Assembly (NCBI GenBank): GCA_015143295.1
Contig: CM026570.1
Span: forward strand, 24,559,250 to 24,623,249
From: Tetracentron sinense
Taxonomy: Eukaryota; Streptophyta; Magnoliopsida; Trochodendrales; Trochodendraceae
Reading direction: 5' to 3'
Length of the DNA stretch: 64,000 nucleotides
The notes beneath the pieces were generated by a model. That model was not told where the DNA came from. It was given only the letters and a program-made list of their open reading frames with translations, and did not search any database. How positions within the stretch are numbered: the stretch's first letter is position 1; every line of letters starts with the position of its first letter. Positions 1-64,000 of this stretch are shown here, piece by piece. Both the position numbers and the translations under genes were made by a program.

Positions 1-45
1 TCTTCACTAGCTAGTGTTTATAAAAGTATAAATGGCATATATGTT

Positions 46-215
46 ATTTTCAGAGCGAATAAGGACAGTCCAGTATCCGCTCTATTAAATATCTGACTGA
101 ATAGGAGTATTATATACTCCTATTCAGTCAGATATTTAATTGAGCGGTATATACTCCTATTCAATCAGATATTTAATAGAGCGGATACTGGACTGTCCTT
201 ATTCGCTCTGAAAAT
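46..215. repeat. Foldback element with 65-bp inverted arms
   Basis: The arms at 46-110 and 151-215 are inverted copies differing at about one base. The middle (111-150) begins with an extra copy of the right half-arm, so about 37 bp at 114-150 is repeated in tandem at 151-187. There is no coding capacity. It looks like a small foldback MITE whose arm was partly duplicated. I could not read a target-site duplication, so the superfamily is open. Confidence 0.75.
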
Positions 216-1081
216 AAGCGAATATGCTCAGTTGACAAGCCTAACTAATAATATCAGTATTTTTGTGGACGTCAAGAAGTGCAACATCTCGTTCATACAT
301 GTGCTACCAATGGCATATCTTGACTACTCCGAATATAAGAGAAGGTAACATCATTATATAAAGAAAAGGCAAGACTCCAATGCATCACAGAAGTAGATTA
401 TCTATCAACTAAGTGTTTTCTTCTTTTTTTATAAGCATCCTCTGAACATATTTCAATGATAAAAGAAAAAAAAACTTGGTTTATTCTTTGTTTTATCCGG
501 TTAAATCCGTAGTTGCATTTTTAGAACACCTGTCCCCATTAAACATAGGTAATTAGCTTTAACCCTAGGGTTAATGTAAATCTTATTTAAGTATTTAATT
601 TTACTTTTATGAACCTAACTATCAGACACATGTTGCAACAACGAGAGGTAACAAGCCTAGCAACTAGCAAGGATCAACTTTAAAAGGCAGGCTACAAAAG
701 GCCAGCTTAAAATGCTGAAAATCCTAATATTAATATGCTTTTAAGGTGTCAAATCATTATATAAGACCTAAGAAGGGATTATCGGTATCCTTTCAATCCA
801 AAAAAAAAAGAAAAAAAAAAAAAAAAGGAAGAAGAAAGGATCATCCTAAACCTAAAAGCGCTTTCATGTGCCAATCCAAATGCCCCCTAATACTATACCC
901 TAGGGTTAATGCTCAATTTCGAATGTTTTAGAAAATAGTACTAAAGTCGCACTCCAAAAGGATGTGTGGGGTCACACTGTTGGTCCTCTTGCAACGATTT
1001 TTTTTTTAAAGGTAATTTCACTGTATCAAACCAACATAAAAATACATTTAGTCTACTCATAAGAGGACGGAAGACTTACAA
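216..1081. other. Intergenic, no gene seen
   Basis: AT-rich sequence with homopurine and homopyrimidine tracts, including an A/G tract near 800-840 that gives a lysine-rich open frame with no other protein character. I see no gene or recognisable element here. Confidence 0.6.
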
Positions 1082-1690
1082 TGTCGCGCCCCAAAATTTC
1101 ATGTTGGTCCATAAGACCTTGGACCCATGACAATACGTATCCATGTCTTTATAACAACATAAAGGCATGCTAATAAATGAGTCTCGAATTTAAACTTCAA
1201 TATAATTTTAAATCGGTCAACTAGATCTCAAATTTATAATTTAAAACCTAAGTAACATCTTTAATTGTATTATTACATCTTTCTCAACTGAATGAATAAA
1301 ACTAACTAAGTATCGGATCAGTAGTATGGATAATGATCAATATCCACTCTGGTGTCCTGATAGCCACCTTCTTGCTCTTCTAGGTACTATTCCTCAATCC
1401 AAGGTCTTGAAGCACAAATGTCAAACTCTATTGAAACAACCAACATAAAAGCACAGCTGAGCAAACAAAAGCTCAATATATACAAAGTTTAGTTAACAAT
1501 ATCATAACATATAATCATGGTCATGCTTTATCATAGATAAACATATCGTACAGTTCATGTGTAGAACATGTAAACACAAAAGCATCAGTCATGGCATGTA
1601 AACACAAAAGCGTCATTCATGGCATGTAAGACTCGTGACTTGTGTAGGCAGATAAGATTTGTGCATGTTCATGTAAGATTCATGAACATG
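1082..1690 (-). mobile_element. Decayed gypsy LTR-like stretch
   Basis: It opens with TGTCGCGCCCCAAAA, the same start as the left LTR of the gypsy element at 22,804 and close to that of the element at 50,323. Further in it keeps landmarks in the same order, such as a CAGCTGAGCA stretch near 1,455 that matches the CGGCTGAGCA stretch of those LTRs. The rest is diverged. It is probably the remnant of an LTR from a related Tekay/Del-like family. No internal region or matching second LTR was found, and the right limit is approximate. Confidence 0.4.
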
Positions 1691-2904
1691 AAGATCTGTT
1701 TCTTTTGTTTCTGCCTGTTATTCCTATAGATGAACAGTCTTCTTGTTTATTGGAAGAGTGTTAGATGAGATAGGAGAAGGTAGTGGATGGACTGTCTTGA
1801 AGCTTGATCTTAAATAAAGGTGAAGATTCGGCCAGGAGGCTCGGCTCCAAAAACTTCCATAAAGATATTGAAGTAGAACATGAGGATGAACAAGGGAGAG
1901 CAGACAAGTGGCTTAATCCTCCTGAGATTGGTAGGATTCTCCAAGGCAAGTGTGAGAAGTAATTTCGTGGTTTAAATGAATAAGGAGGATCTGAATCTAG
2001 ATAATTATTATTCAGAAGCATCTGTTTTTTTTTTTTTTTTGGCCCCTTTTGTTCTTTTTTCCTAATATTATTTCTTGTGGGCCTAAAGCATCTGTACTTG
2101 GTATTTGATGAAGAGATGAATTGGTGGATTTGTGGGTATATAAAATGTTTTTTTTCCTTGTAAAATTGATAAAACAATTAAAGAATCATGCTTTGACCCT
2201 AAGTAGCTAGCCAAGGTGTGGAGTTAGTAATCAAACATGAAACAGGAAAAGACAGCTTGAAAAATATTTTAAAAAATCTTGAATTCACTTGAGGAAAATA
2301 ATCGTCTTTTAATTTTTCTCTTTCTTTCTTTTCAGGTAGAAACTTCAGGTTCTTTAACAATCCAATTTCTTAAATTCTCAAGAAATTTGTATTGCTCTTG
2401 GATCCAAATGATCAAAACCTTCTCCTTTTTCTTGTTTGAAGGGATTCACATTTCTTGTTATCCCAACATTTTTTTTAATCCAGAGAAAGAACTCTCTTTG
2501 TAGTAATTATTTTAGAACCATTTTAAACCGGAGCTTGGGTTCGGTTTCTGAAGTTTTCCTGCAAATGGATTCCTTGATTTTGTCCTAGCTAGACAGTTTC
2601 AATGACTTAATCAGCACTTCTAAGGTCATTGTGAAGCTAGAGCTTCTCCAGTTATGATAAAGTGTTTAAAGATTGCTTTTGGAATATCATTTGCTGACTC
2701 CCAGCACTCATAAATCAAGAAAGATATAAAGAGAATAAAGCCCAAAACATCTAAAGAATATATGCTTATCTCACTACAAAAGAAGCTTTAACCAAGAAAT
2801 CCAAACCCAAACTGTTTCAACACTGGTTGGTTCAATTCCCCATCAGCAGAACAGGAATCAAACCTGAAAATTGATCATTATTAATATTTATTATTTACCT
2901 ACTC
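1691..2904. other. Intergenic, no gene seen
   Basis: Mostly AT-rich, with poly-T near 2,026-2,040. The longest open frame (minus strand, 1,761-2,177) has no family character, is low complexity in part and has no supporting splice or start context. Nothing recognisable. Confidence 0.55.
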
Positions 2905-3025
2905 TTTAGTAGTAATAGTCCGTTAGTAATGGGGGAGTGAAACTCTTACAAGCCATCACCCCTGAGATTAGATCCCATGACATCTCTCATAAGAGGGAGC
3001 ACACCATACCATTGAGTATTTTACA
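2905..3025 (-). mobile_element. SINE-like relic
   Basis: Read on the minus strand, a box A-like stretch (TCAATGGTATGGTGTG) is followed about 30 bases later by a box B-like stretch (GGGATCTAATCTC), the spacing of an internal Pol III promoter in tRNA-derived SINEs. Both boxes are degenerate and no clear target-site duplication is visible. It could also be chance similarity. Confidence 0.4.
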
Positions 3026-4097
3026 ATTTTAAAAAAAAAAAAAAAATCTGTGCCACGGAAAATCAAGTTCTACTTATGCACAGTACCTATAAATCACCAG
3101 ATTCAAAATAATAAATATGTTTAATATATTGTAGAATATGATTTTCTTTTTCTCATATATAAATTCGTTTTTAATCTTTGAAATCTACAAACTTACTTCA
3201 AAAGTCACCTTCAAGGTGTGATAAAGAAAGAAAAGCAGAAAAAAGAGGTTCCATGGAATGAGGATATTCAAGGTACTTCTTGAGAGACGGCAAGTCTACT
3301 ACCAGCATACCAATGGACATGGTGCCATATGGAGAGCATAGTAATTAGTAACAAGGTTTTCCAATTATTTTTTTAAAAAAAAAAATTAACAATTTGCGAT
3401 TTTTTCGTCAATTGATTAAATTCATTAGATATTGATGGCTTCTTGAAAAAAAATTGTGACTTTTCAAAAGATAAAATTTGTGAATTAAATGCAAATTATT
3501 ATAATTATAAAAAAAATTGTGAATAATTGTCATAGTTATGGAATATATCTATTTAGAATTTTTCATAATTAATAATCTCTTTTATTATCTTTTCGGACAG
3601 TTTCTCAATTGTTTTCCGATTTTTTTCAAAATTTGCCGATATTTTCCAAATTTAATTGCTGAACTCCAACTGGGTGACTAAGTTGAGGAGTACAGATGTT
3701 TGGACCCCACAACCCCACCCCCGCACGGTTCAATAGGCCCTACCTAAACAGAACTCGTTGAATAAAGGTAGACCCACTCGGATGACGTAACCATCCACTC
3801 TATCGCTTAATTTTGAACATTCACGAAAATGTGGCAAATGTATAAAAGCAATTTATAATCTCCTTAACCAGGTTACTCAAAAATGGTTTAAGAACTCAAT
3901 GGACTAAGTCAAAGAATTTTCCAAGTTGCTAAGGACATGATCAAGATCTGAGAGGAGTTGGAGGTTCATTCTTAGTGAACCCTGAAACCCTTGATCCATC
4001 AAGTATTTGAAGAATTATACAAAATCATATTACAAAACAAGCCTTCAAACTCAACTGGGGATTGGAATGAGTTCCAGATAATGTTGGACTGAAGGAA
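3026..4097. other. Intergenic and 3' flank of the ELM2-type gene
   Basis: Poly-A and poly-T runs near 3,029-3,046 and 3,371-3,390, then AT-rich sequence. Bases 3,360-3,660 recall the GAATTATTCC-like interior of the MITE at 39,117 but no ends were found. The part next to 4,098 should include the 3' untranslated region of the minus-strand gene. Confidence 0.45.
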
Positions 4098-7000
4098 TCA
4101 ACGGGGCTGAATCAAGTATCTAGTTTTCACATCTTTAGATCTCCCAAAGCTAACACTCTCAGCTCGACACCTTTTCCGAGAACCCATGGACTCGTCCACC
4201 TCATCGTCATCGCTGTTGACTATTTCAGAGGTTGATCTGGTCTGCATGCTCATACGTCTGGGTACAAAAACATTAAAGTAGTAGCTCACTATGCTTTCCT
4301 TGCACTTGGATGGAAAGAGCTTCAAGGCAGGCTTCCAGAAACTCTTACCTGTTGATATGGGATTCATTTTCACCAGGGACTTGAAACTTCTCTCCTCCTT
4401 TAGTGACCACAACTTAGAAACTTCTTCTCCCATCTCATCAAATTTCCAACTGAAGAAAGCAGGACCCAGATCAGATTGCAGTCGAGACCTTTCCTTGATA
4501 ATGTGGTGTTTGATGCATTCTACAGATCTAGGAGAGACACAGGAACAAGAGTCTGGTTTCCCTTTTCCAATCACTCTCTCAATGGTCCTAGTTCTTCCAC
4601 CTTCAATGGGCCAAATTTGGGTACCCAACCACTTTGAATAATCTGAATCACAATCATAAGGATTCTCATTGTTGCATGGATCAGTCCAGTCTGGCACATC
4701 GGCCTGAAAGCGGGGGCCAACTGGAATTGCCATTCTTGGAAGATAATCACCAATGAAGTTCAATAACCTGATTGACTTCCGAGATGTTTGAAGATTCAGT
4801 TGTTTTGGCTTCTCTGTACTAGATGGGTTTACACTGTTGACTGAGTCATCGAAAATGAGTAAGAGTGAGTCCCTAAGGATTGTTTTTGTCGGACTGGATG
4901 GGTTGGAACCATTGACTGATTCATCGGAATCAATTGAGAGAGGAAAGTCATCGTTGGGTGGATTGGTCCAGTCCAGTGCATCATCCTGAAAGGAAGGATC
5001 AGTAGAGACCTGATTTCCTTGAAAGTTGTCCCCAAAATTCAAAAACCGGAACGAACTGCGTGGGTTATGCAGAATTGTCTGATCAAGACTTCTGATCGAG
5101 TCAGCGTGATTGTGTAAGCATGCTCTTGAAGAGGCAGAAGAACTCTGTCCTTTGCTTAAACCTGTGAAACTTTGCTGATATGACTTCTCTGAAGTCAATT
5201 CAGATATATCTGAGGATTTGCCGCACAGAAATTGCTGAAGTTTCCGCTTTTTCTGGAAAAAAAAGGCATGAACTGTCATTTGGTTAGAATGGAAAGAGCA
5301 AAGCATTTGGGTATAATGAAGATGCAAACAATCCCAAAGGGGATAAACCTGAGCGAAGAACTGCTTGAAGACCTTTGACAAAGTCATATATGAGCTATAA
5401 GCTTCACCGCAATGGAACTGGTTGGGATTTCATGTTTGTAAATATTAGAGTTTAGATCATTAGATTTATCTCATGAATTGAAGTGGGTGAAAGCCTAATG
5501 GAGTTAATATACAAAACTGGCATTTCTCTATGTAACTATTCTGGTGCTCAGTATAGTACACGCCACAGAAAATTAATGTGGAGGACTTATGATTCAAGAC
5601 TCATTTTACAGTAAGATATAATCAGAGCCCTGGAATGGAACTGAGTGAGGTTTCAAGTTTTAAGTTTAGATTTATCTCACAGATTGAAGTGGGTGAAATC
5701 CAGATGGAGCTAACATATACAAATAGCATTTCTCTGATCCTCTGTATAGTACATGCCACAGAAAATTTACGTGCGAAGTCATGATCCAAAACCCAAAATT
5801 TATTACATAAAATCTGCCACTCCCCTTCACTATTTATTTGATTTTCCAGAATAGTGATTGAGAGTTTGATGTCAATTCGAGAGTTTGAGGGGTTCCATGG
5901 TAAAGAGAGAATTGCTTAATTGGCTATGGTACCAATATCTATATCTGTCAAAGATAAAGGTATCATATTATTCTTGATGTTTTATGTGATCGCAGCAGTT
6001 ACTAAAGACCACAAAAGATCAGAACAAGATCTTACTTTAGTCAGACATGTATAAACCAAGACCTGGCATCTGATATCTGAAAGATTGTTAAAATCTAACG
6101 GTAGGAATCACCTGATCATACTGTTAAGTCTGTTAAATCAAATTTCTGAAGTCTCGTTTTGAGCTTGTTTAACTGAAATCCTACTTGCAATAGCAAGATT
6201 TTGCTAGGAAATGATGTTGGATACGCTTCCCCGAAAACATATGATAAAACTTTTCGATTAGCACGGCATTTCAATATAGATATTTGAGATCCATTGTTGA
6301 GTTATGCTCATTGACTTGTGTTTCTTAAAGTAACTCTTCATGCTCCTCCTGAGAAGTTAAAACATCTCCCTCCAACTACACACATGCAGGTACAATACCA
6401 TATAAAAAAGATTATGAACATCCAGAATAAAGTATACATTCCCATGGGATCTCCTCGTTTAATCGTCTGGAATCTTGTTTGTTCAGCAATGTGGTGCAAG
6501 TTAGCTTGTGAGTAGCAATTCAGTTTGAGAATATTTGTTTCAGCAATAGAACTTTTCACTTTCTCTAGTCACTCAAGCATATTTCTAGATTAGGAACAGT
6601 GGTCTTAATACCAGTGATATTAGCAAGCATTACATCACTGGCATATTTCTTCGGACAAATAAGGAATCTACGGGTTTTGTGTGATTCACAACCCAATAAG
6701 TCATGTAGCATATGTAGTTCATCCAAAACTCTCTGTTGAACACTCAATTGGGGATCCAAGAGCTATTGACGCCACTCCAGTAGTTATATATGCAAGGATA
6801 ACATCTCAAAGCTCTGTCAAGTAAACAAGGGACGCCCCTGAAGCATGTTCACCCGTTCATCCAACATCTCCCTAAAGGTTCCAATCCATCAGAAATACGA
6901 TCATAGTTACCCCATGGTATTCCATATGCAATCCCATCCAAAAAAATTAAGATCAAACCGATTATGTCTGGCAGAGAAATGATATTCAATGCCGTGATTA

Positions 7001-7635
7001 ATAGTTCACAAAAAAGGTAATAAAATTCGAAAGAATTGGCTCCAATACTATGCATACACCAAAAAAGAAATCAAAAGTTCTTCAAAAGCTGAAATTGTGA
7101 TCAATGATTAGAGCATGATAATCCTAATTTTCTAATACAAATGTCACTCAGTATTGGTGGCTCCTTTGGGAAAGGCCAATAAAATCTCGAGCTTGTAGTT
7201 CCTGTTTTACAAATGGATGCTTATAGATAATGCATACACAGATTAAAGACATTATATTTGACACCCGCCGACCAATCTATCACGAAAGCTATGGAAAATA
7301 AGATGGGATGATATAAAAGGGAAATGAGGTTGTGAGCTTACCGAAGGAAATTCAGCATTACTTGGAAGCAGAACTTTCCGCAGTTTAAGAATCTGACCCC
7401 GTGATTGGCGAACCGCTCCTGGTGACAATCTGGGATTGCAGGGATCAGTAGCAACTTCTTTTAACCACAATAACATGTCTAGCAAAGATTGATCATGTTT
7501 CTGTCTCAGAGAATTTGAACCAGCATTTGATCCAAGACCAGGTTTTTTTATTCTAATATGGTCCCTCTTTAGTGGAGAAACCTCATGCTTCCTCTCTTCC
7601 CCATGACAAACATCACCACCTTTTAACACTACCAT
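4098..7635 (-). CDS. ELM2/SANT-type plant nuclear protein, two exons
   Basis: Exon 1 is 7,635-7,342 (donor GTAAGC). Exon 2 is 5,252-4,098 (acceptor TTTTTTTTCCAG). The intron is 2,089 bp in phase 0 and the predicted protein is 482 residues. Residues about 40-85 contain a stretch (LLDMLLWLKEVATDPCNP) like the vestigial ARID-type segment of plant ARID/ELM2 proteins. Residues about 271-313 hold the ELM2-like core (VGPRFQADVPDW, then KWLGTQIWP). A Cys-containing linker (KPDSCSC) follows, and a SANT-like region at about 380-431 ends in YYFNVFVPRR. The C-terminus has an acidic run (NSDDDEVDE) and basic clusters suggesting nuclear location. ELM2 and SANT modules usually recruit histone deacetylase complexes, so chromatin regulation is an inference from family. 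The frame upstream of the ATG stays open to a possible acceptor near 7,690, so an extra 5' exon cannot be excluded. Confidence 0.85.
5253..7341 (-). other. Intron of the ELM2-type gene
   Basis: Phase 0 intron, GTAAGC at its 5' end and a polypyrimidine tract before CAG at its 3' end (minus strand). The short open frames inside show no protein family character. Two stretches near 5,400-5,540 and 5,640-5,780 are about 70% alike (both hold GATTTATCTCA and a GTACA[TC]GCCACAGAAAA stretch), a diverged local duplication. Confidence 0.65.
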
Positions 7636-7920
7636 CTTCACGTGAAAGATCCTGTAGACGGCCTTCTTTGATCTATTAGCTTCAATCCTGAAGTAAAAAA
7701 AAAAAACAATCTAGGCCATCAGCATTGCCATTTCTCTGAGATATATTGGTCAAGAACACTATTTCTCATTAAAAAAAAAATTTCAAAGCAGAGCTTATTT
7801 GAGTTCCTAAATAGAGAAAACAAATCCTGTAGGACTCGATCTTAAGCCAAATTCAATTTCGTTTAGAAGTTTTGAAATCTCAATGATTTCTCTATTTTTT
7901 CTAGCAAGTAGTAACAGTTT

Positions 7921-8108
7921 TTTTTTTTTTTGTTATTATATCGTGGATATCATCACGAGAGCCTTGAAAGCTCAGACTAGTCTCACGGGCTAACATAGGG
8001 AATACCCCCACCCCATGCAGCCGTTATTGAGGGGAGGCAGTGAATCGAACTCGAGACCTCCGGGTTTACTGTTCATCCATGACCACTGGGCCACACCCTC
8101 GGGGGGTT
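7921..8108 (-). mobile_element. tRNA-derived SINE
   Basis: On the minus strand it starts near 8,107 with GAGGGTGTGGCCCAGTGGTC, which contains a good box A, followed by box B (GAGTTCGATTC) near 8,055. The body is about 185 bases and ends in a poly-A tail (poly-T at 7,918-7,931 on the plus strand). The flanks share TAACAGTTT at 7,912-7,920 and 8,113-8,121, a target-site duplication. This fits an Au-like or similar plant SINE. It sits upstream of the ELM2-type gene. Confidence 0.85.
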
Positions 8109-8866
8109 AGATTAACAGTTTGAAAACGCTAATTTCTGGGTTTTTGTTCGTTCGTGCCTTTTCTTCTACAGAATTAAAAAGTACAGGTTCTTTCCACATA
8201 CATAAGAAAGATCATAGAGACTGTAAGAAGTTCTCAAGTTAGGGTTCTTTATGGGGTCATTGTTCTAACTTCTAATAAAGTAGCTCTAAGCCTCTAACCC
8301 TTGAATTAGTTAATTTGTTCTCATATATATTCAGGAGAAATTAGGAATATTCTACCCAAGAATCCAGATGATCCAATTTCAAAAGATCATAAATTAATCA
8401 ATTTTTTTTTCTTTGAAAGTTCATAAAAATATAATACAAGATATATGTGATTCGTCACAATATAATTATCACATAATTCAAGATTTATGTGATTTATCAC
8501 GATATAATAACATATTCTGTCGGATAATCAACTCCGTTTACTATTTTAAATGAAAATTACAAGTATAAAGGGATATAGGAATACCGTTTGAAGAGAGAAG
8601 CCCCACAATAACCCTTAGCAATACTTAGCACCAACTTGTTTGGCTTCTTTGACTAAAGAGAACCATGAGCTCTCAAAAAGAATAGGCAACCACTCCTAGG
8701 ACACCTAATATATATTGGTTTTGATTCTTGACAAGTGATAAGTGCACTACAACCGTCCTTTAATGAAAAGACCGAAATACCCTTTATCTATACAGTAGGC
8801 CCTCTTATAATTAATATTTTATAACTTAATAATTAATAAATTTGTAAGAAACCAACTTAGTGTAGG
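8109..8866. other. 5' flank of the ELM2-type gene
   Basis: AT-rich sequence without a gene. It should contain the promoter of the minus-strand gene, but I cannot point to a convincing TATA box or start site. A near repeat (ATACAAGATATATGTGATTCG and AATTCAAGATTTATGTGATTT) lies at about 8,430-8,500. Confidence 0.4.
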
Positions 8867-10870
8867 GAATCCAGATAAAAAAAATATGCAGAATACTGGA
8901 TCCCAAAGATCTTTACACCATAATAAACATTTAATATTAACTACATAATAGAAGAATATTAGTTCGGTAAATGATGTTTACCGGTAAAGCATAAAATCGA
9001 TAAATTGTCAAAACTCTTTATAAAGATTTCTCAAAGAAATACTCAAAGCTCGATCCTCGCTCTTCACTATCTCCATGAAGCTTTCGAATCTTTCATTTGC
9101 TTTTGAAGAACAAATAGATGAAGGAGATTATGAAGTAAACTCTCTAACTCACAAAAACTCTTAAGGTTCAAAACCCTAAAGCTCTCCCTTGTAGCTCACG
9201 AAAATCCTTGAGGGCTCTCCCTTATAGCTCACGAAATTGTGGAGAATAATAATTATCTATTCCCACACGGTTTGATCTAGGAGTATATATAGATGTGGAT
9301 CTTATCTACATCTTGATCATTATCCTTATCATTATCTTATAATGATAGTTATCCATTAGAGTTACTAATAATGATAACCTTTTTCATTAAAAGACTCCTA
9401 GTTTATCTATAAGAAGTTTGTTATAACAAACTTTCTAATTTAGAATTCATTTTCATAAAAAAACTCCTTAATTAATGGGATGTAACTAACTCCCTAAAAT
9501 TAAAAAAATAAGAATAGACATTCTAGATTCTCCAAAAGGTGGGCGTGAGCATGAGGGGGGCGTGAGCTTCATGGTAGGAGATAAGGGATAATCTTTATCC
9601 TTATCTCTTTGTTTCTTCACTTCTAAGTTAGGTATCTAATCTCATCAGATAAGGGTTAATTAATTAACAATTATCTATTAACCAAAATCCCTCATACATA
9701 GGGAAGATAAAGTGGGCGCCCATCTTGGGGTTCTATCCCATGGGCTTGGGCCCACCAATAAGATTCATCTTGGTATGGGTTTTTATGAATATGGGTCCAA
9801 CCCATTTCCCTTGTTTTTGGTTGATTAAATAATTATTATTATTAACATTTAATCTATTATTATTTCGAGCTTATATTTCTTTATGAGCATCTCCAAAGAT
9901 TGCTCTGGGACATTCTAACCCTGGCTTATCCGATGTTATCCCATTAACCTTTTAATAGGAAGGGCACCGGAATTGCAAGTGACGTAAGATATCCATGTTG
10001 CAATTGAATCCTAGTGTAAGAACATAAACCAATAAAGGATCCCATCACATGAACTAATGCATATGATTGATCATTCCAATAACATTATCCCTAATAGGCC
10101 TTCGAGATTAATATATTATCTAACTCATAGCTTATTGTAGATCATCTGGGTTTCTAAGACATTTGATTAAGCCATGAGAAACTATTTCTCATAATAAAAC
10201 ATTTTGAGAAAAACTTTTATTAAGTATAATATATTTTATTAAAAAATATTTTTTAAACTTATTTGATTTCAAAATCACCTACGCAAACTTTAAGCTTAAT
10301 GGACTGTCTCAGCCAGAACTTGGATAATCTCTCAATTTAATGAGCATAGATTTTTTGTTTGAAATTCATCATGACTCGAACAGCTTTCTGATTATCCAAC
10401 TGTCACCTTATCGTAGTCCCTCAGGTAGAGAGTACTTAGGTGCAATCAAAACAGTCAGATCACTACTCAGTTATAAATGAACTCATCAGATCTAAGGATC
10501 ATCAAAACTGTTCAATGTGAATGAGAGACCAATTATCTGATAGTATATTTATCTAAAAGGTCTCTCCACATTATGCCATGAAAAGTCATTTAGATTGTAA
10601 GATTCTTATTGATTAGATTAATAAAGACATCTTCTTTATCTATTATGAATTCATTATGGGTAATTGACCAACATCATGAGATGATCTATACGATATGAGA
10701 TATCGAATAAGGGCCCTAGGATATATTGTAGGAAAGCTATGTGATTAGACTATCACAGGCAGATATAGCTTTCTAGTTCCTTATACCTTATAGAGTCACA
10801 GCTATGGGTGATGAACGAAGGAGGAATGTGATCTTTTATGAATAAAGACTCATTCTTTTTTTATTAAATT
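8867..10870. other. Non-coding stretch, possibly LTR-derived
   Basis: About 2 kb with no coding frame, opening at TGTAGGGAATCC and containing tandem-like phrases (AGCTCTCCCTTGTAGCTCACG, later CTCTCCCTTATAGCTCACG near 9,180-9,230). Composition and phrasing recall a long non-coding LTR or LARD-type element read in antisense. I could not find a matching second copy, primer site or duplication, so this is only a suspicion. Confidence 0.25.
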
Positions 10871-11910
10871 ACAAAAAGATGTCTCAAATTTTCACAATAG
10901 GTGCACAAGAACACAAATATTTTTAGACTTGAAAGCCTCGAGACTTTTAAAGTACCACACTTTACAATTCTCACAAAAGGAAAGACTATTGTAAGATTAA
11001 ACTCGAGAAATCAAAAGACACTTACCAACATGCATTTCATCAATCTAAGAAAATTAATGATTGGTATTGAAGAAAAATATTTTAAGAAAAAGTAAAAACT
11101 AAACCATTGAGGAGACTGCCAACAACACTCCGGGGCGGGCGCAACATAGCCTTGTACATGTCAACTAAGATGTATGCACGCAAACTGAGGTCTCGATTGG
11201 CATGCATAGAGGTATGTGGTGCCTCCCAAGTGGTCGCATCAACCAGAGAGGATGTTGTGTCTAAAACTTTTACTGATCACACCTAATTGAACTTTGAACT
11301 GACAAATATTTGACAAAAAAAATACAAAGAGCTCACTTTAATCCTTTCAAAGTATAGAAGAACCATTTCGTAAGGAAGCTAACTTTTTTCAGAGTTTCCC
11401 TCACAAGTACAATTCTCTCTCCTTATTATTCTACAACTCTAGTCTCCTATATTAAATACAACTATGGTCTCCTATACATAATACAATATCTCTATTTTTT
11501 TTTAAAAGGTTTATCTCTTAATTTAGAAGATTGCCCTTGTCATTATCTAAAATTATTAATCTTGCCATTTTTGGCAACGATTACACAAATAGACGAGTCA
11601 AAGAACTACAAAGGCAAACAAAAATATGTCGCAATCTAAAGATAAAAATAACGATAAGATGTGATAATTCATAATTCCAATAACGAACTAATGACTCTTA
11701 TTGGATAAGGATAAGGATTTTTATCTACAGTTATAATTAGATCGAATTTTCGGTATATGGTGATCTGATTCCATTAAGATATTTAACATCCAATTTCTTT
11801 ATTTATAAGTTATATAATTTTTCAAAAATTTACTTATCTATACTTTTAAGGCAAAAACTCCATTTGCAACATAGGATTTGATAATAAAGACTATTAAGTT
11901 TTAGTAAGTA
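10871..11910. other. Intergenic, no gene seen
   Basis: AT-rich, with one more GC-rich patch at 11,115-11,270 that I do not recognise. The open frames are short and without family character. Confidence 0.5.
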
Positions 11911-12450
11911 CTAGTAGAGACCCCGTGCGATGCACAAGTAATAATTAAAGAATATTTAAAATTAAATAATATTATTTATTTATTTAAATATTAAGTAATA
12001 TATTTTAATAATATTTAATAAATTTTATTTTTAATAATATAATTTTTTATTTGATAAACATTATTATTTGTATTAATTAACTGACTTTCTAATAATAATT
12101 TTTTATTATTTTAATAATATTTAATAAAAAAATCATAAATTTCTTAGTATTAAACTTAAATTAATACACCCAAGAGTTGGAGATAAGAGAGAACTCTACA
12201 ATAGTAGAGATAGAGAGGTCTTTAGGACGAGATAGTGGATCCCAAACCTACAAGAGTTTGAGATAAGAGAGGACTCTACAATAGTGGAGATAGAGAGGGT
12301 TCTAGGATGAGATATTGGGTCCCAAACCTGAACGGTGGGGATTAAAGAGAACGTCCATATGTTATCTCTAAAATAGAACTTATAAGATTGGAGGGATTGG
12401 GTTTTGGAGAGCAGAGAGAGAAGTCTTATTTCTTTATATTATAATATAGA
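11911..12450 (-). mobile_element. Non-autonomous Helitron
   Basis: Read on the minus strand it begins with TCTATATTATAATATAAAG, a typical plant Helitron 5' end, preceded by A. It ends in CTAG followed by T, with a short hairpin (GTGC-ATC-GCAC at 11,925-11,935) 10 bases before the terminus. These are the 5' TC, the subterminal hairpin, the CTRR end and A/T insertion of Helitrons. The 540-bp body has no Rep/helicase coding. It contains an internal tandem duplication of about 82 bp (about 12,171-12,251 and 12,252-12,332). Confidence 0.82.
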
Positions 12451-13781
12451 TGATTGACTTGGTATTCAAACTCTAAAAAAAAAAAAATGCAAACAATATG
12501 TAAACTCATGAGGAAGATAGAGTAAAGTGAGATCGCGTTGGATAAAGAATTGAACGCTCGAATTCATTTTGCTTACGATACTTTGATATATTGAGTCGGG
12601 GAATGCTGATGGGGCTTTAAGGTTTATTTATGTAGAATAGGTAGCCAAGTAGTTCTAGAATGCTAAGATCGAAGGAAATTAAGTCAAAAAATTTAGCACC
12701 AACTTCAAATGGTCATAAGTTGTGATCCTAGTATCACCATGTAACCCACAAGTTCTTAAAAAGACTTAAAATTGACGGTAGTTGGTTGCTCAAGTCCAAG
12801 CCGAAAGAAGACAGTTTCAGGGGGGACAAAAGACAAATTTAAGAATTTTTTATTATTATTTTTAGCAAGCTTTTGGTTTAGCGTATTTTAAGTATTTTTG
12901 GAGTCTAGTTTGTTTCAAAGACTTTAATTTAGCAAGTTAATGATAAATTAAGAGTTTCATAATTTTTAGGATTTTTATCATTTTTAATAATTTTTACTAT
13001 TTTGAGTAAATTAGGGTTTGTGATGTATTTAAGATGTTTAGAAAAGTTTCTCGACTTGTTATCAATACATAATTTCGTTTCTTTAGAGATTATTCTTTGT
13101 TTACCTTGTAGATTCAAGGTTGGTTCTTGGAGGGAGACGTTTATCTCTTCTTCTCTTCAGTTTAATGTTTTATTTGCAATGTGTTTAAATGTAATGTACT
13201 TGCTTAATGGGTTTGTCGAGCAAGGGAGCTTGATGAATGTTCTGGGTTGTGGTGTTAAATCTATAAAAGTCCAAAAAAATAAATGAATGGACAAAAATCT
13301 TAGGTTATGTGATAATGAAATAATAAGAGAATAAAATAAGAAAACTTGCCTTGAGCCATATGTTGAAACCCAAACGGTTGCCCATTTTTTTAAGTTTGCT
13401 ATCCCTTTTCACCCGTGTCTATATTGTGAGGGCTTTGAGTCTTCTCTCTCCTTACTCACCCTTTATGCTCGGCTTAGTGATGGGATTCCACAAGCTCTTA
13501 TGTGATGTGCGTGAGTTGAAAGAGGGACCGAAAGCCCTTTATATAGCTCTATGCATTCCTTCCATCAAGAAATCCTCATTAATAAAGAGACTCTTCCTCC
13601 TCTAATTAATCTAGGTTAAGTGTGTCTTTTGTGATGGTTGGGTTCCTAAGTTGAATCCAAGTATCAAGGCCGATGAAAAAACTAAATGACTTATTGGAAG
13701 ATTAATGGACACAAAAATTAAAAGACTTACAGGAAAACCAAAAGACTCATGAGAAAACAAAAGGACCCATGGAAGTCCATA
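12451..13781. other. Non-coding stretch, LTR-like in part
   Basis: Bases about 12,840-13,160 read like the end of a plant LTR (a run of short T-rich phrases, then CAATACATAATTTCG and a GATTCAAGGTTGGTTCTTGG stretch). I found no partner LTR, primer site or coding domain. The open frames at 13,002-13,286 and 13,351-13,605 are Leu/Phe-rich without family character. No gene is called. Confidence 0.35.
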
Positions 13782-13789
13782 GTGACCTT

Positions 13790-14155
13790 GAGTGTTACAA
13801 ATCTCGTTCTCGGGTTTTCTGTCGAAGTTTTTCGCAGGAGATTTTCAAATCTGAATTTTTTCGGGTATTTATCGCCTAAATCTTGGTAATGATTAAAAAT
13901 ATATATTAAAATTACAAATAATTATATTAAATATCATCAAGTTATAAATTAATAAAACCAAAAACATTATGTATTTATCACGATAATTTTAAAACATCAG
14001 CTAAATCTAGCGATATTTACGGGATAAAAAGAGAAAATTATATTTCTCACAATATTTTTAAAATATCACGATAAAAATTAAGTTTTGAACTTTAGATATT
14101 TTTCTCGGGTTTTCTCGGAAGAAATTGGGTATTTCTCGAGAGATTTGTAACAATG
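13790..14155. mobile_element. hAT-type MITE, 366 bp
   Basis: The ends are inverted (GAGTGTTACAAATCTC on the left; the right end read backwards is CATTGTTACAAATCTC). It is flanked by a perfect 8-bp duplication, GTGACCTT, at 13,782-13,789 and 14,156-14,163. An 8-bp duplication is the hAT signature. The interior is AT-rich with repeated CTCGGGTTTTCT phrases and no coding frame. Confidence 0.8.
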
Positions 14156-14163
14156 GTGACCTT

Positions 14164-16433
14164 CATGAACCACCCTAATAGAATTTGTATGAAGTCTTAA
14201 TGTAGTCATAAATGACCACAAGAGAATTCCAATAGTTACCTTGATTCATGAATCACCTTAACGTGACCATTAAGGCCACCAAGGAATTCCAAAAGTCACT
14301 AAGGAATTTCAACATGTGGGTCTTAATGGGGAAAGGGGGTTGTCGTTTGTTAGTAATTACAACATGTTAATTAGAGGGTTGTTTGAGAATGAGAAGGTGG
14401 ATGAAACAATATTGATCTGGTATACATTATTGGGTTAAGGTATCACCTCTAAGCTGAAGTGAAGAACTATAGCTGTAAGTATTTAAAGAGGTTGATGTGT
14501 AGTATATGTAGGTTCAGGAAGCTAAAAGCAATATACGAATGTTATGGGGGCTGATGTACTAAAACCTATTAAGCATTTTATATTAGAAATATCATAAAAC
14601 TACTTGTAGTAATTGATCATATAGACACAATCATTGACTACTAATCTCAATAAGGTTTTTGATATAGCCAAGAATGGGAGTTATTTGTTTTGTATTTTGA
14701 AGACCAAAAACCAAGTTCTCTCTTGCAATTAATAGTCTAGGTTCAAGAAGTTCAGAATAAATCCGTAAGTTATCAATTTCAATATTCAACTCATTCTCCA
14801 CTTCAAAGTATCAAATCAATAACAAAGTTCTCAATTTCGATCAAAGATCGAAATATCCAAAATAACTCAATGTAAGGTTTTCTCTAGATTTGGGAAAAAA
14901 TCTTAATCCCTTGGAATATCAAACAAGTGAATCGAAACAACTCAAATCCCTTGTTTAATATGTTGTCCGAAATCAACTGTAAGCTTTAGGGTTTCCAAAT
15001 TTTGAGTTAATTTAATGATTGCAGATTTCAGATATAAGGGAAAATTGATCTTTCGAAAAAACCAGCAATAGAACAAACTAAAAATTCAACAAGAGCAACT
15101 AGTAGGCTATGATTAACCAAACTAGAGTGATAAATATAGAAAAGGAAAAGTAAAATTACCTCGATTGATGGATGGAGTGAAGAACAATGATTGTGATTAA
15201 TATGTTGTCCGAAATCAACCCTAAGCTTTAGGGTTTCTAAAATTTGAGTTAATTTAATGATTGTAGATTTCAGATATAAGGGGAAATTGATCTTCTAAAA
15301 AACTTAGTAATAGAACAAACTAAAAATTCAAAAAAATCAACTAGTAGACTATGATTAACCAAACTTGAGTGATAAATATGGAAAGTACAATGTAGGGAAA
15401 GTACAACGTAAAATTACCTCGATTGATGGATGGAGTGAAGACAATGACTCTTATTCTAGGAGAAATCAAATATATTTTCCTAAAGATAATAAGAAGTAAA
15501 CTTCTCTTCTAATTCGGCATTGGAAAGCTTGAATGAGAATTCTCTATAGAAATTTCTTTAATTATTATAAACTTTTTTCCTCAATGATTTACATAACTAT
15601 TTAAAGGGATAGAAACCTTAAAACCCTAAGTAGAAAGAACTAGAAATAGGAAACAACTAATCCTTGTAACATTCTAACTCTAATAGTAATAGAATAAGTC
15701 AACATGACTAGTTTCCATAACTTCCTAACTCTAATAGGAAATTAAATCAATTACTAATTGTTAGAAATTCTGAAATTCTTGTAAAAATAATTAGAATTTA
15801 CCAAAACACCCCTAAGAATGAAATTCTCCATAACTAATGGCTTGACTAGAGCCATAGGGGTAGCATATCACTTGGAAATTGGTCCTCTAGCTTGTCGTTG
15901 GACTGGTTAGACTAGGGTGGATCCATGTGGGCCCCACTTGCATTTCTTTATTTTGACTTTTCATCATCCTGGGTTTTCGGACTCTTGTAGAATTTGAGTA
16001 AGGCTTCTTTTTTTCCTTTTTTTTTTTTTCCTTGGATTCACTTGAAGGTTAATCTGGAGGTCAAGCCCAATAGACGTGAATTGGTTATCATGCGTAGCCA
16101 TTGTATTTAAGGGTCCGAATTACTTCAAAGCCTAATTTTTGAATAATCAAAGACCAAATCAAAAGATCTGATTTATTTTTCGGTTTTGTTCCTGCATAAG
16201 TTTTGCTTAATGCTTGTTTTGACTTTGGGTTAGCCAACTGCTAAATTTCAGTGTCATAAAGGTTGCGGGTTATCGGACCAGAATTTGGTTGCTTCTTATA
16301 AGAGCTTCTCGGGGAAAACACCATTATGTGTTAGCTGAAAATGCAGTAAATATACTCTCATAGATGATCAGAAATGTTACAGAAAGCCAAAAAAAAAGTA
16401 TCCAGTTCCTTGCCTGAGAGAAAACTGATGATT
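14164..16433. other. Intergenic, with a 242-bp tandem duplication
   Basis: No gene is seen. Bases 14,955-15,196 are repeated in tandem at 15,197-15,449 at roughly 90% identity. Poly-T lies near 16,005-16,030. The part near 16,434-16,710 is probably the 3' untranslated region of the neighbouring minus-strand gene. Confidence 0.5.
14955..15449. repeat. Tandem duplication, unit about 242 bp
   Basis: Both copies start TTAATATGTTGTCCGAAATC and end with TCGATTGATGGATGGAGTGA. They differ by scattered substitutions and a small insertion in the second copy, so the duplication is not recent. Confidence 0.85.
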
Positions 16434-16710
16434 TCAAGTTTCTTTCTTTTGAATATAATAAGGTAAAAGTTCATTATGCATTAGATATGGTAACTCAGTT
16501 TCATGGTTTTCAGTAATTACAAAGATATTGTCAAGATCAGATTCTGATGATGCGAGAACAAAGCAGCATGATGTATTGAACCTCAAGGAACAAGATGTCT
16601 TATATTCATCATAGATAATGTCGATTTGAATTTTGAAACATTCTTGCATAAACCCATTTGAACAGAAGAAAGAGAAAGGACTCTGCTTTCTTTCTTCATT
16701 CATCTCACTT

Positions 16711-17565
16711 TCACTCTTCCTCCTTTTCCTTTGTTTCTGTTTCTGATGACATCCTTTGCTCGTAGAAGAATTGAGAAAGCAAAGCCACCAAAATCACTCC
16801 CAATGCCGCGACTTTTCGCCAGTCGGATGAAGAAGAGATCAAGGCATCGACAACCCCAATAACCAGCAAGCCAATTAATGCAAGGTAAATGTTCCTTCTG
16901 GTTTTTGATCCAGCATTTTCTTTAGTAAGTTCTCTAATCTTCTCTGTTTCCTCCTTAGCTTTTGCTCTCTCTTCAGGCACTTTCTGGCCCAGGTTCTTGA
17001 AGAACAGACCTTCATTCCTGTCCTTCTGGATTTGATCTTCGAACTCCATTAGCTCCCTCTCATTCTTCTCAATATCCAGTTTGTTCAACTCTGCCGATTC
17101 CTCGAAAGCTTGCACCCGGCTCTCTAAGTTCTCCATTATCTGCTAATCACAAATCAAAAGCTGAATTATCAAAAGAAAATAAATTTCCATGGCAATAAGG
17201 TGTATGAATTGGATGAACATATGAGAATTTGGACAGACTCGGGCGCCGGCTTCATCAAGTCCTTTTAGAGCATCTTCTCCAATTTTGTCGAATTCGGCAT
17301 TGGCGTCTTCGGCAAATTGGGTTAGATAATCTGACCTCTCATCTAAGTAATCAGTTAGACGGACTTTCTGTGTTTGAAGCATTGCAATTTTGGCGAGCAG
17401 GTCCTGCTTTTGTGTATCCCCTTCGGGCGGGGAAGCCTCGGATCCAGCATCATTGGATTTGCAGAGAGATATGGTGGAATTCTTCTTGTTGGACAGTCTT
17501 CTTGTATGAACAAAGGCATGCTTGGTGGGAGTGAAGGAGGTTTGAATAGCCCTGAGGGCGATCAT
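16711..17565 (-). CDS. Probable plastid coiled-coil membrane protein, two exons
   Basis: Exon 1 is 17,565-17,239 and exon 2 is 17,139-16,711. The intron is 99 bp, phase 0, GTCTGT to TTAGCAG. The protein is 251 residues. The first 35 or so residues are rich in Ser, Thr, Lys and Arg with almost no acids, like a chloroplast transit peptide. Residues about 50-185 are charged and heptad-like (for example KNERELMEFEDQIQKD), a predicted coiled coil. Two membrane segments follow at about 192-210 (NIYLALIGLLVIGVVDALIS) and 218-236 (KVAALGVILVALLSQFFYEQ), then an acidic Lys/Glu tail. I recognise it only as a conserved plant protein type of unknown function. Plastid membrane location is inferred from the N-terminus and the hydrophobic segments. 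Confidence 0.8.
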
Positions 17566-18180
17566 CTCTTTTTCTTTGAAGAGAGAGACATGGAAAATAT
17601 TTTATGTACACACTAGAGTTGTTATTGTGAACCTCTCATTCCCAGAGAAACTATGAACATTATCTCTTTTTTGTAAAATGATAATTGAAAAGTGAGGTCA
17701 AATACCTTTCTTTGAGGGGGTTATTACCAATTTGCATTTGTCCATATTATCCATAAGAAAAGAAAATTGAAAGTACTAGCGAAGACGCTGACTTCCAAAC
17801 TCTTATGGTGGAAGCTATTCACTCAAAGGAGGAAGTTATGGTTTCAACTGCTTGTACAGGCAACAGGAAAAAAAGAAACTCACTATGGCAGGCACACTCA
17901 AAAGGAGAAATTTATGGCACAACGAAAAGTAGTGACATAAGTTGCTACCCGTGAGAGTTTGAAAGTCTACGGGCTAATATTTCTAAAGAAAATTTTAGTT
18001 TCCCTAATACAATAGTTTCATCCCCCAATTTTCTCTCCTTTTTTCTGTTTTTAACTATTTTCTCGGCAACCAAAAAGGTGGTAAAGGACAATTGAAAGAA
18101 TAATATGCTTTATGGAACATCAAGGACCGTGCTTCCTTCTTTTCACTCCACATACCACACATCTTGACAGATTCATCCAT
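17566..18180. other. 5' flank of the plastid-protein gene
   Basis: No gene. The first 60 bases include the 5' leader of the minus-strand gene (CTTCAAAGAAAAAGAGATG on that strand). The rest is AT-rich with no recognisable element up to the MITE at 18,191. Confidence 0.45.
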
Positions 18181-18190
18181 TTCCTGGATA

Positions 18191-18584
18191 GCTCAGGATC
18201 CTCTCGAGTTGAACTCGAGAGAATCTCTCCGGTTTGAACCCCTAGAGGTCGCCGTGTCTCCTTTGACACCCCTTAACCATGGGTAAGGTTCACCCACCCC
18301 TAGGGTTCACCCATCCATCCTTGGTTTTTTTAAAAAAATATTAATTCTTTTTTTTAAATTAAAAACTTTTTTTAATATTAAAAAAACTCTAAAAACAGTT
18401 TTTTTAATTTAAAAAATAATAATTAATATATATAAAAAAAAAACCAAGGATGGGTGGGTGAACCCTAGGGGTGGGTGAACCTTACGTACCCATGGTTAAG
18501 GGTTGTAAAAGGAGACACGTGGCGATCTCTAGGGGTTCAAACCGGAGAGATTCTCTCGAGTTGAACTCGAGAGAATCCTGAGCC
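18191..18584. mobile_element. Mutator-type MITE with ~140-bp inverted arms
   Basis: The left arm starts GCTCAGGAT, and the right arm read backwards starts GGCTCAGGATTCTCTCGAGT. The arms are about 140 bp each, around 90% alike, and are separated by an A/T-only core. The flanks TTCCTGGATA (18,181-18,190) and TTCATGGATA (18,585-18,594) form a 9-10-bp duplication with one mismatch, as in Mutator-like elements. Each arm carries its own small palindrome (CTCGAGTT-GAACTCGAG). The GGTGAACC and GACACGTGGC phrases recur in the nested element at 36,963 and in a fragment near 22,020. Confidence 0.78.
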
Positions 18585-18594
18585 TTCATGGATA

Positions 18595-20057
18595 GGGTCC
18601 GAGACCGCAGTCAAGATTCAAGAATGACACCAGTCAGATTACCAGCCGCAGCGGCTCAACCACATAGCCTCGCCAACCTCAGCCAGCTAGGCAAAACTAA
18701 TATCATTTTATACACATAAATCACATTGAAAGATAAATTTAAACATTTGAATATTTGATCCGGAGTTCAAACGTGGGATGGCTAGAAATATAGCTGGTTA
18801 ACGGTTCAAGGAACAAAAAACAACCGCCAGTGGGTTTGGTTAGATGCCTTCCTGTTGCTCTGGCTTCTGGGTTGTGCCCACTGTCCATCCATTGAGGTCA
18901 TTAGTCCCAAGGTCGATGCCATTGCCCAACCTTTATGTTAGCCTCCAGCTCGACATGATCACGTCCTTAAATGCCAGGCTATGAGTCCACACCTTTAGGC
19001 TACCCATTGGATTAGCGATAAGCTTTGCTCAAATTTTTCTACCTTTAGCAGTCCTACAGGCTACAGTCTTTGTTGCAGTAATGAGATTGCTAGGATTATT
19101 GAAATACTGTAAGTTTCAGGGATGTTGTACGAATGATCTATAATCTGTATAAAAAAAAGATATCTAATACTATTCTAATAGCAACGTAACATAAATTTTA
19201 AATATCATATAGCTCTGCCCCCTCTCTATCTCAAGCTGATGACAAGTTTATCTAAGATCCATTCTTTTGCAAAGCCTTACAAAAGCTCGACACTTTGCAA
19301 GTCTCCAGACAATAAGTAGACATTACATGTTTCATCATTTTGCAATAATATTTATGTTATTTCTTAGCCCAGAACCTTCCAATAAACTCATTCCTAATTT
19401 CCTATCATCACGAGACTTGAAGCCCCGCATTGTTTTGTCAGACTTGAAATCCCTAATTTTGCAGATTTTGAAGTACCACGGGAATTATAATCCTGAAAAA
19501 TGTAAAGCAAAAGAACAACATAAGAATTGACAACTCCAAATTACAAATTCTCACCTCCAATTCGTGCATAAGGAACAGGGCCTCAGAGTTTGCTAAACAA
19601 ACATGAATCCCAAACTAAACTAATGGCAATGCCAATATCGGCGAGCTCCTCGCATAAGCGATGGATGGTCTCTTCAAATGGCTTTGTAAGTTGGATCTTC
19701 AAAATTCAGATGGATTCAAATGAAGATGGTCTTGAAATCTGAGTGCCCTTAGATCACACTGCAAATGCTCATCATCTCCGCCCTCCAAATGTTTGGCCAG
19801 TCCTTGGATTGACCACAAACCAAGTTGACACCCTAATCAATATTATTAGGCAGACAAAAAGATTGGCCAAAAGCCATAGTTTTTGCAATGCTATAACAAA
19901 ACGAAATCAACAAGTAAATTCAATTCAAAATCATCAATCTTAAACATCATCCAACTCCCAGGCCATGCCTGGATTTACCACAGTAGATATAATCCTAGAA
20001 TTTCATACAATCATGAGCTTTAACTAGAGGATATAATCATAATTCCTGGGGCACCAA
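18595..20057. other. Intergenic, no gene seen
   Basis: Moderate GC patches at 18,600-18,680 and 18,840-19,010, otherwise AT-rich. The open frames at 19,267-19,530 and 19,743-19,943 have no family character. The part next to 20,058 should be the 3' untranslated region of the minus-strand gene. Confidence 0.5.
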
Positions 20058-20504
20058 TCACTCCACCTCGTACCCTTTTTCTTGGAGCTCCGATACCACT
20101 TCATTTCTCATCCGTAGCCATAGCTTCTGAGATTCTTGCTCTAACTTCTTGTTCTCTATTTTCTTCAAGAAATTATCGGAATCCGTCCCAGTTTCGACAG
20201 AACCTTTAGGACCGATGGCGGTACCGTGCATGCCCCCACTCGCAATGAACTCCTCCATTGCCTCTTCGTCACCCGGATAGGGATATTTCCGGCGCTCGTA
20301 CAGGTGGGCCATCTCTGTCTCTTCCTTGGGTCGAGGCTTAAGCGTCCACCAACCAAGCGGCGATGTTTCATTCCACAACCAAGCTGCACCAAAGACCGTG
20401 TAGGTGCATAGTAGACCCTTACCTATTTGCTTCCAGAAGTGGTAATCTTCCTTTCCCAATCCTATTTTTTTCAGAAACTTCTGGGCTTTCGTTAATTTCG
20501 TCAT
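20058..20504 (-). CDS. Small conserved plant protein with one membrane segment
   Basis: Single coding exon, 148 residues, starting at ATG 20,504 with a basic N-terminus (MTKLTKAQKFLKKIGLGKED). One hydrophobic, aromatic segment lies at about residues 29-46 (GLLCTYTVFGAAWLWNET). A Trp/Pro-rich stretch (PLGWWTLKPRPKEE), a YERRKYPYPGD motif and a Gly-rich patch follow, and the last 40 residues are Lys/Glu-rich and helix-like, ending EKGYEVE. Regular codon use, good start context and a properly bordered intron in the 5' leader (20,513-20,629) support a real gene. The form, a short basic N-terminus, one membrane pass and a charged tail, is common among small organelle membrane subunits, but I do not recognise the family and make no functional claim. 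Confidence 0.8.
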   Translation of the reverse strand: MTKLTKAQKFLKKIGLGKEDYHFWKQIGKGLLCTYTVFGAAWLWNETSPLGWWTLKPRPKEETEMAHLYERRKYPYPGDEEAMEEFIASGGMHGTAIGPKGSVETGTDSDNFLKKIENKKLEQESQKLWLRMRNEVVSELQEKGYEVE

Positions 20505-20512
20505 TTGATAGC

Positions 20513-20790
20513 CTGCTATTATACAATTCTAAGTGAGACGTTTTGTCGAACAGTTGGAGGATGTTGAAAAATCAATATGACGAAAAAACACAAAACAAAA
20601 GCTGATCTATCTGATATATGAAATTTTACCTGTTTTGGCTACTCGGTAACCTCTACGATGGGGGCTGCATTTGTTGCTCTTGGTGAATTGTGGGAGGGAA
20701 ACGGCTGAGTTGGGAATTGGGATCTGCCGCCTCTCTTCGATTTTTTCCAATCTATTCTAGCCGTACACATTGGAATATATATAAGAGGCA
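20513..20790 (-). other. 5' leader and leader intron of the small-protein gene
   Basis: On the minus strand the leader exon (about 20,790-20,630) ends AAAACAG at the donor GTAAAAT, and the 117-bp intron ends ATAGCAG at 20,513, eight bases before the ATG. Leader introns are common in plant housekeeping genes. The transcript start is approximate. Confidence 0.65.
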
Positions 20791-20988
20791 TGTGAGCCCT
20801 ACCCTAAGCAAAAACCAAGCCTAATAGTTTTTGACTGAAAAGAACCAGGCGTGTGAGCCCTAACCTAAAATATGGATATAGGAAATTGACACCCATTACA
20901 AAAGCCTGAATCAAGAAAACATAAATGGAAAATCACATAGATTTTTCTATAAAAAAAATATAAAAGGGCGAAAAAAAAAAACCCCTAA

Positions 20989-21218
20989 GGGGGCATTTGG
21001 CTTGGATTTTTTTGGCCAAAAATCAATTATGATCAAATTGAATGTGTAGAAATTAATGGTTAAATATCTATTTTTTTCAAATAATAGTGTTGGGAGAATA
21101 AGTAGGTGAGTCTCTCAACTTCGTATTCTCCTAAAACTATTATTTGACCATTAATTTCTACACAATCAATTTTACCAGAATTGATTTTTGGTCAAAAAAA
21201 TCCAATCCAAATGCCACC
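20989..21218. mobile_element. Tourist-type (PIF/Harbinger) MITE, 230 bp
   Basis: The terminal inverted repeats start GGGGGCATTTGG on the left and, read backwards, GGTGGCATTTGG on the right, and the arms remain paired for about 100 bases. The flanking trinucleotides are TAA and AAA, close to the TAA target of Tourist elements. No coding frame. Confidence 0.7.
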
Positions 21219-21719
21219 AAAAACCCATTGCCCGGATTCATTCAAAAACTCAAAAGTTCATCATCATGCCGATGTATCAAAAGTGCTTATCCAACTCTCT
21301 TTGAATTGCAAACCCAGTTCCAAAATCCTGACCTTTCATGAATTCAACAATCTCTACACCTTTTCATGAATTCAACAATCTCTTCAGCTCATCTGGGTCA
21401 AGTTAGGGTTTCCTTGTCTCATGCATTGAAACTTACAGATAATGGAATCAAATCTAATCTAATCTAATCTTAAACAAAATGGAATCAAATTAACTGGGGG
21501 AAACCAAAAACAAAGAACACTGAAATTCCATTACTTTAAATCAAACCCCAAATCTTGGTGGGAAAAAAAATCAATGGAGGGACGAGAACATTGATCGTCC
21601 CTTTTCAAATCCGCCATTATTCTTTCAAACAAACTCAGAGGAATACATAAAGGGGATGAATCTTTTAGCAAAAATAAAATTTAAAAAAAAAATTGAGAGA
21701 GATCGAATGAAATAAGTAC
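21219..21719. other. Intergenic, a 28-codon frame only
   Basis: Apart from a short minus-strand frame from ATG 21,617 (MADLKRDDQC start, 28 codons) placed behind the leader-like exon at 21,720-21,935, nothing is recognisable. That frame may be the start of a truncated gene or chance. Confidence 0.3.
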
Positions 21720-21935
21720 CTGTTCGTCGCCGGAGAACCGAGGAAAAGATCTGAACAACCCGTTTCACCTGCGACTGTTGGGAAGATAGTTGAGAAGAGA
21801 GAAGAGGAAGAAAAGGGTTCAAGAGAAGAGGGTAGAGATGACGAAGAGGGCTGGAGTTGAGATCCCGGAATAAGGTATTGCGAAAGAGCAATAGTTCAAC
21901 TCCACGGGCGAGGAGTGAACTATTGCTCCTCGCTC
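21720..21935 (-). other. Leader-like exon of an unknown minus-strand transcript
   Basis: This patch is clearly more GC- and pyrimidine-rich on the minus strand than its surroundings (CTTCTCTTCTCTCTTCTC phrases), like a plant 5' leader. It ends in a good donor (GAACAG before GTACTT at 21,719). It could be an alternative first exon of the gene at 20,058-20,504 or the first exon of a gene that has lost its body. Confidence 0.35.
21886..21928. repeat. Inverted repeat, 17-bp stem
   Basis: GAGCAATAGTTCAACTCC at 21,886-21,903 pairs with GGAGTGAACTATTGCTC at 21,912-21,928, leaving one bulged base and an 8-base loop. It lies at the upstream end of the leader-like exon and would form a strong hairpin in a transcript. 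Confidence 0.8.
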
Positions 21936-22803
21936 TCACAAAGCGGCCCTCACTTGACTCAGGTTGATTTCTAACCCTAGAGTTAAAATTTTTTGATTTT
22001 ATTTTTCTAAAAACAAAGGATAGATGGGTGAATCCTAACCACAGTTAAAAGGATTTTACTGAGGGAGAGGGACACATGGCATGAAAAGGAGACTCAAGAC
22101 GCCCCTATTTGCATCACCTACTGAGGAGATTAGAATATTTTTCCATTACGAAAATGGGAGAGCGTGCGGCTTAGAAGGAGGGCTTTTTACCTCCAACCCA
22201 ATGTTCTTTTAAAAGAAGGAAAATAGTTAATGTACCTGGATCTAAGATCCCAAGACTGGACCTCATTGGTCCAGACTAATGTGACAAGCCAAGGTCCCAA
22301 AAGGATCACTAGCGAAATACCACATTTAGAAGCCCATTTACTCCACAATTTAGATTGAAATGGAATTTTGATGCTAGGATCTTAGGTAGAAACGGGTGAT
22401 ATTTTAGTAGGTAAATTAACGCCCCAGATGGCGAAAAAATCATCGTATGCTCCAGAAGATAGATTATTACGAGTCATACTTGGCATTCAAGTATCCACTT
22501 CAAAGAAAACTTGTCTAAAACTACCTATAGGTGGCAGCGGTCGAGTTATTGGTATTTATGAGGGGGGGGCATGGACCAATGAGGTTTAGTCTTGGGTTTG
22601 GAAATGATTTTCCCAAGTATGCCTATCATTGCTCTTAAAAGAATGATCCCTACGACCTTTTTTCTATTGTTCTCCAAAAGGTGCGCTGAGAACACCTTAT
22701 TCTTAGAAAACTGTTTCGATTTTTTACGCTTTCAAACGTGTTTTCGCAATTCTGTTCCTTGCTATAAAAAAATTTTCTCCCGGAAAATGCCAAACACCCC
22801 AAA
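21936..22803. other. Intergenic with a MITE fragment
   Basis: No gene. Bases about 21,975-22,110 contain GATGGGTGAATCC and GGGACACATGGC, matching the arms of the Mutator-type family at 18,191 and 36,963, so this is likely a fragment of one. The remainder up to the gypsy LTR is unrecognised. Confidence 0.4.
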
Positions 22804-25507
22804 TGTCGCGCCCCAAAATACCCCCTACGAGTTTAGGGATACTTTAGGCGTGATTATACTTAACCTGGCAAACTATCCTGTCAAAATACACAAGGCGCAA
22901 TATATAATGGAAATATAAAGAAATGCGGAAGCTTAATCATGTGTAGAAGCGTAATCCAAATTTTTTTTTTTCTACATCTAGTTTGTATTCCAAGTTTGTA
23001 CATACATAAACAAAGTAAAGGTAGACATGCCCATCTATCAAAATACAAAACGAAACCTCACAGTCTCTCCCCTCAACAGTAGTCTAGATAGGGCCACCTA
23101 TCTAGGTCTCTGTCCTCCTGTAACTGCATTGGGATAGGCGGATCCCTTTTTTCCTCGTACTCTTCTTCAACCCATGGTTCTGGGTTGCAAATGTTAAAAT
23201 AACCTGCCGATATAAATGTACGGCTGAGCATGGAATACTCAGCGAGCCAAAACTACTAGCTAACAGTGCTATCATAATCAAAATATTACATACAATTGCG
23301 TAAGGGAACATTAATCATAAAATTCATGCTTAAAATCTTGTCATGGAAAACCTTTTTTAAACTTGTTCTTTTTATGGAAAAACACCGTCTTGTGCATGCT
23401 TATGAGTTCTTATAATGTTTGTGAGTCTCGTGTTTTCTTATGAGTTCTTCACTAGTGGCGCCCTTCGTATCATCCCACTAAACACCCACCCAAAGTAACT
23501 TGGGAATATCAGATGGTTAGTGGCGTTCCTCGGGCAATCCCACTACCTTATGAGTTCTTACAAGTTCTTACCATCCCACTAAACACCCACCCAAAGTAAC
23601 TTAGGAATATCAGATGATTAGTCAAGTTCTTGCCATTCCACTAAACACCCACCCAAAGTAACTTGGGAATATCAGATGATTAGTCAAGTTCTTGTCATTC
23701 CACTAAACACCCACCCAAAGTAAATTGAGAATATCAGATTAGTCAAGTTCTTACCATTCCACTAAACACCCACCCAAAGTAACTTGGGAATATCAGATGA
23801 TTAGTCAAGTTCTGGTCATTCCACTAAACACCCACCCAAAGTAATTTGGGAATATCAGATGATTAGTCAAGTTCTTACCATTCCACTAAACACCCACCCA
23901 AAGTAACTTGGGAATATCAGATGATTAGTCAAGTTCTTACCATTCCACTAAACACCCACCCAAAGTAACTTGGGAATATCAGATGATTAGTGGCGAGTTC
24001 TTACAAGTTCTTATGAGCTTTACTATGAGCTTATGCCCCTTTCTTATGAATTGCCTTTGATAAGCTCCCATATGATTCTTTTGAAAAACATGCTTATGCG
24101 TAAACTCGATCATGCAAGACTTATCGTGCATGGAGTGCTTGTAAGTATTATCATGTACATATGGAAGGCCTTAACAATTTATGTGAATTCATACAAGACA
24201 TGTGATCACTATAGTATACTTGAAAAATTATAGGAACATAGCATATTTTCCATGCATTTCATCACATCATCAATACTATGGCCTTTAAGCCTAAATCCTC
24301 ACATCATGCTCAAAATCATGTCTTATTTGTAGGTAATAATATTTTACTTACAATATAGCCATATTAATCATGTTATTGAAAAACCCCCAAATCTCAACTC
24401 TCTATTCAATCATTTGATCATTTTCTAGTTTCACTCCCAAGTCATATTTTTACATTTGCATCCTAGCAAGCTAAATCACATATTTGATCATTTCTTCGAT
24501 CTTAGTATGATAACAAAGATATATAGTGGTTTTACTTACATCTCATTCAAAATCATACTTGCACTATTGCAAGATAGCAAAGCTAGATAATAGTTTTACT
24601 TACCTTGCAAGGATCAAATCTTAGTGTAGAAGGATGATCTAACACGAGCTTGAGCTTGGAAATGGAGATCCATGCTCAAGGAAGAAGGTTCAAGCTTGTG
24701 GAAGCTTTGAAAAGTAATGATTCGATCTCCTCCTTGGTCTCAAACACAATCCCCCTTTGGAAACCTAGGTTTCCTTCTTTTTCTCTCAAAAAGTCCCTCT
24801 CTAAGTGTTAGGAACCTTGGACCCCCGAAAAATTGGGTATATATAGTGTTAGGTTAGTGAAAAAACCCAAAAAAATCATTTCTGGGCAATCTCGCTCGAG
24901 CGGGCTTCCATCTCGCTCGAGCGGGTTACTCCCTGGCCTCAAAAACTCGTTTTTGATCAATCTCGCTCGAGCGGGTTTGGATCTTGCTCGCGCGAGTTTT
25001 TCTACAAAAATGCACCTCAGTAAATCGGCCATAACTTTTGACTCCCTTATTGGAGTTTGACGATTCAAATTGCGTTGGATTTGTCTTTCAAATGAGAACA
25101 ACTTTTATGTTTTGTAAAACTCCAAATTTTGAGTTTTACTTTAGCAAAAATGGCTCCAAAGATGACTGGTCTGTAAATGGGTTTCAATAGCCCAGATTTC
25201 AACAGTCCCGACTTTGGAAATCGGACTTTTGACTCAACCCCGGCTCAAAATTAAGAAAAATGGTAAACATGAACCTTGAAGAGGGTTCAAATACCTTTCC
25301 AAAAATTTAAAAATCGCTCGATTCCAATCAGTTATGAGCGAACTAGAGCTTTTCAAAGTTGAGGGTTTGCTAAGGCATAACCCTTGTTAACACTTTAGAG
25401 TATTCTATACTCTTACTTTCTTCATTCCAAACACCTATAAACACCCAAAGCTTAAGAAAACAATATTAAGGCTTTTAATACATGCCATAAAGATCCAGGG
25501 TTCTACA
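22804..25507 (-). repeat. Left (3') LTR of gypsy element 1
   Basis: It starts TGTCGCGCCCC and ends TTCTACA. It contains a tandem array of a 61-62-bp unit (about 23,475-23,995, eight copies) and a cluster of CTCGCTCGAGCGGG palindromes (24,889-24,999). Confidence 0.9.
23475..23995. repeat. LTR minisatellite, ~61-bp unit, eight copies
   Basis: Each unit carries CACTAAACACCCACCCAAAG and TTGGGAATATCAGATG phrases. Copies differ by a few bases. The partner LTR has about seven copies at 31,262-31,725. Confidence 0.92.
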
Positions 25508-25520
25508 TCCTCCCCCCCTT
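25508..25520 (-). other. Polypurine tract of gypsy element 1
   Basis: TCCTCCCCCCCTT on the plus strand (purine-rich on the coding strand), directly inside the 3' LTR. This is the usual plus-strand primer position. Confidence 0.75.
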
Positions 25521-25593
25521 ACAGAAATTTCATCCTCGAAATTTAGAAAGATACATAGGTATGATGAAAATAAAATTTACATGGAAACATCCC

Positions 25594-28500
25594 TTATACA
25601 AATAAATGGGGATACTTTTTCCTCACTTCCGCTTCGCGCTCCAAAGTAGCTTCTTCCTTAGAGTGATGTTGCCATCGAACAAGAACCAAGGGAATAACCT
25701 TATTACGTAAAACTTGATCTCTACGGTCCAAAATCTCAACTGGCTCTTCTACTAAGGTGAGGTCCTCACGGATTTCCAATGGTTCAAGTTCTAGAATATG
25801 CGAAGGATCCAGGATATACTTTCGAAGCATGGACACATGGAAAACGTTGTGAACTGCTGCCATGTGAGTGGGTAGAGCAACCCGGTATGCAACTTCACCA
25901 ACTCGGGTGACAATTTCGAACGGACCCACATACCTCGGACTGAGCTTTCCTCTTTTGCCAAACCTTATAACACCCTTTGTCGGCGAAACCTTCACAAATA
26001 CCATATCGCCAACTCGAAACTCAAGATCTCGTTTATGGGTGTCGGCATAGCTCTTTTGCCTATCCTAGGCCGTCTTCAATCTCTCTCTAATGATTTTGAC
26101 CTTATTCGCAGTTTGTTCAATTAACTCAGGGCCCAACACCTTCCTCTCTCCGACTTCATCCCAATATAATGGAGACCTGCAACTACGCCCATATAAAGCT
26201 TCTAAATGTGCCATTTGGATGCTCACCTGATAACTATTGTTGTAGGCGAACTCAACCAAAGGCAAGTGATCTTCCCAACTGCCTTTGAAGTCAAGCATAT
26301 AGGCCCGGAGCATATCCTCTATCACCTGATTCACCCTCTCGGTTTGTCCGTCAGTCTGTGGATGGAAAGCAGTGCTAAAGTCTAAACTGGAACCCATAGC
26401 GCTCTGGAAGCTCTTCCAAAACCTGGAAGTAAATCTAGGATCCCTGTCTGACACAATACTCACCGACACCCCATGCAACCGAACCACTTCTTTGAGATAC
26501 AATTCTGCAAGTTGGTTCGAGTTGAACGTAGTCCGATAAGGCAAGAAATTGGCGGACTTTGTCAAACGATCAACCACTACCCATATTGCATCCGATTTCT
26601 TTGCCGTCTTTGGCAACCCCGTGATGAAATCCATAGAGATGTTCTCCCATTTCCACTCGGGAATAGGAAGGGATTGCAAAAGCCCTGCTGGCCTCATATG
26701 CTCGGCCTTCACTTGTTGGCACACTAAGCATCTTGATACATACTCGGCGACTTCCCTCTTCATGTTCCGTCACCAAAAATGTCCTTTGAGGTTCTTATAC
26801 ATCTTTGTACCACCAGGATGCATAGTATACTTAAACCGATGGGCTTCGTCTAAGATTTCTAGTTTAAGCTTCTCATCGGCTGGAACACAAATCCTTCACT
26901 TGAATGTAATTGTCTCATCACTTTGCACTGTGAAATCCTTACTGCCATTGCGAACCGACTTGTCTCTATACGCGAGTAGCTCGGCATCCAACTCTTGTAA
27001 TTCTCGGATCATGGCCAATATATAAGGCCTAACGGTGACATTAGCCATTACTGGCCCAAAGGTAGGAAGGTTGAAACTAATATCAAGGTTAGAAACATCC
27101 TCTAACAACTTTCACTCTTGCACCATCATGTGTGCTACAAGTCCAGTAGACTTCCTGCTCAAAGCATCTGCCACCACATTAGCCTTACCTGGATGGTACT
27201 GGATAGAACACTCATAGTCCTTCAAGAATTCCATCCATCGGCGTTGTCGCATATTCAACTCTTTTTGGGGAAATAGGTATTTTAAGCTTTTATGATCCGT
27301 GAAAACATCAAACTCTTCCCCATACAGGTAATGCCGCCAAATCTTTAATGCGAAAACTACCGCAGCCAACTCCAAGTCATGAGTAGGATAGTTATTTTCA
27401 TGCTCCTTTAATTGCCGGGAAGCGTAAGCGATGACATTCCCGCATTGCAAAAGAACACATCCTAGCCCAATACTCGAGGCATTACTGTAAACCACGAAAC
27501 CTCCACTCCCCGATGGCACTGTGAGAACGAGGGCCGTAGTAAGCCTCTTCTTCAACTCTACAAAACTTGCTTCACATTTCTCACTCCAAGCAAACTTGGC
27601 ATTCTTCCGCCTCAAATACGTGAGTGGTGCGGCCAAGCTGAAGAATCCCTTTACGAATCTCCTATAGTATCCTGCCAAACCAAGGAAGCTGCGTATCTCG
27701 GTAACACTCCTGGGTCTTTCTCATTTCATTACTGCTTCTATCTTTGTTGGGTCTACTGAAATACCCTCGGCAGATACCACGTGGTCAAGGAATGCCACTT
27801 TCTCCAACCAAAATTCACACTTACTCAACTTGGCATACAGTCTATGCTCTCGAAGAGTCTCAAGTGTAAGGCAAAGGTCTCGATCATGGTCCTCTTGTGT
27901 CGAGGAATATACTAAGATATCATCAACAAAGACGATAACACACCTGTCGAGACAAGACTTAAACACCCGGTTCATCAAATCCATGAACGCCGCCGGTGCA
28001 TTCGTTAGACCAAAAAGCATAACTAGGAACTCGTAGTGCCCGTACCGAGTCCTAAAAGCAGTATTTGGCACATCTTTGGTTTTGATTTTCAACTGATGAT
28101 ACCCTGATCGTAGATCAATCTTAGAGAAGAACCTTGCTCCTTTCAGTTGGTCGAATAAATCATCTATCCGTGGTAATGGATAACGATTCTTAATCGTGAC
28201 CTTGTTCAACTGTCTATAATCGATGCACATCCTCATCGACCCATCCTTCTTCTTCACGAAGAGTACCGGTGCTCCTCACGGTAAAACACTTGGTCGGATG
28301 AAACCAAGTCATTGTAACTCTTCTAGTTGCTCCTTCAATTCTTTCAGTTCAATTGGGGTCATCCTGTATGGAGCCTTAGAAATTAGAGCCGTTCCTGGAG
28401 CGAGCTCTATAGCAAACTCCATCTCCCTATCTGGAGGCAATCCCGGTAAGTCCTCGAGAAATACATCTAAGTACTCACTCACCACCGGAATGGCTGAGGA

Positions 28501-28920
28501 GTCTCGTGCCTCCGGATTTGCAAGACTTAGAGCCGCTAGACGGGCTATATCTCTCATTCGTAGTCCACGAAAGTGGAATGGCTTAACGCCCTCTGGCTCA
28601 AATTTCACAATCTTCTCAAAACAAGTCATATGCCCGTGGTGTGCAACTAGCCAATCCATCCCGAGAATAACATCGAAGTCCAAGTCTTGGAACTCAAGGA
28701 TGATCAGATCGATCAGCAATTCATACTGCCCAACTTGAACTATACAATTCCAGTATCCTTGGTCTGTGTCAACCGACTTGCCAAGCGGAGTCGATATAAT
28801 TAACTCGTGTCGTAGGCGACTCGGCTCAGACGCGAACCCTTTGGCGAAACTAGGTGACACAAATGAATGTGTCGATCCCGTGTCGATCAATACTAGAGCT
28901 AGACACTCGTTCACTAGCAA
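25594..28920 (-). mobile_element. Protease-polymerase region of gypsy element 1
   Basis: In coding order the region holds an aspartic protease motif ([11 protein letters not shown]), reverse transcriptase ([20 protein letters not shown] and the FVDDIL box), RNase H ([10 protein letters not shown]), integrase ([14 protein letters not shown]) and a chromodomain-like tail. It is a broken fossil and no functional product is expected. Confidence 0.9.
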
Positions 28921-29049
28921 AATGTCTGTGCATTGTAATTAGCTATATCAATAAATTTTAAGCAAAACACACCTAGAGTATAGGTAGCATGATATACACG
29001 TAAGTATACATATACAACATATAATAGCAATTTATACTTAAAAATTTTA

Positions 29050-30310
29050 CAATTTTCGCGTACCTTGCACGACATCGTCAGATGCCTGTCCGTCTCTCTC
29101 AGTCAAGGCAAAGACCCGGCCCTGGTTTGCCTTGCGAGGCTGCTGTGTGGTCAAAATGGGTCGTGCGGGTCTAGATGCAGAAGCTTGTGAGGATCCCTGT
29201 TGGGAAGTCTGTCGCACTGGGGGCCTGCTCCCTTAAGGCTGAACCCATGACTGTCGACGAGGGAAATCTCTAATCATGTGGCCTTGCTCGCCACAATGGA
29301 AACACCCACCCAATGCCTTCCGACACTCTCCAGTCGGATGCCTTTGGCCACAATAATAGCACTCCTCAAAAGATGAAGAGGATGCAGGCGGCACATGTCT
29401 AGTGCCCTGAGAAAAAGGGGGGGCGAGGTGCTTGTGAAGTAGCCGGCCGTGGCACTGGTGATGTAAAAGAAGGCCTTTGTGTCGATGTAGGCCTAGGAGC
29501 TGGGTACGGGGACATCCTGGCCCTCTTCTCTGGTGGCCCCGCTCTACTAGACTGGCCTCGAGTCATCTCTCTCCTCTTGAAGAATTCTTTGGAATTCTTC
29601 TCAGCAAGTTTCGCCTTGCTCACAATCTCTCCCCAGGTGCTCACTTGGAACATCGAGACTCGGTCTCGAATAGAATCCTTCAATCCCGTTTCAAACTTTC
29701 TAACTCGTATATTTTCTAAAGCGATCAGCTGTGGTGCAAATCAGGACAACTCCACGAATGAGGCCTCGTAATTTGCCGCAGACATATCTCCCTATACCAA
29801 GGTGAGAAACTCCACCTCCTTCTGTTCCCTGACAGCCATAGGAAAGTACTGTTTGTAGAAGACATCCAGGAATTCCCCACATGACCATGGCTCCCCTGCT
29901 CTAGAGGGATCTCTCTGCCTCAGTGTAGCCCTCCACCAATGCTTGGCCGCACCTTCCATCACGAAGGTGGCCCAGTCAACTCGTTGCTCATCCGTACAGC
30001 GGAGTGCTCTGAATATCTTCTCCATCTGCATGATCCATGCCTCTGCGACCATAGGATCTGTAGTGCCGATGAAGGTCGAAGGATGCAATCTCCTAAACGC
30101 CTCAAGTCCTACGGTGTGATGGACATGAGTGGGTGTAGGCGTAGGAGTAGCGGCAGCAGCAGGCCTGGCTGCTAGCATTGCCAAGGTCTCTGCTATGGAT
30201 GCAAAGCCCTGAGCAAAATTGAGTTATGCATCACCCGATGGAGGAGGGGATGATCCACTGCTCCTGGTATGGTGTCCACAACCCCATGAGCTACGTCTCA
30301 TGACTGTGTC
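29050..30310 (-). mobile_element. gag region of gypsy element 1
   Basis: It holds the capsid-type segment (WWRATLRQRDPSRAG, then FLDVFYKQYFP) and a Pro/Ser-rich region before a zinc-knuckle-like stretch, as in Tekay-type gag. Broken. Confidence 0.8.
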
Positions 30311-30610
30311 CTGAGAACAATAGCAAAACATGAGTCTAACTTGGAAATCAACTTCATTTTGATCATAACTTTAAGCTCATTCTTCATTTATAAGGCACAT
30401 AATAGTAAGACATTGAGGTATACATTGTAATTGATAAGCATATAATTTGTGGTCCTAACATAGGATACTAAGTTCGGTTGGATTCCAACCGGTTATGGAC
30501 TAAGACTAAAGGCTAGTCTATACTTGGAATACAACTCCTTCCTAAATCCTAATGCCTTGTGTTGATCGTGGTTTCGAGTACTAAATGACCCTAGGGACTC
30601 TAATGCCTAA

Positions 30611-30622
30611 GCTCTGATACCA
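30611..30622 (-). other. Primer binding site of gypsy element 1
   Basis: TGGTATCAGAGC on the minus strand, complementary to the 3' end of initiator Met tRNA, four bases inside the 5' LTR. Confidence 0.85.
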
Positions 30623-30626
30623 CATT

Positions 30627-33237
30627 TGTCTACTTTAGGCGTGATTATACTTAACCTGGCAAACCATCCTGTCAAAATACACAAGACACAATATATCATA
30701 GAAACATAAAGAAATGCAGAAGCTTAATCATGTGTAGAAGCGTAACCCAAAAATTTCTTTTTCTACATCTAGTTTGTATTCCAAGTTTGTACATACATAA
30801 ACAAAGTAAAGGTGGACATGCCCACCTATCAAAATACAAAAAGAAACCTCACAGTCTCTCCCCTCAACAGTAGTCTAGATAGGGCCACCTATCTAGGTCT
30901 CTGTCCTCCTGTGACTGCATTGGGATCGGCGGATCCCTTTCTTCCTCGTACTCTTCTTCAACCCATGGTTCCGAGTTGCAAATGTTTAAAGAACCTGCCA
31001 ACATAAATGTATGGCTTAGCATGGAATACTCAGCGAGCCAAAACTACTAGCTAACAGTGCTATCATAATCAAAATATTACATACAATTGCGTAAGGGATC
31101 ATTAATCATAAAATTCATGCTTAAAATCTTGTCATGGAAAACGTTTTTTAAACTTGTTCTTTTTATGGAAAAACATCGTCTTGTGCATGCTTATGAGTTC
31201 TTATAATGTTTGTGAGTCTTGTGTTTTCTTATGAGTTCTTCACTAGTGGCGCCCTTTGTACCATCCCACTAAACACCCACCCAAAGTAACTTGGGAATAT
31301 CAGATGGTTAGTGGCGCTCCTCGAGCCGTCCCACTACCTCATGAGTTCTTACAAGTTCTTACCATCCTACTAAACGCCCACCCAAAGTAACTTGGGAATA
31401 TTAGTTGATTAGTCCAGTTCTTGCCATTCCACTAAACACCCACCCAAAGTAACTTGGGAATATCAGATGATTAGTCAAGTTCTTTCCATTTCACTAAACA
31501 CTCATCCAAAGTAACTTGGGAATATCAAATGATTAGTCAAGTTCTTACCATTTCACTAAACACTCACCCAAAGTAACTTGGGAATATCAGATGATTAGTC
31601 AAGTTCTTACCATTTCACTAAACACCCACCCAAAGTAACTTGAGAATATTAGATGATTAGTCAAGTTCTTACCATTCCACTAAACACTCACCCAAAGTAA
31701 CTTGGGAATATCAGATGATTAGTGGTGAGTTCTTACAAGTCCTTATGAGCTTTACTATGAGCTTATGCCCCTTTCTTATGAATTGCCTTTGACAAGCTCC
31801 TATATGATTCTTTTGAAAAACATGCTTATACGTAAACTCGATCATGCAAGACTTATCATGCGTGGAGTGCTTGTGAGTATTATCATGTACATATGGAAGG
31901 CCTTAACAATTTATGTGAATTCATACAAGACATGTGATCGCTATAGTATACTTGAAAATAATAGGAACATAGCATATTTTCCATGCATTTCATCACATCA
32001 TCAATACTATGGCCTTTAAGCCTAAATCCTCACATCATGCTCAAAATCATGTCTTATTTGTAGGTAATAATATTTTACTTACAATATAGCCATATTAATC
32101 ATGTTATTGAAAAACCCCAAATCTCAACTCTCTATTCAATCATTTGATCATTTTCTAGTTTTACCCCCAAGTCATATTTTTACATTTGCATCCTAGCAAG
32201 CTAAATCACATATTTGATCATTCCTTCGATCTTAGTATGATAACAAAGATATATATTGGTTTTACTTACATCTCATTCAAAACCATACTTGCACTATTGC
32301 AAGATAGCAAAGCTAGATAATAGTTTTACTTACCTTGCAAGGATCAAATCTTAGTGTAGAAGGATGATCTAACACGAGCTTGAGCTTGGAAATGGAGATC
32401 CACACTCAAGGAAGAAGGTTCAAGCTTGTGGAAGCTTTGAGAAGTGATGATTCGATCTCCTCCTTGGTCTCAAACACATTCCCCCTTTAGAAACCTAGGT
32501 TTCCTTCTTTTTCTCTCAAAAAGCCTCTCTCTAAGTGTTAGGAACTTTGGACCCCCGAAAAATTGGGTATATATAGTGTTAGGTTAGTGAAAAAACCCAA
32601 AAAAAACATTTCTGGGCAATCTCACTCGAGCGGGCTTCCATCTCGCTCGAGCAGGTTACTCCCTGGCCTCAAAAACTCGGTTTTGATCAATCTCGCTCGA
32701 GCGGGTTTGGATCTCGCTCGAGAGAGTTTTTCTGTAAAAACACACTTCGGTAAATTAGCCATAACTTTTGACTCTCTTATTGGATTTTGACAATTTCACT
32801 TGTGTTGGATTCTTCTTTCAATGGGAAACAACTTTTATGTTTTGTACAACTCCAAATTTTGAGTTTTACGTTACCAAAAATGGCTCCAAAACTGACTGGT
32901 CTGTAAATGGGTTTCGACAGGCCAGGTTTTTGACAGTCCCGACTTTGGCAATTGGACTTTTGACTCAACTCCGACTCAAAATTAAGAAAAATGGTAAACA
33001 TGAACCTCAAAGAGGGTTCAAATACCTTTTCAAAAATTCAAAAATCACTCGATTCCGATTAGCTATGAGTGAACTGGAGCTTTTCAAAGTTGAGGGTATG
33101 CTAAGGCATAACCCTTGTTAACACTTAAGAGTATTCTATATTCTTACTTTCTTCATTCCAAACACCTATAAACACCCAAAGCTTAAGAAAACAATATTAA
33201 GGCTTTTAATACATGTCATAAAGATCCGGGTTCTACA
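30627..33237 (-). repeat. Right (5') LTR of gypsy element 1
   Basis: Matches the left LTR along its length with several per cent divergence, and carries its own copies of the minisatellite (31,262-31,725) and the palindrome cluster (32,627-32,727). Confidence 0.88.
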
Positions 33238-33321
33238 CCTAAAGTCGTGTTGCTTTTTTGGTTGAGATTAGGGAATGTACTGCTTTAGATATAAGATAAA
33301 GGCATCAAATTACCTCTCAGG

Positions 33322-33782
33322 TAGGGCTGTAAACAGATGCAAATATTATCCGTATCCGATTTGTATCAGAATCCGTTTAGTCGGATAATTATCTAAATAG
33401 GTATCCAACGGAGTGGATTCGGATAGTAAAATACTATCTGTTTATAATCGGATACGGATTCGGATACAGTTATATCCAATCCGATAAATATCCGTCTGAT
33501 TATATAATATATTTTAAATTTATAAAATTAATATAACATTTAAAATATATTTTTTAATAAAAAATTATATATTTTTACATTTTTTAAATATTAATTTATA
33601 TTTTTTAAAAAATTAATCGGATAATTCGGATACTCTCCGAATCCGGATATTTTAATCGGAGTTGGATACGGATATCATATTTCACTATCTGCCGGATATC
33701 TATTCGGATTTCCGGATATATAATCAGATACGAATTCAGATATACCAATATCCACTCCGAATCTGCTCTGTTTACAACCCTA
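33322..33782. mobile_element. hAT-type MITE, 461 bp
   Basis: The ends are TAGGGCTGTAAACAGA and, read backwards, TAGGGTTGTAAACAGA. The 8-bp flanks CTCTCAGG (33,314-33,321) and CTCTTAGG (33,783-33,790) agree at seven of eight positions. The interior is full of GGATA/TATCC phrases, as in known plant hAT MITEs of this type. No coding frame. Confidence 0.83.
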
Positions 33783-33877
33783 CTCTTAGGGACTTTCTGC
33801 ATCTGACATGTGACGAGAAAAAGGGGATAAGTCATTTTCATTTTCTTCCCCGCTTTTGCCTTCTCCCCCACTTCTAT

Positions 33878-34439
33878 TAAGGGTGATATCGAGCCAAGCT
33901 AAGCCGAGTAGTGGTGTGTTCAGTCTTGTTCGTTTATTAAATGAACACGGAAATCATATTCAAGCTTGACTCATTTATTAGATAAATGAGTTTGAGTTTT
34001 ACTAGCCAAACTCGAGCCAAGCTCGAGTAGCTTGTTGTATTGGATATAGCTATTTATATTAGGTAAAAAATTCACTTTATTATCCTAGGTAAAGAAATCA
34101 CGGTGTTAACTCAAATTTTAGTATATATAAGATTATAATTATATAAAGGGTATTCTTATCATATAAAATACATTATATACTATTAATCTTTACTAGTATA
34201 TAATACATATACTTAATTTTAATATTTAAATGAAATAAGTATATTTTAAATGTTTTAGTAGGTTAATATGTAGCTTTTATCGAGCCGAGTAGGGGTGTAT
34301 TCAAGCTCGGCTCGTTTACAAAACGAGTTCGAAAATGGTGTTAAAGCTCGGCTCGTTTACTAAATAAACAAATGATACTCGAGCTTTTAATGAGCCGAGG
34401 CCGAGTAGTTCACGAACATTTTGTTCAATAATCACCCCT
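33878..34439. mobile_element. Probable hAT-type MITE
   Basis: The ends TAAGGGTGAT and (backwards) AGGGGTGATT are inverted, and the arms share GAGCC/GGCTCG phrases. The flanks ACTTCTAT and ACTTCTGA agree at six of eight positions. An AT-rich core of about 230 bp lies inside. The call is weaker than for its neighbour because of the imperfect flanks. Confidence 0.55.
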
Positions 34440-34562
34440 ACTTCTGACATCTCTCTCTTTTTCTTGTCAGATGGTGGATGCAAAAGGGTTGTTTGAGGCT
34501 GTCCACCAGAGTTAATCCGATGCCAAGATAAAACATTCATGCTTTGAAATGATAGACACGTG

Positions 34563-34812
34563 TATAAGTAATCTTTTGATTTTTTTTGCACATTCTGGTT
34601 AGTAGGGGTTATTATATGTTCCAGGTGGAGTAACAAATACACTCACCTCTCTCCCACCGGTATAAGTAATCTTTTGATTTTTTTGCACATTCTGGTTCAT
34701 AGGTTATTATATGTTCCAGGTGGAGTAACAAATACACTCACCTCTCTCCCACCGGATTGATCTCAGGACCTCCCTCCTAGTGAGGGGTACACTGCCGCTG
34801 AACTATTGTATG
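34563..34812 (-). mobile_element. SINE-like element with a duplicated 3' part
   Basis: On the minus strand, box A (AGTTCAGCGGCAGTG near 34,800) is followed by a box B-like stretch (GAGATCAATCC near 34,757). The downstream part, about 98 bp from TATAAGTAATC to CTCCCACCGG, is present twice in tandem (34,563-34,660 and 34,661-34,755). No certain target-site duplication was read. Confidence 0.5.
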
Positions 34813-35918
34813 TTTTGATAAGTTAAAAAATTATTGAGATATTATATTTTTATTTTACACAAGCATCATTTGTCGAAGATTAGTAATTCGATGGGCCCAA
34901 GCTATTTTGAAACTGAATCCACCCATATGAGATACACTTATTAAATGTGTGTGTGTTGTATTGTGCCTTTGAAAATATGAGAAGATATTGTGGGATTAGA
35001 GTTACCATGCGAGAGAGGGAAAATAGAAATTTGAAATGGATGGTTAGGATAGAAGAAGAATGAGTGATTATGATTAATTAGAGAGGAAATTGGTTAGAGT
35101 TTTAAAATTATAAAATAAAAACAAACAAAAAGAAGCAAAAGACATTGATCCCTGATTTCTAACATGATCTCCCCCAGCCTTTGCTAATTAAACTTACTTC
35201 TTTCTTTGTCTTGTAGGAAATATTTATCAGTTGAATCCCTTTCTCTTGGAAATGTATTCTTTTGTTCTTTGGTCTTCTTCAGTCACTAGCTCAACCCATG
35301 CGTAACCTGTCTCTAGATGATGTAGCCTGTTGACCTTTTAGCTTTCAATAATGGGACTTCGATGGTTGTTTTTGGCTTCCTGGTTACTGAATTTCTTATA
35401 ATATGAGGTCTTGAAACATTAAAGCACGTAATGAGAGTTCATAAAAACAACTTTGAATTTAGACTTTCAGAAACATGTTAAATTTATGTAAATGTACACC
35501 AGAAATGTGTGTGTTATGCAATTGATGAAACCCTAACGTGGAAAAGTTTGTAAAATTGAAAATTTACGTAGTAGAATTTGGCAACGCTTCAAAAGATAAT
35601 AGTGAAAATAAACACTTCTAAGTAAATATCAGATCTTCACCCGAAAGAAGATCGTGGAAGTCAAGAGAGAGGATTCTCTTGCACATATATGTTTGATCTT
35701 CACTTGTAAGAAGATTATGCGATTAGTAAATCATGGTGAATCTTCAAGTGAGTATAGCTTGAGACGGGACGTAGGCGAGATTGCCGAACCTCGAGAACAT
35801 CTTGTGTTTGCTTTTCTCTAACTCTTCTCTTTTCCTTTCAGTTTTGTATTGTTTGTAGAATTGCTTAGTTTCTATTCCATTTTATACCAAAAAATAAAGA
35901 AGCCTTAGGGTGGTGTTT
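34813..35918. other. Intergenic, no gene seen
   Basis: AT-rich. At 35,640-35,710 two GAAGATC phrases occur in a pattern also seen in plant LTR leaders, but no element ends were found. Confidence 0.45.
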
Positions 35919-35960
35919 AGTCCCATATCGGAAGTCTATCCGAGCACGTTGCCCCTATAA
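35919..35960 (+). promoter_or_regulatory. USE-like and TATA pair resembling a Pol III snRNA-type promoter
   Basis: GTCCCATATCG at 35,920-35,930 matches the plant upstream sequence element (RTCCCACATCG) at ten of eleven positions, and CTATAA follows at 35,955-35,960. The gap of about 25 bp is the Pol III-type spacing known for plant U3/U6/7SL genes. What would be transcribed (from about 35,985) begins with a short hairpin (CCCAAA...TTTGGG) and is not a small RNA I recognise. Confidence 0.3.
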
Positions 35961-36394
35961 GTTCCATGGCATCCCAAACGGTTGGTACCCATTTTGGGAA
36001 GCTCTTGGGTGAAGCTTATAAGGCTGCGTGTGAGGTTTGCATGTTTGTCGTGTGTGTGTCTGCATGTTGGGTGTGAGTGTGTGTTTCCTTTCTTTGCCTT
36101 CTGTAATCACCTTCTGGTGTTATTGAGTACACAAAAAAAAAATTATGCTCAAGGGATTAGAAAGAAAATTTGAATTTGCTGTAGACTCTATTCACCCCTC
36201 CTCTAGGGTCAATATGGGCAACAATATAACCTTGTTTTTAAAAAAAAAATAATTAACCCTAAGGGTTACAAATTTTTTAATAAAATTGGTGAATAAAAAT
36301 CTATTGCAAAAGATAAAGACCATGTATAGAAAGGCTTTAAGAAGTCCCAGCCATAGGAACACCCTTTGGCGCGGGGGGGGGGGGGGGGAAGCAT
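35961..36394. other. No gene seen
   Basis: GT-rich sequence at 36,020-36,085, an A run near 36,132 and a T/A run near 36,238. A tract of 16 G lies at 36,373-36,388. Confidence 0.45.
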
Positions 36395-36664
36395 TACAAA
36401 TAGTAGAATTGAGGGCAAACTGGGTGGCATTATGAGCGGCCGAGTTTGTAGTTTGAGGAGCAAACAACGCCCTAGAGCATCTAAGCCAAAGCCGCTTGAT
36501 GTCTTCCACGATTGCATAAATCTCCTAGTAGGGAGTAGCCACATGATCCAGTAAGAGATCAATAACTTCCTTGGAGTTGGATTCAACGATAACGTGGTCC
36601 CAATGATTTGCAACAATTGCTTCAAAGCCCAAAAGAATTGCTTCAGCCTCCGCTATTCGGTTGA
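36395..36664 (-). pseudogene. Retroelement RNase H (RVT_3-type) fragment
   Basis: On the minus strand the frame reads like the RNase H-like domain found in plant LINEs and their relatives: AEAEAILLGFEAI, then VIVESNSKEVIDLL, then a VEDIKRLWLRCSRALFA stretch and NSAAHNATQFAL. It is short, carries an in-frame stop and has no reverse transcriptase next to it. The 16-G tract at its downstream end falls in what was coding sequence. Confidence 0.65.
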
Positions 36665-36741
36665 TCCCCCACAAAGGGTTTTGTGCGGTTACAAATTCTT
36701 AACTAGAGTTAAAATTTTCATATATATTTATATATATAAAT

Positions 36742-37812
36742 GGGTTAATTCCATATCAGAACCTAAGTTATCTTTAAATGACAAATAAGTGCTTACTTTA
36801 AAAAGATTTCCTTTCACAGACCCAATGTTTCAAGATTTGGACAAACAGGGACCTACAGTCTAATTCGGTTAACAGCCGTGAGTAATCTGATTTTAATGCC
36901 AAAAATACCCTTAGTCATCATTGACTAATGGGTCTTGGTCCTAACATGTATACCTATAGTCTTTACGGTTATAACCGGACTTGAGGGTCCGGTTACACCC
37001 TTAAGGTTGCCATGTGTCCTTTTTGATACTCCTTAACTGTGGTTAGGATTCACCGACCATGGGGTACACCCACCGAAGTCCGATTACACCCTTGAGGTCA
37101 CCACGTGTCCCTTTTGATACTCTTAACTGTGGTTTGAATTCACCCGCCCTAGGGTACACCCACCTATCTTAGGTTAAAAAAAAACATTTTTTAAACCGTC
37201 GTTAGAAAAAGTATTATTAAAATAATTTTTTTTTTTTTTCTAAAACCATTAATACCTAACCCTAGGGATGGGTGAATCTTAACTACTATTAAAGGGTGTC
37301 AAAAGGGACACATGATGACCTGGATAAAAGGACCTATGGTGACCTGGATAAAAGGACCTATGGTCATATTTAATATATCTTGTGATGTTTTTAATGAGCT
37401 TTTGCTAAAGGAATGAATTAAATCCTCTACGGTTATGGGGGAGTCCACCTACACTCCCACGGTCACCATGGGTGGGTGAACCCTAGGAGTGGGTGAATCT
37501 GAACCACAATTAAGGGGTGTCAAAGGGGACACGTGGCCACATCAAAGGGTGAGGCAAATCTGGTTACGGTTAGAGGATTTGACTCGAAAGACTATATGTA
37601 TATACATGTTAGGATCAAGACCCATTAGTCAATGATGACTAAGGGTATTTTTGGTAATAGAATTAATATTACTCACGGTTGTTAACCAAATTAGACTGTA
37701 GGTCCTTATTTGTCTAAATTTTGAAACATTGGGTCTGTGAAAAGAAATCTTTTTAAAGTAGGCACTTATTTGTCATTTTAAGATAACTTAGGTTTTGATA
37801 TGGAATTAACCA
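36742..37812. mobile_element. Mutator-type element with ~220-bp inverted arms
   Basis: The left arm (36,742-36,962) begins GGGTTAATTCCATATCAGAA, and the right arm (37,590-37,812) is its inverted copy at about 90% identity. The 9-bp flanks TATATAAAT (36,733-36,741) and TATAAAAAT (37,813-37,821) agree at eight of nine positions. Long arms plus a 9-bp duplication indicate a Mutator-like element. Its centre (36,963-37,589) is filled by another repeat family. No transposase frame is seen. Confidence 0.8.
36963..37589. mobile_element. Repeat-rich insert within the Mutator-type element
   Basis: It contains several direct and inverted copies of GGTTA-CACCC / GGGTGAATC phrases and of GACACGTGGC-like phrases, the same family as the MITE at 18,191-18,584. 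The copies near 37,010-37,110 and 37,080-37,170 are side by side. It probably represents one or more insertions into the centre of the outer element. Its own ends are not certain. Confidence 0.55.
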
Positions 37813-37821
37813 TATAAAAAT

Positions 37822-38308
37822 CAAGATTATATAGATGGTTGAGCCTAAAGGTTAGTGAATACTAACCACGATTAATAGGGATTTAAAGGGACACTTGTTT
37901 GAACTGTGGTTGCGATTGAACTCTCCCCTGAGTTCAATCATAATTGACTGTGATCCTATCTCCATTATTTTAAAAAGTTCCTCGGACAATAAAAATCTGC
38001 CACCATTACATTTTAAGCTCCGCTCATGTTTCAAGCGGAGCTCAGGCTCTTATTTAAACCCTTTTCTGAATGATGAAACGAGTCGAGTGTTTGGACATTT
38101 TAGAGAAAAAAGCATTAGTACTAGCGGAACCCCTCTCGAGTGCCGTTGAAGACGTTTTCTCAATTTCATCTTCCTTTCCCATTTCTTCTCCTGCCCCCTC
38201 GTCCTTATTGCCGCTGATAGGGCTCAATCTCTCTCTGAATTACTTTCAAACAATTACGATTGAAAAATTGAAGGAGAACGATTTTCTGCGCAAAATTTGC
38301 AGAAGAAA
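37822..38308 (+). promoter_or_regulatory. Upstream region of the aspartic protease gene
   Basis: Bases 37,830-37,900 still resemble the GGTGAATC/GGGACAC MITE family. From about 37,960 the sequence becomes less AT-rich. A perfect 9-bp hairpin (AGCTCCGCT / AGCGGAGCT) lies at 38,016-38,042, followed by a TATA-like box TATTTAAA at 38,051-38,058 and a pyrimidine-rich leader, 251 bp before the chosen ATG. Confidence 0.45.
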
Positions 38309-38529
38309 ATGGCCATGGAAATCGGAAGATTGATATTTGTTCAATTAATTTTGATTTTCTTGTTCGTCTCCATAGTCTCTGCAAACGGTGTTTTTAGGGT
38401 GCAGCACAGATTTGCGGGTTTGGAGCCATCGCTGAAAGACCTCAAGGCCCATGATGATCGCCGCCATAATCGAATTCTCGCCGGCGTTGATTTTCCGATG
38501 GGTGGAAACGGCCATCCGACTGATGCAGG
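38309..38529 (+). CDS. Aspartic protease (family A1), exon 1
   Basis: Encodes the first 73 residues and two bases of the next codon. The start MAMEIGRL is chosen because its context (AAAATGGCC) is strong and no earlier ATG is in frame. Residues about 5-27 form a signal peptide (LIFVQLILIFLFVSIVSA). The propeptide then reads FRVQHRFAGLEPSLKDLKAH and RRHNRILAGVDFPMGGNGHP, which closely fits the start of plant aspartic protease-like proteins of the Arabidopsis A36/A39 group. The exon ends in GATGCAGG before the donor GTCTGT, phase 2. The completed glycine codon continues exactly into LYFAKIGIGTP of exon 2 at 63,014. The group is known as secreted or GPI-anchored enzymes active in pollen and other tissues. 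That role is from family, not from this sequence. Confidence 0.88.
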
Positions 38530-39116
38530 GTCTGTTATTCACCATTTTCATAGTTTCCCTTATTTTGTTTGTATTAGTTTATAAAGGGTTTTGCATGTGA
38601 TTTTGTTTTATTCTAGGTATATTTGAGTTCTTGAGAAAAGATTGTGTTGGTTTCTCTTTTTTGAGAATGAATTTTGTGGAAATTATATTGACTTATAGTA
38701 GATCATTAGGGCATTTATTTTTTTAATTTTGAATTTTATTTACGTAAGGGCATTTGGTGGCACAAATCCTTCTATTTTTTGAGTTGCTCCATTTGTAATG
38801 AGCCAATTGTGAATGGTCCTGATTGCAGTTGTTTCAGTTCATACTGATGGTCTGTTTGGTATGCCCTGTGAAAAGTATACTTATTTCAAATCAAATGTTT
38901 GTGCTTGTTGGTTGATCAAAAAAATATGAATTAAATGATCTATTATTTTTAAGAGAGAGAAAAAATGGATAGCGAGAAAGATGAATGTAGAATGATAAAT
39001 TAGTAGAGGAAGTACACGAATAAAAATAATATATACGGAATAAATGAAAAAAATAATAATGTTATTTATACGAGACATCCAAAGTTCCTTTGGTGAATGA
39101 CCCAATGGGTTGACAT

Positions 39117-39464
39117 CTCTGTAACAAAAAACTCCATTTTTTTCAAAAAATCGCGGATTATTCGCGCATTTTTGTTTTGCCGAATTATTCGCAAATTATT
39201 GGATTCCCGAAGTATTGGCAAATTATTTGTGAATTTTCCGAATTTTCCTGATTATTCCCGAATTTTTTGAATTATTCCCGAATTATTTTCACAAACTTGG
39301 CAAAAAACGACTTATTTTGTATATTTTTTAATCAAATTTTTTGGTATATTTTTATATTTATTAATTTATTTTTTATTTATTCCGAATATTTACTGAGTTT
39401 TTCCCAAATTTTTTTAAACTTGACCTCTGCCGAATTATTCCCGAACCCCGACTTTGTCACTATG
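39117..39464. mobile_element. hAT-type MITE, 348 bp
   Basis: A perfect 8-bp duplication, GTTGACAT, flanks it (39,109-39,116 and 39,465-39,472). The ends CTCTGTAACAAA and (backwards) CATAGTGACAAA are weakly inverted and recall those of the MITE at 13,790 (TGTTACAAA). The interior repeats GAATTATTCCCGAA-like phrases. Confidence 0.75.
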
Positions 39465-39689
39465 GTTGACATAAGTCAGTTCTAAGTGAATCCACCAGAT
39501 TTTTAATTAAATTAGAGAGATTAAGAAAAGCATTTAAATGACACTATATGATGGGCTTTAGCATCAAATCATCATCATCATATCCTTATCTCAGATATTA
39601 TGTGTGAATTTTGGAGGCACATGAAACAATCTTTTGCCATCTTCCATCTTCTATTTTGAAGGTGATCACATGTGAGAATTTTGTCTAGA

Positions 39690-40500
39690 GCGGCCGACCA
39701 GGGAAAAAAAGCAAATTTGGATGAAATTTTCTGGTTTCACACTTGCTTATGTGGGAAGGGATCTCCTTGAAGTACTCTAGAGGCCTTGTAGAGAGAACCT
39801 ACTGAAAACTGGTCCTTGCTATCACAAGACAAAATTCTAACATCTCCAAGATGAGGTAGAATATTAGTGAAGTGGAGGCACTCCAACAAACTAGATACGT
39901 TGTCGAACTCCCAATCCTGAAAGTTGCGTCTAAACCTCGAACACCAAGATATATTGTTATCCACTCTCTCAAAGCAAGATTCCACTGAGACATTCCTGCC
40001 TTCTGCTATTGACCACAAACCTCTAAATTCTTCTTTTAGAGAGAGGTGGCCACACCATTTGTCTGACCAAAATTTAACCTCGTATCCAGAACCTACTTTG
40101 AATGATATATGTCTAGAAAAAACCTGCCAACTTTTTATGATGCCTTTCCAAAGGCCACATCCGTGGGATGGACGGGTTTGGGATTCCATCTCAAAGCCTC
40201 TCCGTATTTATGAAAAATCGATTTTCTCCACGATGACTTCCTTTCGGTGCCAAACATCCACAACCATTTACCTAGAAGGACTTTATTCCACTCCACTAAA
40301 GGGCGAATACCCTAACCCCCCTTCCTCGAATGGGAGACAAATAGTCTTCCAATCCACCAAATTATATTTCTTGGGGCCATCTCTATCATTCCATAAGAAA
40401 TTGCGTTGAATTCTTTCCACAACTTTAGCCACTGCAGATGGGATGATGAAAAGTGAAAGAATATAAATCCGTAAGTTGTTAATAGCCTAACACTCTACTC
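39690..40500 (-). mobile_element. LINE fragment (3' part of ORF2)
   Basis: The minus-strand frame from 40,189 reads like the segment between reverse transcriptase and the C-terminal zinc-binding domain of plant LINEs (GLWKGIIKSWQVFSRHISFK, then VKFWSDKWCG). Diverged RT-thumb-like sequence continues to about 40,480. The 5' part is missing, as usual for truncated LINE copies, and the frame is interrupted. Confidence 0.75.
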
Positions 40501-41609
40501 CATAAAGCAGAGCTAGAGGCAACACTTTATTTCTAGCAACATGTTAAAATAAGTGTTAAATTACGTTTAATACTGCCTCCTCATCTATTGTCCATATTCT
40601 TCTACCATTCGTTGGTTCAAATGGTCTTACCATATAGTATTGACAATGAATCTCATAACATTCTTGCCCCATGTATTTTTCTTTTGATAGAGGTACCTCA
40701 TTTTTTATTGGTTGTAGGTGGTAGAGGTATACCTCCTTTTTTATTGTTTGTAAGCGGTAGAGGTACATCTCTGTGTGAGTATATATGAGTGAATCTCTAT
40801 TTGATGGGATCCATTTTGGGTATCACAAACATGCTCTTTACGCCTAATTGTCACCCCCAGTCTCAATGTGGATTTGTTGTGCAATTCATAAAGGGTTAGG
40901 ATTAATTTTGCTTTATTAAAAAATTAATTAAAACAACTCATGAAATTAGGCAACAATGGTACAAAGATTTCTTGTGGAATGGTAGGGAGAATGCTAGTAA
41001 GTGTCATTTGGTTGATTAGAATCAGTGTTCAAAAACTCGAGAACTCGACTGGAAAGTTAGCTGGGTAGAGTAACTCAGAAAACTTGAAAAAACTAGACTC
41101 GTCTGACTCGGAAATATATATATATATATATTATCAAACATAGATTAAAAAAAAGCTAACATTTCAATAAGAGTATCATCAAATAACCAACATTCAAGAT
41201 AAGTATTAAACATTCAAAGAAATCAGCATGTATGACTTAGAAAAAATCAGCAACTGTAAAGTGCTATGATGCCATCCTATTCGAGGGGGGGGGGGGGGGG
41301 GATATACCCCTAGCCAAAAGCATCTACCAATTAGTAACAAGAGATAGCCGACGCAAAAGCATAAATCCATCATTCTAATGAGAAGTACACTTCATACCTC
41401 TTAGACCTCTACCTCTCCTATCTGTCTGGATAAAGGGGATAGGATGGGTAGAAGCTTATTCATTCAGTCTCAAAGCGCGAATTCTCAAACGAGCATGAAA
41501 AACCAAGGAAATATGATACCCCAGATATATGCGGAAAGGGGAGTCGTTATAGGGTGTAAGACATAGTCGAGTATCTTTAATCTCAATGAGATAGATCATA
41601 AACCAGAGT
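40501..41609. other. Intronic, no gene seen
   Basis: Three short repeats of a GGTAGAGGTA phrase lie at 40,690-40,765, a TA microsatellite at 41,117-41,130, and a run of 17 G at 41,285-41,301. Otherwise unrecognised. Confidence 0.45.
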
Positions 41610-41840
41610 CAGTGCCTTTTGACATTAACCATGTCGACGATTTTGGACAAGAGGGGGTTAGGTTGGATTGTTCTCACTCTAAGGCAGATTAAGGGGGTAT
41701 CTGAGCAGGTCTTGGGCAAAATTGAGGGATTCGAGAAATTCTTGCGGCTATCCTTCGAGGGCCACGAGGAGGAGGTGAAGGGCTTATTCCAAAGCGTCTA
41801 AAACAAAAGTCGAGTCAGGGGTTAGTTCTAAATTTATAAA

Positions 41841-44800
41841 TGTTGTAATGGGTCATCTAAATAAGCCCATCTCAGCTTTATTATTTAGTTACTTTATTAT
41901 GTTTTAGTGTCTATTGTCGTTTATGTAATTAAGGGCATTTATGTCCTTTTATTTTGTTAGTAATATAAAAGAAGAATTAAAAGGATGGAGAAATTAATTT
42001 TCCATACCCTATATCCCTTCTTCATCTTCCACTCTCTCTCTTACACAAACCCTAATTTACTATTCCTAATTTTCTACTTGGTATCAGAGTAAGAAATCAA
42101 GACCTCATTTTTTAATGGCACGAATAGTAATGTGAATAGTGTCACGTGAATAGTGCTGCATGAATAGTGCCGCGTGAATTGGGTATAGTTTAATATTTTT
42201 GGAGTTAGGGTTGATTTTATGCTAAGTTTTTGGGGTAAAGTTAATATTTCATGTTCTTGAATGATTTTATGAAAAAAAATTAGATTTACATAATTCGAGT
42301 TTTTAAAAGGTTTCTGGGGTTGTTGATGGACATCGAGATCTACTATGAATTATTAGATCTTGAGTTATAAATGTGCGGATTCATTGGTTTTAACAAAGAA
42401 ATAGTTTAGAGTTTTTTTGGTGATTTTGTGGGATTCCGGGAACCCTAAAGTTGTTCCGTAAGCTGTTTTTGTGAAAAAACAATCATATTTAACCTCCGCA
42501 AGAAGCGTTGACAGTGTTTATTGTTGCTATTTTTGTGCTGAAAAAGTTGCTATTGACCTAATTAGTATTTTTTTGTGGAAGAGGTGTTACCTTTTGAATT
42601 GTTGGAATTTTTTTGGTATTTTTTGTGGCGGTGTTTGATTGTATGAAGTTGAAAAACCTTGGTGGAAGGTTGTGAGTTGCTGATTTGTATAAATCAGAAT
42701 TGATTAGACCTTTAGTTGAAGCGTTGTTGGTGTTTGAGAGATCTGACTTATTTACTTGTTTGGTTTTTTAATCCCTAAGTAAGACGTATGTCTGTGATTG
42801 GTGGTATAAAGGAACATCTAAGCATGTAGATCAATACGCATAGTGCCTCCATTGCTGATATTACATTTTTTATGGAATCCTTTATTATGCTACCTCATTT
42901 TCAATAGTTTTTCTAAGGACACCCTTCCAGTATTTAAAGAGGAACTTGAGCGCTTCAGTCAGTTACTTTCACAGATGTAGTTATCTTCTAGATATCCCAC
43001 TTTCGTTGCTCAGACAGGTACTCATGCATCTGCCTATCAGGTATCTTCATTAACCTCACATGGGATTCCTTGGATCATTGATTCAGGAGCCTCATATCAT
43101 ATGTCTGGTACATCCACACTTTTTTCGTCTTATAACTCTTGGGTCATTTGAGAGTGAAAATAGCCGATAGTTCCTTTGTATCTGTGATTGAGAAAAGAAG
43201 CATCCATGTCACCCCTATTCTCTCATTGTCATCTGTATTACATGTTTCTGGGTTTTCTGTTAACCTCTTTCTGTTAGTAGTTTAACTAAGCATCTGCATT
43301 GTAGTGTAACATTTTTTCCATCTCATTGTGCATTTCAGGATCTAGTGACACAACGACACATTGAGAGTGGAGGTAAAGTGGATGGGCTTTACATCTTGGA
43401 TCAGGCTCCTACTCCTATCTTTAGTGCTTTTCAGTCCCGTAGTTCTATTAACAAAGACCAGATTTTTCTCTAGCATCGTCGGTCGGGTCACTTGTCGTTT
43501 CAGTATTTAAAAATTTTGTTTCCTCGTTTGTTTGAGTTTGTCAATTTACAAAGTTTGTGAATTGGTAAAACATATTCGTATTTCCTTTTTCCCTAGTGAC
43601 CAAAAAAAAAGTTCATTTCCGTTTGAAATTGTCCATTCAGATGTATAGGGACCCTCTCCCACTTTATCATTGTTTGGATTTCAATATTTTATTTCGTTTA
43701 TTGATGAGTATTCCCGCTACACTTGGTTGTACCTGTTGAAAACTTAAGATGAGGTGCCCAATACTATTCACACATTTCATAACATGATCGGAAATCAATT
43801 TGACAAGAATGTTAATATATTTCGCCCTGATCATAGTCGCGAATACCTTAAAGGATAACTCAAGAGCTTACTTTGCTAAACATGAAATTATTCATCAAAA
43901 CAGTTGTATATACACGCCACAACAAAATGGAGTTGCGGAACGAAAGAAAAGCCATTTGCTTGAGGTTGTTCGAAGTTTGTTATTATAGATGAAAGTTCAA
44001 AAAAAGTTTTGGTATGAGGCAATGCTTACAACAACGTATTTGATTAACCAAATCCCCTCTCGGGTTTTGGATTTCAAGTCTACACATCAGTTATTGCGTC
44101 CTGAGACTTCTTTTAGTTTTCCGCTTCGCATCTTTGATTGTACTTGCTTTCTTCATATCCTGGGTCCAAACTCTTTCTAAGTTGGATCCTAAGTCCACCA
44201 AATGCTGATTATTAGGAAACATTTGATCCTGTAGCTAAAATGAAAACAATCTGAATTCTTCTTTCAGTAGCAGCAAATCAGTCTTTGACTCTCTTTCAGC
44301 TGGATGTGAACACTTTTTTCCATAGAGATCTCCAAGAAGAAGTTTATATGGCTTTACCTCTTGAGTTTAATGTTCAGAATCAAAAGAGTAAAGTTTGGCA
44401 TTTGAAGAAGGTAATTTATGGCCTTAAACAGTCCCCTAGGGATTAGTTCGAAAGGTTTAGTGGAGCTGTGAAGAAGTTTGGGTATACTTAATGTCACTCA
44501 GATGATACGCTGTCTGTGAAGCATTTGGGAAACACAACTACTGTTGTAACTAGAGATAACCCAAGGGAGATACAGAATCTTAAGGATTTTCTGGCCAAAG
44601 AGTTTGTGATTAAAGATTTGGTTTTACTCAGGTATTTTCTTGAGAGTTAGGATTGAAGTTGCCCACTCAAGGAAATGCATCTTTATATCTCAAAGAAAAT
44701 ATATCCTTGATCTGTTGGAAGACACTGGAAAGTTTGGCTCGAAACCTATGGTAACTCCTATGGAAACTAATGTTAAGCTTGACTATGAGAGTGACGAGTT

Positions 44801-46757
44801 GCTTGAAGATGTTGGTATATTCCATAGACTTATTGGTAGGCTGATAATGATTTACTTATTCTTGACTCGTCCCGATATTGCTTATACAGTGAGTGTAATC
44901 AGTTAGTTAAGCACAGTCCTAGGACTATGATTCAAAATATCGGTATCAGTTGCTGTATCGGTAAGTCCATAACAGGATACGTATCGACGTATTGGATGGA
45001 TACGATAGAAAAAATCAAGAAATGTTGGGATACGCAATGAAAAACTTAGATACCTTGCATAAAATTTCTTTTAATGCAAATTTAATCTATTAACAAAATA
45101 AATGAACCCACCAAAAAAAAAAAAAAAACTAAATGAAAGTCTCCAATTATGTTTATAACCATACATATGAGATTTAAGAATTTTATAAGTTAAAAAAAGG
45201 CATGCATGCTATACTGATAAGAAGATATAAAAATACAAACCATAATCACTTAGCTAAGTATAAGAAAAAAAATTTAGATATTAAAACCTTATATTCAATG
45301 AGTTAAATAAGAATGTATTGGATTACAACCATAAATTTGAAGCTTAATGTAAGTCTTTTTATGCTGAATTGTTACACTATTAGTTGACTTTTTAACAATG
45401 TAGATGAAAATATTTTTTAAGACTAATATATGAGACTTTTTTTGCCAAACTATTGGGTTTTCGTAATTTTTGATATAATAAAGTTTATGAAATTTTGATA
45501 TTTGAGAAATACCTTATCATTTGAAAGTTGGAATTTTGACCTAGTCCTTAAAAGGTGGTAAAAAGAGGATTTTGTTCTTGAACTGAAAGTTGACTTTTTA
45601 TTCTTCAGGAATTTGAATTAAGATAATTTTTATTGAATTCAAATGGGGGATAACCTTATTTGCATATTAATATCTTAAGGAAAAGAAAATAATATTAATT
45701 TAAAATCATTTACTTAAATAATATTCTATATAATTAAGTTGTGCGTATCAGGCCTGTGCTGTGGATCCTAATGTAAATGGAAGGAGAGAAAAAAGTTAAT
45801 TGAAAAATTCTCTATATCGAGCCTGTATCGGTTTGATACGGGGGAGTTTTTTTTTTCAACGTACCACTGTACCAGTGTATGGGTAGCTCTAAACATGATA
45901 CGTATCGGCCTATATCGGTCGATACGTATCGATATTTTAAACCATGCCTAGGACTACACTGAGGCAGTGGATCGAATTTTAAGATACTTAAAGTCTACAC
46001 CAGGTCGAGGATTATTATTCAGGCGGAATGAACACTTAAAGGTTGAGGCATACACAAATGCTGATTGGGCTGGGTTAGTCATAGATCGTTGTTCTACGTC
46101 AGACTATTGCACCATGGTTGGTGGAAATTTGGTTACCTGGAGAAATAAGAAATAGTCTGAGTTGCACACTCTAGCGCTAAAGTAGAACACAAAACCATGG
46201 CTCATGGAGCCCATGAGTTATTGTGGATCAAAACCTTGATGACTTAACTGGGTTTCTTAAACCCATCGGAGATGACATTCTATTGTCATAATAGAGCTGA
46301 TATTAGCATTGCACATAACCCAGTGCTACATGACAGGACTAAACATATTGAGGTTGACGGACATTTCATAAGAGAGAAGATAGCTTCGAAAATAATTAGT
46401 CTTGTCTTTGTAAGAACAAAAGATCAGTTAACAGATGTTCTTACGTAGGCAGTTGCTTCATCACGTCATCATGGGCTTATTGCCAAACTTGGCATGCTGG
46501 ACATTTATGCCCCGCTTGAGGAGAAGTGTTGTAACGGGTCATCTAAATAAGCCCATCGCAACTTTATTACTTAGTTATTTTATTATGTTTTAGTGTCTAT
46601 TATCTTTTATGTAATCAAGAGCATTATGTCCTTTCATTTTGTTAGTAATATAAAAGAAGTACTAAATGGATGGAGAAATTAATTTTCCATACCCTATTTC
46701 CCTTCCTTCTACCTTCTCTCTTACACAAACCCTAGTTTACTATTCCTAATTTTCTAC
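41841..46757 (+). mobile_element. Ty1/copia element, decayed
   Basis: LTRs of about 235 bp are at 41,841-42,077 and 46,527-46,757. A Met-type primer site (TGGTATCAGAG) follows the first and a purine tract (GAGGAGAAG) precedes the second. The order of recognisable parts is gag remnant, protease (IPWIIDSGASYHMSG), integrase (NGVAERK), reverse transcriptase (FQLDVNTFFHRDL, VIYGLKQSPR) and RNase H (LRYLKSTPGRGLLF). It is badly broken, with more than ten interruptions. The LTRs differ by several per cent, suggesting a few million years. It appears to sit within the LINE and is itself split by a hAT-like element. The flanking 5-mers agree only partly. Confidence 0.9.
44926..45946 (-). mobile_element. 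hAT-like element, copy A (1.02 kb), inside the copia element
   Basis: The ends are TATGATTCAAAATATCGG and, read backwards, CATGGTTTAAAATATCGA. A perfect 8-bp duplication, CCTAGGAC, flanks it (44,918-44,925 and 45,947-45,954), lying within the copia polymerase region. About 280 bp at the right end match, inverted, the left end of copy C at 58,542, so it is drawn on the opposite strand. The subterminal parts are full of ATACGTATCGG phrases. The interior is AT-rich without a transposase frame. Confidence 0.85.
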
Positions 46758-47099
46758 TAGAAACTCATTAGGTTATGGGAGGATCGCAAAAATGGAGCTC
46801 AGGAGATTAGAGTGCAGTGTCAATAACATGAAATTGTCATAGTGGTGTGTCTATTACTCCTTGATTGGAAGGGACCGTCAGTATCATAAATGACGGGTTT
46901 TTATTTACTTTTCCCGGATCATTAGATGGTTGGGCCAACTGGGGAAATGAGTCCTGATAAAACAGTTTGTGACATCAAAGATGCTATCAATTCTTTGTAT
47001 TTAAGAAACTAAATTGGAACACATCCAAGATTTTCATGTTGGGGAAGTATGGGGTGGTCTGGTTTTGAAATGGTTAGCCATTCCTTCGATAGGTGTGTT

Positions 47100-47116
47100 G
47101 GGGGGGGGGGGGGGGG
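47100..47116. repeat. Poly-G tract (17 G) in the LINE
   Basis: Falls where the LINE endonuclease frame has a glycine-rich site (IGVLGG...GVLMIWD), so it is an expansion of a short GG stretch in former coding sequence. Confidence 0.9.
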
Positions 47117-48516
47117 TCCTCATGATTTGGGATAAAGAAAGGGTTGATGTAATTATTAAGAGTTGGGGGCTTACTCAATCTCTATTCTGTGCAGGTCGAT
47201 AACTGAAGGAATTACTTAGGTCTTCTTGAGGGTTTATAGCCAAACGGGCGTTTAAGAGGATGTGGATATTTGGCATGACTTAGGAGATGTTAGGGTGAGA
47301 TTGGACTCACTACGGTGTTTGGGTGGGGACTTCAACCGCGTCCGCTTCTCTCATGAAAGGAAAGGGGTAGTTCTAGTAAAGCTAAAATGAGTAGATTTGA
47401 GAATTTCATATTCAACCATGGATTGATCGACTACCCTTTGAAAGGGGTCCAATATGCGTGGTCTTAGTTGGTCAGCGACTTATTGGCTAATAGGCAAGAA
47501 TCAAGATAGGTTTCTCTTCAACGAGGGTTGAGAGCAGTTGTTCCCAAATCTTATACAATTAACTCTTCCCAAACCTACTTCGGACCATGTCCCTATCATG
47601 TTGTGGCTAGAATGCATCAAGGGCGGCCCAACCCCTTTTTGGTTTTAAAATATGTGGCTTGAGGATGAGTGCTTCAAGGATTTGATTGCCAAAGTGTGGA
47701 GATCCGAACTAGGGTGGCGTTCAGCTAGACTAGGTTTAGCCTCAAATTAAAAGCTCTCAAATAAAAAATCAAGGCATGGAATAGGGAGATCTTTGAAAAT
47801 ATTCACGTAAGAAAGTGGAGTCTTCTTTGCACCATTGAGGAGCTAAAAGTTATCGAAAATTCGAGGCCTTTGTCGAGTGAGGAAGTTTTAAGTAAAGAGT
47901 TGAGAAGGGGGAATATTTGAAAGTTCTAAACTGGAGGCGATCAATTGGAAAAAGAAATCGCAAATCAGATGACTCGAAGAGGGGGATTGACTAGGTTCAT
48001 TCATAGAATGGCCAGTTTTCGCAAGAAAACAAAATTTTTTCTAGACTATTTGCGGATGGGGTTTAGAAGGAGAATAAAAGAGAGATTGAGGAAAGTGTTG
48101 TGTTCTACAAGGAATTATATAGGGAGAGACCTTTGGAGACCCAAGATGGATCGCCTGCCTTTCGACACCCCTTACTGAACAGAGGGAGTTTTGGAATGAT
48201 CTTTTGATGAGGAGGTGTTGCAAGCCATTTGGGATTTGGCCATAGATAAGGCCTATGGTCTTGATGATTCTCTATTATTCCTCTAGGTCATTTGGGACTT
48301 AGCCATAGAAAGACTTTCTAGAAGTCATGAAGGAGCTGTATAATACTAGCCAGGTCGAAGGTAATTAACAACACATTGTGGTGTTGATTTTTGAAGAAGG
48401 CAGGAGTCCAAGACATGAAGGAGTTACGTCTAATCAGTCTAGTGAGCAACGCCAATGAGATAATTTCTATGGTCATAGCGTCTGGATTGAAAAGTGTTTT
48501 TAGGATCCATTATATC

Positions 48517-49569
48517 GAAGGTATTAAACTTCGGTGTCGGTCTATACTTCAGTCGCTAAGGAAGTTGACACGTTTTATGGAAGTTTAAGGAAGTCTAAGG
48601 AAATTAGGGAAATAAAATTAGAAGAATTGTGTACATAAGCGTAAATACACATCTCCAATTCATTATATAACAAAAATGCAAGCATGTATAACATCGAATG
48701 CGAAAATCATGTCAAATGACATATGCTGTCTTAACTGTGCAGCTAAAATGTGCACGAATGAGTGTTTTACAACAAAACATCCCAAAAGAAAGAGAAATAT
48801 GATAAGATAACCTACATATTTCTTAAATTAGTGTCTATATATAATAAAAAAATATCTTTAATTTTAAAATCAAACAATAAAAAATTCCCAAAATAGAAGA
48901 ATAATTTGACAGTTGTAAAACGGGTGTATTTAATTAACATATAAAATACCCAAAAATACTAAAGTTTGGGGGTGAAATTTAGTGGAATTCGGATTTTCTC
49001 AATTTTTTCGAATTTCATCTACAAATCTAGTTTGAGTCCTCAAAATATATAAAGATATAAGTGTTTTTCTAGAAAATATTTAAGCCGAATCACTAAAAAT
49101 AAGTTTAAAACCCTTTAATGTAGGAATTGATTAATCAAATGGGAAAAATAGGCTTTTAAAAAACTAGTTTTTTCTTAACAAAAATAGATTAAGTCAGTCG
49201 ACTTTGGTTCATGTCGACCGAAGTCATGTAATTTATATAAGGTTTTGTAATATTCTGGTCGATATTATTGAAGTGTAATTGAAATTACCAAAACATGCTT
49301 GCAAAACCTTGTACTATTTACATTTTACACTTCAAGTGGATATCGTTCATCGATAATGAAGCCGAAATATTTCCACCAAAGTTTACCAAAATGTGTCGAT
49401 TTTGTAAACTATACATGTAGGTTTTGTGGCGATATGCAAGGAAGAGTTTCATAGGAAACGATAGGAAGTGTTGGACAATTCTATAATTTTGATGTCACAG
49501 GTAGATTTTGTGTCAATACCCAAGGAAACAAAAGTGTTTCGTAAGAAAGTGTCGATGTTTTAAACCATG
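48517..49569. mobile_element. hAT-like element, copy B (1.05 kb), inside the LINE
   Basis: The right end read backwards is CATGGTTTAAAACATCGACA, and the left end GAAGGTATTAAACTTCGGTG is a diverged inverted copy. The flanks ATTATATC (48,509-48,516) and ACTATATC (49,570-49,577) agree at seven of eight positions. It separates two neighbouring segments of LINE reverse transcriptase. Its interior differs from copies A and C, so it is a separate subfamily. No transposase frame. Confidence 0.7.
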
Positions 49570-50322
49570 ACTATATCCCCTCAACAAGGGGCGTTTGTGA
49601 GGGGGCAAACAAATTCTAGATGGATTATTAAAAGGCAACGAGTCCGTCGACGAGCATATCAGATTGAAGGTCCGTAGTATTCTTTGTAAAGCCAACATAG
49701 AGAAGGCACATGATCACGTCAATTGAAATTTTCTGGAATATCTGATGAACTGAATGCGTTTTGGTGTTAGTTGGAGGAGGTCGATGCTAATGTTTATTTG
49801 AATTTTCTCGATTTCCATCCTTTTGAATGGAAGTTCGGTTGGCTACTTTAAAAGCTTTAGATGTTTGAGACAAGGGGATCCCCTATCACCGTTTCTATTC
49901 CTAGTATCAGAAGCTTTGAGTATGATGATATCTAGAGCAAATTGTGGCACGTTTGAAGGTTTTTTAAAGGTTAGGAGAATTTGCGGATATCTTATTTTCA
50001 ATTTGCTGATGATACTCTAGTTTTTTTAACAACCTAAATTGGCAACTGGTCTGCCTTAGATTTTTTTAGGTGCTTCAAAGCAGTGCCTGGCCTAAGAGTC
50101 AACTTAGGTAAGTATGAGTTTGTGAGGGTCGGAGAGGTCCCGAACCTGGAGGAACTTGCAACTTGCTGGGGCTGAAGGGTGGGGTCCATACTGTTTGTAT
50201 ACCTAGGGGTACCCCTCGGTTCCAAATTTAAATCCAAGGAGGCATGGTCCTCAGTAGTTGAGACATTTGTTCGACGATTGGCAGAGTGAAAATCAACCTT
50301 TTTATATAAAGGAGGGAAATTG

Positions 50323-52739
50323 TGTCACGCCCCAAAATACCCCCTAGGAGTTAAGGGATACTTTAGAGGTGACTACGTGTACCTGTCAAACCATCCTGTA
50401 ATGCAAGAGGCTAAACATAATATAATACAATGATAATCAGAGCGCGGAAACTAAACATAAGTGCGGAAGCATAAGCCAACTTTTTCTTTTCTTCTATAAC
50501 TCCAAATAGTATTCCAAGTTAACATATACCAAATACAATCATAGTATAGGTGGACATGCCCACCTATCAAAATACAAAAAGGAACTCTCTAACCCTCTCC
50601 TCTCAACAGTAGTCGAGGTATGGCCACACATCCAAGTCCCCATCCTCCTGAGACTGCCATGGGATAGGAGGCTCCCTCTCCTCTACATACTCCTCCTCGA
50701 CCCAAGGCTTGGGGTCGAGGACATCCACGGTACCTGCAGACATAAAAGTACGGCTGAGCATGGAATACTCAGCGAGTACAAACTACTAGCTAACCATAAC
50801 AATAACGAAAGCATAACAACAGTAAGCAATACAAGATATTAATTTAAAGCAATAGTGAAAGCATAAGATACATAGCCATATCTTGACATGCGTATATGAA
50901 TGCAAAAACCTCGGTAAAACTCATGTCTCGGAAACCTTTTTCGTGTCTCGGTCAAATCATGTATGTGTATCGTGTCTTGTCTTGTATTTCATGTCTTGAT
51001 TTGTTCTTGACTTGTATACTTGTGAGCCAGAGGCTAGCACCCTTCCTTGGGCTACCACCCTCCTTGTCATGTTCTTGTTCCATTTCTCTTGTGAGCCAGA
51101 GGCTAGCACCCTTCCTTGGGCTACCAACCTCCTTGTCATGTTCTTGTTCCATTTCACTTGTGAGCCAGAGGCTAGCACCCTTCCTTGGGCTACCAACCTC
51201 CTTGTCATGTTTTTGATTCATTTCACTTGTGAGCCAGAGGCTAGCACCCTTCCTTGGGCTACCAACCTCCTTGTCATGTTCTTGTTTCATTTCACTTGTG
51301 AGCCAGAGGCTAGCACCCTTCCTTGGGTTACCAACCTCCTTGTCATGTTCTTGTTTTGTTGTTGATTCATCATGTATAAATACAATCTTGGAAAACCCGG
51401 TTTCATGCATGCATGCGTACTCGTGTGCGTGCCAATAGTGACAATCATGGGGATACGTGTAACAAGAGGGATATCGCATCATATTTCAATTCATAGTATA
51501 ACATATAGGAATTTGAGTAATCTACGTGGCATTTGAATAGTTCATCATTCATAAGAACACATGCATAAGGCCTACTTTCATTTTCTTCATTTATGTCATT
51601 TATCCCTAGTTTAAGCATTTTGTCAAACACATAACATGCAAGGTTCCTTAATGGTTCATCTTCTTCTTTTTAGTGCATACTTTCCATCCAAAAATCAAGG
51701 TATGTTCATTATTGGTAAAATGCCCATCCTCCATTTTTCCATTCTACACGCCACACATTCATACATCATGCATTCGGCATCCCATCGCCTCAATCAACCT
51801 CTCATCCATGCATCCACACCATTTTCCTCATCTTGTTTATATTTAGTGAATATGACACATTTCATAAGGGAGAAATACATAGTAGCAACAATCATATATA
51901 TCATAGAAAAACTAGGTTATTGTTAGGGGAAGTTAGTAGGGTGTACTAACCTTAGATCAAGGTTTGATCTTGAAGAAACCTTGAAATAGAAGCTCTATTT
52001 GGAAGGAGGAAGCCTTTGCTTGAAGGGGACTTGAGTTGGAGAAGAAACCCCTTTCAAAAACGTGAGTGAGTGCTGCCCTAGCTTGGAGAATGCACCTCCA
52101 CCCGAGCTTGAGTTGAAATCTTGAAGAAAACGTGCTTGGGGACGATCTAGGGTCTTCACCCCTTTGATTTCTTCTCCAAAAGCAACCTAGGTTTAGGAAA
52201 CCCTTTTCTCTTCTCTCTTATCTCCCAAATCTCTCTAAGTATAGTGAATGATGCCCTAAGGCTCGGGCAAGCCTTAAGGAGAAAGGGTTTAACCCCCAAA
52301 AGACGATAAAGCCCTTACTGAAATTTCTGCAAAAACGCGAAGACCGAGCGATCGGTGGTTATGACCGATCGATCGGTTGCCTACTGAGCGATCGGTGTTT
52401 ATGACCGATCGATCGGTCAAAAACTCACTCTCTGGAAAATTTCCCCATACAAAATTTCTGACCGTGCGATAGCTACCGATCGATCGGTTATGGACCGATC
52501 GATCGCTGACTGGACCGAGCGATCGGTGCTCTGTATGTCTGGACTGTTTTGACCATATCTTTTGACTCGCTCGTCGGATTTCGACGATTCAACTTGCGTT
52601 GGGTTCGTCTTTCGAAAACGCACATTTCTGACGTTTCGGAATTTCTAATTTCTCCCTTATTTATTAATTAGACTACGAAAACGGCCAATTAGCTATGAAA
52701 GTGCCATTCATTAAAGATGAAAAAGTCCGGGGTGCTACA
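50323..52739 (-). repeat. Left (3') LTR of gypsy element 2
   Basis: TGTCACGCCCC to GTGCTACA. It contains five copies of a 69-bp unit (51,018-51,350) and a cluster of GACCGATCGATCGGT palindromes (52,343-52,532). A purine tract of the coding strand follows at 52,740. Confidence 0.95.
51018..51350. repeat. LTR minisatellite, 69-bp unit, five copies
   Basis: Each unit starts TTGTGAGCCAGAGGCTAGCA. The partner LTR has six copies (59,536-59,936). The unit is 23 codons long, so all copies stay in one frame and give repetitive open frames on both strands that are not genes. Confidence 0.93.
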
Positions 52740-52912
52740 TTCTCCCCCTCTTACAAAAATTTCGTCCTCGAAATTTGGACAATGCGTGCTTTACAATTTA
52801 AACAACTTAGCATAACAATTCGAAACAAAATTATAAGTTATACCCAAAATCATTCAAACAACTCGGGGTACTTCGCCTTGACTTCGGCCTCACGTTCCCA
52901 TGTAGCCTCTTC

Positions 52913-55900
52913 TCAGGCGTGATGTTGCCATTGCACGAGAACTAGCGGAATAGTCTTGTTGCGAAGTACTTGGTCTCTTCGATCCAAAATATGAACCGGC
53001 TTCTCAACCAAAGTGAGATCCTCTCGAATCTCAACCGAATCAAGCTCGATGACATGAGAAAGATCCGGGATGTACTTCCGAAGCTGGGAGATATGAAACA
53101 CGTTGTGGACCGCAGCCATGTGAGCGGGCAAAGCAACACGGTAAGCCACCTCGCCAACTCGAGTAATGATCTCGAACGGACCCACATATCTCGGGCTAAG
53201 CTTGCCTCTCTTCCCGAATCGCATAACACCTTTGGTCGGTGAAATCCTTACAAACACAAAATCACCTACTCGGAATTCAAGATCCCTCATTCGGTTGTCG
53301 GCATAGCTTTTCTGTCTATCTTGTGCGGTCTTCAACCTCTCCCGTATAAGCTTGACCCTATCCGCGGTTCGTTCAATCAACTCGGGGCCCAAAATCTTTC
53401 TTTCTCCCACTTCATCCCAATACAACGGGGATCTACAACTTCTTCCGTATAAGGCTTCGAAAGGTGCCATTTGTATGCTTGCTTGATAACTGTTATTGTA
53501 GGCGAATTCCACCAAAGGTAGGTGATCCTCCCAACTTCCTTTAAAATCCAACATACAAGCTCGGAGCATGTCTTCTATCACTTGATTCACCCTCTCTGTT
53601 TGCCCGTCGGTTTGTGGGTGGAAAGCTGTGCTAAAGTCTAACCGGGAGCCCATTGCACCTTGAAAACTTTTCCAAAACCTGGATGTGAATCTTGGGTCTC
53701 TATCCGACACAATACTCACTGGCACCCCATGCAATCGGACTATTTCTTTGATGTATAGCTCTGCTAACTGATTGGAGTTGAATGTAGTCCGGCATGGTAA
53801 GAAATGAGTGGACTTCGTGAGTCTATCAATAACTACCCATATAGCATCGGTCTTCTTGACCGTCTTCGGCAATCCCACGATGAAGTCCATAGAGATATGT
53901 TCCCATTTCCACTCGGGAATAGGGAGAGACTGCAAAAGTCCAGCCGGTCTCCTGTGTTCGGCTTTGACTTGTTGGCACACCAAGCATTTAGACACATACT
54001 CCGCTATTTCTCGCTTCATGTTCCGCCACCAAAAATGCTTCTTCAAGTCCCTATACATTTTGGTACCCCCGGGGTGAACGGTGTACTTGGACCGGTGAGC
54101 CTCGTACAAGATTTCTCGCTTAAGCTTCTCATCGGCTGGGACACATACTCTTCCCTTGAAAGTGATAATTCCATCTTCCCTCGCCGTAAAGTCCTTACTA
54201 CCACTTTTAACTGACTTGTCTCGGCAAGAAAGTAGTTCGGCATCCATTTCCTGTAACTCCTGGATCATGCTCAACATAAATGGCCTAACTGTGATGTTAG
54301 CCATTACCGGCCCATAGGTAGGGAGACTAAAACTGATGTCGAGGTTGGATGCATCCTCCAGCAATCTCCACTCCTTCAGCATCATATGCGCCAAAAGTCC
54401 AGTAGGCTTCCGGCTAAGAGCATCGGCTACTACATTTGCCTTGCCCGGGTGGTATTGAATGGAGCACTCATAGTCTTTCAAAAATTCTACCCATCTTCTT
54501 TGCCTCAGGTTCAACTCTTTCTGGGAAAACAAATACTTAAGGCTTTTATGATCTGTGAATACCTCAAATTGTTCCCCATAAAGATAATGTCGCCAAATCT
54601 TTAATGCAAACACAACTGCGGCGAGTTCTAAGTCGTGAGTGGGGTAATTCTTTTCATGCTCTTTCAATTGTCTTGATGCGTAGGCAATGACTTTGCCGTG
54701 CTGCATAAGTACACATCCCAACCTCACATGTGAGGCATCACTGTAAACCACAAAACCACCACTCCCGGATGGCACAGTAAGGACGGGGGCCGTGGTGAGG
54801 CGTTTCTTCAACTCTTGGAAGGTCGCTTCGCATCTGTCGCTCCAACTAAACTTAGCATTCTTCCTCGTCAGGTAAGTGAGAGGTGCAGCCAAACTGGAGA
54901 ATCCCTCCACAAATCTCCGGTAATAGCCTGCCAACTCGAGGAAACTACGTATCTCCGTGACGCTCTTGGGCCTCTCCCAACTCATGACTGCCTCAACCTT
55001 GGCTGGATCTACAGAAATACCCTCGGCAGACACTACGTAGCCTAGGAACGCCACTTTCTCTAACTAGAATTCACACTTGCTCAATTTGGCATATAGCCTA
55101 TGCTCTCTCAACATCTCTAGAGCAAGGCGGAGGTCTCGTGCGTGATCTTCCCGTGTCTGGGAATACACCAAAATGTCGTCGATGAATGCAATCACGCATC
55201 GATCCAAGTGAGATCGGAATACCCGGTTCATCAAATCCATGAATGCCGCCGGTGCATTCGTCAGCCCAAAAGGCATGACAAGGAACTCGTAATGCCCATA
55301 CCGAGTCCTGAAAGCCGTCTTCTGAACATCTTCCGCCTTGATCCTTAATTGGTGATACCCCGATCTAAGATCAATTTTGGAGAAAAATCTCGCTCCCTTC
55401 AGTTGGTCGAACAAGTCGTCTATCCTTGGCAAGGGATAACGATTCTTGATAGTTACCTTGTTCAACTGACGGTAGTCTATACACATTCTCATCGACCCGT
55501 CTTTCTTCTTTACAAAAAGGACCGGAGCTCCCCACGGTGACACACTTGGTTGGATGAAACCAAGTTGTTGTAACTCCTCAATCTGTTTCTTCAATTCTTC
55601 CAGCTCTATAGGGGCCATTCTATATGGTGCCCTTGAAATCGGAGCGGTACCCGGAGCAAGCTCTATAGCGAATTCGATCTCTCTATCAGGAGGTAATCCG
55701 GGAAGTTCTTCCGGGAACACATCTAAGAACTCACTCACAACTGGAATAGCCGATGAGTTTTGTGCTTCTGGGTGTGCTATACTCAAGGCTGCGAGGCGAG
55801 CAATGTCCCTCTCTCTTAATCCTCGGAAGTGAAAAGGCTTACCCCCTTCCGGCTTGAAATTTACCATCTTTTCAAAACACGCAACATGCCCGTGATGGTT

Positions 55901-56170
55901 TGCCAACCAATCCATACCAAGAATGACGTCAAAGTCTAAATCTTGGAAATCCAAAATGATAAGATCGACCACTAGTTCATTCTCCCCTACTTGAACCACA
56001 CAATCTCTGAATATCTTGTTCGTGTCAACTGACTTACCGAGTGGAGTTGCAATGGTCAACTCCCGCTCTAACGGAATAGCCTCAGTCAAAAATCCCTTCG
56101 CGAAACTAGGTGACACAAAGGAGTGAGTGGATCCTGTGTCGATCAACACTCGGGCGAGACACTCGTTCAC
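52913..56170 (-). mobile_element. Protease-polymerase region of gypsy element 2
   Basis: In coding order: aspartic protease ([20 protein letters not shown]), reverse transcriptase ([30 protein letters not shown]), RNase H ([25 protein letters not shown]), integrase (a HPGGTKMY zinc-finger side, then [10 protein letters not shown] and [14 protein letters not shown]) and a chromodomain-like end ([11 protein letters not shown]). Well conserved along its length. Confidence 0.93.
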
Positions 56171-56289
56171 TAATAAAGCGCCTGTGCGATTGAGTAGCTA
56201 CTATTAGTAGATTTCAAACAATAAGCATCATACATAGGTAGCCCTTAGTATAGAAACTCACAAAACAAACCATAGAAATTTTTACACAA

Positions 56290-57572
56290 ATTAAACCCTA
56301 GAATTCGTGCGTACCTTGCACGACATCGTCGGATGCACGTGTGTCTCTCTCCGATAGGGCGAAGACTCGGCCCTGAGTGGCTGGGCGAGGAGGCCGGGTA
56401 GACTGTGAGGCCCTCGAAGCCTGAGAAGAGCTAGGCTGAGATGTCTGCCTAATCGGGGGCCTGCTCCCCGAAGACTGAGCTGGCAAGCGATGTCGGGGAC
56501 AATCCCGAATCATGTGGCCCTAGTCGCCACAATGAAAACAGCCTCCTGTAGCCTTCCGACATTCCCCTGCTGGATGCCTCATTCCACAAAGGGTGCAGAC
56601 ATCATGTGAATAAGTGGGAGGAGTATAACCCGTAGCCTGAGTCACTGAGGGGCGAGGAGCATACGAGGTAGCCGGGCGAAAAGCCGGTGGAGCAAAAGGG
56701 CGGGGAGCCTGTGGTGTCGAGTACATCCTCTGTGACTGAGTCGGCCCTGCGGACTGATAAGACATAGTCCTAGCTCTCTTCTCCCCTGAACTACTAGAGT
56801 GTCCTTTCTCCATTCCTCTTCTCTTAAAGAACTCTTCGGAATTCGACTCGGCCAATAGTGCCTTGTCCACAACTTCTGAATATGTCTCATGTCGGAACAT
56901 TGAGACACGATCCTTGAGGTAGGCCTTCAACCCCCTCTCGAATTTCCGGGCCTTCATAGCCTCGGTAGCTATCATGTGTGGAGCAAATCGAGATAGCTCT
57001 GAGAACTTGGCTTCGTAAGCCGCTACAGACATATTACCTTGCTCCAAGGTAATAAATTCAATTTCTTTCTTTTCTTTCATCCCAACCGGAAAGTATTTCT
57101 TGTAGAAAACGTCCAAGAATTCTCCCCATGTCCATTCTTGGCCTTGCCGGGTCAACTCTCGGGTCCGAAGTGCAGACTTCCACCAATGGTCGGCCTCGCC
57201 TTCAAGCATAAAGGCAACCCATGTGACCCTCTCTACTTCCGTAGGTGCCAAAACCGAGAATATCTTCTCAAGTTGTCGAATCCAACCCTCGGCGACAAGT
57301 GGATCAATGCTTCCACAAAAAGTTGGAGGCCTCATCCTCCGGAAAGCTTCTATCCCGTCTTGGGCTCGGTTAGGAGGAGCCGGTATAAGTGCCGCATTAG
57401 GCGGAGTGGCCGGTTGCCTTGCCGCCAACATAGCCAAAGTCTCGGCTATGGATGCGAATGCTTGGGCAAAGTCGGGTTGATCATCACCCGATTGAGCATC
57501 ACCTCCATTACTCCTCGTGTTGTACCCGCGACCCCGGGTATTGCGTCTCATGATTTCTCCTGAGAACGACAA
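56290..57572 (-). mobile_element. gag region of gypsy element 2
   Basis: Capsid-type segment (GEADHWWKSALRTRELTRQG, FLDVFYKKYFPVGMKEKKE), a Pro/Ser/Gln-rich linker and a CCHC zinc-knuckle stretch (GGCFHCGD), typical for Tekay-type gag. Confidence 0.9.
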
Positions 57573-57858
57573 TACAACATGAGTCTAACTTGGATACGCA
57601 TTTAGTACAATTTTCGCAATTCACTCAATACATATTCATCAAGCATATTTAATAAGCATAACACAATTAACGCACACATGGTATACACAACAATGGCATC
57701 ACATACAATCCATGTTCCTAGTGTAGGACTCTATGTTCGGCTGAAGTTCAACCTACTTTGACTAGGACTAACTTGTTAGTCCATACTTGGAATACAACTA
57801 ATGCCTTGTTCAATCATGGTCTCTAGTACTATGCGACCCTAGGGACTCTAATGCCTAG

Positions 57859-57872
57859 AGCTCTGATACCAC
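57859..57872 (-). other. Primer binding site of gypsy element 2
   Basis: TGGTATCAGAGCTC on the minus strand, complementary to the 3' end of initiator Met tRNA, three bases inside the 5' LTR. Confidence 0.85.
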
Positions 57873-58541
57873 TTCTGTCACGCCCCAAAATACCCCCTAG
57901 GAGTTAAGGGATACTTTAGAGGTGACTACGTGTACCTGTCAAACCATCCTGTAATGCAAGAGGCTAAACATAATATAATACAATGATAATCAGAGCGCGG
58001 AAACTAAACATAAGTGCGGAAGCATAAGCCAACTTTTTCTTTTCTTCTATAACTCCAAATAGTATTCCAAGTTAACATATACCAAATACAATCAAAGTAT
58101 AGGTGGATATGCCCACCTATCAAAATACAAAAAGGAACTCTCTAACCCTCTCCTCTCAACAGTAGTCGAGGTATGGCCACACATCCAAGTCCCCATCCTC
58201 CTGAGACTGCCATGGGATAGGAGGCTCCCTCTCCTCTACATACTCCTCCTCGACCCAAGGCTCGGGGTCGAGGAAGTACCTGCCGACATAAAAGTACGGT
58301 TGAGCATGGAATACTCAGCGAGTACAAACTACTAGCTAACCATAACAATAACGAAAGCATAACAACAGTGAGCAATACAAGATATTAATTTAAAGCAATA
58401 GTGAAAGCATAAGATACATAGCCATATCTTGACATGCGTATATGAATGCAAAAACCTCGGTAAAACTCATGTCTTGGAAACCTTTTTCGTGTCTCGGTCA
58501 AATCATGTATGTGTATCGTGTCTTGTCTTGTATTTCATGTC

Positions 58542-59504
58542 CATGGTTTAAAATATCGATACGTATCGACCGATACAGGCCGATACGTATCTTATTTAGA
58601 ACTACCCGATACACTGGTACGCTGGAAAAAAAAACTTCACTGTATCAGGCCGATACAGGCCCGATATACTCGATACGGAGATTTTTCAGTTAATTTTTTT
58701 TCTCTTTCCATTTACACTAGGATCCATACTACAGACCTAATACACAACTTATTTTCATAATATATTATTAAGTCAATTATTTTAACTTGATTTTAGTTTC
58801 ATTTACTTTAGATATTAATATGTAAATAAGGTTATCCCCCTGGTTATGATACCTCAACCCAACCCTACTTATCAGGAGCCACTGGTTATGATGCACAGTC
58901 CCAATCTTTGACTGACAGTTATAGATAGATCACGACCCAGCAGCAGCCACATGTACAAATGTACCTGGAAATGTACCGCACAATGATGACTTAGACACAG
59001 TGGTGCCATCATTTTTGGACCACTTATAATGCATCACTCTACTCAATTCCTGATCTCACAATAATAGAGTATAAGCCAACACGAAGCTTAATGTGGTATT
59101 GAGCTTCTATCATATATGTAATTTGATTTGTGAATACAAGGGTCTATGTATTTTCATATTTTTGATTTATGAATGCAAGTGAGCTTCTATCACTTGATTA
59201 AATAACTATGGTTTGTATTTTCATACATATTTATCAGCGCGCACGCCTTTTTTAACTTATAAATTATTCTCATATGTATGATTATAAATGTAGTTGGAGA
59301 CCTTCATTTAGTTTGTTTTTAGCTTATATTGGTATTAAAAGAGGTTTTATGCAAGGTATCCAAGTTTTTCCTTACCTATCCAAGCATTTTTTAGCGTATT
59401 CTGAATTTTTCCGCCGTATCCAATCGATACGATACCGATACGCCGATACGTATCCTATTTTGGACTTACCGATACGGCGATCGATACCGATATTTTGAAC
59501 CTTG
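58542..59504 (+). mobile_element. hAT-like element, copy C (963 bp), inside the gypsy LTR
   Basis: The ends are CATGGTTTAAAATATCGATA and, read backwards, CAAGGTTCAAAATATCGGTA. A perfect 8-bp duplication, TTCATGTC, flanks it (58,534-58,541 and 59,505-59,512). The other LTR of the same gypsy element gives the empty site, with a single TTCATGTC, which proves the boundaries. Subterminal regions hold many GATACGTATC and CCGATACAGG phrases. The middle keeps what looks like the tail of a coding region (58,846-59,102). Confidence 0.92.
58846..59102 (+). pseudogene. Possible transposase C-terminal remnant in hAT-like copy C
   Basis: One frame of about 86 codons reads like protein: YDTSTQPYLSGATGYDAQSQ near the start, then a Gln/Met/Tyr-rich part (TTQQQPHVQMYLEMYRTMMT), a WCHHFWTTYNASLYSIPDL stretch and the end SLMWY before a stop at 59,100-59,102. 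Two earlier in-frame stops lie at about 58,924 and 58,990. A Gln/Tyr/Trp-rich tail ending in an aromatic pair occurs in some plant hAT transposases, but I could not confirm the family. Copy A lacks this part. Confidence 0.4.
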
Positions 59505-62500
59505 TTCATGTCTTGATTTGTTCTTGACTTGTATACTTGTGAGCCAGAGGCTAGCACCCTTCCTTGGGCTACCAACCTCCTTGTCATGTTCTTGTTCCAT
59601 TTCTCTTGTGAGCCAGAGGCTAGCACCCTTCCTTGGGCTACCAACCTCCTTGTCATGTTCTTGTTCCATTTCACTTGTGAGCTAGAGGCTAGCACCCTTC
59701 CTTGGGCTACCAACCTCCTTGTCATGTTCTTGATTCATTTCACTTGTGAGCCAGAGGCTAGCACCCTTCCTTGGGCTACCAACCTCCTTGTCATGTTCTT
59801 GATTCATTTCACTTGTGAGCCAGAGGCTAGCACCCTTCCTTGGGCTACCAACCTCCTTGTCATGTTCTTGTTTCATTTCACTTGTGAGCCAGAGGCTAGC
59901 ACCCTTCCTTGGGTTACCAACCTCCTTGTCATGTTCTTGTTTTGTTGTTGATTCATCATGTATGAATACAATCTTGGAAAACCCGGTTTCATGCATGCAT
60001 GCGTACTCGTGTGCGTGCCAATAGTGACAATCATGGGGATACGTGTAACAAGAGGGATATCGCATCATATTTCAATTCATAGTATAACATATAGGAATTT
60101 GAGTAATCTAAGTGGCATTTGAATAGTTCATCATTCATAAGAACACATGCATAAGGCCTACTTTCATTTTCTTCATTTATGTCATTTATCCCTAGTTTAA
60201 GCATTTTGTCAAACACATAACATGCAAGGTTCCTTAATGGTTCATCTTCTTCTTTTTAGTGCATACTTTCCATCCAAAAATCAAGGTATGTTCATTATTG
60301 GTAAAATGCCCATCCTCCATTTTTCCATTCTACACGCCACACATTCATACATCATGCATTCGGCATCCCATCGCCTCAATCAACCTCTCATCCATGCATC
60401 CACACCATTTTCCTCATCTTGTTTATATTTAGTGAATATGACACATTTCATAAGGGAGAAATACATAGTAGCAACAATCATATATATCATAGAAAAACTA
60501 GGTTATTGTTAGGGGAAGTTAGTAGGGTGTACTAACCTTAGATCAAGGTTTGATCTTGAAGAAACCTTGAAATAGAAGCTCTATTTGGAAGGAGGAAGCC
60601 TTTGCTTGAAGGGGACTTGAGTTGGAGAAGAAACCCCTTTCAAAAACGTGAGTGAGTGCTGCCCTAGCTTGGAGAATGCACCTCCACCCGAGCTTGAGTT
60701 GAAATCTTGAAGAAAACGTGCTTGGGGACGATCTAGGGTCTTCACCCCTTTGATTTCTTCTCCAAAAGCAACCTAGGTTTAGGAAACCCTTTTCTCTTCT
60801 CTCTTATCTCCCAAATCTCTCTAAGTATAGTGAATGATGCCCTAAGGCTCGGGCAAGCCTTAAGGAGAAAGGGTTTAACCCCCAAAAGACGATAAAGCCC
60901 TTACTGAAATTTCTGCAAAAACGCGAAGACCGAGCGATCGGTGGTTATGACCGATCGATCGGTTGCCTACTGAGCGATCGGTGTTTATGACCGATCGATC
61001 GGTCAAAAACTCACTCTCTGGAAAATTTCCCCATACAAAATTTCTGACCGTGCGATAGCTACCGATCGATCGGTTATGGACCGATCGATCGCTGACTGGA
61101 CCGAGCGATCGGTGCTCTGTATGTCTGGACTGTTTTGACCATATCTTTTGACTCGCTCGTCGGATTTCGACGATTCAACTTGCGTTGGGTTCGTCTTTCG
61201 AAAACGCACATTTCTGACGTTTCGGAATTTCTAATTTCTCCCTTATTTATTAATTAGACTACGAAAACGGCCAATTAGCTATGAAAGTGCCATTCATTAA
61301 AGATGAAAAAGTCCGGGGTGCTACAAATTGACCCTCATCAAATGCACTATGAGTAGTCTCCCACCATACTTTATTGCCACTATTACCATCTTATGTTCGA
61401 TAGCTACCAAACTAGAGCGTTTGCAGGGAGAGTTCCTTTAGAACAAGAAAATGGATAAATTTAAATATCATTTGGTTGTGTGGGATCAAGTTCATTGTCT
61501 GATAAGGGATGAGGGTTTGAATTTGAAATCTTTGGTAGAGTTGTAGAGGTGAAGAAGATCTTGCTATGCAAATGCGTGACGTTTTGGGGAGGAGGGGTAA
61601 TTTATTGTATAAAATGTTATAATGGCCGAATATGAGGAATCATCTGGTTGGAACCCGAGGGAGGTTAGTGGCTCTTATGAGGTGGGGCTTTAGAAATGGA
61701 TAATAACGATGGCTAGTTTGTTGCCCCTTATATTAAGTTTAAGGAATGCGACAGTTCAGAAGTTGGCTTCTGGAAGGATTTGTGGAGTGGGCCGATGAGA
61801 GTAAAGGACGAATTTGGAAACATTTTTTCGCTCGGTTGTGTTAGGAACGCCTTAGTCACAGATTGTTTCGAGTTGATTGAGAATGGAGTGTTTTGTTGCC
61901 CTAGGTTGAGGCAAGATTGGAACGATTTGGAAGTAGAACATTTTTGTCTTCTGCAGCATCTCAGCACCTTCTTCCCATGCCCCTAGGTCAGGTATAAAAG
62001 GATCTAGAGGCAACAATGGTTGATTTTTAGTGAGGTCATTATTACAATCATTCATTACTTTACACTTGTCCCTATTTCTCTATAGGTTTGTGTAGAATCC
62101 TGTAAATCCATCAAACGTACCTTTCTTCCTAGAATCCTATAAATCTCTCGAAAATGTATCTTTCTTCCTATGGACTGTGGCTCTAAAGAAGATTCTTACG
62201 TGTGACCATTTGAAAAATAGAGGGTGAAGGATGACTAACTGCTATTATTTGTGCCTTCACGCGGAAGAGTCGGCGAATTACTTGCTTTTGCATTATGGGG
62301 TCATTTTCTCTCTCGTCTGGGAGTGGATTGGGTTTTCCCTTCTTGATTTTAGAACTTTTTATCTTGTTGGTTCCTAGTGAGTTGGGATAGTGCTCATGAG
62401 GCAATTTGGTCCGTCCTTCATGGGGCATTTCATGATCAATTTGGAAGGAGAGAAACAAGAGAGTATTGAAGGACTCTCCCTCTTCGGTTTCATGTTTTTA

Positions 62501-62776
62501 TATGAGAATCAGATATATGATTTGAGTGGCGTCTTGCTCGTCAAAAGGGTGTGGATTGGGCAACTTTTTAGGGTGGGAAGCGTGTTCTATAGTGAAAAGT
62601 GCGGCTTCTAGCCTTGACTCTGTATAGGGAATTCTCTATTCCTGTCAGTTTAGTTTTCCTTGTTTTTCGAGTTTACATCCTAGTAAACTCTCTCTCTTAT
62701 TATTGTTGTAGCTGTTGAGGTGATATTTTTCCTTTAATATAATTTGCTGATTACCGATCAAAAAATAAAAAAAGGG

Positions 62777-63013
62777 AATGGTTTCATTTTAAATGGAACA
62801 ATTTACAAATTTTGGTACATTTAATTGTCCCATTATCTTATAAACTATTATTAAAAATTCACTGTTTAGATCAAAAATAGTCTTCATATTTTGATCTTTT
62901 ACCATTGATTTATTGTGAAGAATACTATCTTCATCTCTTTGTGATTTTTATTTGTCCTATGATATTCTTTTCTTTTGTTTTTGTAGTGACGCTTATTTGG
63001 TTTGTTCTTTTAG
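62777..63013 (+). other. 3' end of protease intron 1
   Basis: AT-rich intron sequence with a T-rich stretch (CTTTTCTTTTGTTTTTGTAG near 62,967-62,986) and the acceptor TTTGTTCTTTTAG used here. The TTTTTGTAG at 62,986 is a possible alternative acceptor. Confidence 0.6.
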
Positions 63014-63143
63014 GCTTTACTTTGCTAAAATTGGGATTGGGACTCCTTCAAAGGACTACTATGCTCAAATAGATACAGGAAGTGACATAATGTGGGTGAA
63101 TTGCATAGAGTGCAGCCAATGTCCGAGGACAAGCAGCCTCGGT
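63014..63143 (+). CDS. Aspartic protease (family A1), exon 2
   Basis: Begins with the G completing the glycine codon from exon 1, then LYFAKIGIGTPSKDYYAQID. It carries the first catalytic motif, Asp-Thr-Gly-Ser, in QIDTGSDIMWVNC, and a Cys-rich ECSQCPRTSSLG end typical of plant A1 enzymes with extra disulfides. It ends at GGT before the donor GTATGC, phase 0. The second catalytic Asp would lie in later exons beyond the window. The reading frame is clean, with no stop or missing key residue, so the gene looks alive despite the 24.5-kb intron before this exon. Confidence 0.9.
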
Positions 63144-63298
63144 GTATGCTTGTTCTTCTATTACATGTCTTGTTCCCAATTCCTTCCTCACTTCTTGGTT
63201 CAACATTATGTCATTCACAATTATTGCTTTGAAATATTAAACTTGAATTATTATAATGTTTTTTCTGATATATATGTTTGAATCTTTCGTTTGTACAG

Positions 63299-63546
63299 AT
63301 AAAATTAACACTATATGATCCAAAGGACTCTGCAACTGGAACATTGGTTACTTGTGATCAAGATTTTTGCAATGCCACATATGAAGGTCTAATGCCTAAT
63401 TGCTTCAATAATACACCCTGTACGTATGGTGTGGCTTATGCAGATGGAAGCTCAACTTTTGGATACTTTGTAGAAGATTTTGTACAATATAATCGAGTTT
63501 CTGGAAACCTCCAAACCACATCGGCAAACGAAAGAGTTATATTCGG
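63299..63546 (+). CDS. Aspartic protease (family A1), exon 3
   Basis: Follows a 155-bp intron (acceptor TTTGTACAG). Starts IKLTLYDPKDSATGTLVTCD, continues with DQDFCNATYEGLMPNC, then CTYGVAYADGSSTFGYFVED, the flap region whose Tyr covers the active site in A1 proteases. It ends VSGNLQTTSANERVIFG at the donor GTGAGT, phase 2. Spacing of cysteines and the DGSSTFGYF motif match the Arabidopsis A36/A39 type. The gene continues past the window end. Confidence 0.92.
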
Positions 63547-63664
63547 GTGAGTCAGATTTCTGTTCTTTCAATCTTATATCATGCATAAGAGAAAAATGTG
63601 TACAACCAATTGATGTAAATGTAAATTTCTAAGGTTGTAATTTGTGTCAAACCCCTCTTATGAT
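63547..63664 (+). other. Start of protease intron 3
   Basis: Short AT-rich intron sequence between the GTGAGT donor and a further hAT-like end. Confidence 0.7.
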
Positions 63665-64000
63665 CATGGTTTAAAATATTGGCATTGATTTGTGTACCTA
63701 TAGGTAAAATTAGGAAATTCATCGTGGACACGCATGGTAACGCACATAAATGCTGTAAAAATTTAAGAAATGCAAGAAATGCATGGAAACTTAAAACTCA
63801 ACTTGTTTTAATGCAAAGATAAGCCTAAAATATGATAGATTCTTACAATTCTCGTTTTGACAATCTATATGAGGTAATGACGCTATACTTCCTAAAAGCG
63901 AGGATACGTAATGCATATATGTATAAATACACCGAATAACATAAGTCTAAACAATTAAAAGCATACATCTTTAATAAATCACTCAATTTTAGATAATACA
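63665..64000. mobile_element. hAT-like element, copy D, cut by the window end
   Basis: Starts CATGGTTTAAAATATTGG, the same terminus as copies A to C, inside intron 3 of the protease gene. The 8 bp before it are CTTATGAT; the matching duplicate would lie outside the window. The interior visible here is AT-rich without a frame. Confidence 0.6.

Follow-up and report, generated by a model that had tools for sequence, protein, structure and literature searches.

Introns swollen by transposons are well known in plant genes, and the locus described here is therefore one more clear case of an established phenomenon; large intronic transposons are tolerated in plants, and how transcription and splicing cope with them is an active question. 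Arabidopsis reportedly has counterparts of the rice genes whose introns carry heterochromatic transposons. In rice, one study describes transcribed genes with heterochromatic, transposon-bearing introns and a mechanism involving OsIBM2 (PMC7145194); in Chloranthus spicatus, long genes swollen by LTR elements form a genome-wide trend (PMC8626473). Group II plant A1 aspartic proteases average 8.53 introns (PMC9937552). We analysed a window of 64,000 nucleotides from Tetracentron sinense (contig CM026570.1, here C20, positions 24,559,250 to 24,623,249); positions below are those of the window unless prefixed by a contig.

Structure and family of the protease gene

A plant A1-type aspartic protease gene with at least nine exons occupies 97.7 kb (C20:24597558-24695301). 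Exon 1 (38309-38529, forward strand, as are all features of the gene in the window) contains the start codon and the propeptide, with a hydrophobic N-terminus that looks signal-like by eye; it ends in GG, in phase 2, before the donor GTCTGT, which we take to be a weak plant donor. Intron 1 (38530-63013) has GT-AG borders. Exon 2 (63014-63143; acceptor TTTTAG, donor GTATGC) encodes the first catalytic motif, DTGS, in the region of a PF14543 match (C20:24622267-24622374), and exon 3 (63299-63546) is followed by the donor GTGAGT. The sequence was re-read, and the coordinates, splice sites and phases given for these exons by an earlier sequence-only reading proved correct; its first intron of about 24.5 kb measures 24,484 bp. 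That reading described a three-exon gene; the three exons are real, but the gene continues, with six more located beyond the window (extended window coordinates): exon 4 (79337-79561), exon 5 (106395-106557), exon 6 (106640-106713), exon 7 (130884-130974), exon 8 (133589-133661) and exon 9 (135981-136052).

Joined, the nine exons give 1,297 nt in frame, with GT-AG at all eight introns between them. Three other introns are large (15.8, 26.8 and 24.2 kb), and the gene is spread over about 98 kb because transposons have accumulated in its introns. Exon 9 is followed either by a donor-like GTGAGT or by eight more codons and a stop; because the donor-like sequence adjoins the exon, the 3′ end of the gene model is provisional, and for that reason the GPI-anchored C-terminus expected of subgroup II-D was not found in the protease. 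No further exon was identified past exon 9.

A Pfam query made by joining the nine exons and continuing for eight residues beyond exon 9 matched TAXi_N (E 1.9e-39, 136.1 bits against a cut-off of 30), Asp (E 7.1e-26, 91.8 bits against 19.9) and TAXi_C (E 4.9e-21, 75.6 bits against 23.9), all over the cut-off, in agreement with the aspartic protease identity first assigned. The joined product contains two catalytic D-T/S-G motifs, one in exon 2 (DTGS) and the other in exon 5 (DSGT); with both lobes and both motifs present, it is a member of the plant A1 aspartic proteases (pepsin-like, TAXi_N/TAXi_C). Like group II, and within it subgroup II-D (A36, AT5G36260; A39, AT1G65240), the gene is intron-rich, here with at least eight introns, and it shares with the subgroup a signal-like N-terminus (judged by eye), DTG and DSG motifs, and TAXi_N, Asp and TAXi_C domains. 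It differs in its length of 97.7 kb, and the A36/A39-type label originally given to it fits only in general layout.

Exon 1 DNA has five matches genome-wide: two are the protease gene on C20 and on a second contig, C1322, and three are degenerate fragments with a common 26-bp deletion on C741, C10 and C826. Intron-like sequence (GGGTATGTT...) follows the C741 fragment, and the C10 and C826 fragments resemble it at 94-95% across 3 kb. These three were considered as intronless retrocopies, a protein match crossing the exon 1/exon 2 junction, and were rejected as such on the intron-like sequence at C741 and on the shared 26-bp deletion and the similarity of the other two; they are DNA-level copies of a piece of exon 1 and give no evidence for splicing.

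The fragments indicate that pieces of exon 1 have been copied to other places, and 24.5 kb is a long distance, as might be expected if exon 1 were a stray far-upstream fragment and the working gene started elsewhere, near exon 2. This is very improbable: the fragments share their deletion and lie on other contigs, the exon 1 of a paralogue on C14 directly precedes its exon 2 in the same phase, and neither DNA nor protein searches found an extra exon 1 between 38,529 and 63,014. Another intact copy of exon 1 in the vicinity of 63,014, named beforehand as the sign of a stray fragment, is not among the five genome-wide matches, which include no intact exon 1 besides those of C20 and C1322. Exons 1 and 2 belong to one gene, as had been proposed; their order is kept in C1322, and the same junction is seen in the C14 paralogue, across an intron of 241 bp.

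Transposons of the first intron

Four transposon-derived segments enclose 21,688 of the 24,484 bp of intron 1 (about 89%, counting all bases between segment borders, including stretches without a direct match), at which figure the description of the intron as almost wholly nested transposons is true. Nesting is seen at exact sites: a Gypsy element lies in a LINE-like element (with an empty site in C1322) and a hAT-like element lies in one LTR of the Gypsy element (the other LTR providing the empty site); a relative of this hAT-like element sits in a Copia element.

The element at 50323-61325 (11,003 bp, reverse strand, antisense to the protease gene) is a Ty3/Gypsy LTR retrotransposon by its LTRs, TG..CA ends, 5-bp target-site duplication (AATTG) and domain order of gag, protease, reverse transcriptase, RNase H and integrase. 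It has no counterpart in C1322, which shows the empty site. Its first LTR (50323-52739; 2,417 bp) contains a 69-bp tandem array at 51018-51356, and its second (57876-61325) a longer 69-bp array (59535-59942) and a 963-bp insert. The coding region (52913-57584), broken by stops, comprises gag (56520-57584), protease and reverse transcriptase (55064-56197), and RNase H and integrase (52913-55063), all on the reverse strand; the integrase zinc-binding domain scores above its cut-off (66.4 against 25.5 bits) and the integrase core below (23.0 against 32.6 bits).

The 963-bp insert (58542-59504) has imperfect inverted ends and the 8-bp duplication TTCATGTC on both sides, and we take it to be hAT-like by duplication length and ends. 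Its relative of about 1 kb (44931-45946, reverse strand), flanked by eye by the 8-bp duplication CCTAGGAC, matches it in three stretches at 76-82%. The surrounding Ty1/Copia element (41841-46758, forward strand) is old and decayed, and was recognized by its terminal repeats (41838-42078 and 46524-46758, 90% identical by self-alignment) and domain matches (RVT_2, E 4.7e-14; Pol_BBD, E 4e-6); its target-site duplication is unclear, the flanks reading by eye ATAAA and AGAAA.

The LINE-like element (47243-62773, forward strand, 5′ border approximate) is split by the Gypsy element and has an A-rich tail, ending at 62773. Its 5′ part has 13 matches outside the gene (71-77%, within 47243-49572) and its 3′ part 14 (65-75%, extending to 62765); at the protein level it is similar to an intron stretch on C14 carrying a reverse-transcriptase-like motif. 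Pfam domains matched none of four short pieces of it at E≤0.05, and no target-site duplication of at least eight bases was found for it; the name LINE is taken from the A-rich tail and from FADDT, which we assume to be a reverse-transcriptase motif.

Two dispersed repeats lie closer to exon 1. One (39105-39472) has a single scored match elsewhere (C3:44709249-44709636, 85%). The other (39611-40482; about 870 bp) has many copies, with at least 37 scored matches outside the gene at E≤1e-60, a lower bound obtained from 40 scored out of 4104 candidates; all 37 start or end about ten bases or less from a border.

The second contig, the C14 paralogue and selection

In C1322 the protease exons are the same and their order is unchanged; the first intron there measures 15,785 bp and contains a 2.3-kb solo-LTR-like insertion missing from C20. 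Repeat-rich regions misjoin easily, and the giant intron might in principle be an assembly artefact joining two unrelated places; this is scarcely credible when a separate contig keeps the exon order, the limits of both large intron 1 differences coincide exactly with target-site duplications, and the window is without any N.

Over the five best-aligned blocks (above 97% identity), the contigs differ by 286 SNPs in 46,609 columns (0.61%); two of the seven blocks, at 94.5% (C1322 start) and 93.4% (54.6-60 kb), were excluded, and the true difference is therefore larger at both ends. Exon 1 is identical at 220 of 221 bases, and exons 1-4 at 822 of 824, both SNPs, at coding positions 124 and 597, being synonymous; there are no amino-acid changes over 634 nonsynonymous sites, with 3.9 expected from the five-block SNP rate (Poisson P about 0.02). 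C1322 is most likely the other allele. A recent duplicate elsewhere in the genome, which would make the 11-kb difference one between gene copies, would suit an unplaced contig and the two less similar blocks, but is improbable against the SNP rate of the remaining five, the occurrence of just two intact exon 1 copies, one on each contig, and the visibly low-quality consensus in the last part of C1322. Other aspartic protease genes likewise pair a large and a small contig (C11/C1291, C2/C1339 and C17/C1036), which suggests unmerged haplotypes. C1322 was also considered as a broken allele, its exon 5 being apparently damaged; dense single-base indels near the contig end affect exon and intron alike and look like low-quality consensus, and so give no evidence of a pseudogene.

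The 241-bp intron of the C14 paralogue still resembles the giant intron at its 3′ end and, more weakly, at its 5′ end. The last 21 bases match at 19 positions, which none of 1399 other AG ends in the giant intron equals, and the first 21 at 15, which none of 1341 other GT starts equals. The 5′ similarity is uneven: 6 of 1341 other GT starts equal it over 15 bases, 5 of 1340 over 30 and 3 of 1338 over 40. When the first 300 bases were compared without anchoring, 36 of 500 shuffles performed equally well, and the best alignment was misplaced within the C14 intron.

Between the paralogues, dN/dS is 0.38 over exons 1-6 (0.29 for exon 1 alone), with dS varying from 0.21 to 0.81 by exon group; the gene has been under purifying selection. 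This ratio mostly mirrors the time preceding the recent insertions. The opinion that the gene looks usable agrees with its open frames, with this ratio and with the two synonymous SNPs, the only ones between C20 and C1322 in exons 1-4. With four introns measuring 15-27 kb and a first donor that is weak, the gene could instead be a dying or silent copy whose introns have grown beyond tolerance while the C14 copy does the work. We consider this unlikely in view of the nine open exons, the dN/dS of 0.38 and the absence of amino-acid changes in exons 1-4 where 3.9 were expected (P about 0.02); judged by match positions, moreover, the C14 copy has giant introns too.

Very probably, then, this is one A1-family protease gene with a first intron swollen by layered insertions, most likely still making a secreted protease. 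A short ancestral first intron, comparable to the 241 bp of the paralogue, would have been the starting state, brought to 24.5 kb by an old Copia element, by hAT-like elements and by a LINE-like element, within which a young Gypsy element lies antisense to the gene. The near-identical C1322 copy, most likely the other allele, is without this Gypsy insertion. The splicing machinery would take out the whole nest with intron 1 at its original borders, and it is for this reason that the gene most likely still makes its product. We infer that the gene is transcribed and correctly spliced, that its protease is secreted, and that chromatin marks silence the intronic elements.

Comparison with known giant introns

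Effects of the giant intron on splicing, polyadenylation and methylation of the gene are plausible by analogy with findings in other plants. The locus is a dissected case: a paralogue has kept the short intron, the nested insertions are delimited to exact borders, and of two near-identical copies one has an insertion that the other lacks. Should the two contigs be alleles, the pair would be a good natural test, since RNA and methylation compared allele by allele within a single plant would show what the insertion does against one common trans-acting background. It is possible, if doubtful, that two alleles in one nucleus, one with the 11-kb antisense Gypsy element and one with the 2.3-kb solo LTR, differ in output of full-length transcript or in premature polyadenylation; were this so, the cost of an intronic insertion could be read directly, allele against allele.

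As in the rice genes with transposon-bearing heterochromatic introns and the OsIBM2 mechanism, the intron is long, transposon-filled and promoter-proximal, and the gene likewise appears to be under selection; here the nesting and the difference between copies are resolved to exact sites (PMC7145194). As in the long genes of Chloranthus spicatus, LTR elements are a principal source of intron length here, and a gene of more than 20 kb has an ordinary coding length; there the trend is genome-wide, whereas here a single gene is dissected to its insertion sites (PMC8626473).

Structure and product of the protease gene

The plant A1-type aspartic protease gene on contig C20 extends over C20:24597558-24695301 (97.7 kb) and has nine located exons. 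The three exons of the sequence-only reading (38309-38529, 63014-63143, and 63299-63546) are real, and their splice sites and phases are right on checking the sequence, but they are not the whole gene; only three were seen because the window, which spans C20:24559250-24623249 and contains no N, stops there. Beyond that point C20 has matches to TAXi_N and TAXi_C; exons 4-9 were placed by protein search, and their DNA was then read. The open frames of the first three exons hold for the full set, as all nine join in frame (1,297 nt, GT-AG introns). Introns 1-8 measure 24,484, 155, 15,790, 26,833, 82, 24,170, 2,614, and 2,319 bp, the first agreeing with the earlier estimate of about 24.5 kb; the three other giant introns (15,790, 26,833, and 24,170 bp) lie outside the window (C20:24622796-24690132; 63547-130883 in window numbering continued past its end). 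GTGAGT directly follows exon 9, so either there is a further exon or the frame continues eight codons to a stop. The predicted product matches TAXi_N, Asp, and TAXi_C of Pfam above their cut-offs; its best sequence matches among solved structures are two plasmepsin V entries (E 5.2e-13 and 5.5e-13), distant relatives within the pepsin family.

Exon 1 plus its edges, used as a DNA query against the whole 1.16-Gb genome, found five matches: C20 itself, a separate contig carrying a near-identical gene copy (C1322, 99%), and three degenerate pieces (77-80%) on C741, C10, and C826, all with the same 26-bp deletion; that on C741 runs on into intron-like sequence. With only these degenerate pieces found genome-wide apart from C20 and C1322, sequence evidence indicates that exons 1 and 2 are one gene and that exon 1 is no stray piece. 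Each fragment (C741:78507-78701, C10:20407822-20408016, and C826:381913-382107) consists of part of the 5′ leader and of exon 1, and lies in a host unit of at least 3 kb whose copies are 94-95% alike. Repeated motifs nearby resemble transposon ends by eye; a DNA transposon may have captured this exon.

Transposons in and around intron 1

The sequence-only reading described intron 1 as almost wholly nested transposons; several nested insertions have been located, and transposon-derived segments make up 21,688 of its 24,484 bp (88.6%, counting all bases between segment borders). The largest insertion is a Ty3/Gypsy element (50323-61325, 11,003 bp) on the minus strand, antisense to the gene, recognized by its LTRs (50323-52739 and 57876-61325) and by domains in the minus-strand order gag, protease, reverse transcriptase, RNase H, and integrase, with stops between. 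Outside a tandem array and an insert, 2,041 sites align between the LTRs and 10 of them differ (K 0.0049), which at assumed rates of 4e-9 to 1.3e-8 substitutions per site and year gives an insertion age of about 0.2-0.6 million years. The LTR family is common (9,969 candidates); all 40 that were scored, two of them the element's own LTRs, match at 87% or more. The 69-bp array (51018-51356 and 59535-59942) seems to have changed in length since insertion, given its 4.9 copies in one LTR against 5.9 in the other.

The second LTR also holds a 963-bp hAT-like element flanked by an 8-bp duplication, TTCATGTC, for which the first LTR provides the empty site. A relative (44931-45946; CCTAGGAC in both flanks, read by eye) lies inside an older Copia element at 41841-46758, whose LTRs share 90% identity. 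The Gypsy element itself splits a LINE-like element (about 47243-62773), to which 49573-50322 was assigned by protein similarity and position within its borders; a genome search with that segment gave no match at the threshold used. Two dispersed repeats (39105-39472 and 39611-40482) were also found.

Upstream of the gene lies a second, broken Gypsy-type retrotransposon (26065-28938, minus strand), with protease and RNase H fragments above cut-off and an integrase fragment below it. A 443-aa open frame (4098-5429, minus strand) matches the ELM2 domain weakly, at 23.7 bits against a cut-off of 21.7 and over 27 of 53 positions.

Intron 1 in the second copy and in relatives

C1322, which we infer to be the other allele, is 69 kb long; its first 60 kb was compared with C20, and the part near its end, dense in single-base insertions and deletions, was not used. 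Seven blocks align, and the five above 97% contain 286 SNPs in 46,609 columns (0.61%), a count that omits the two at 94.5% and 93.4%. Other aspartic protease genes likewise occur on paired contigs, one large and one small. Intron 1 is 15,785 bp in C1322, and two insertion events account for most of the difference. The C20 insertion (50323-61325) has AATTG on both sides, and C1322 carries a single AATTG without it; conversely, C1322:17945-20243 is a 2.3-kb insertion with TG..CA ends and an AGCCA duplication where C20 has a single AGCCA. The latter, which shows no LTR pair of its own, has the appearance of a solo LTR. By eye, both its ends and a stretch rich in CGATCGGT resemble those of the C20 Gypsy LTR, and it probably belongs to a related family.

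The C14 paralogue (exon 1, 17793347-17793564; exon 2 from 17793806) has an intron 1 of only 241 bp, identical in phase to the giant intron. At the 3′ ends, 19 of the last 21 bases match, a level that none of the giant intron's 1399 other AG ends reaches; over 15, 30, and 40 bases, likewise, no other AG end is as good. At the 5′ ends, 15 of the first 21 bases match, equalled by 0 of 1341 other GT starts, while over 15, 30, and 40 bases 6/1341, 5/1340, and 3/1338 are as good. In an unanchored 300-base test, none of 500 shuffles is as good at the 3′ end, a clear result, against 36 of 500 at the 5′ end, which is not clear; 237 other 300-base pieces of the giant intron score at most 31, versus 40 and 33.

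Intron lengths taken from match positions show intron 4 to be long in all four relatives compared: 26.8 kb in C20, about 11.3 kb in C14 (17793347-17855114), 16.8 kb in C7 (14382264-14406593), and 3.5 kb in C11 (13632593-13639539). In the same four, intron 2 does not exceed about 0.16 kb. Tolerance of insertions may differ among introns of the C20 gene.

Selection and relation to known systems

Between C20 and C14, exons 1-6 give dS 0.41 and dN 0.157 (ratio 0.38), over a divergence time that largely predates the recent insertions; dN/dS is 0.29 for exon 1 alone, and dS is lowest in exon 4 (0.21) and highest in exon 1 (0.81). Exons 1-4 of C1322 agree with C20 at 822 of 824 bases. Both differences are synonymous (1.15 expected); the 634 nonsynonymous sites show no amino-acid change where the 0.61% SNP rate predicts 3.9 (Poisson probability about 0.02). 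This single, small test favours continued selection on the gene.

Most likely, insertions filled the introns while leaving both splice borders intact, and the transcript would then be spliced across the entire transposon nest. In rice, heterochromatic introns occur in about 11% of gene models; they are longer and enriched promoter-proximally, many of them lie in transcribed genes, and the mechanism involves OsIBM2 (PMC7145194). By analogy, the C20 gene likely has the same arrangement. In intron number, at least eight, it also comes close to the group II plant A1 proteases, A36 and A39 among them, whose average is 8.53 (PMC9937552).
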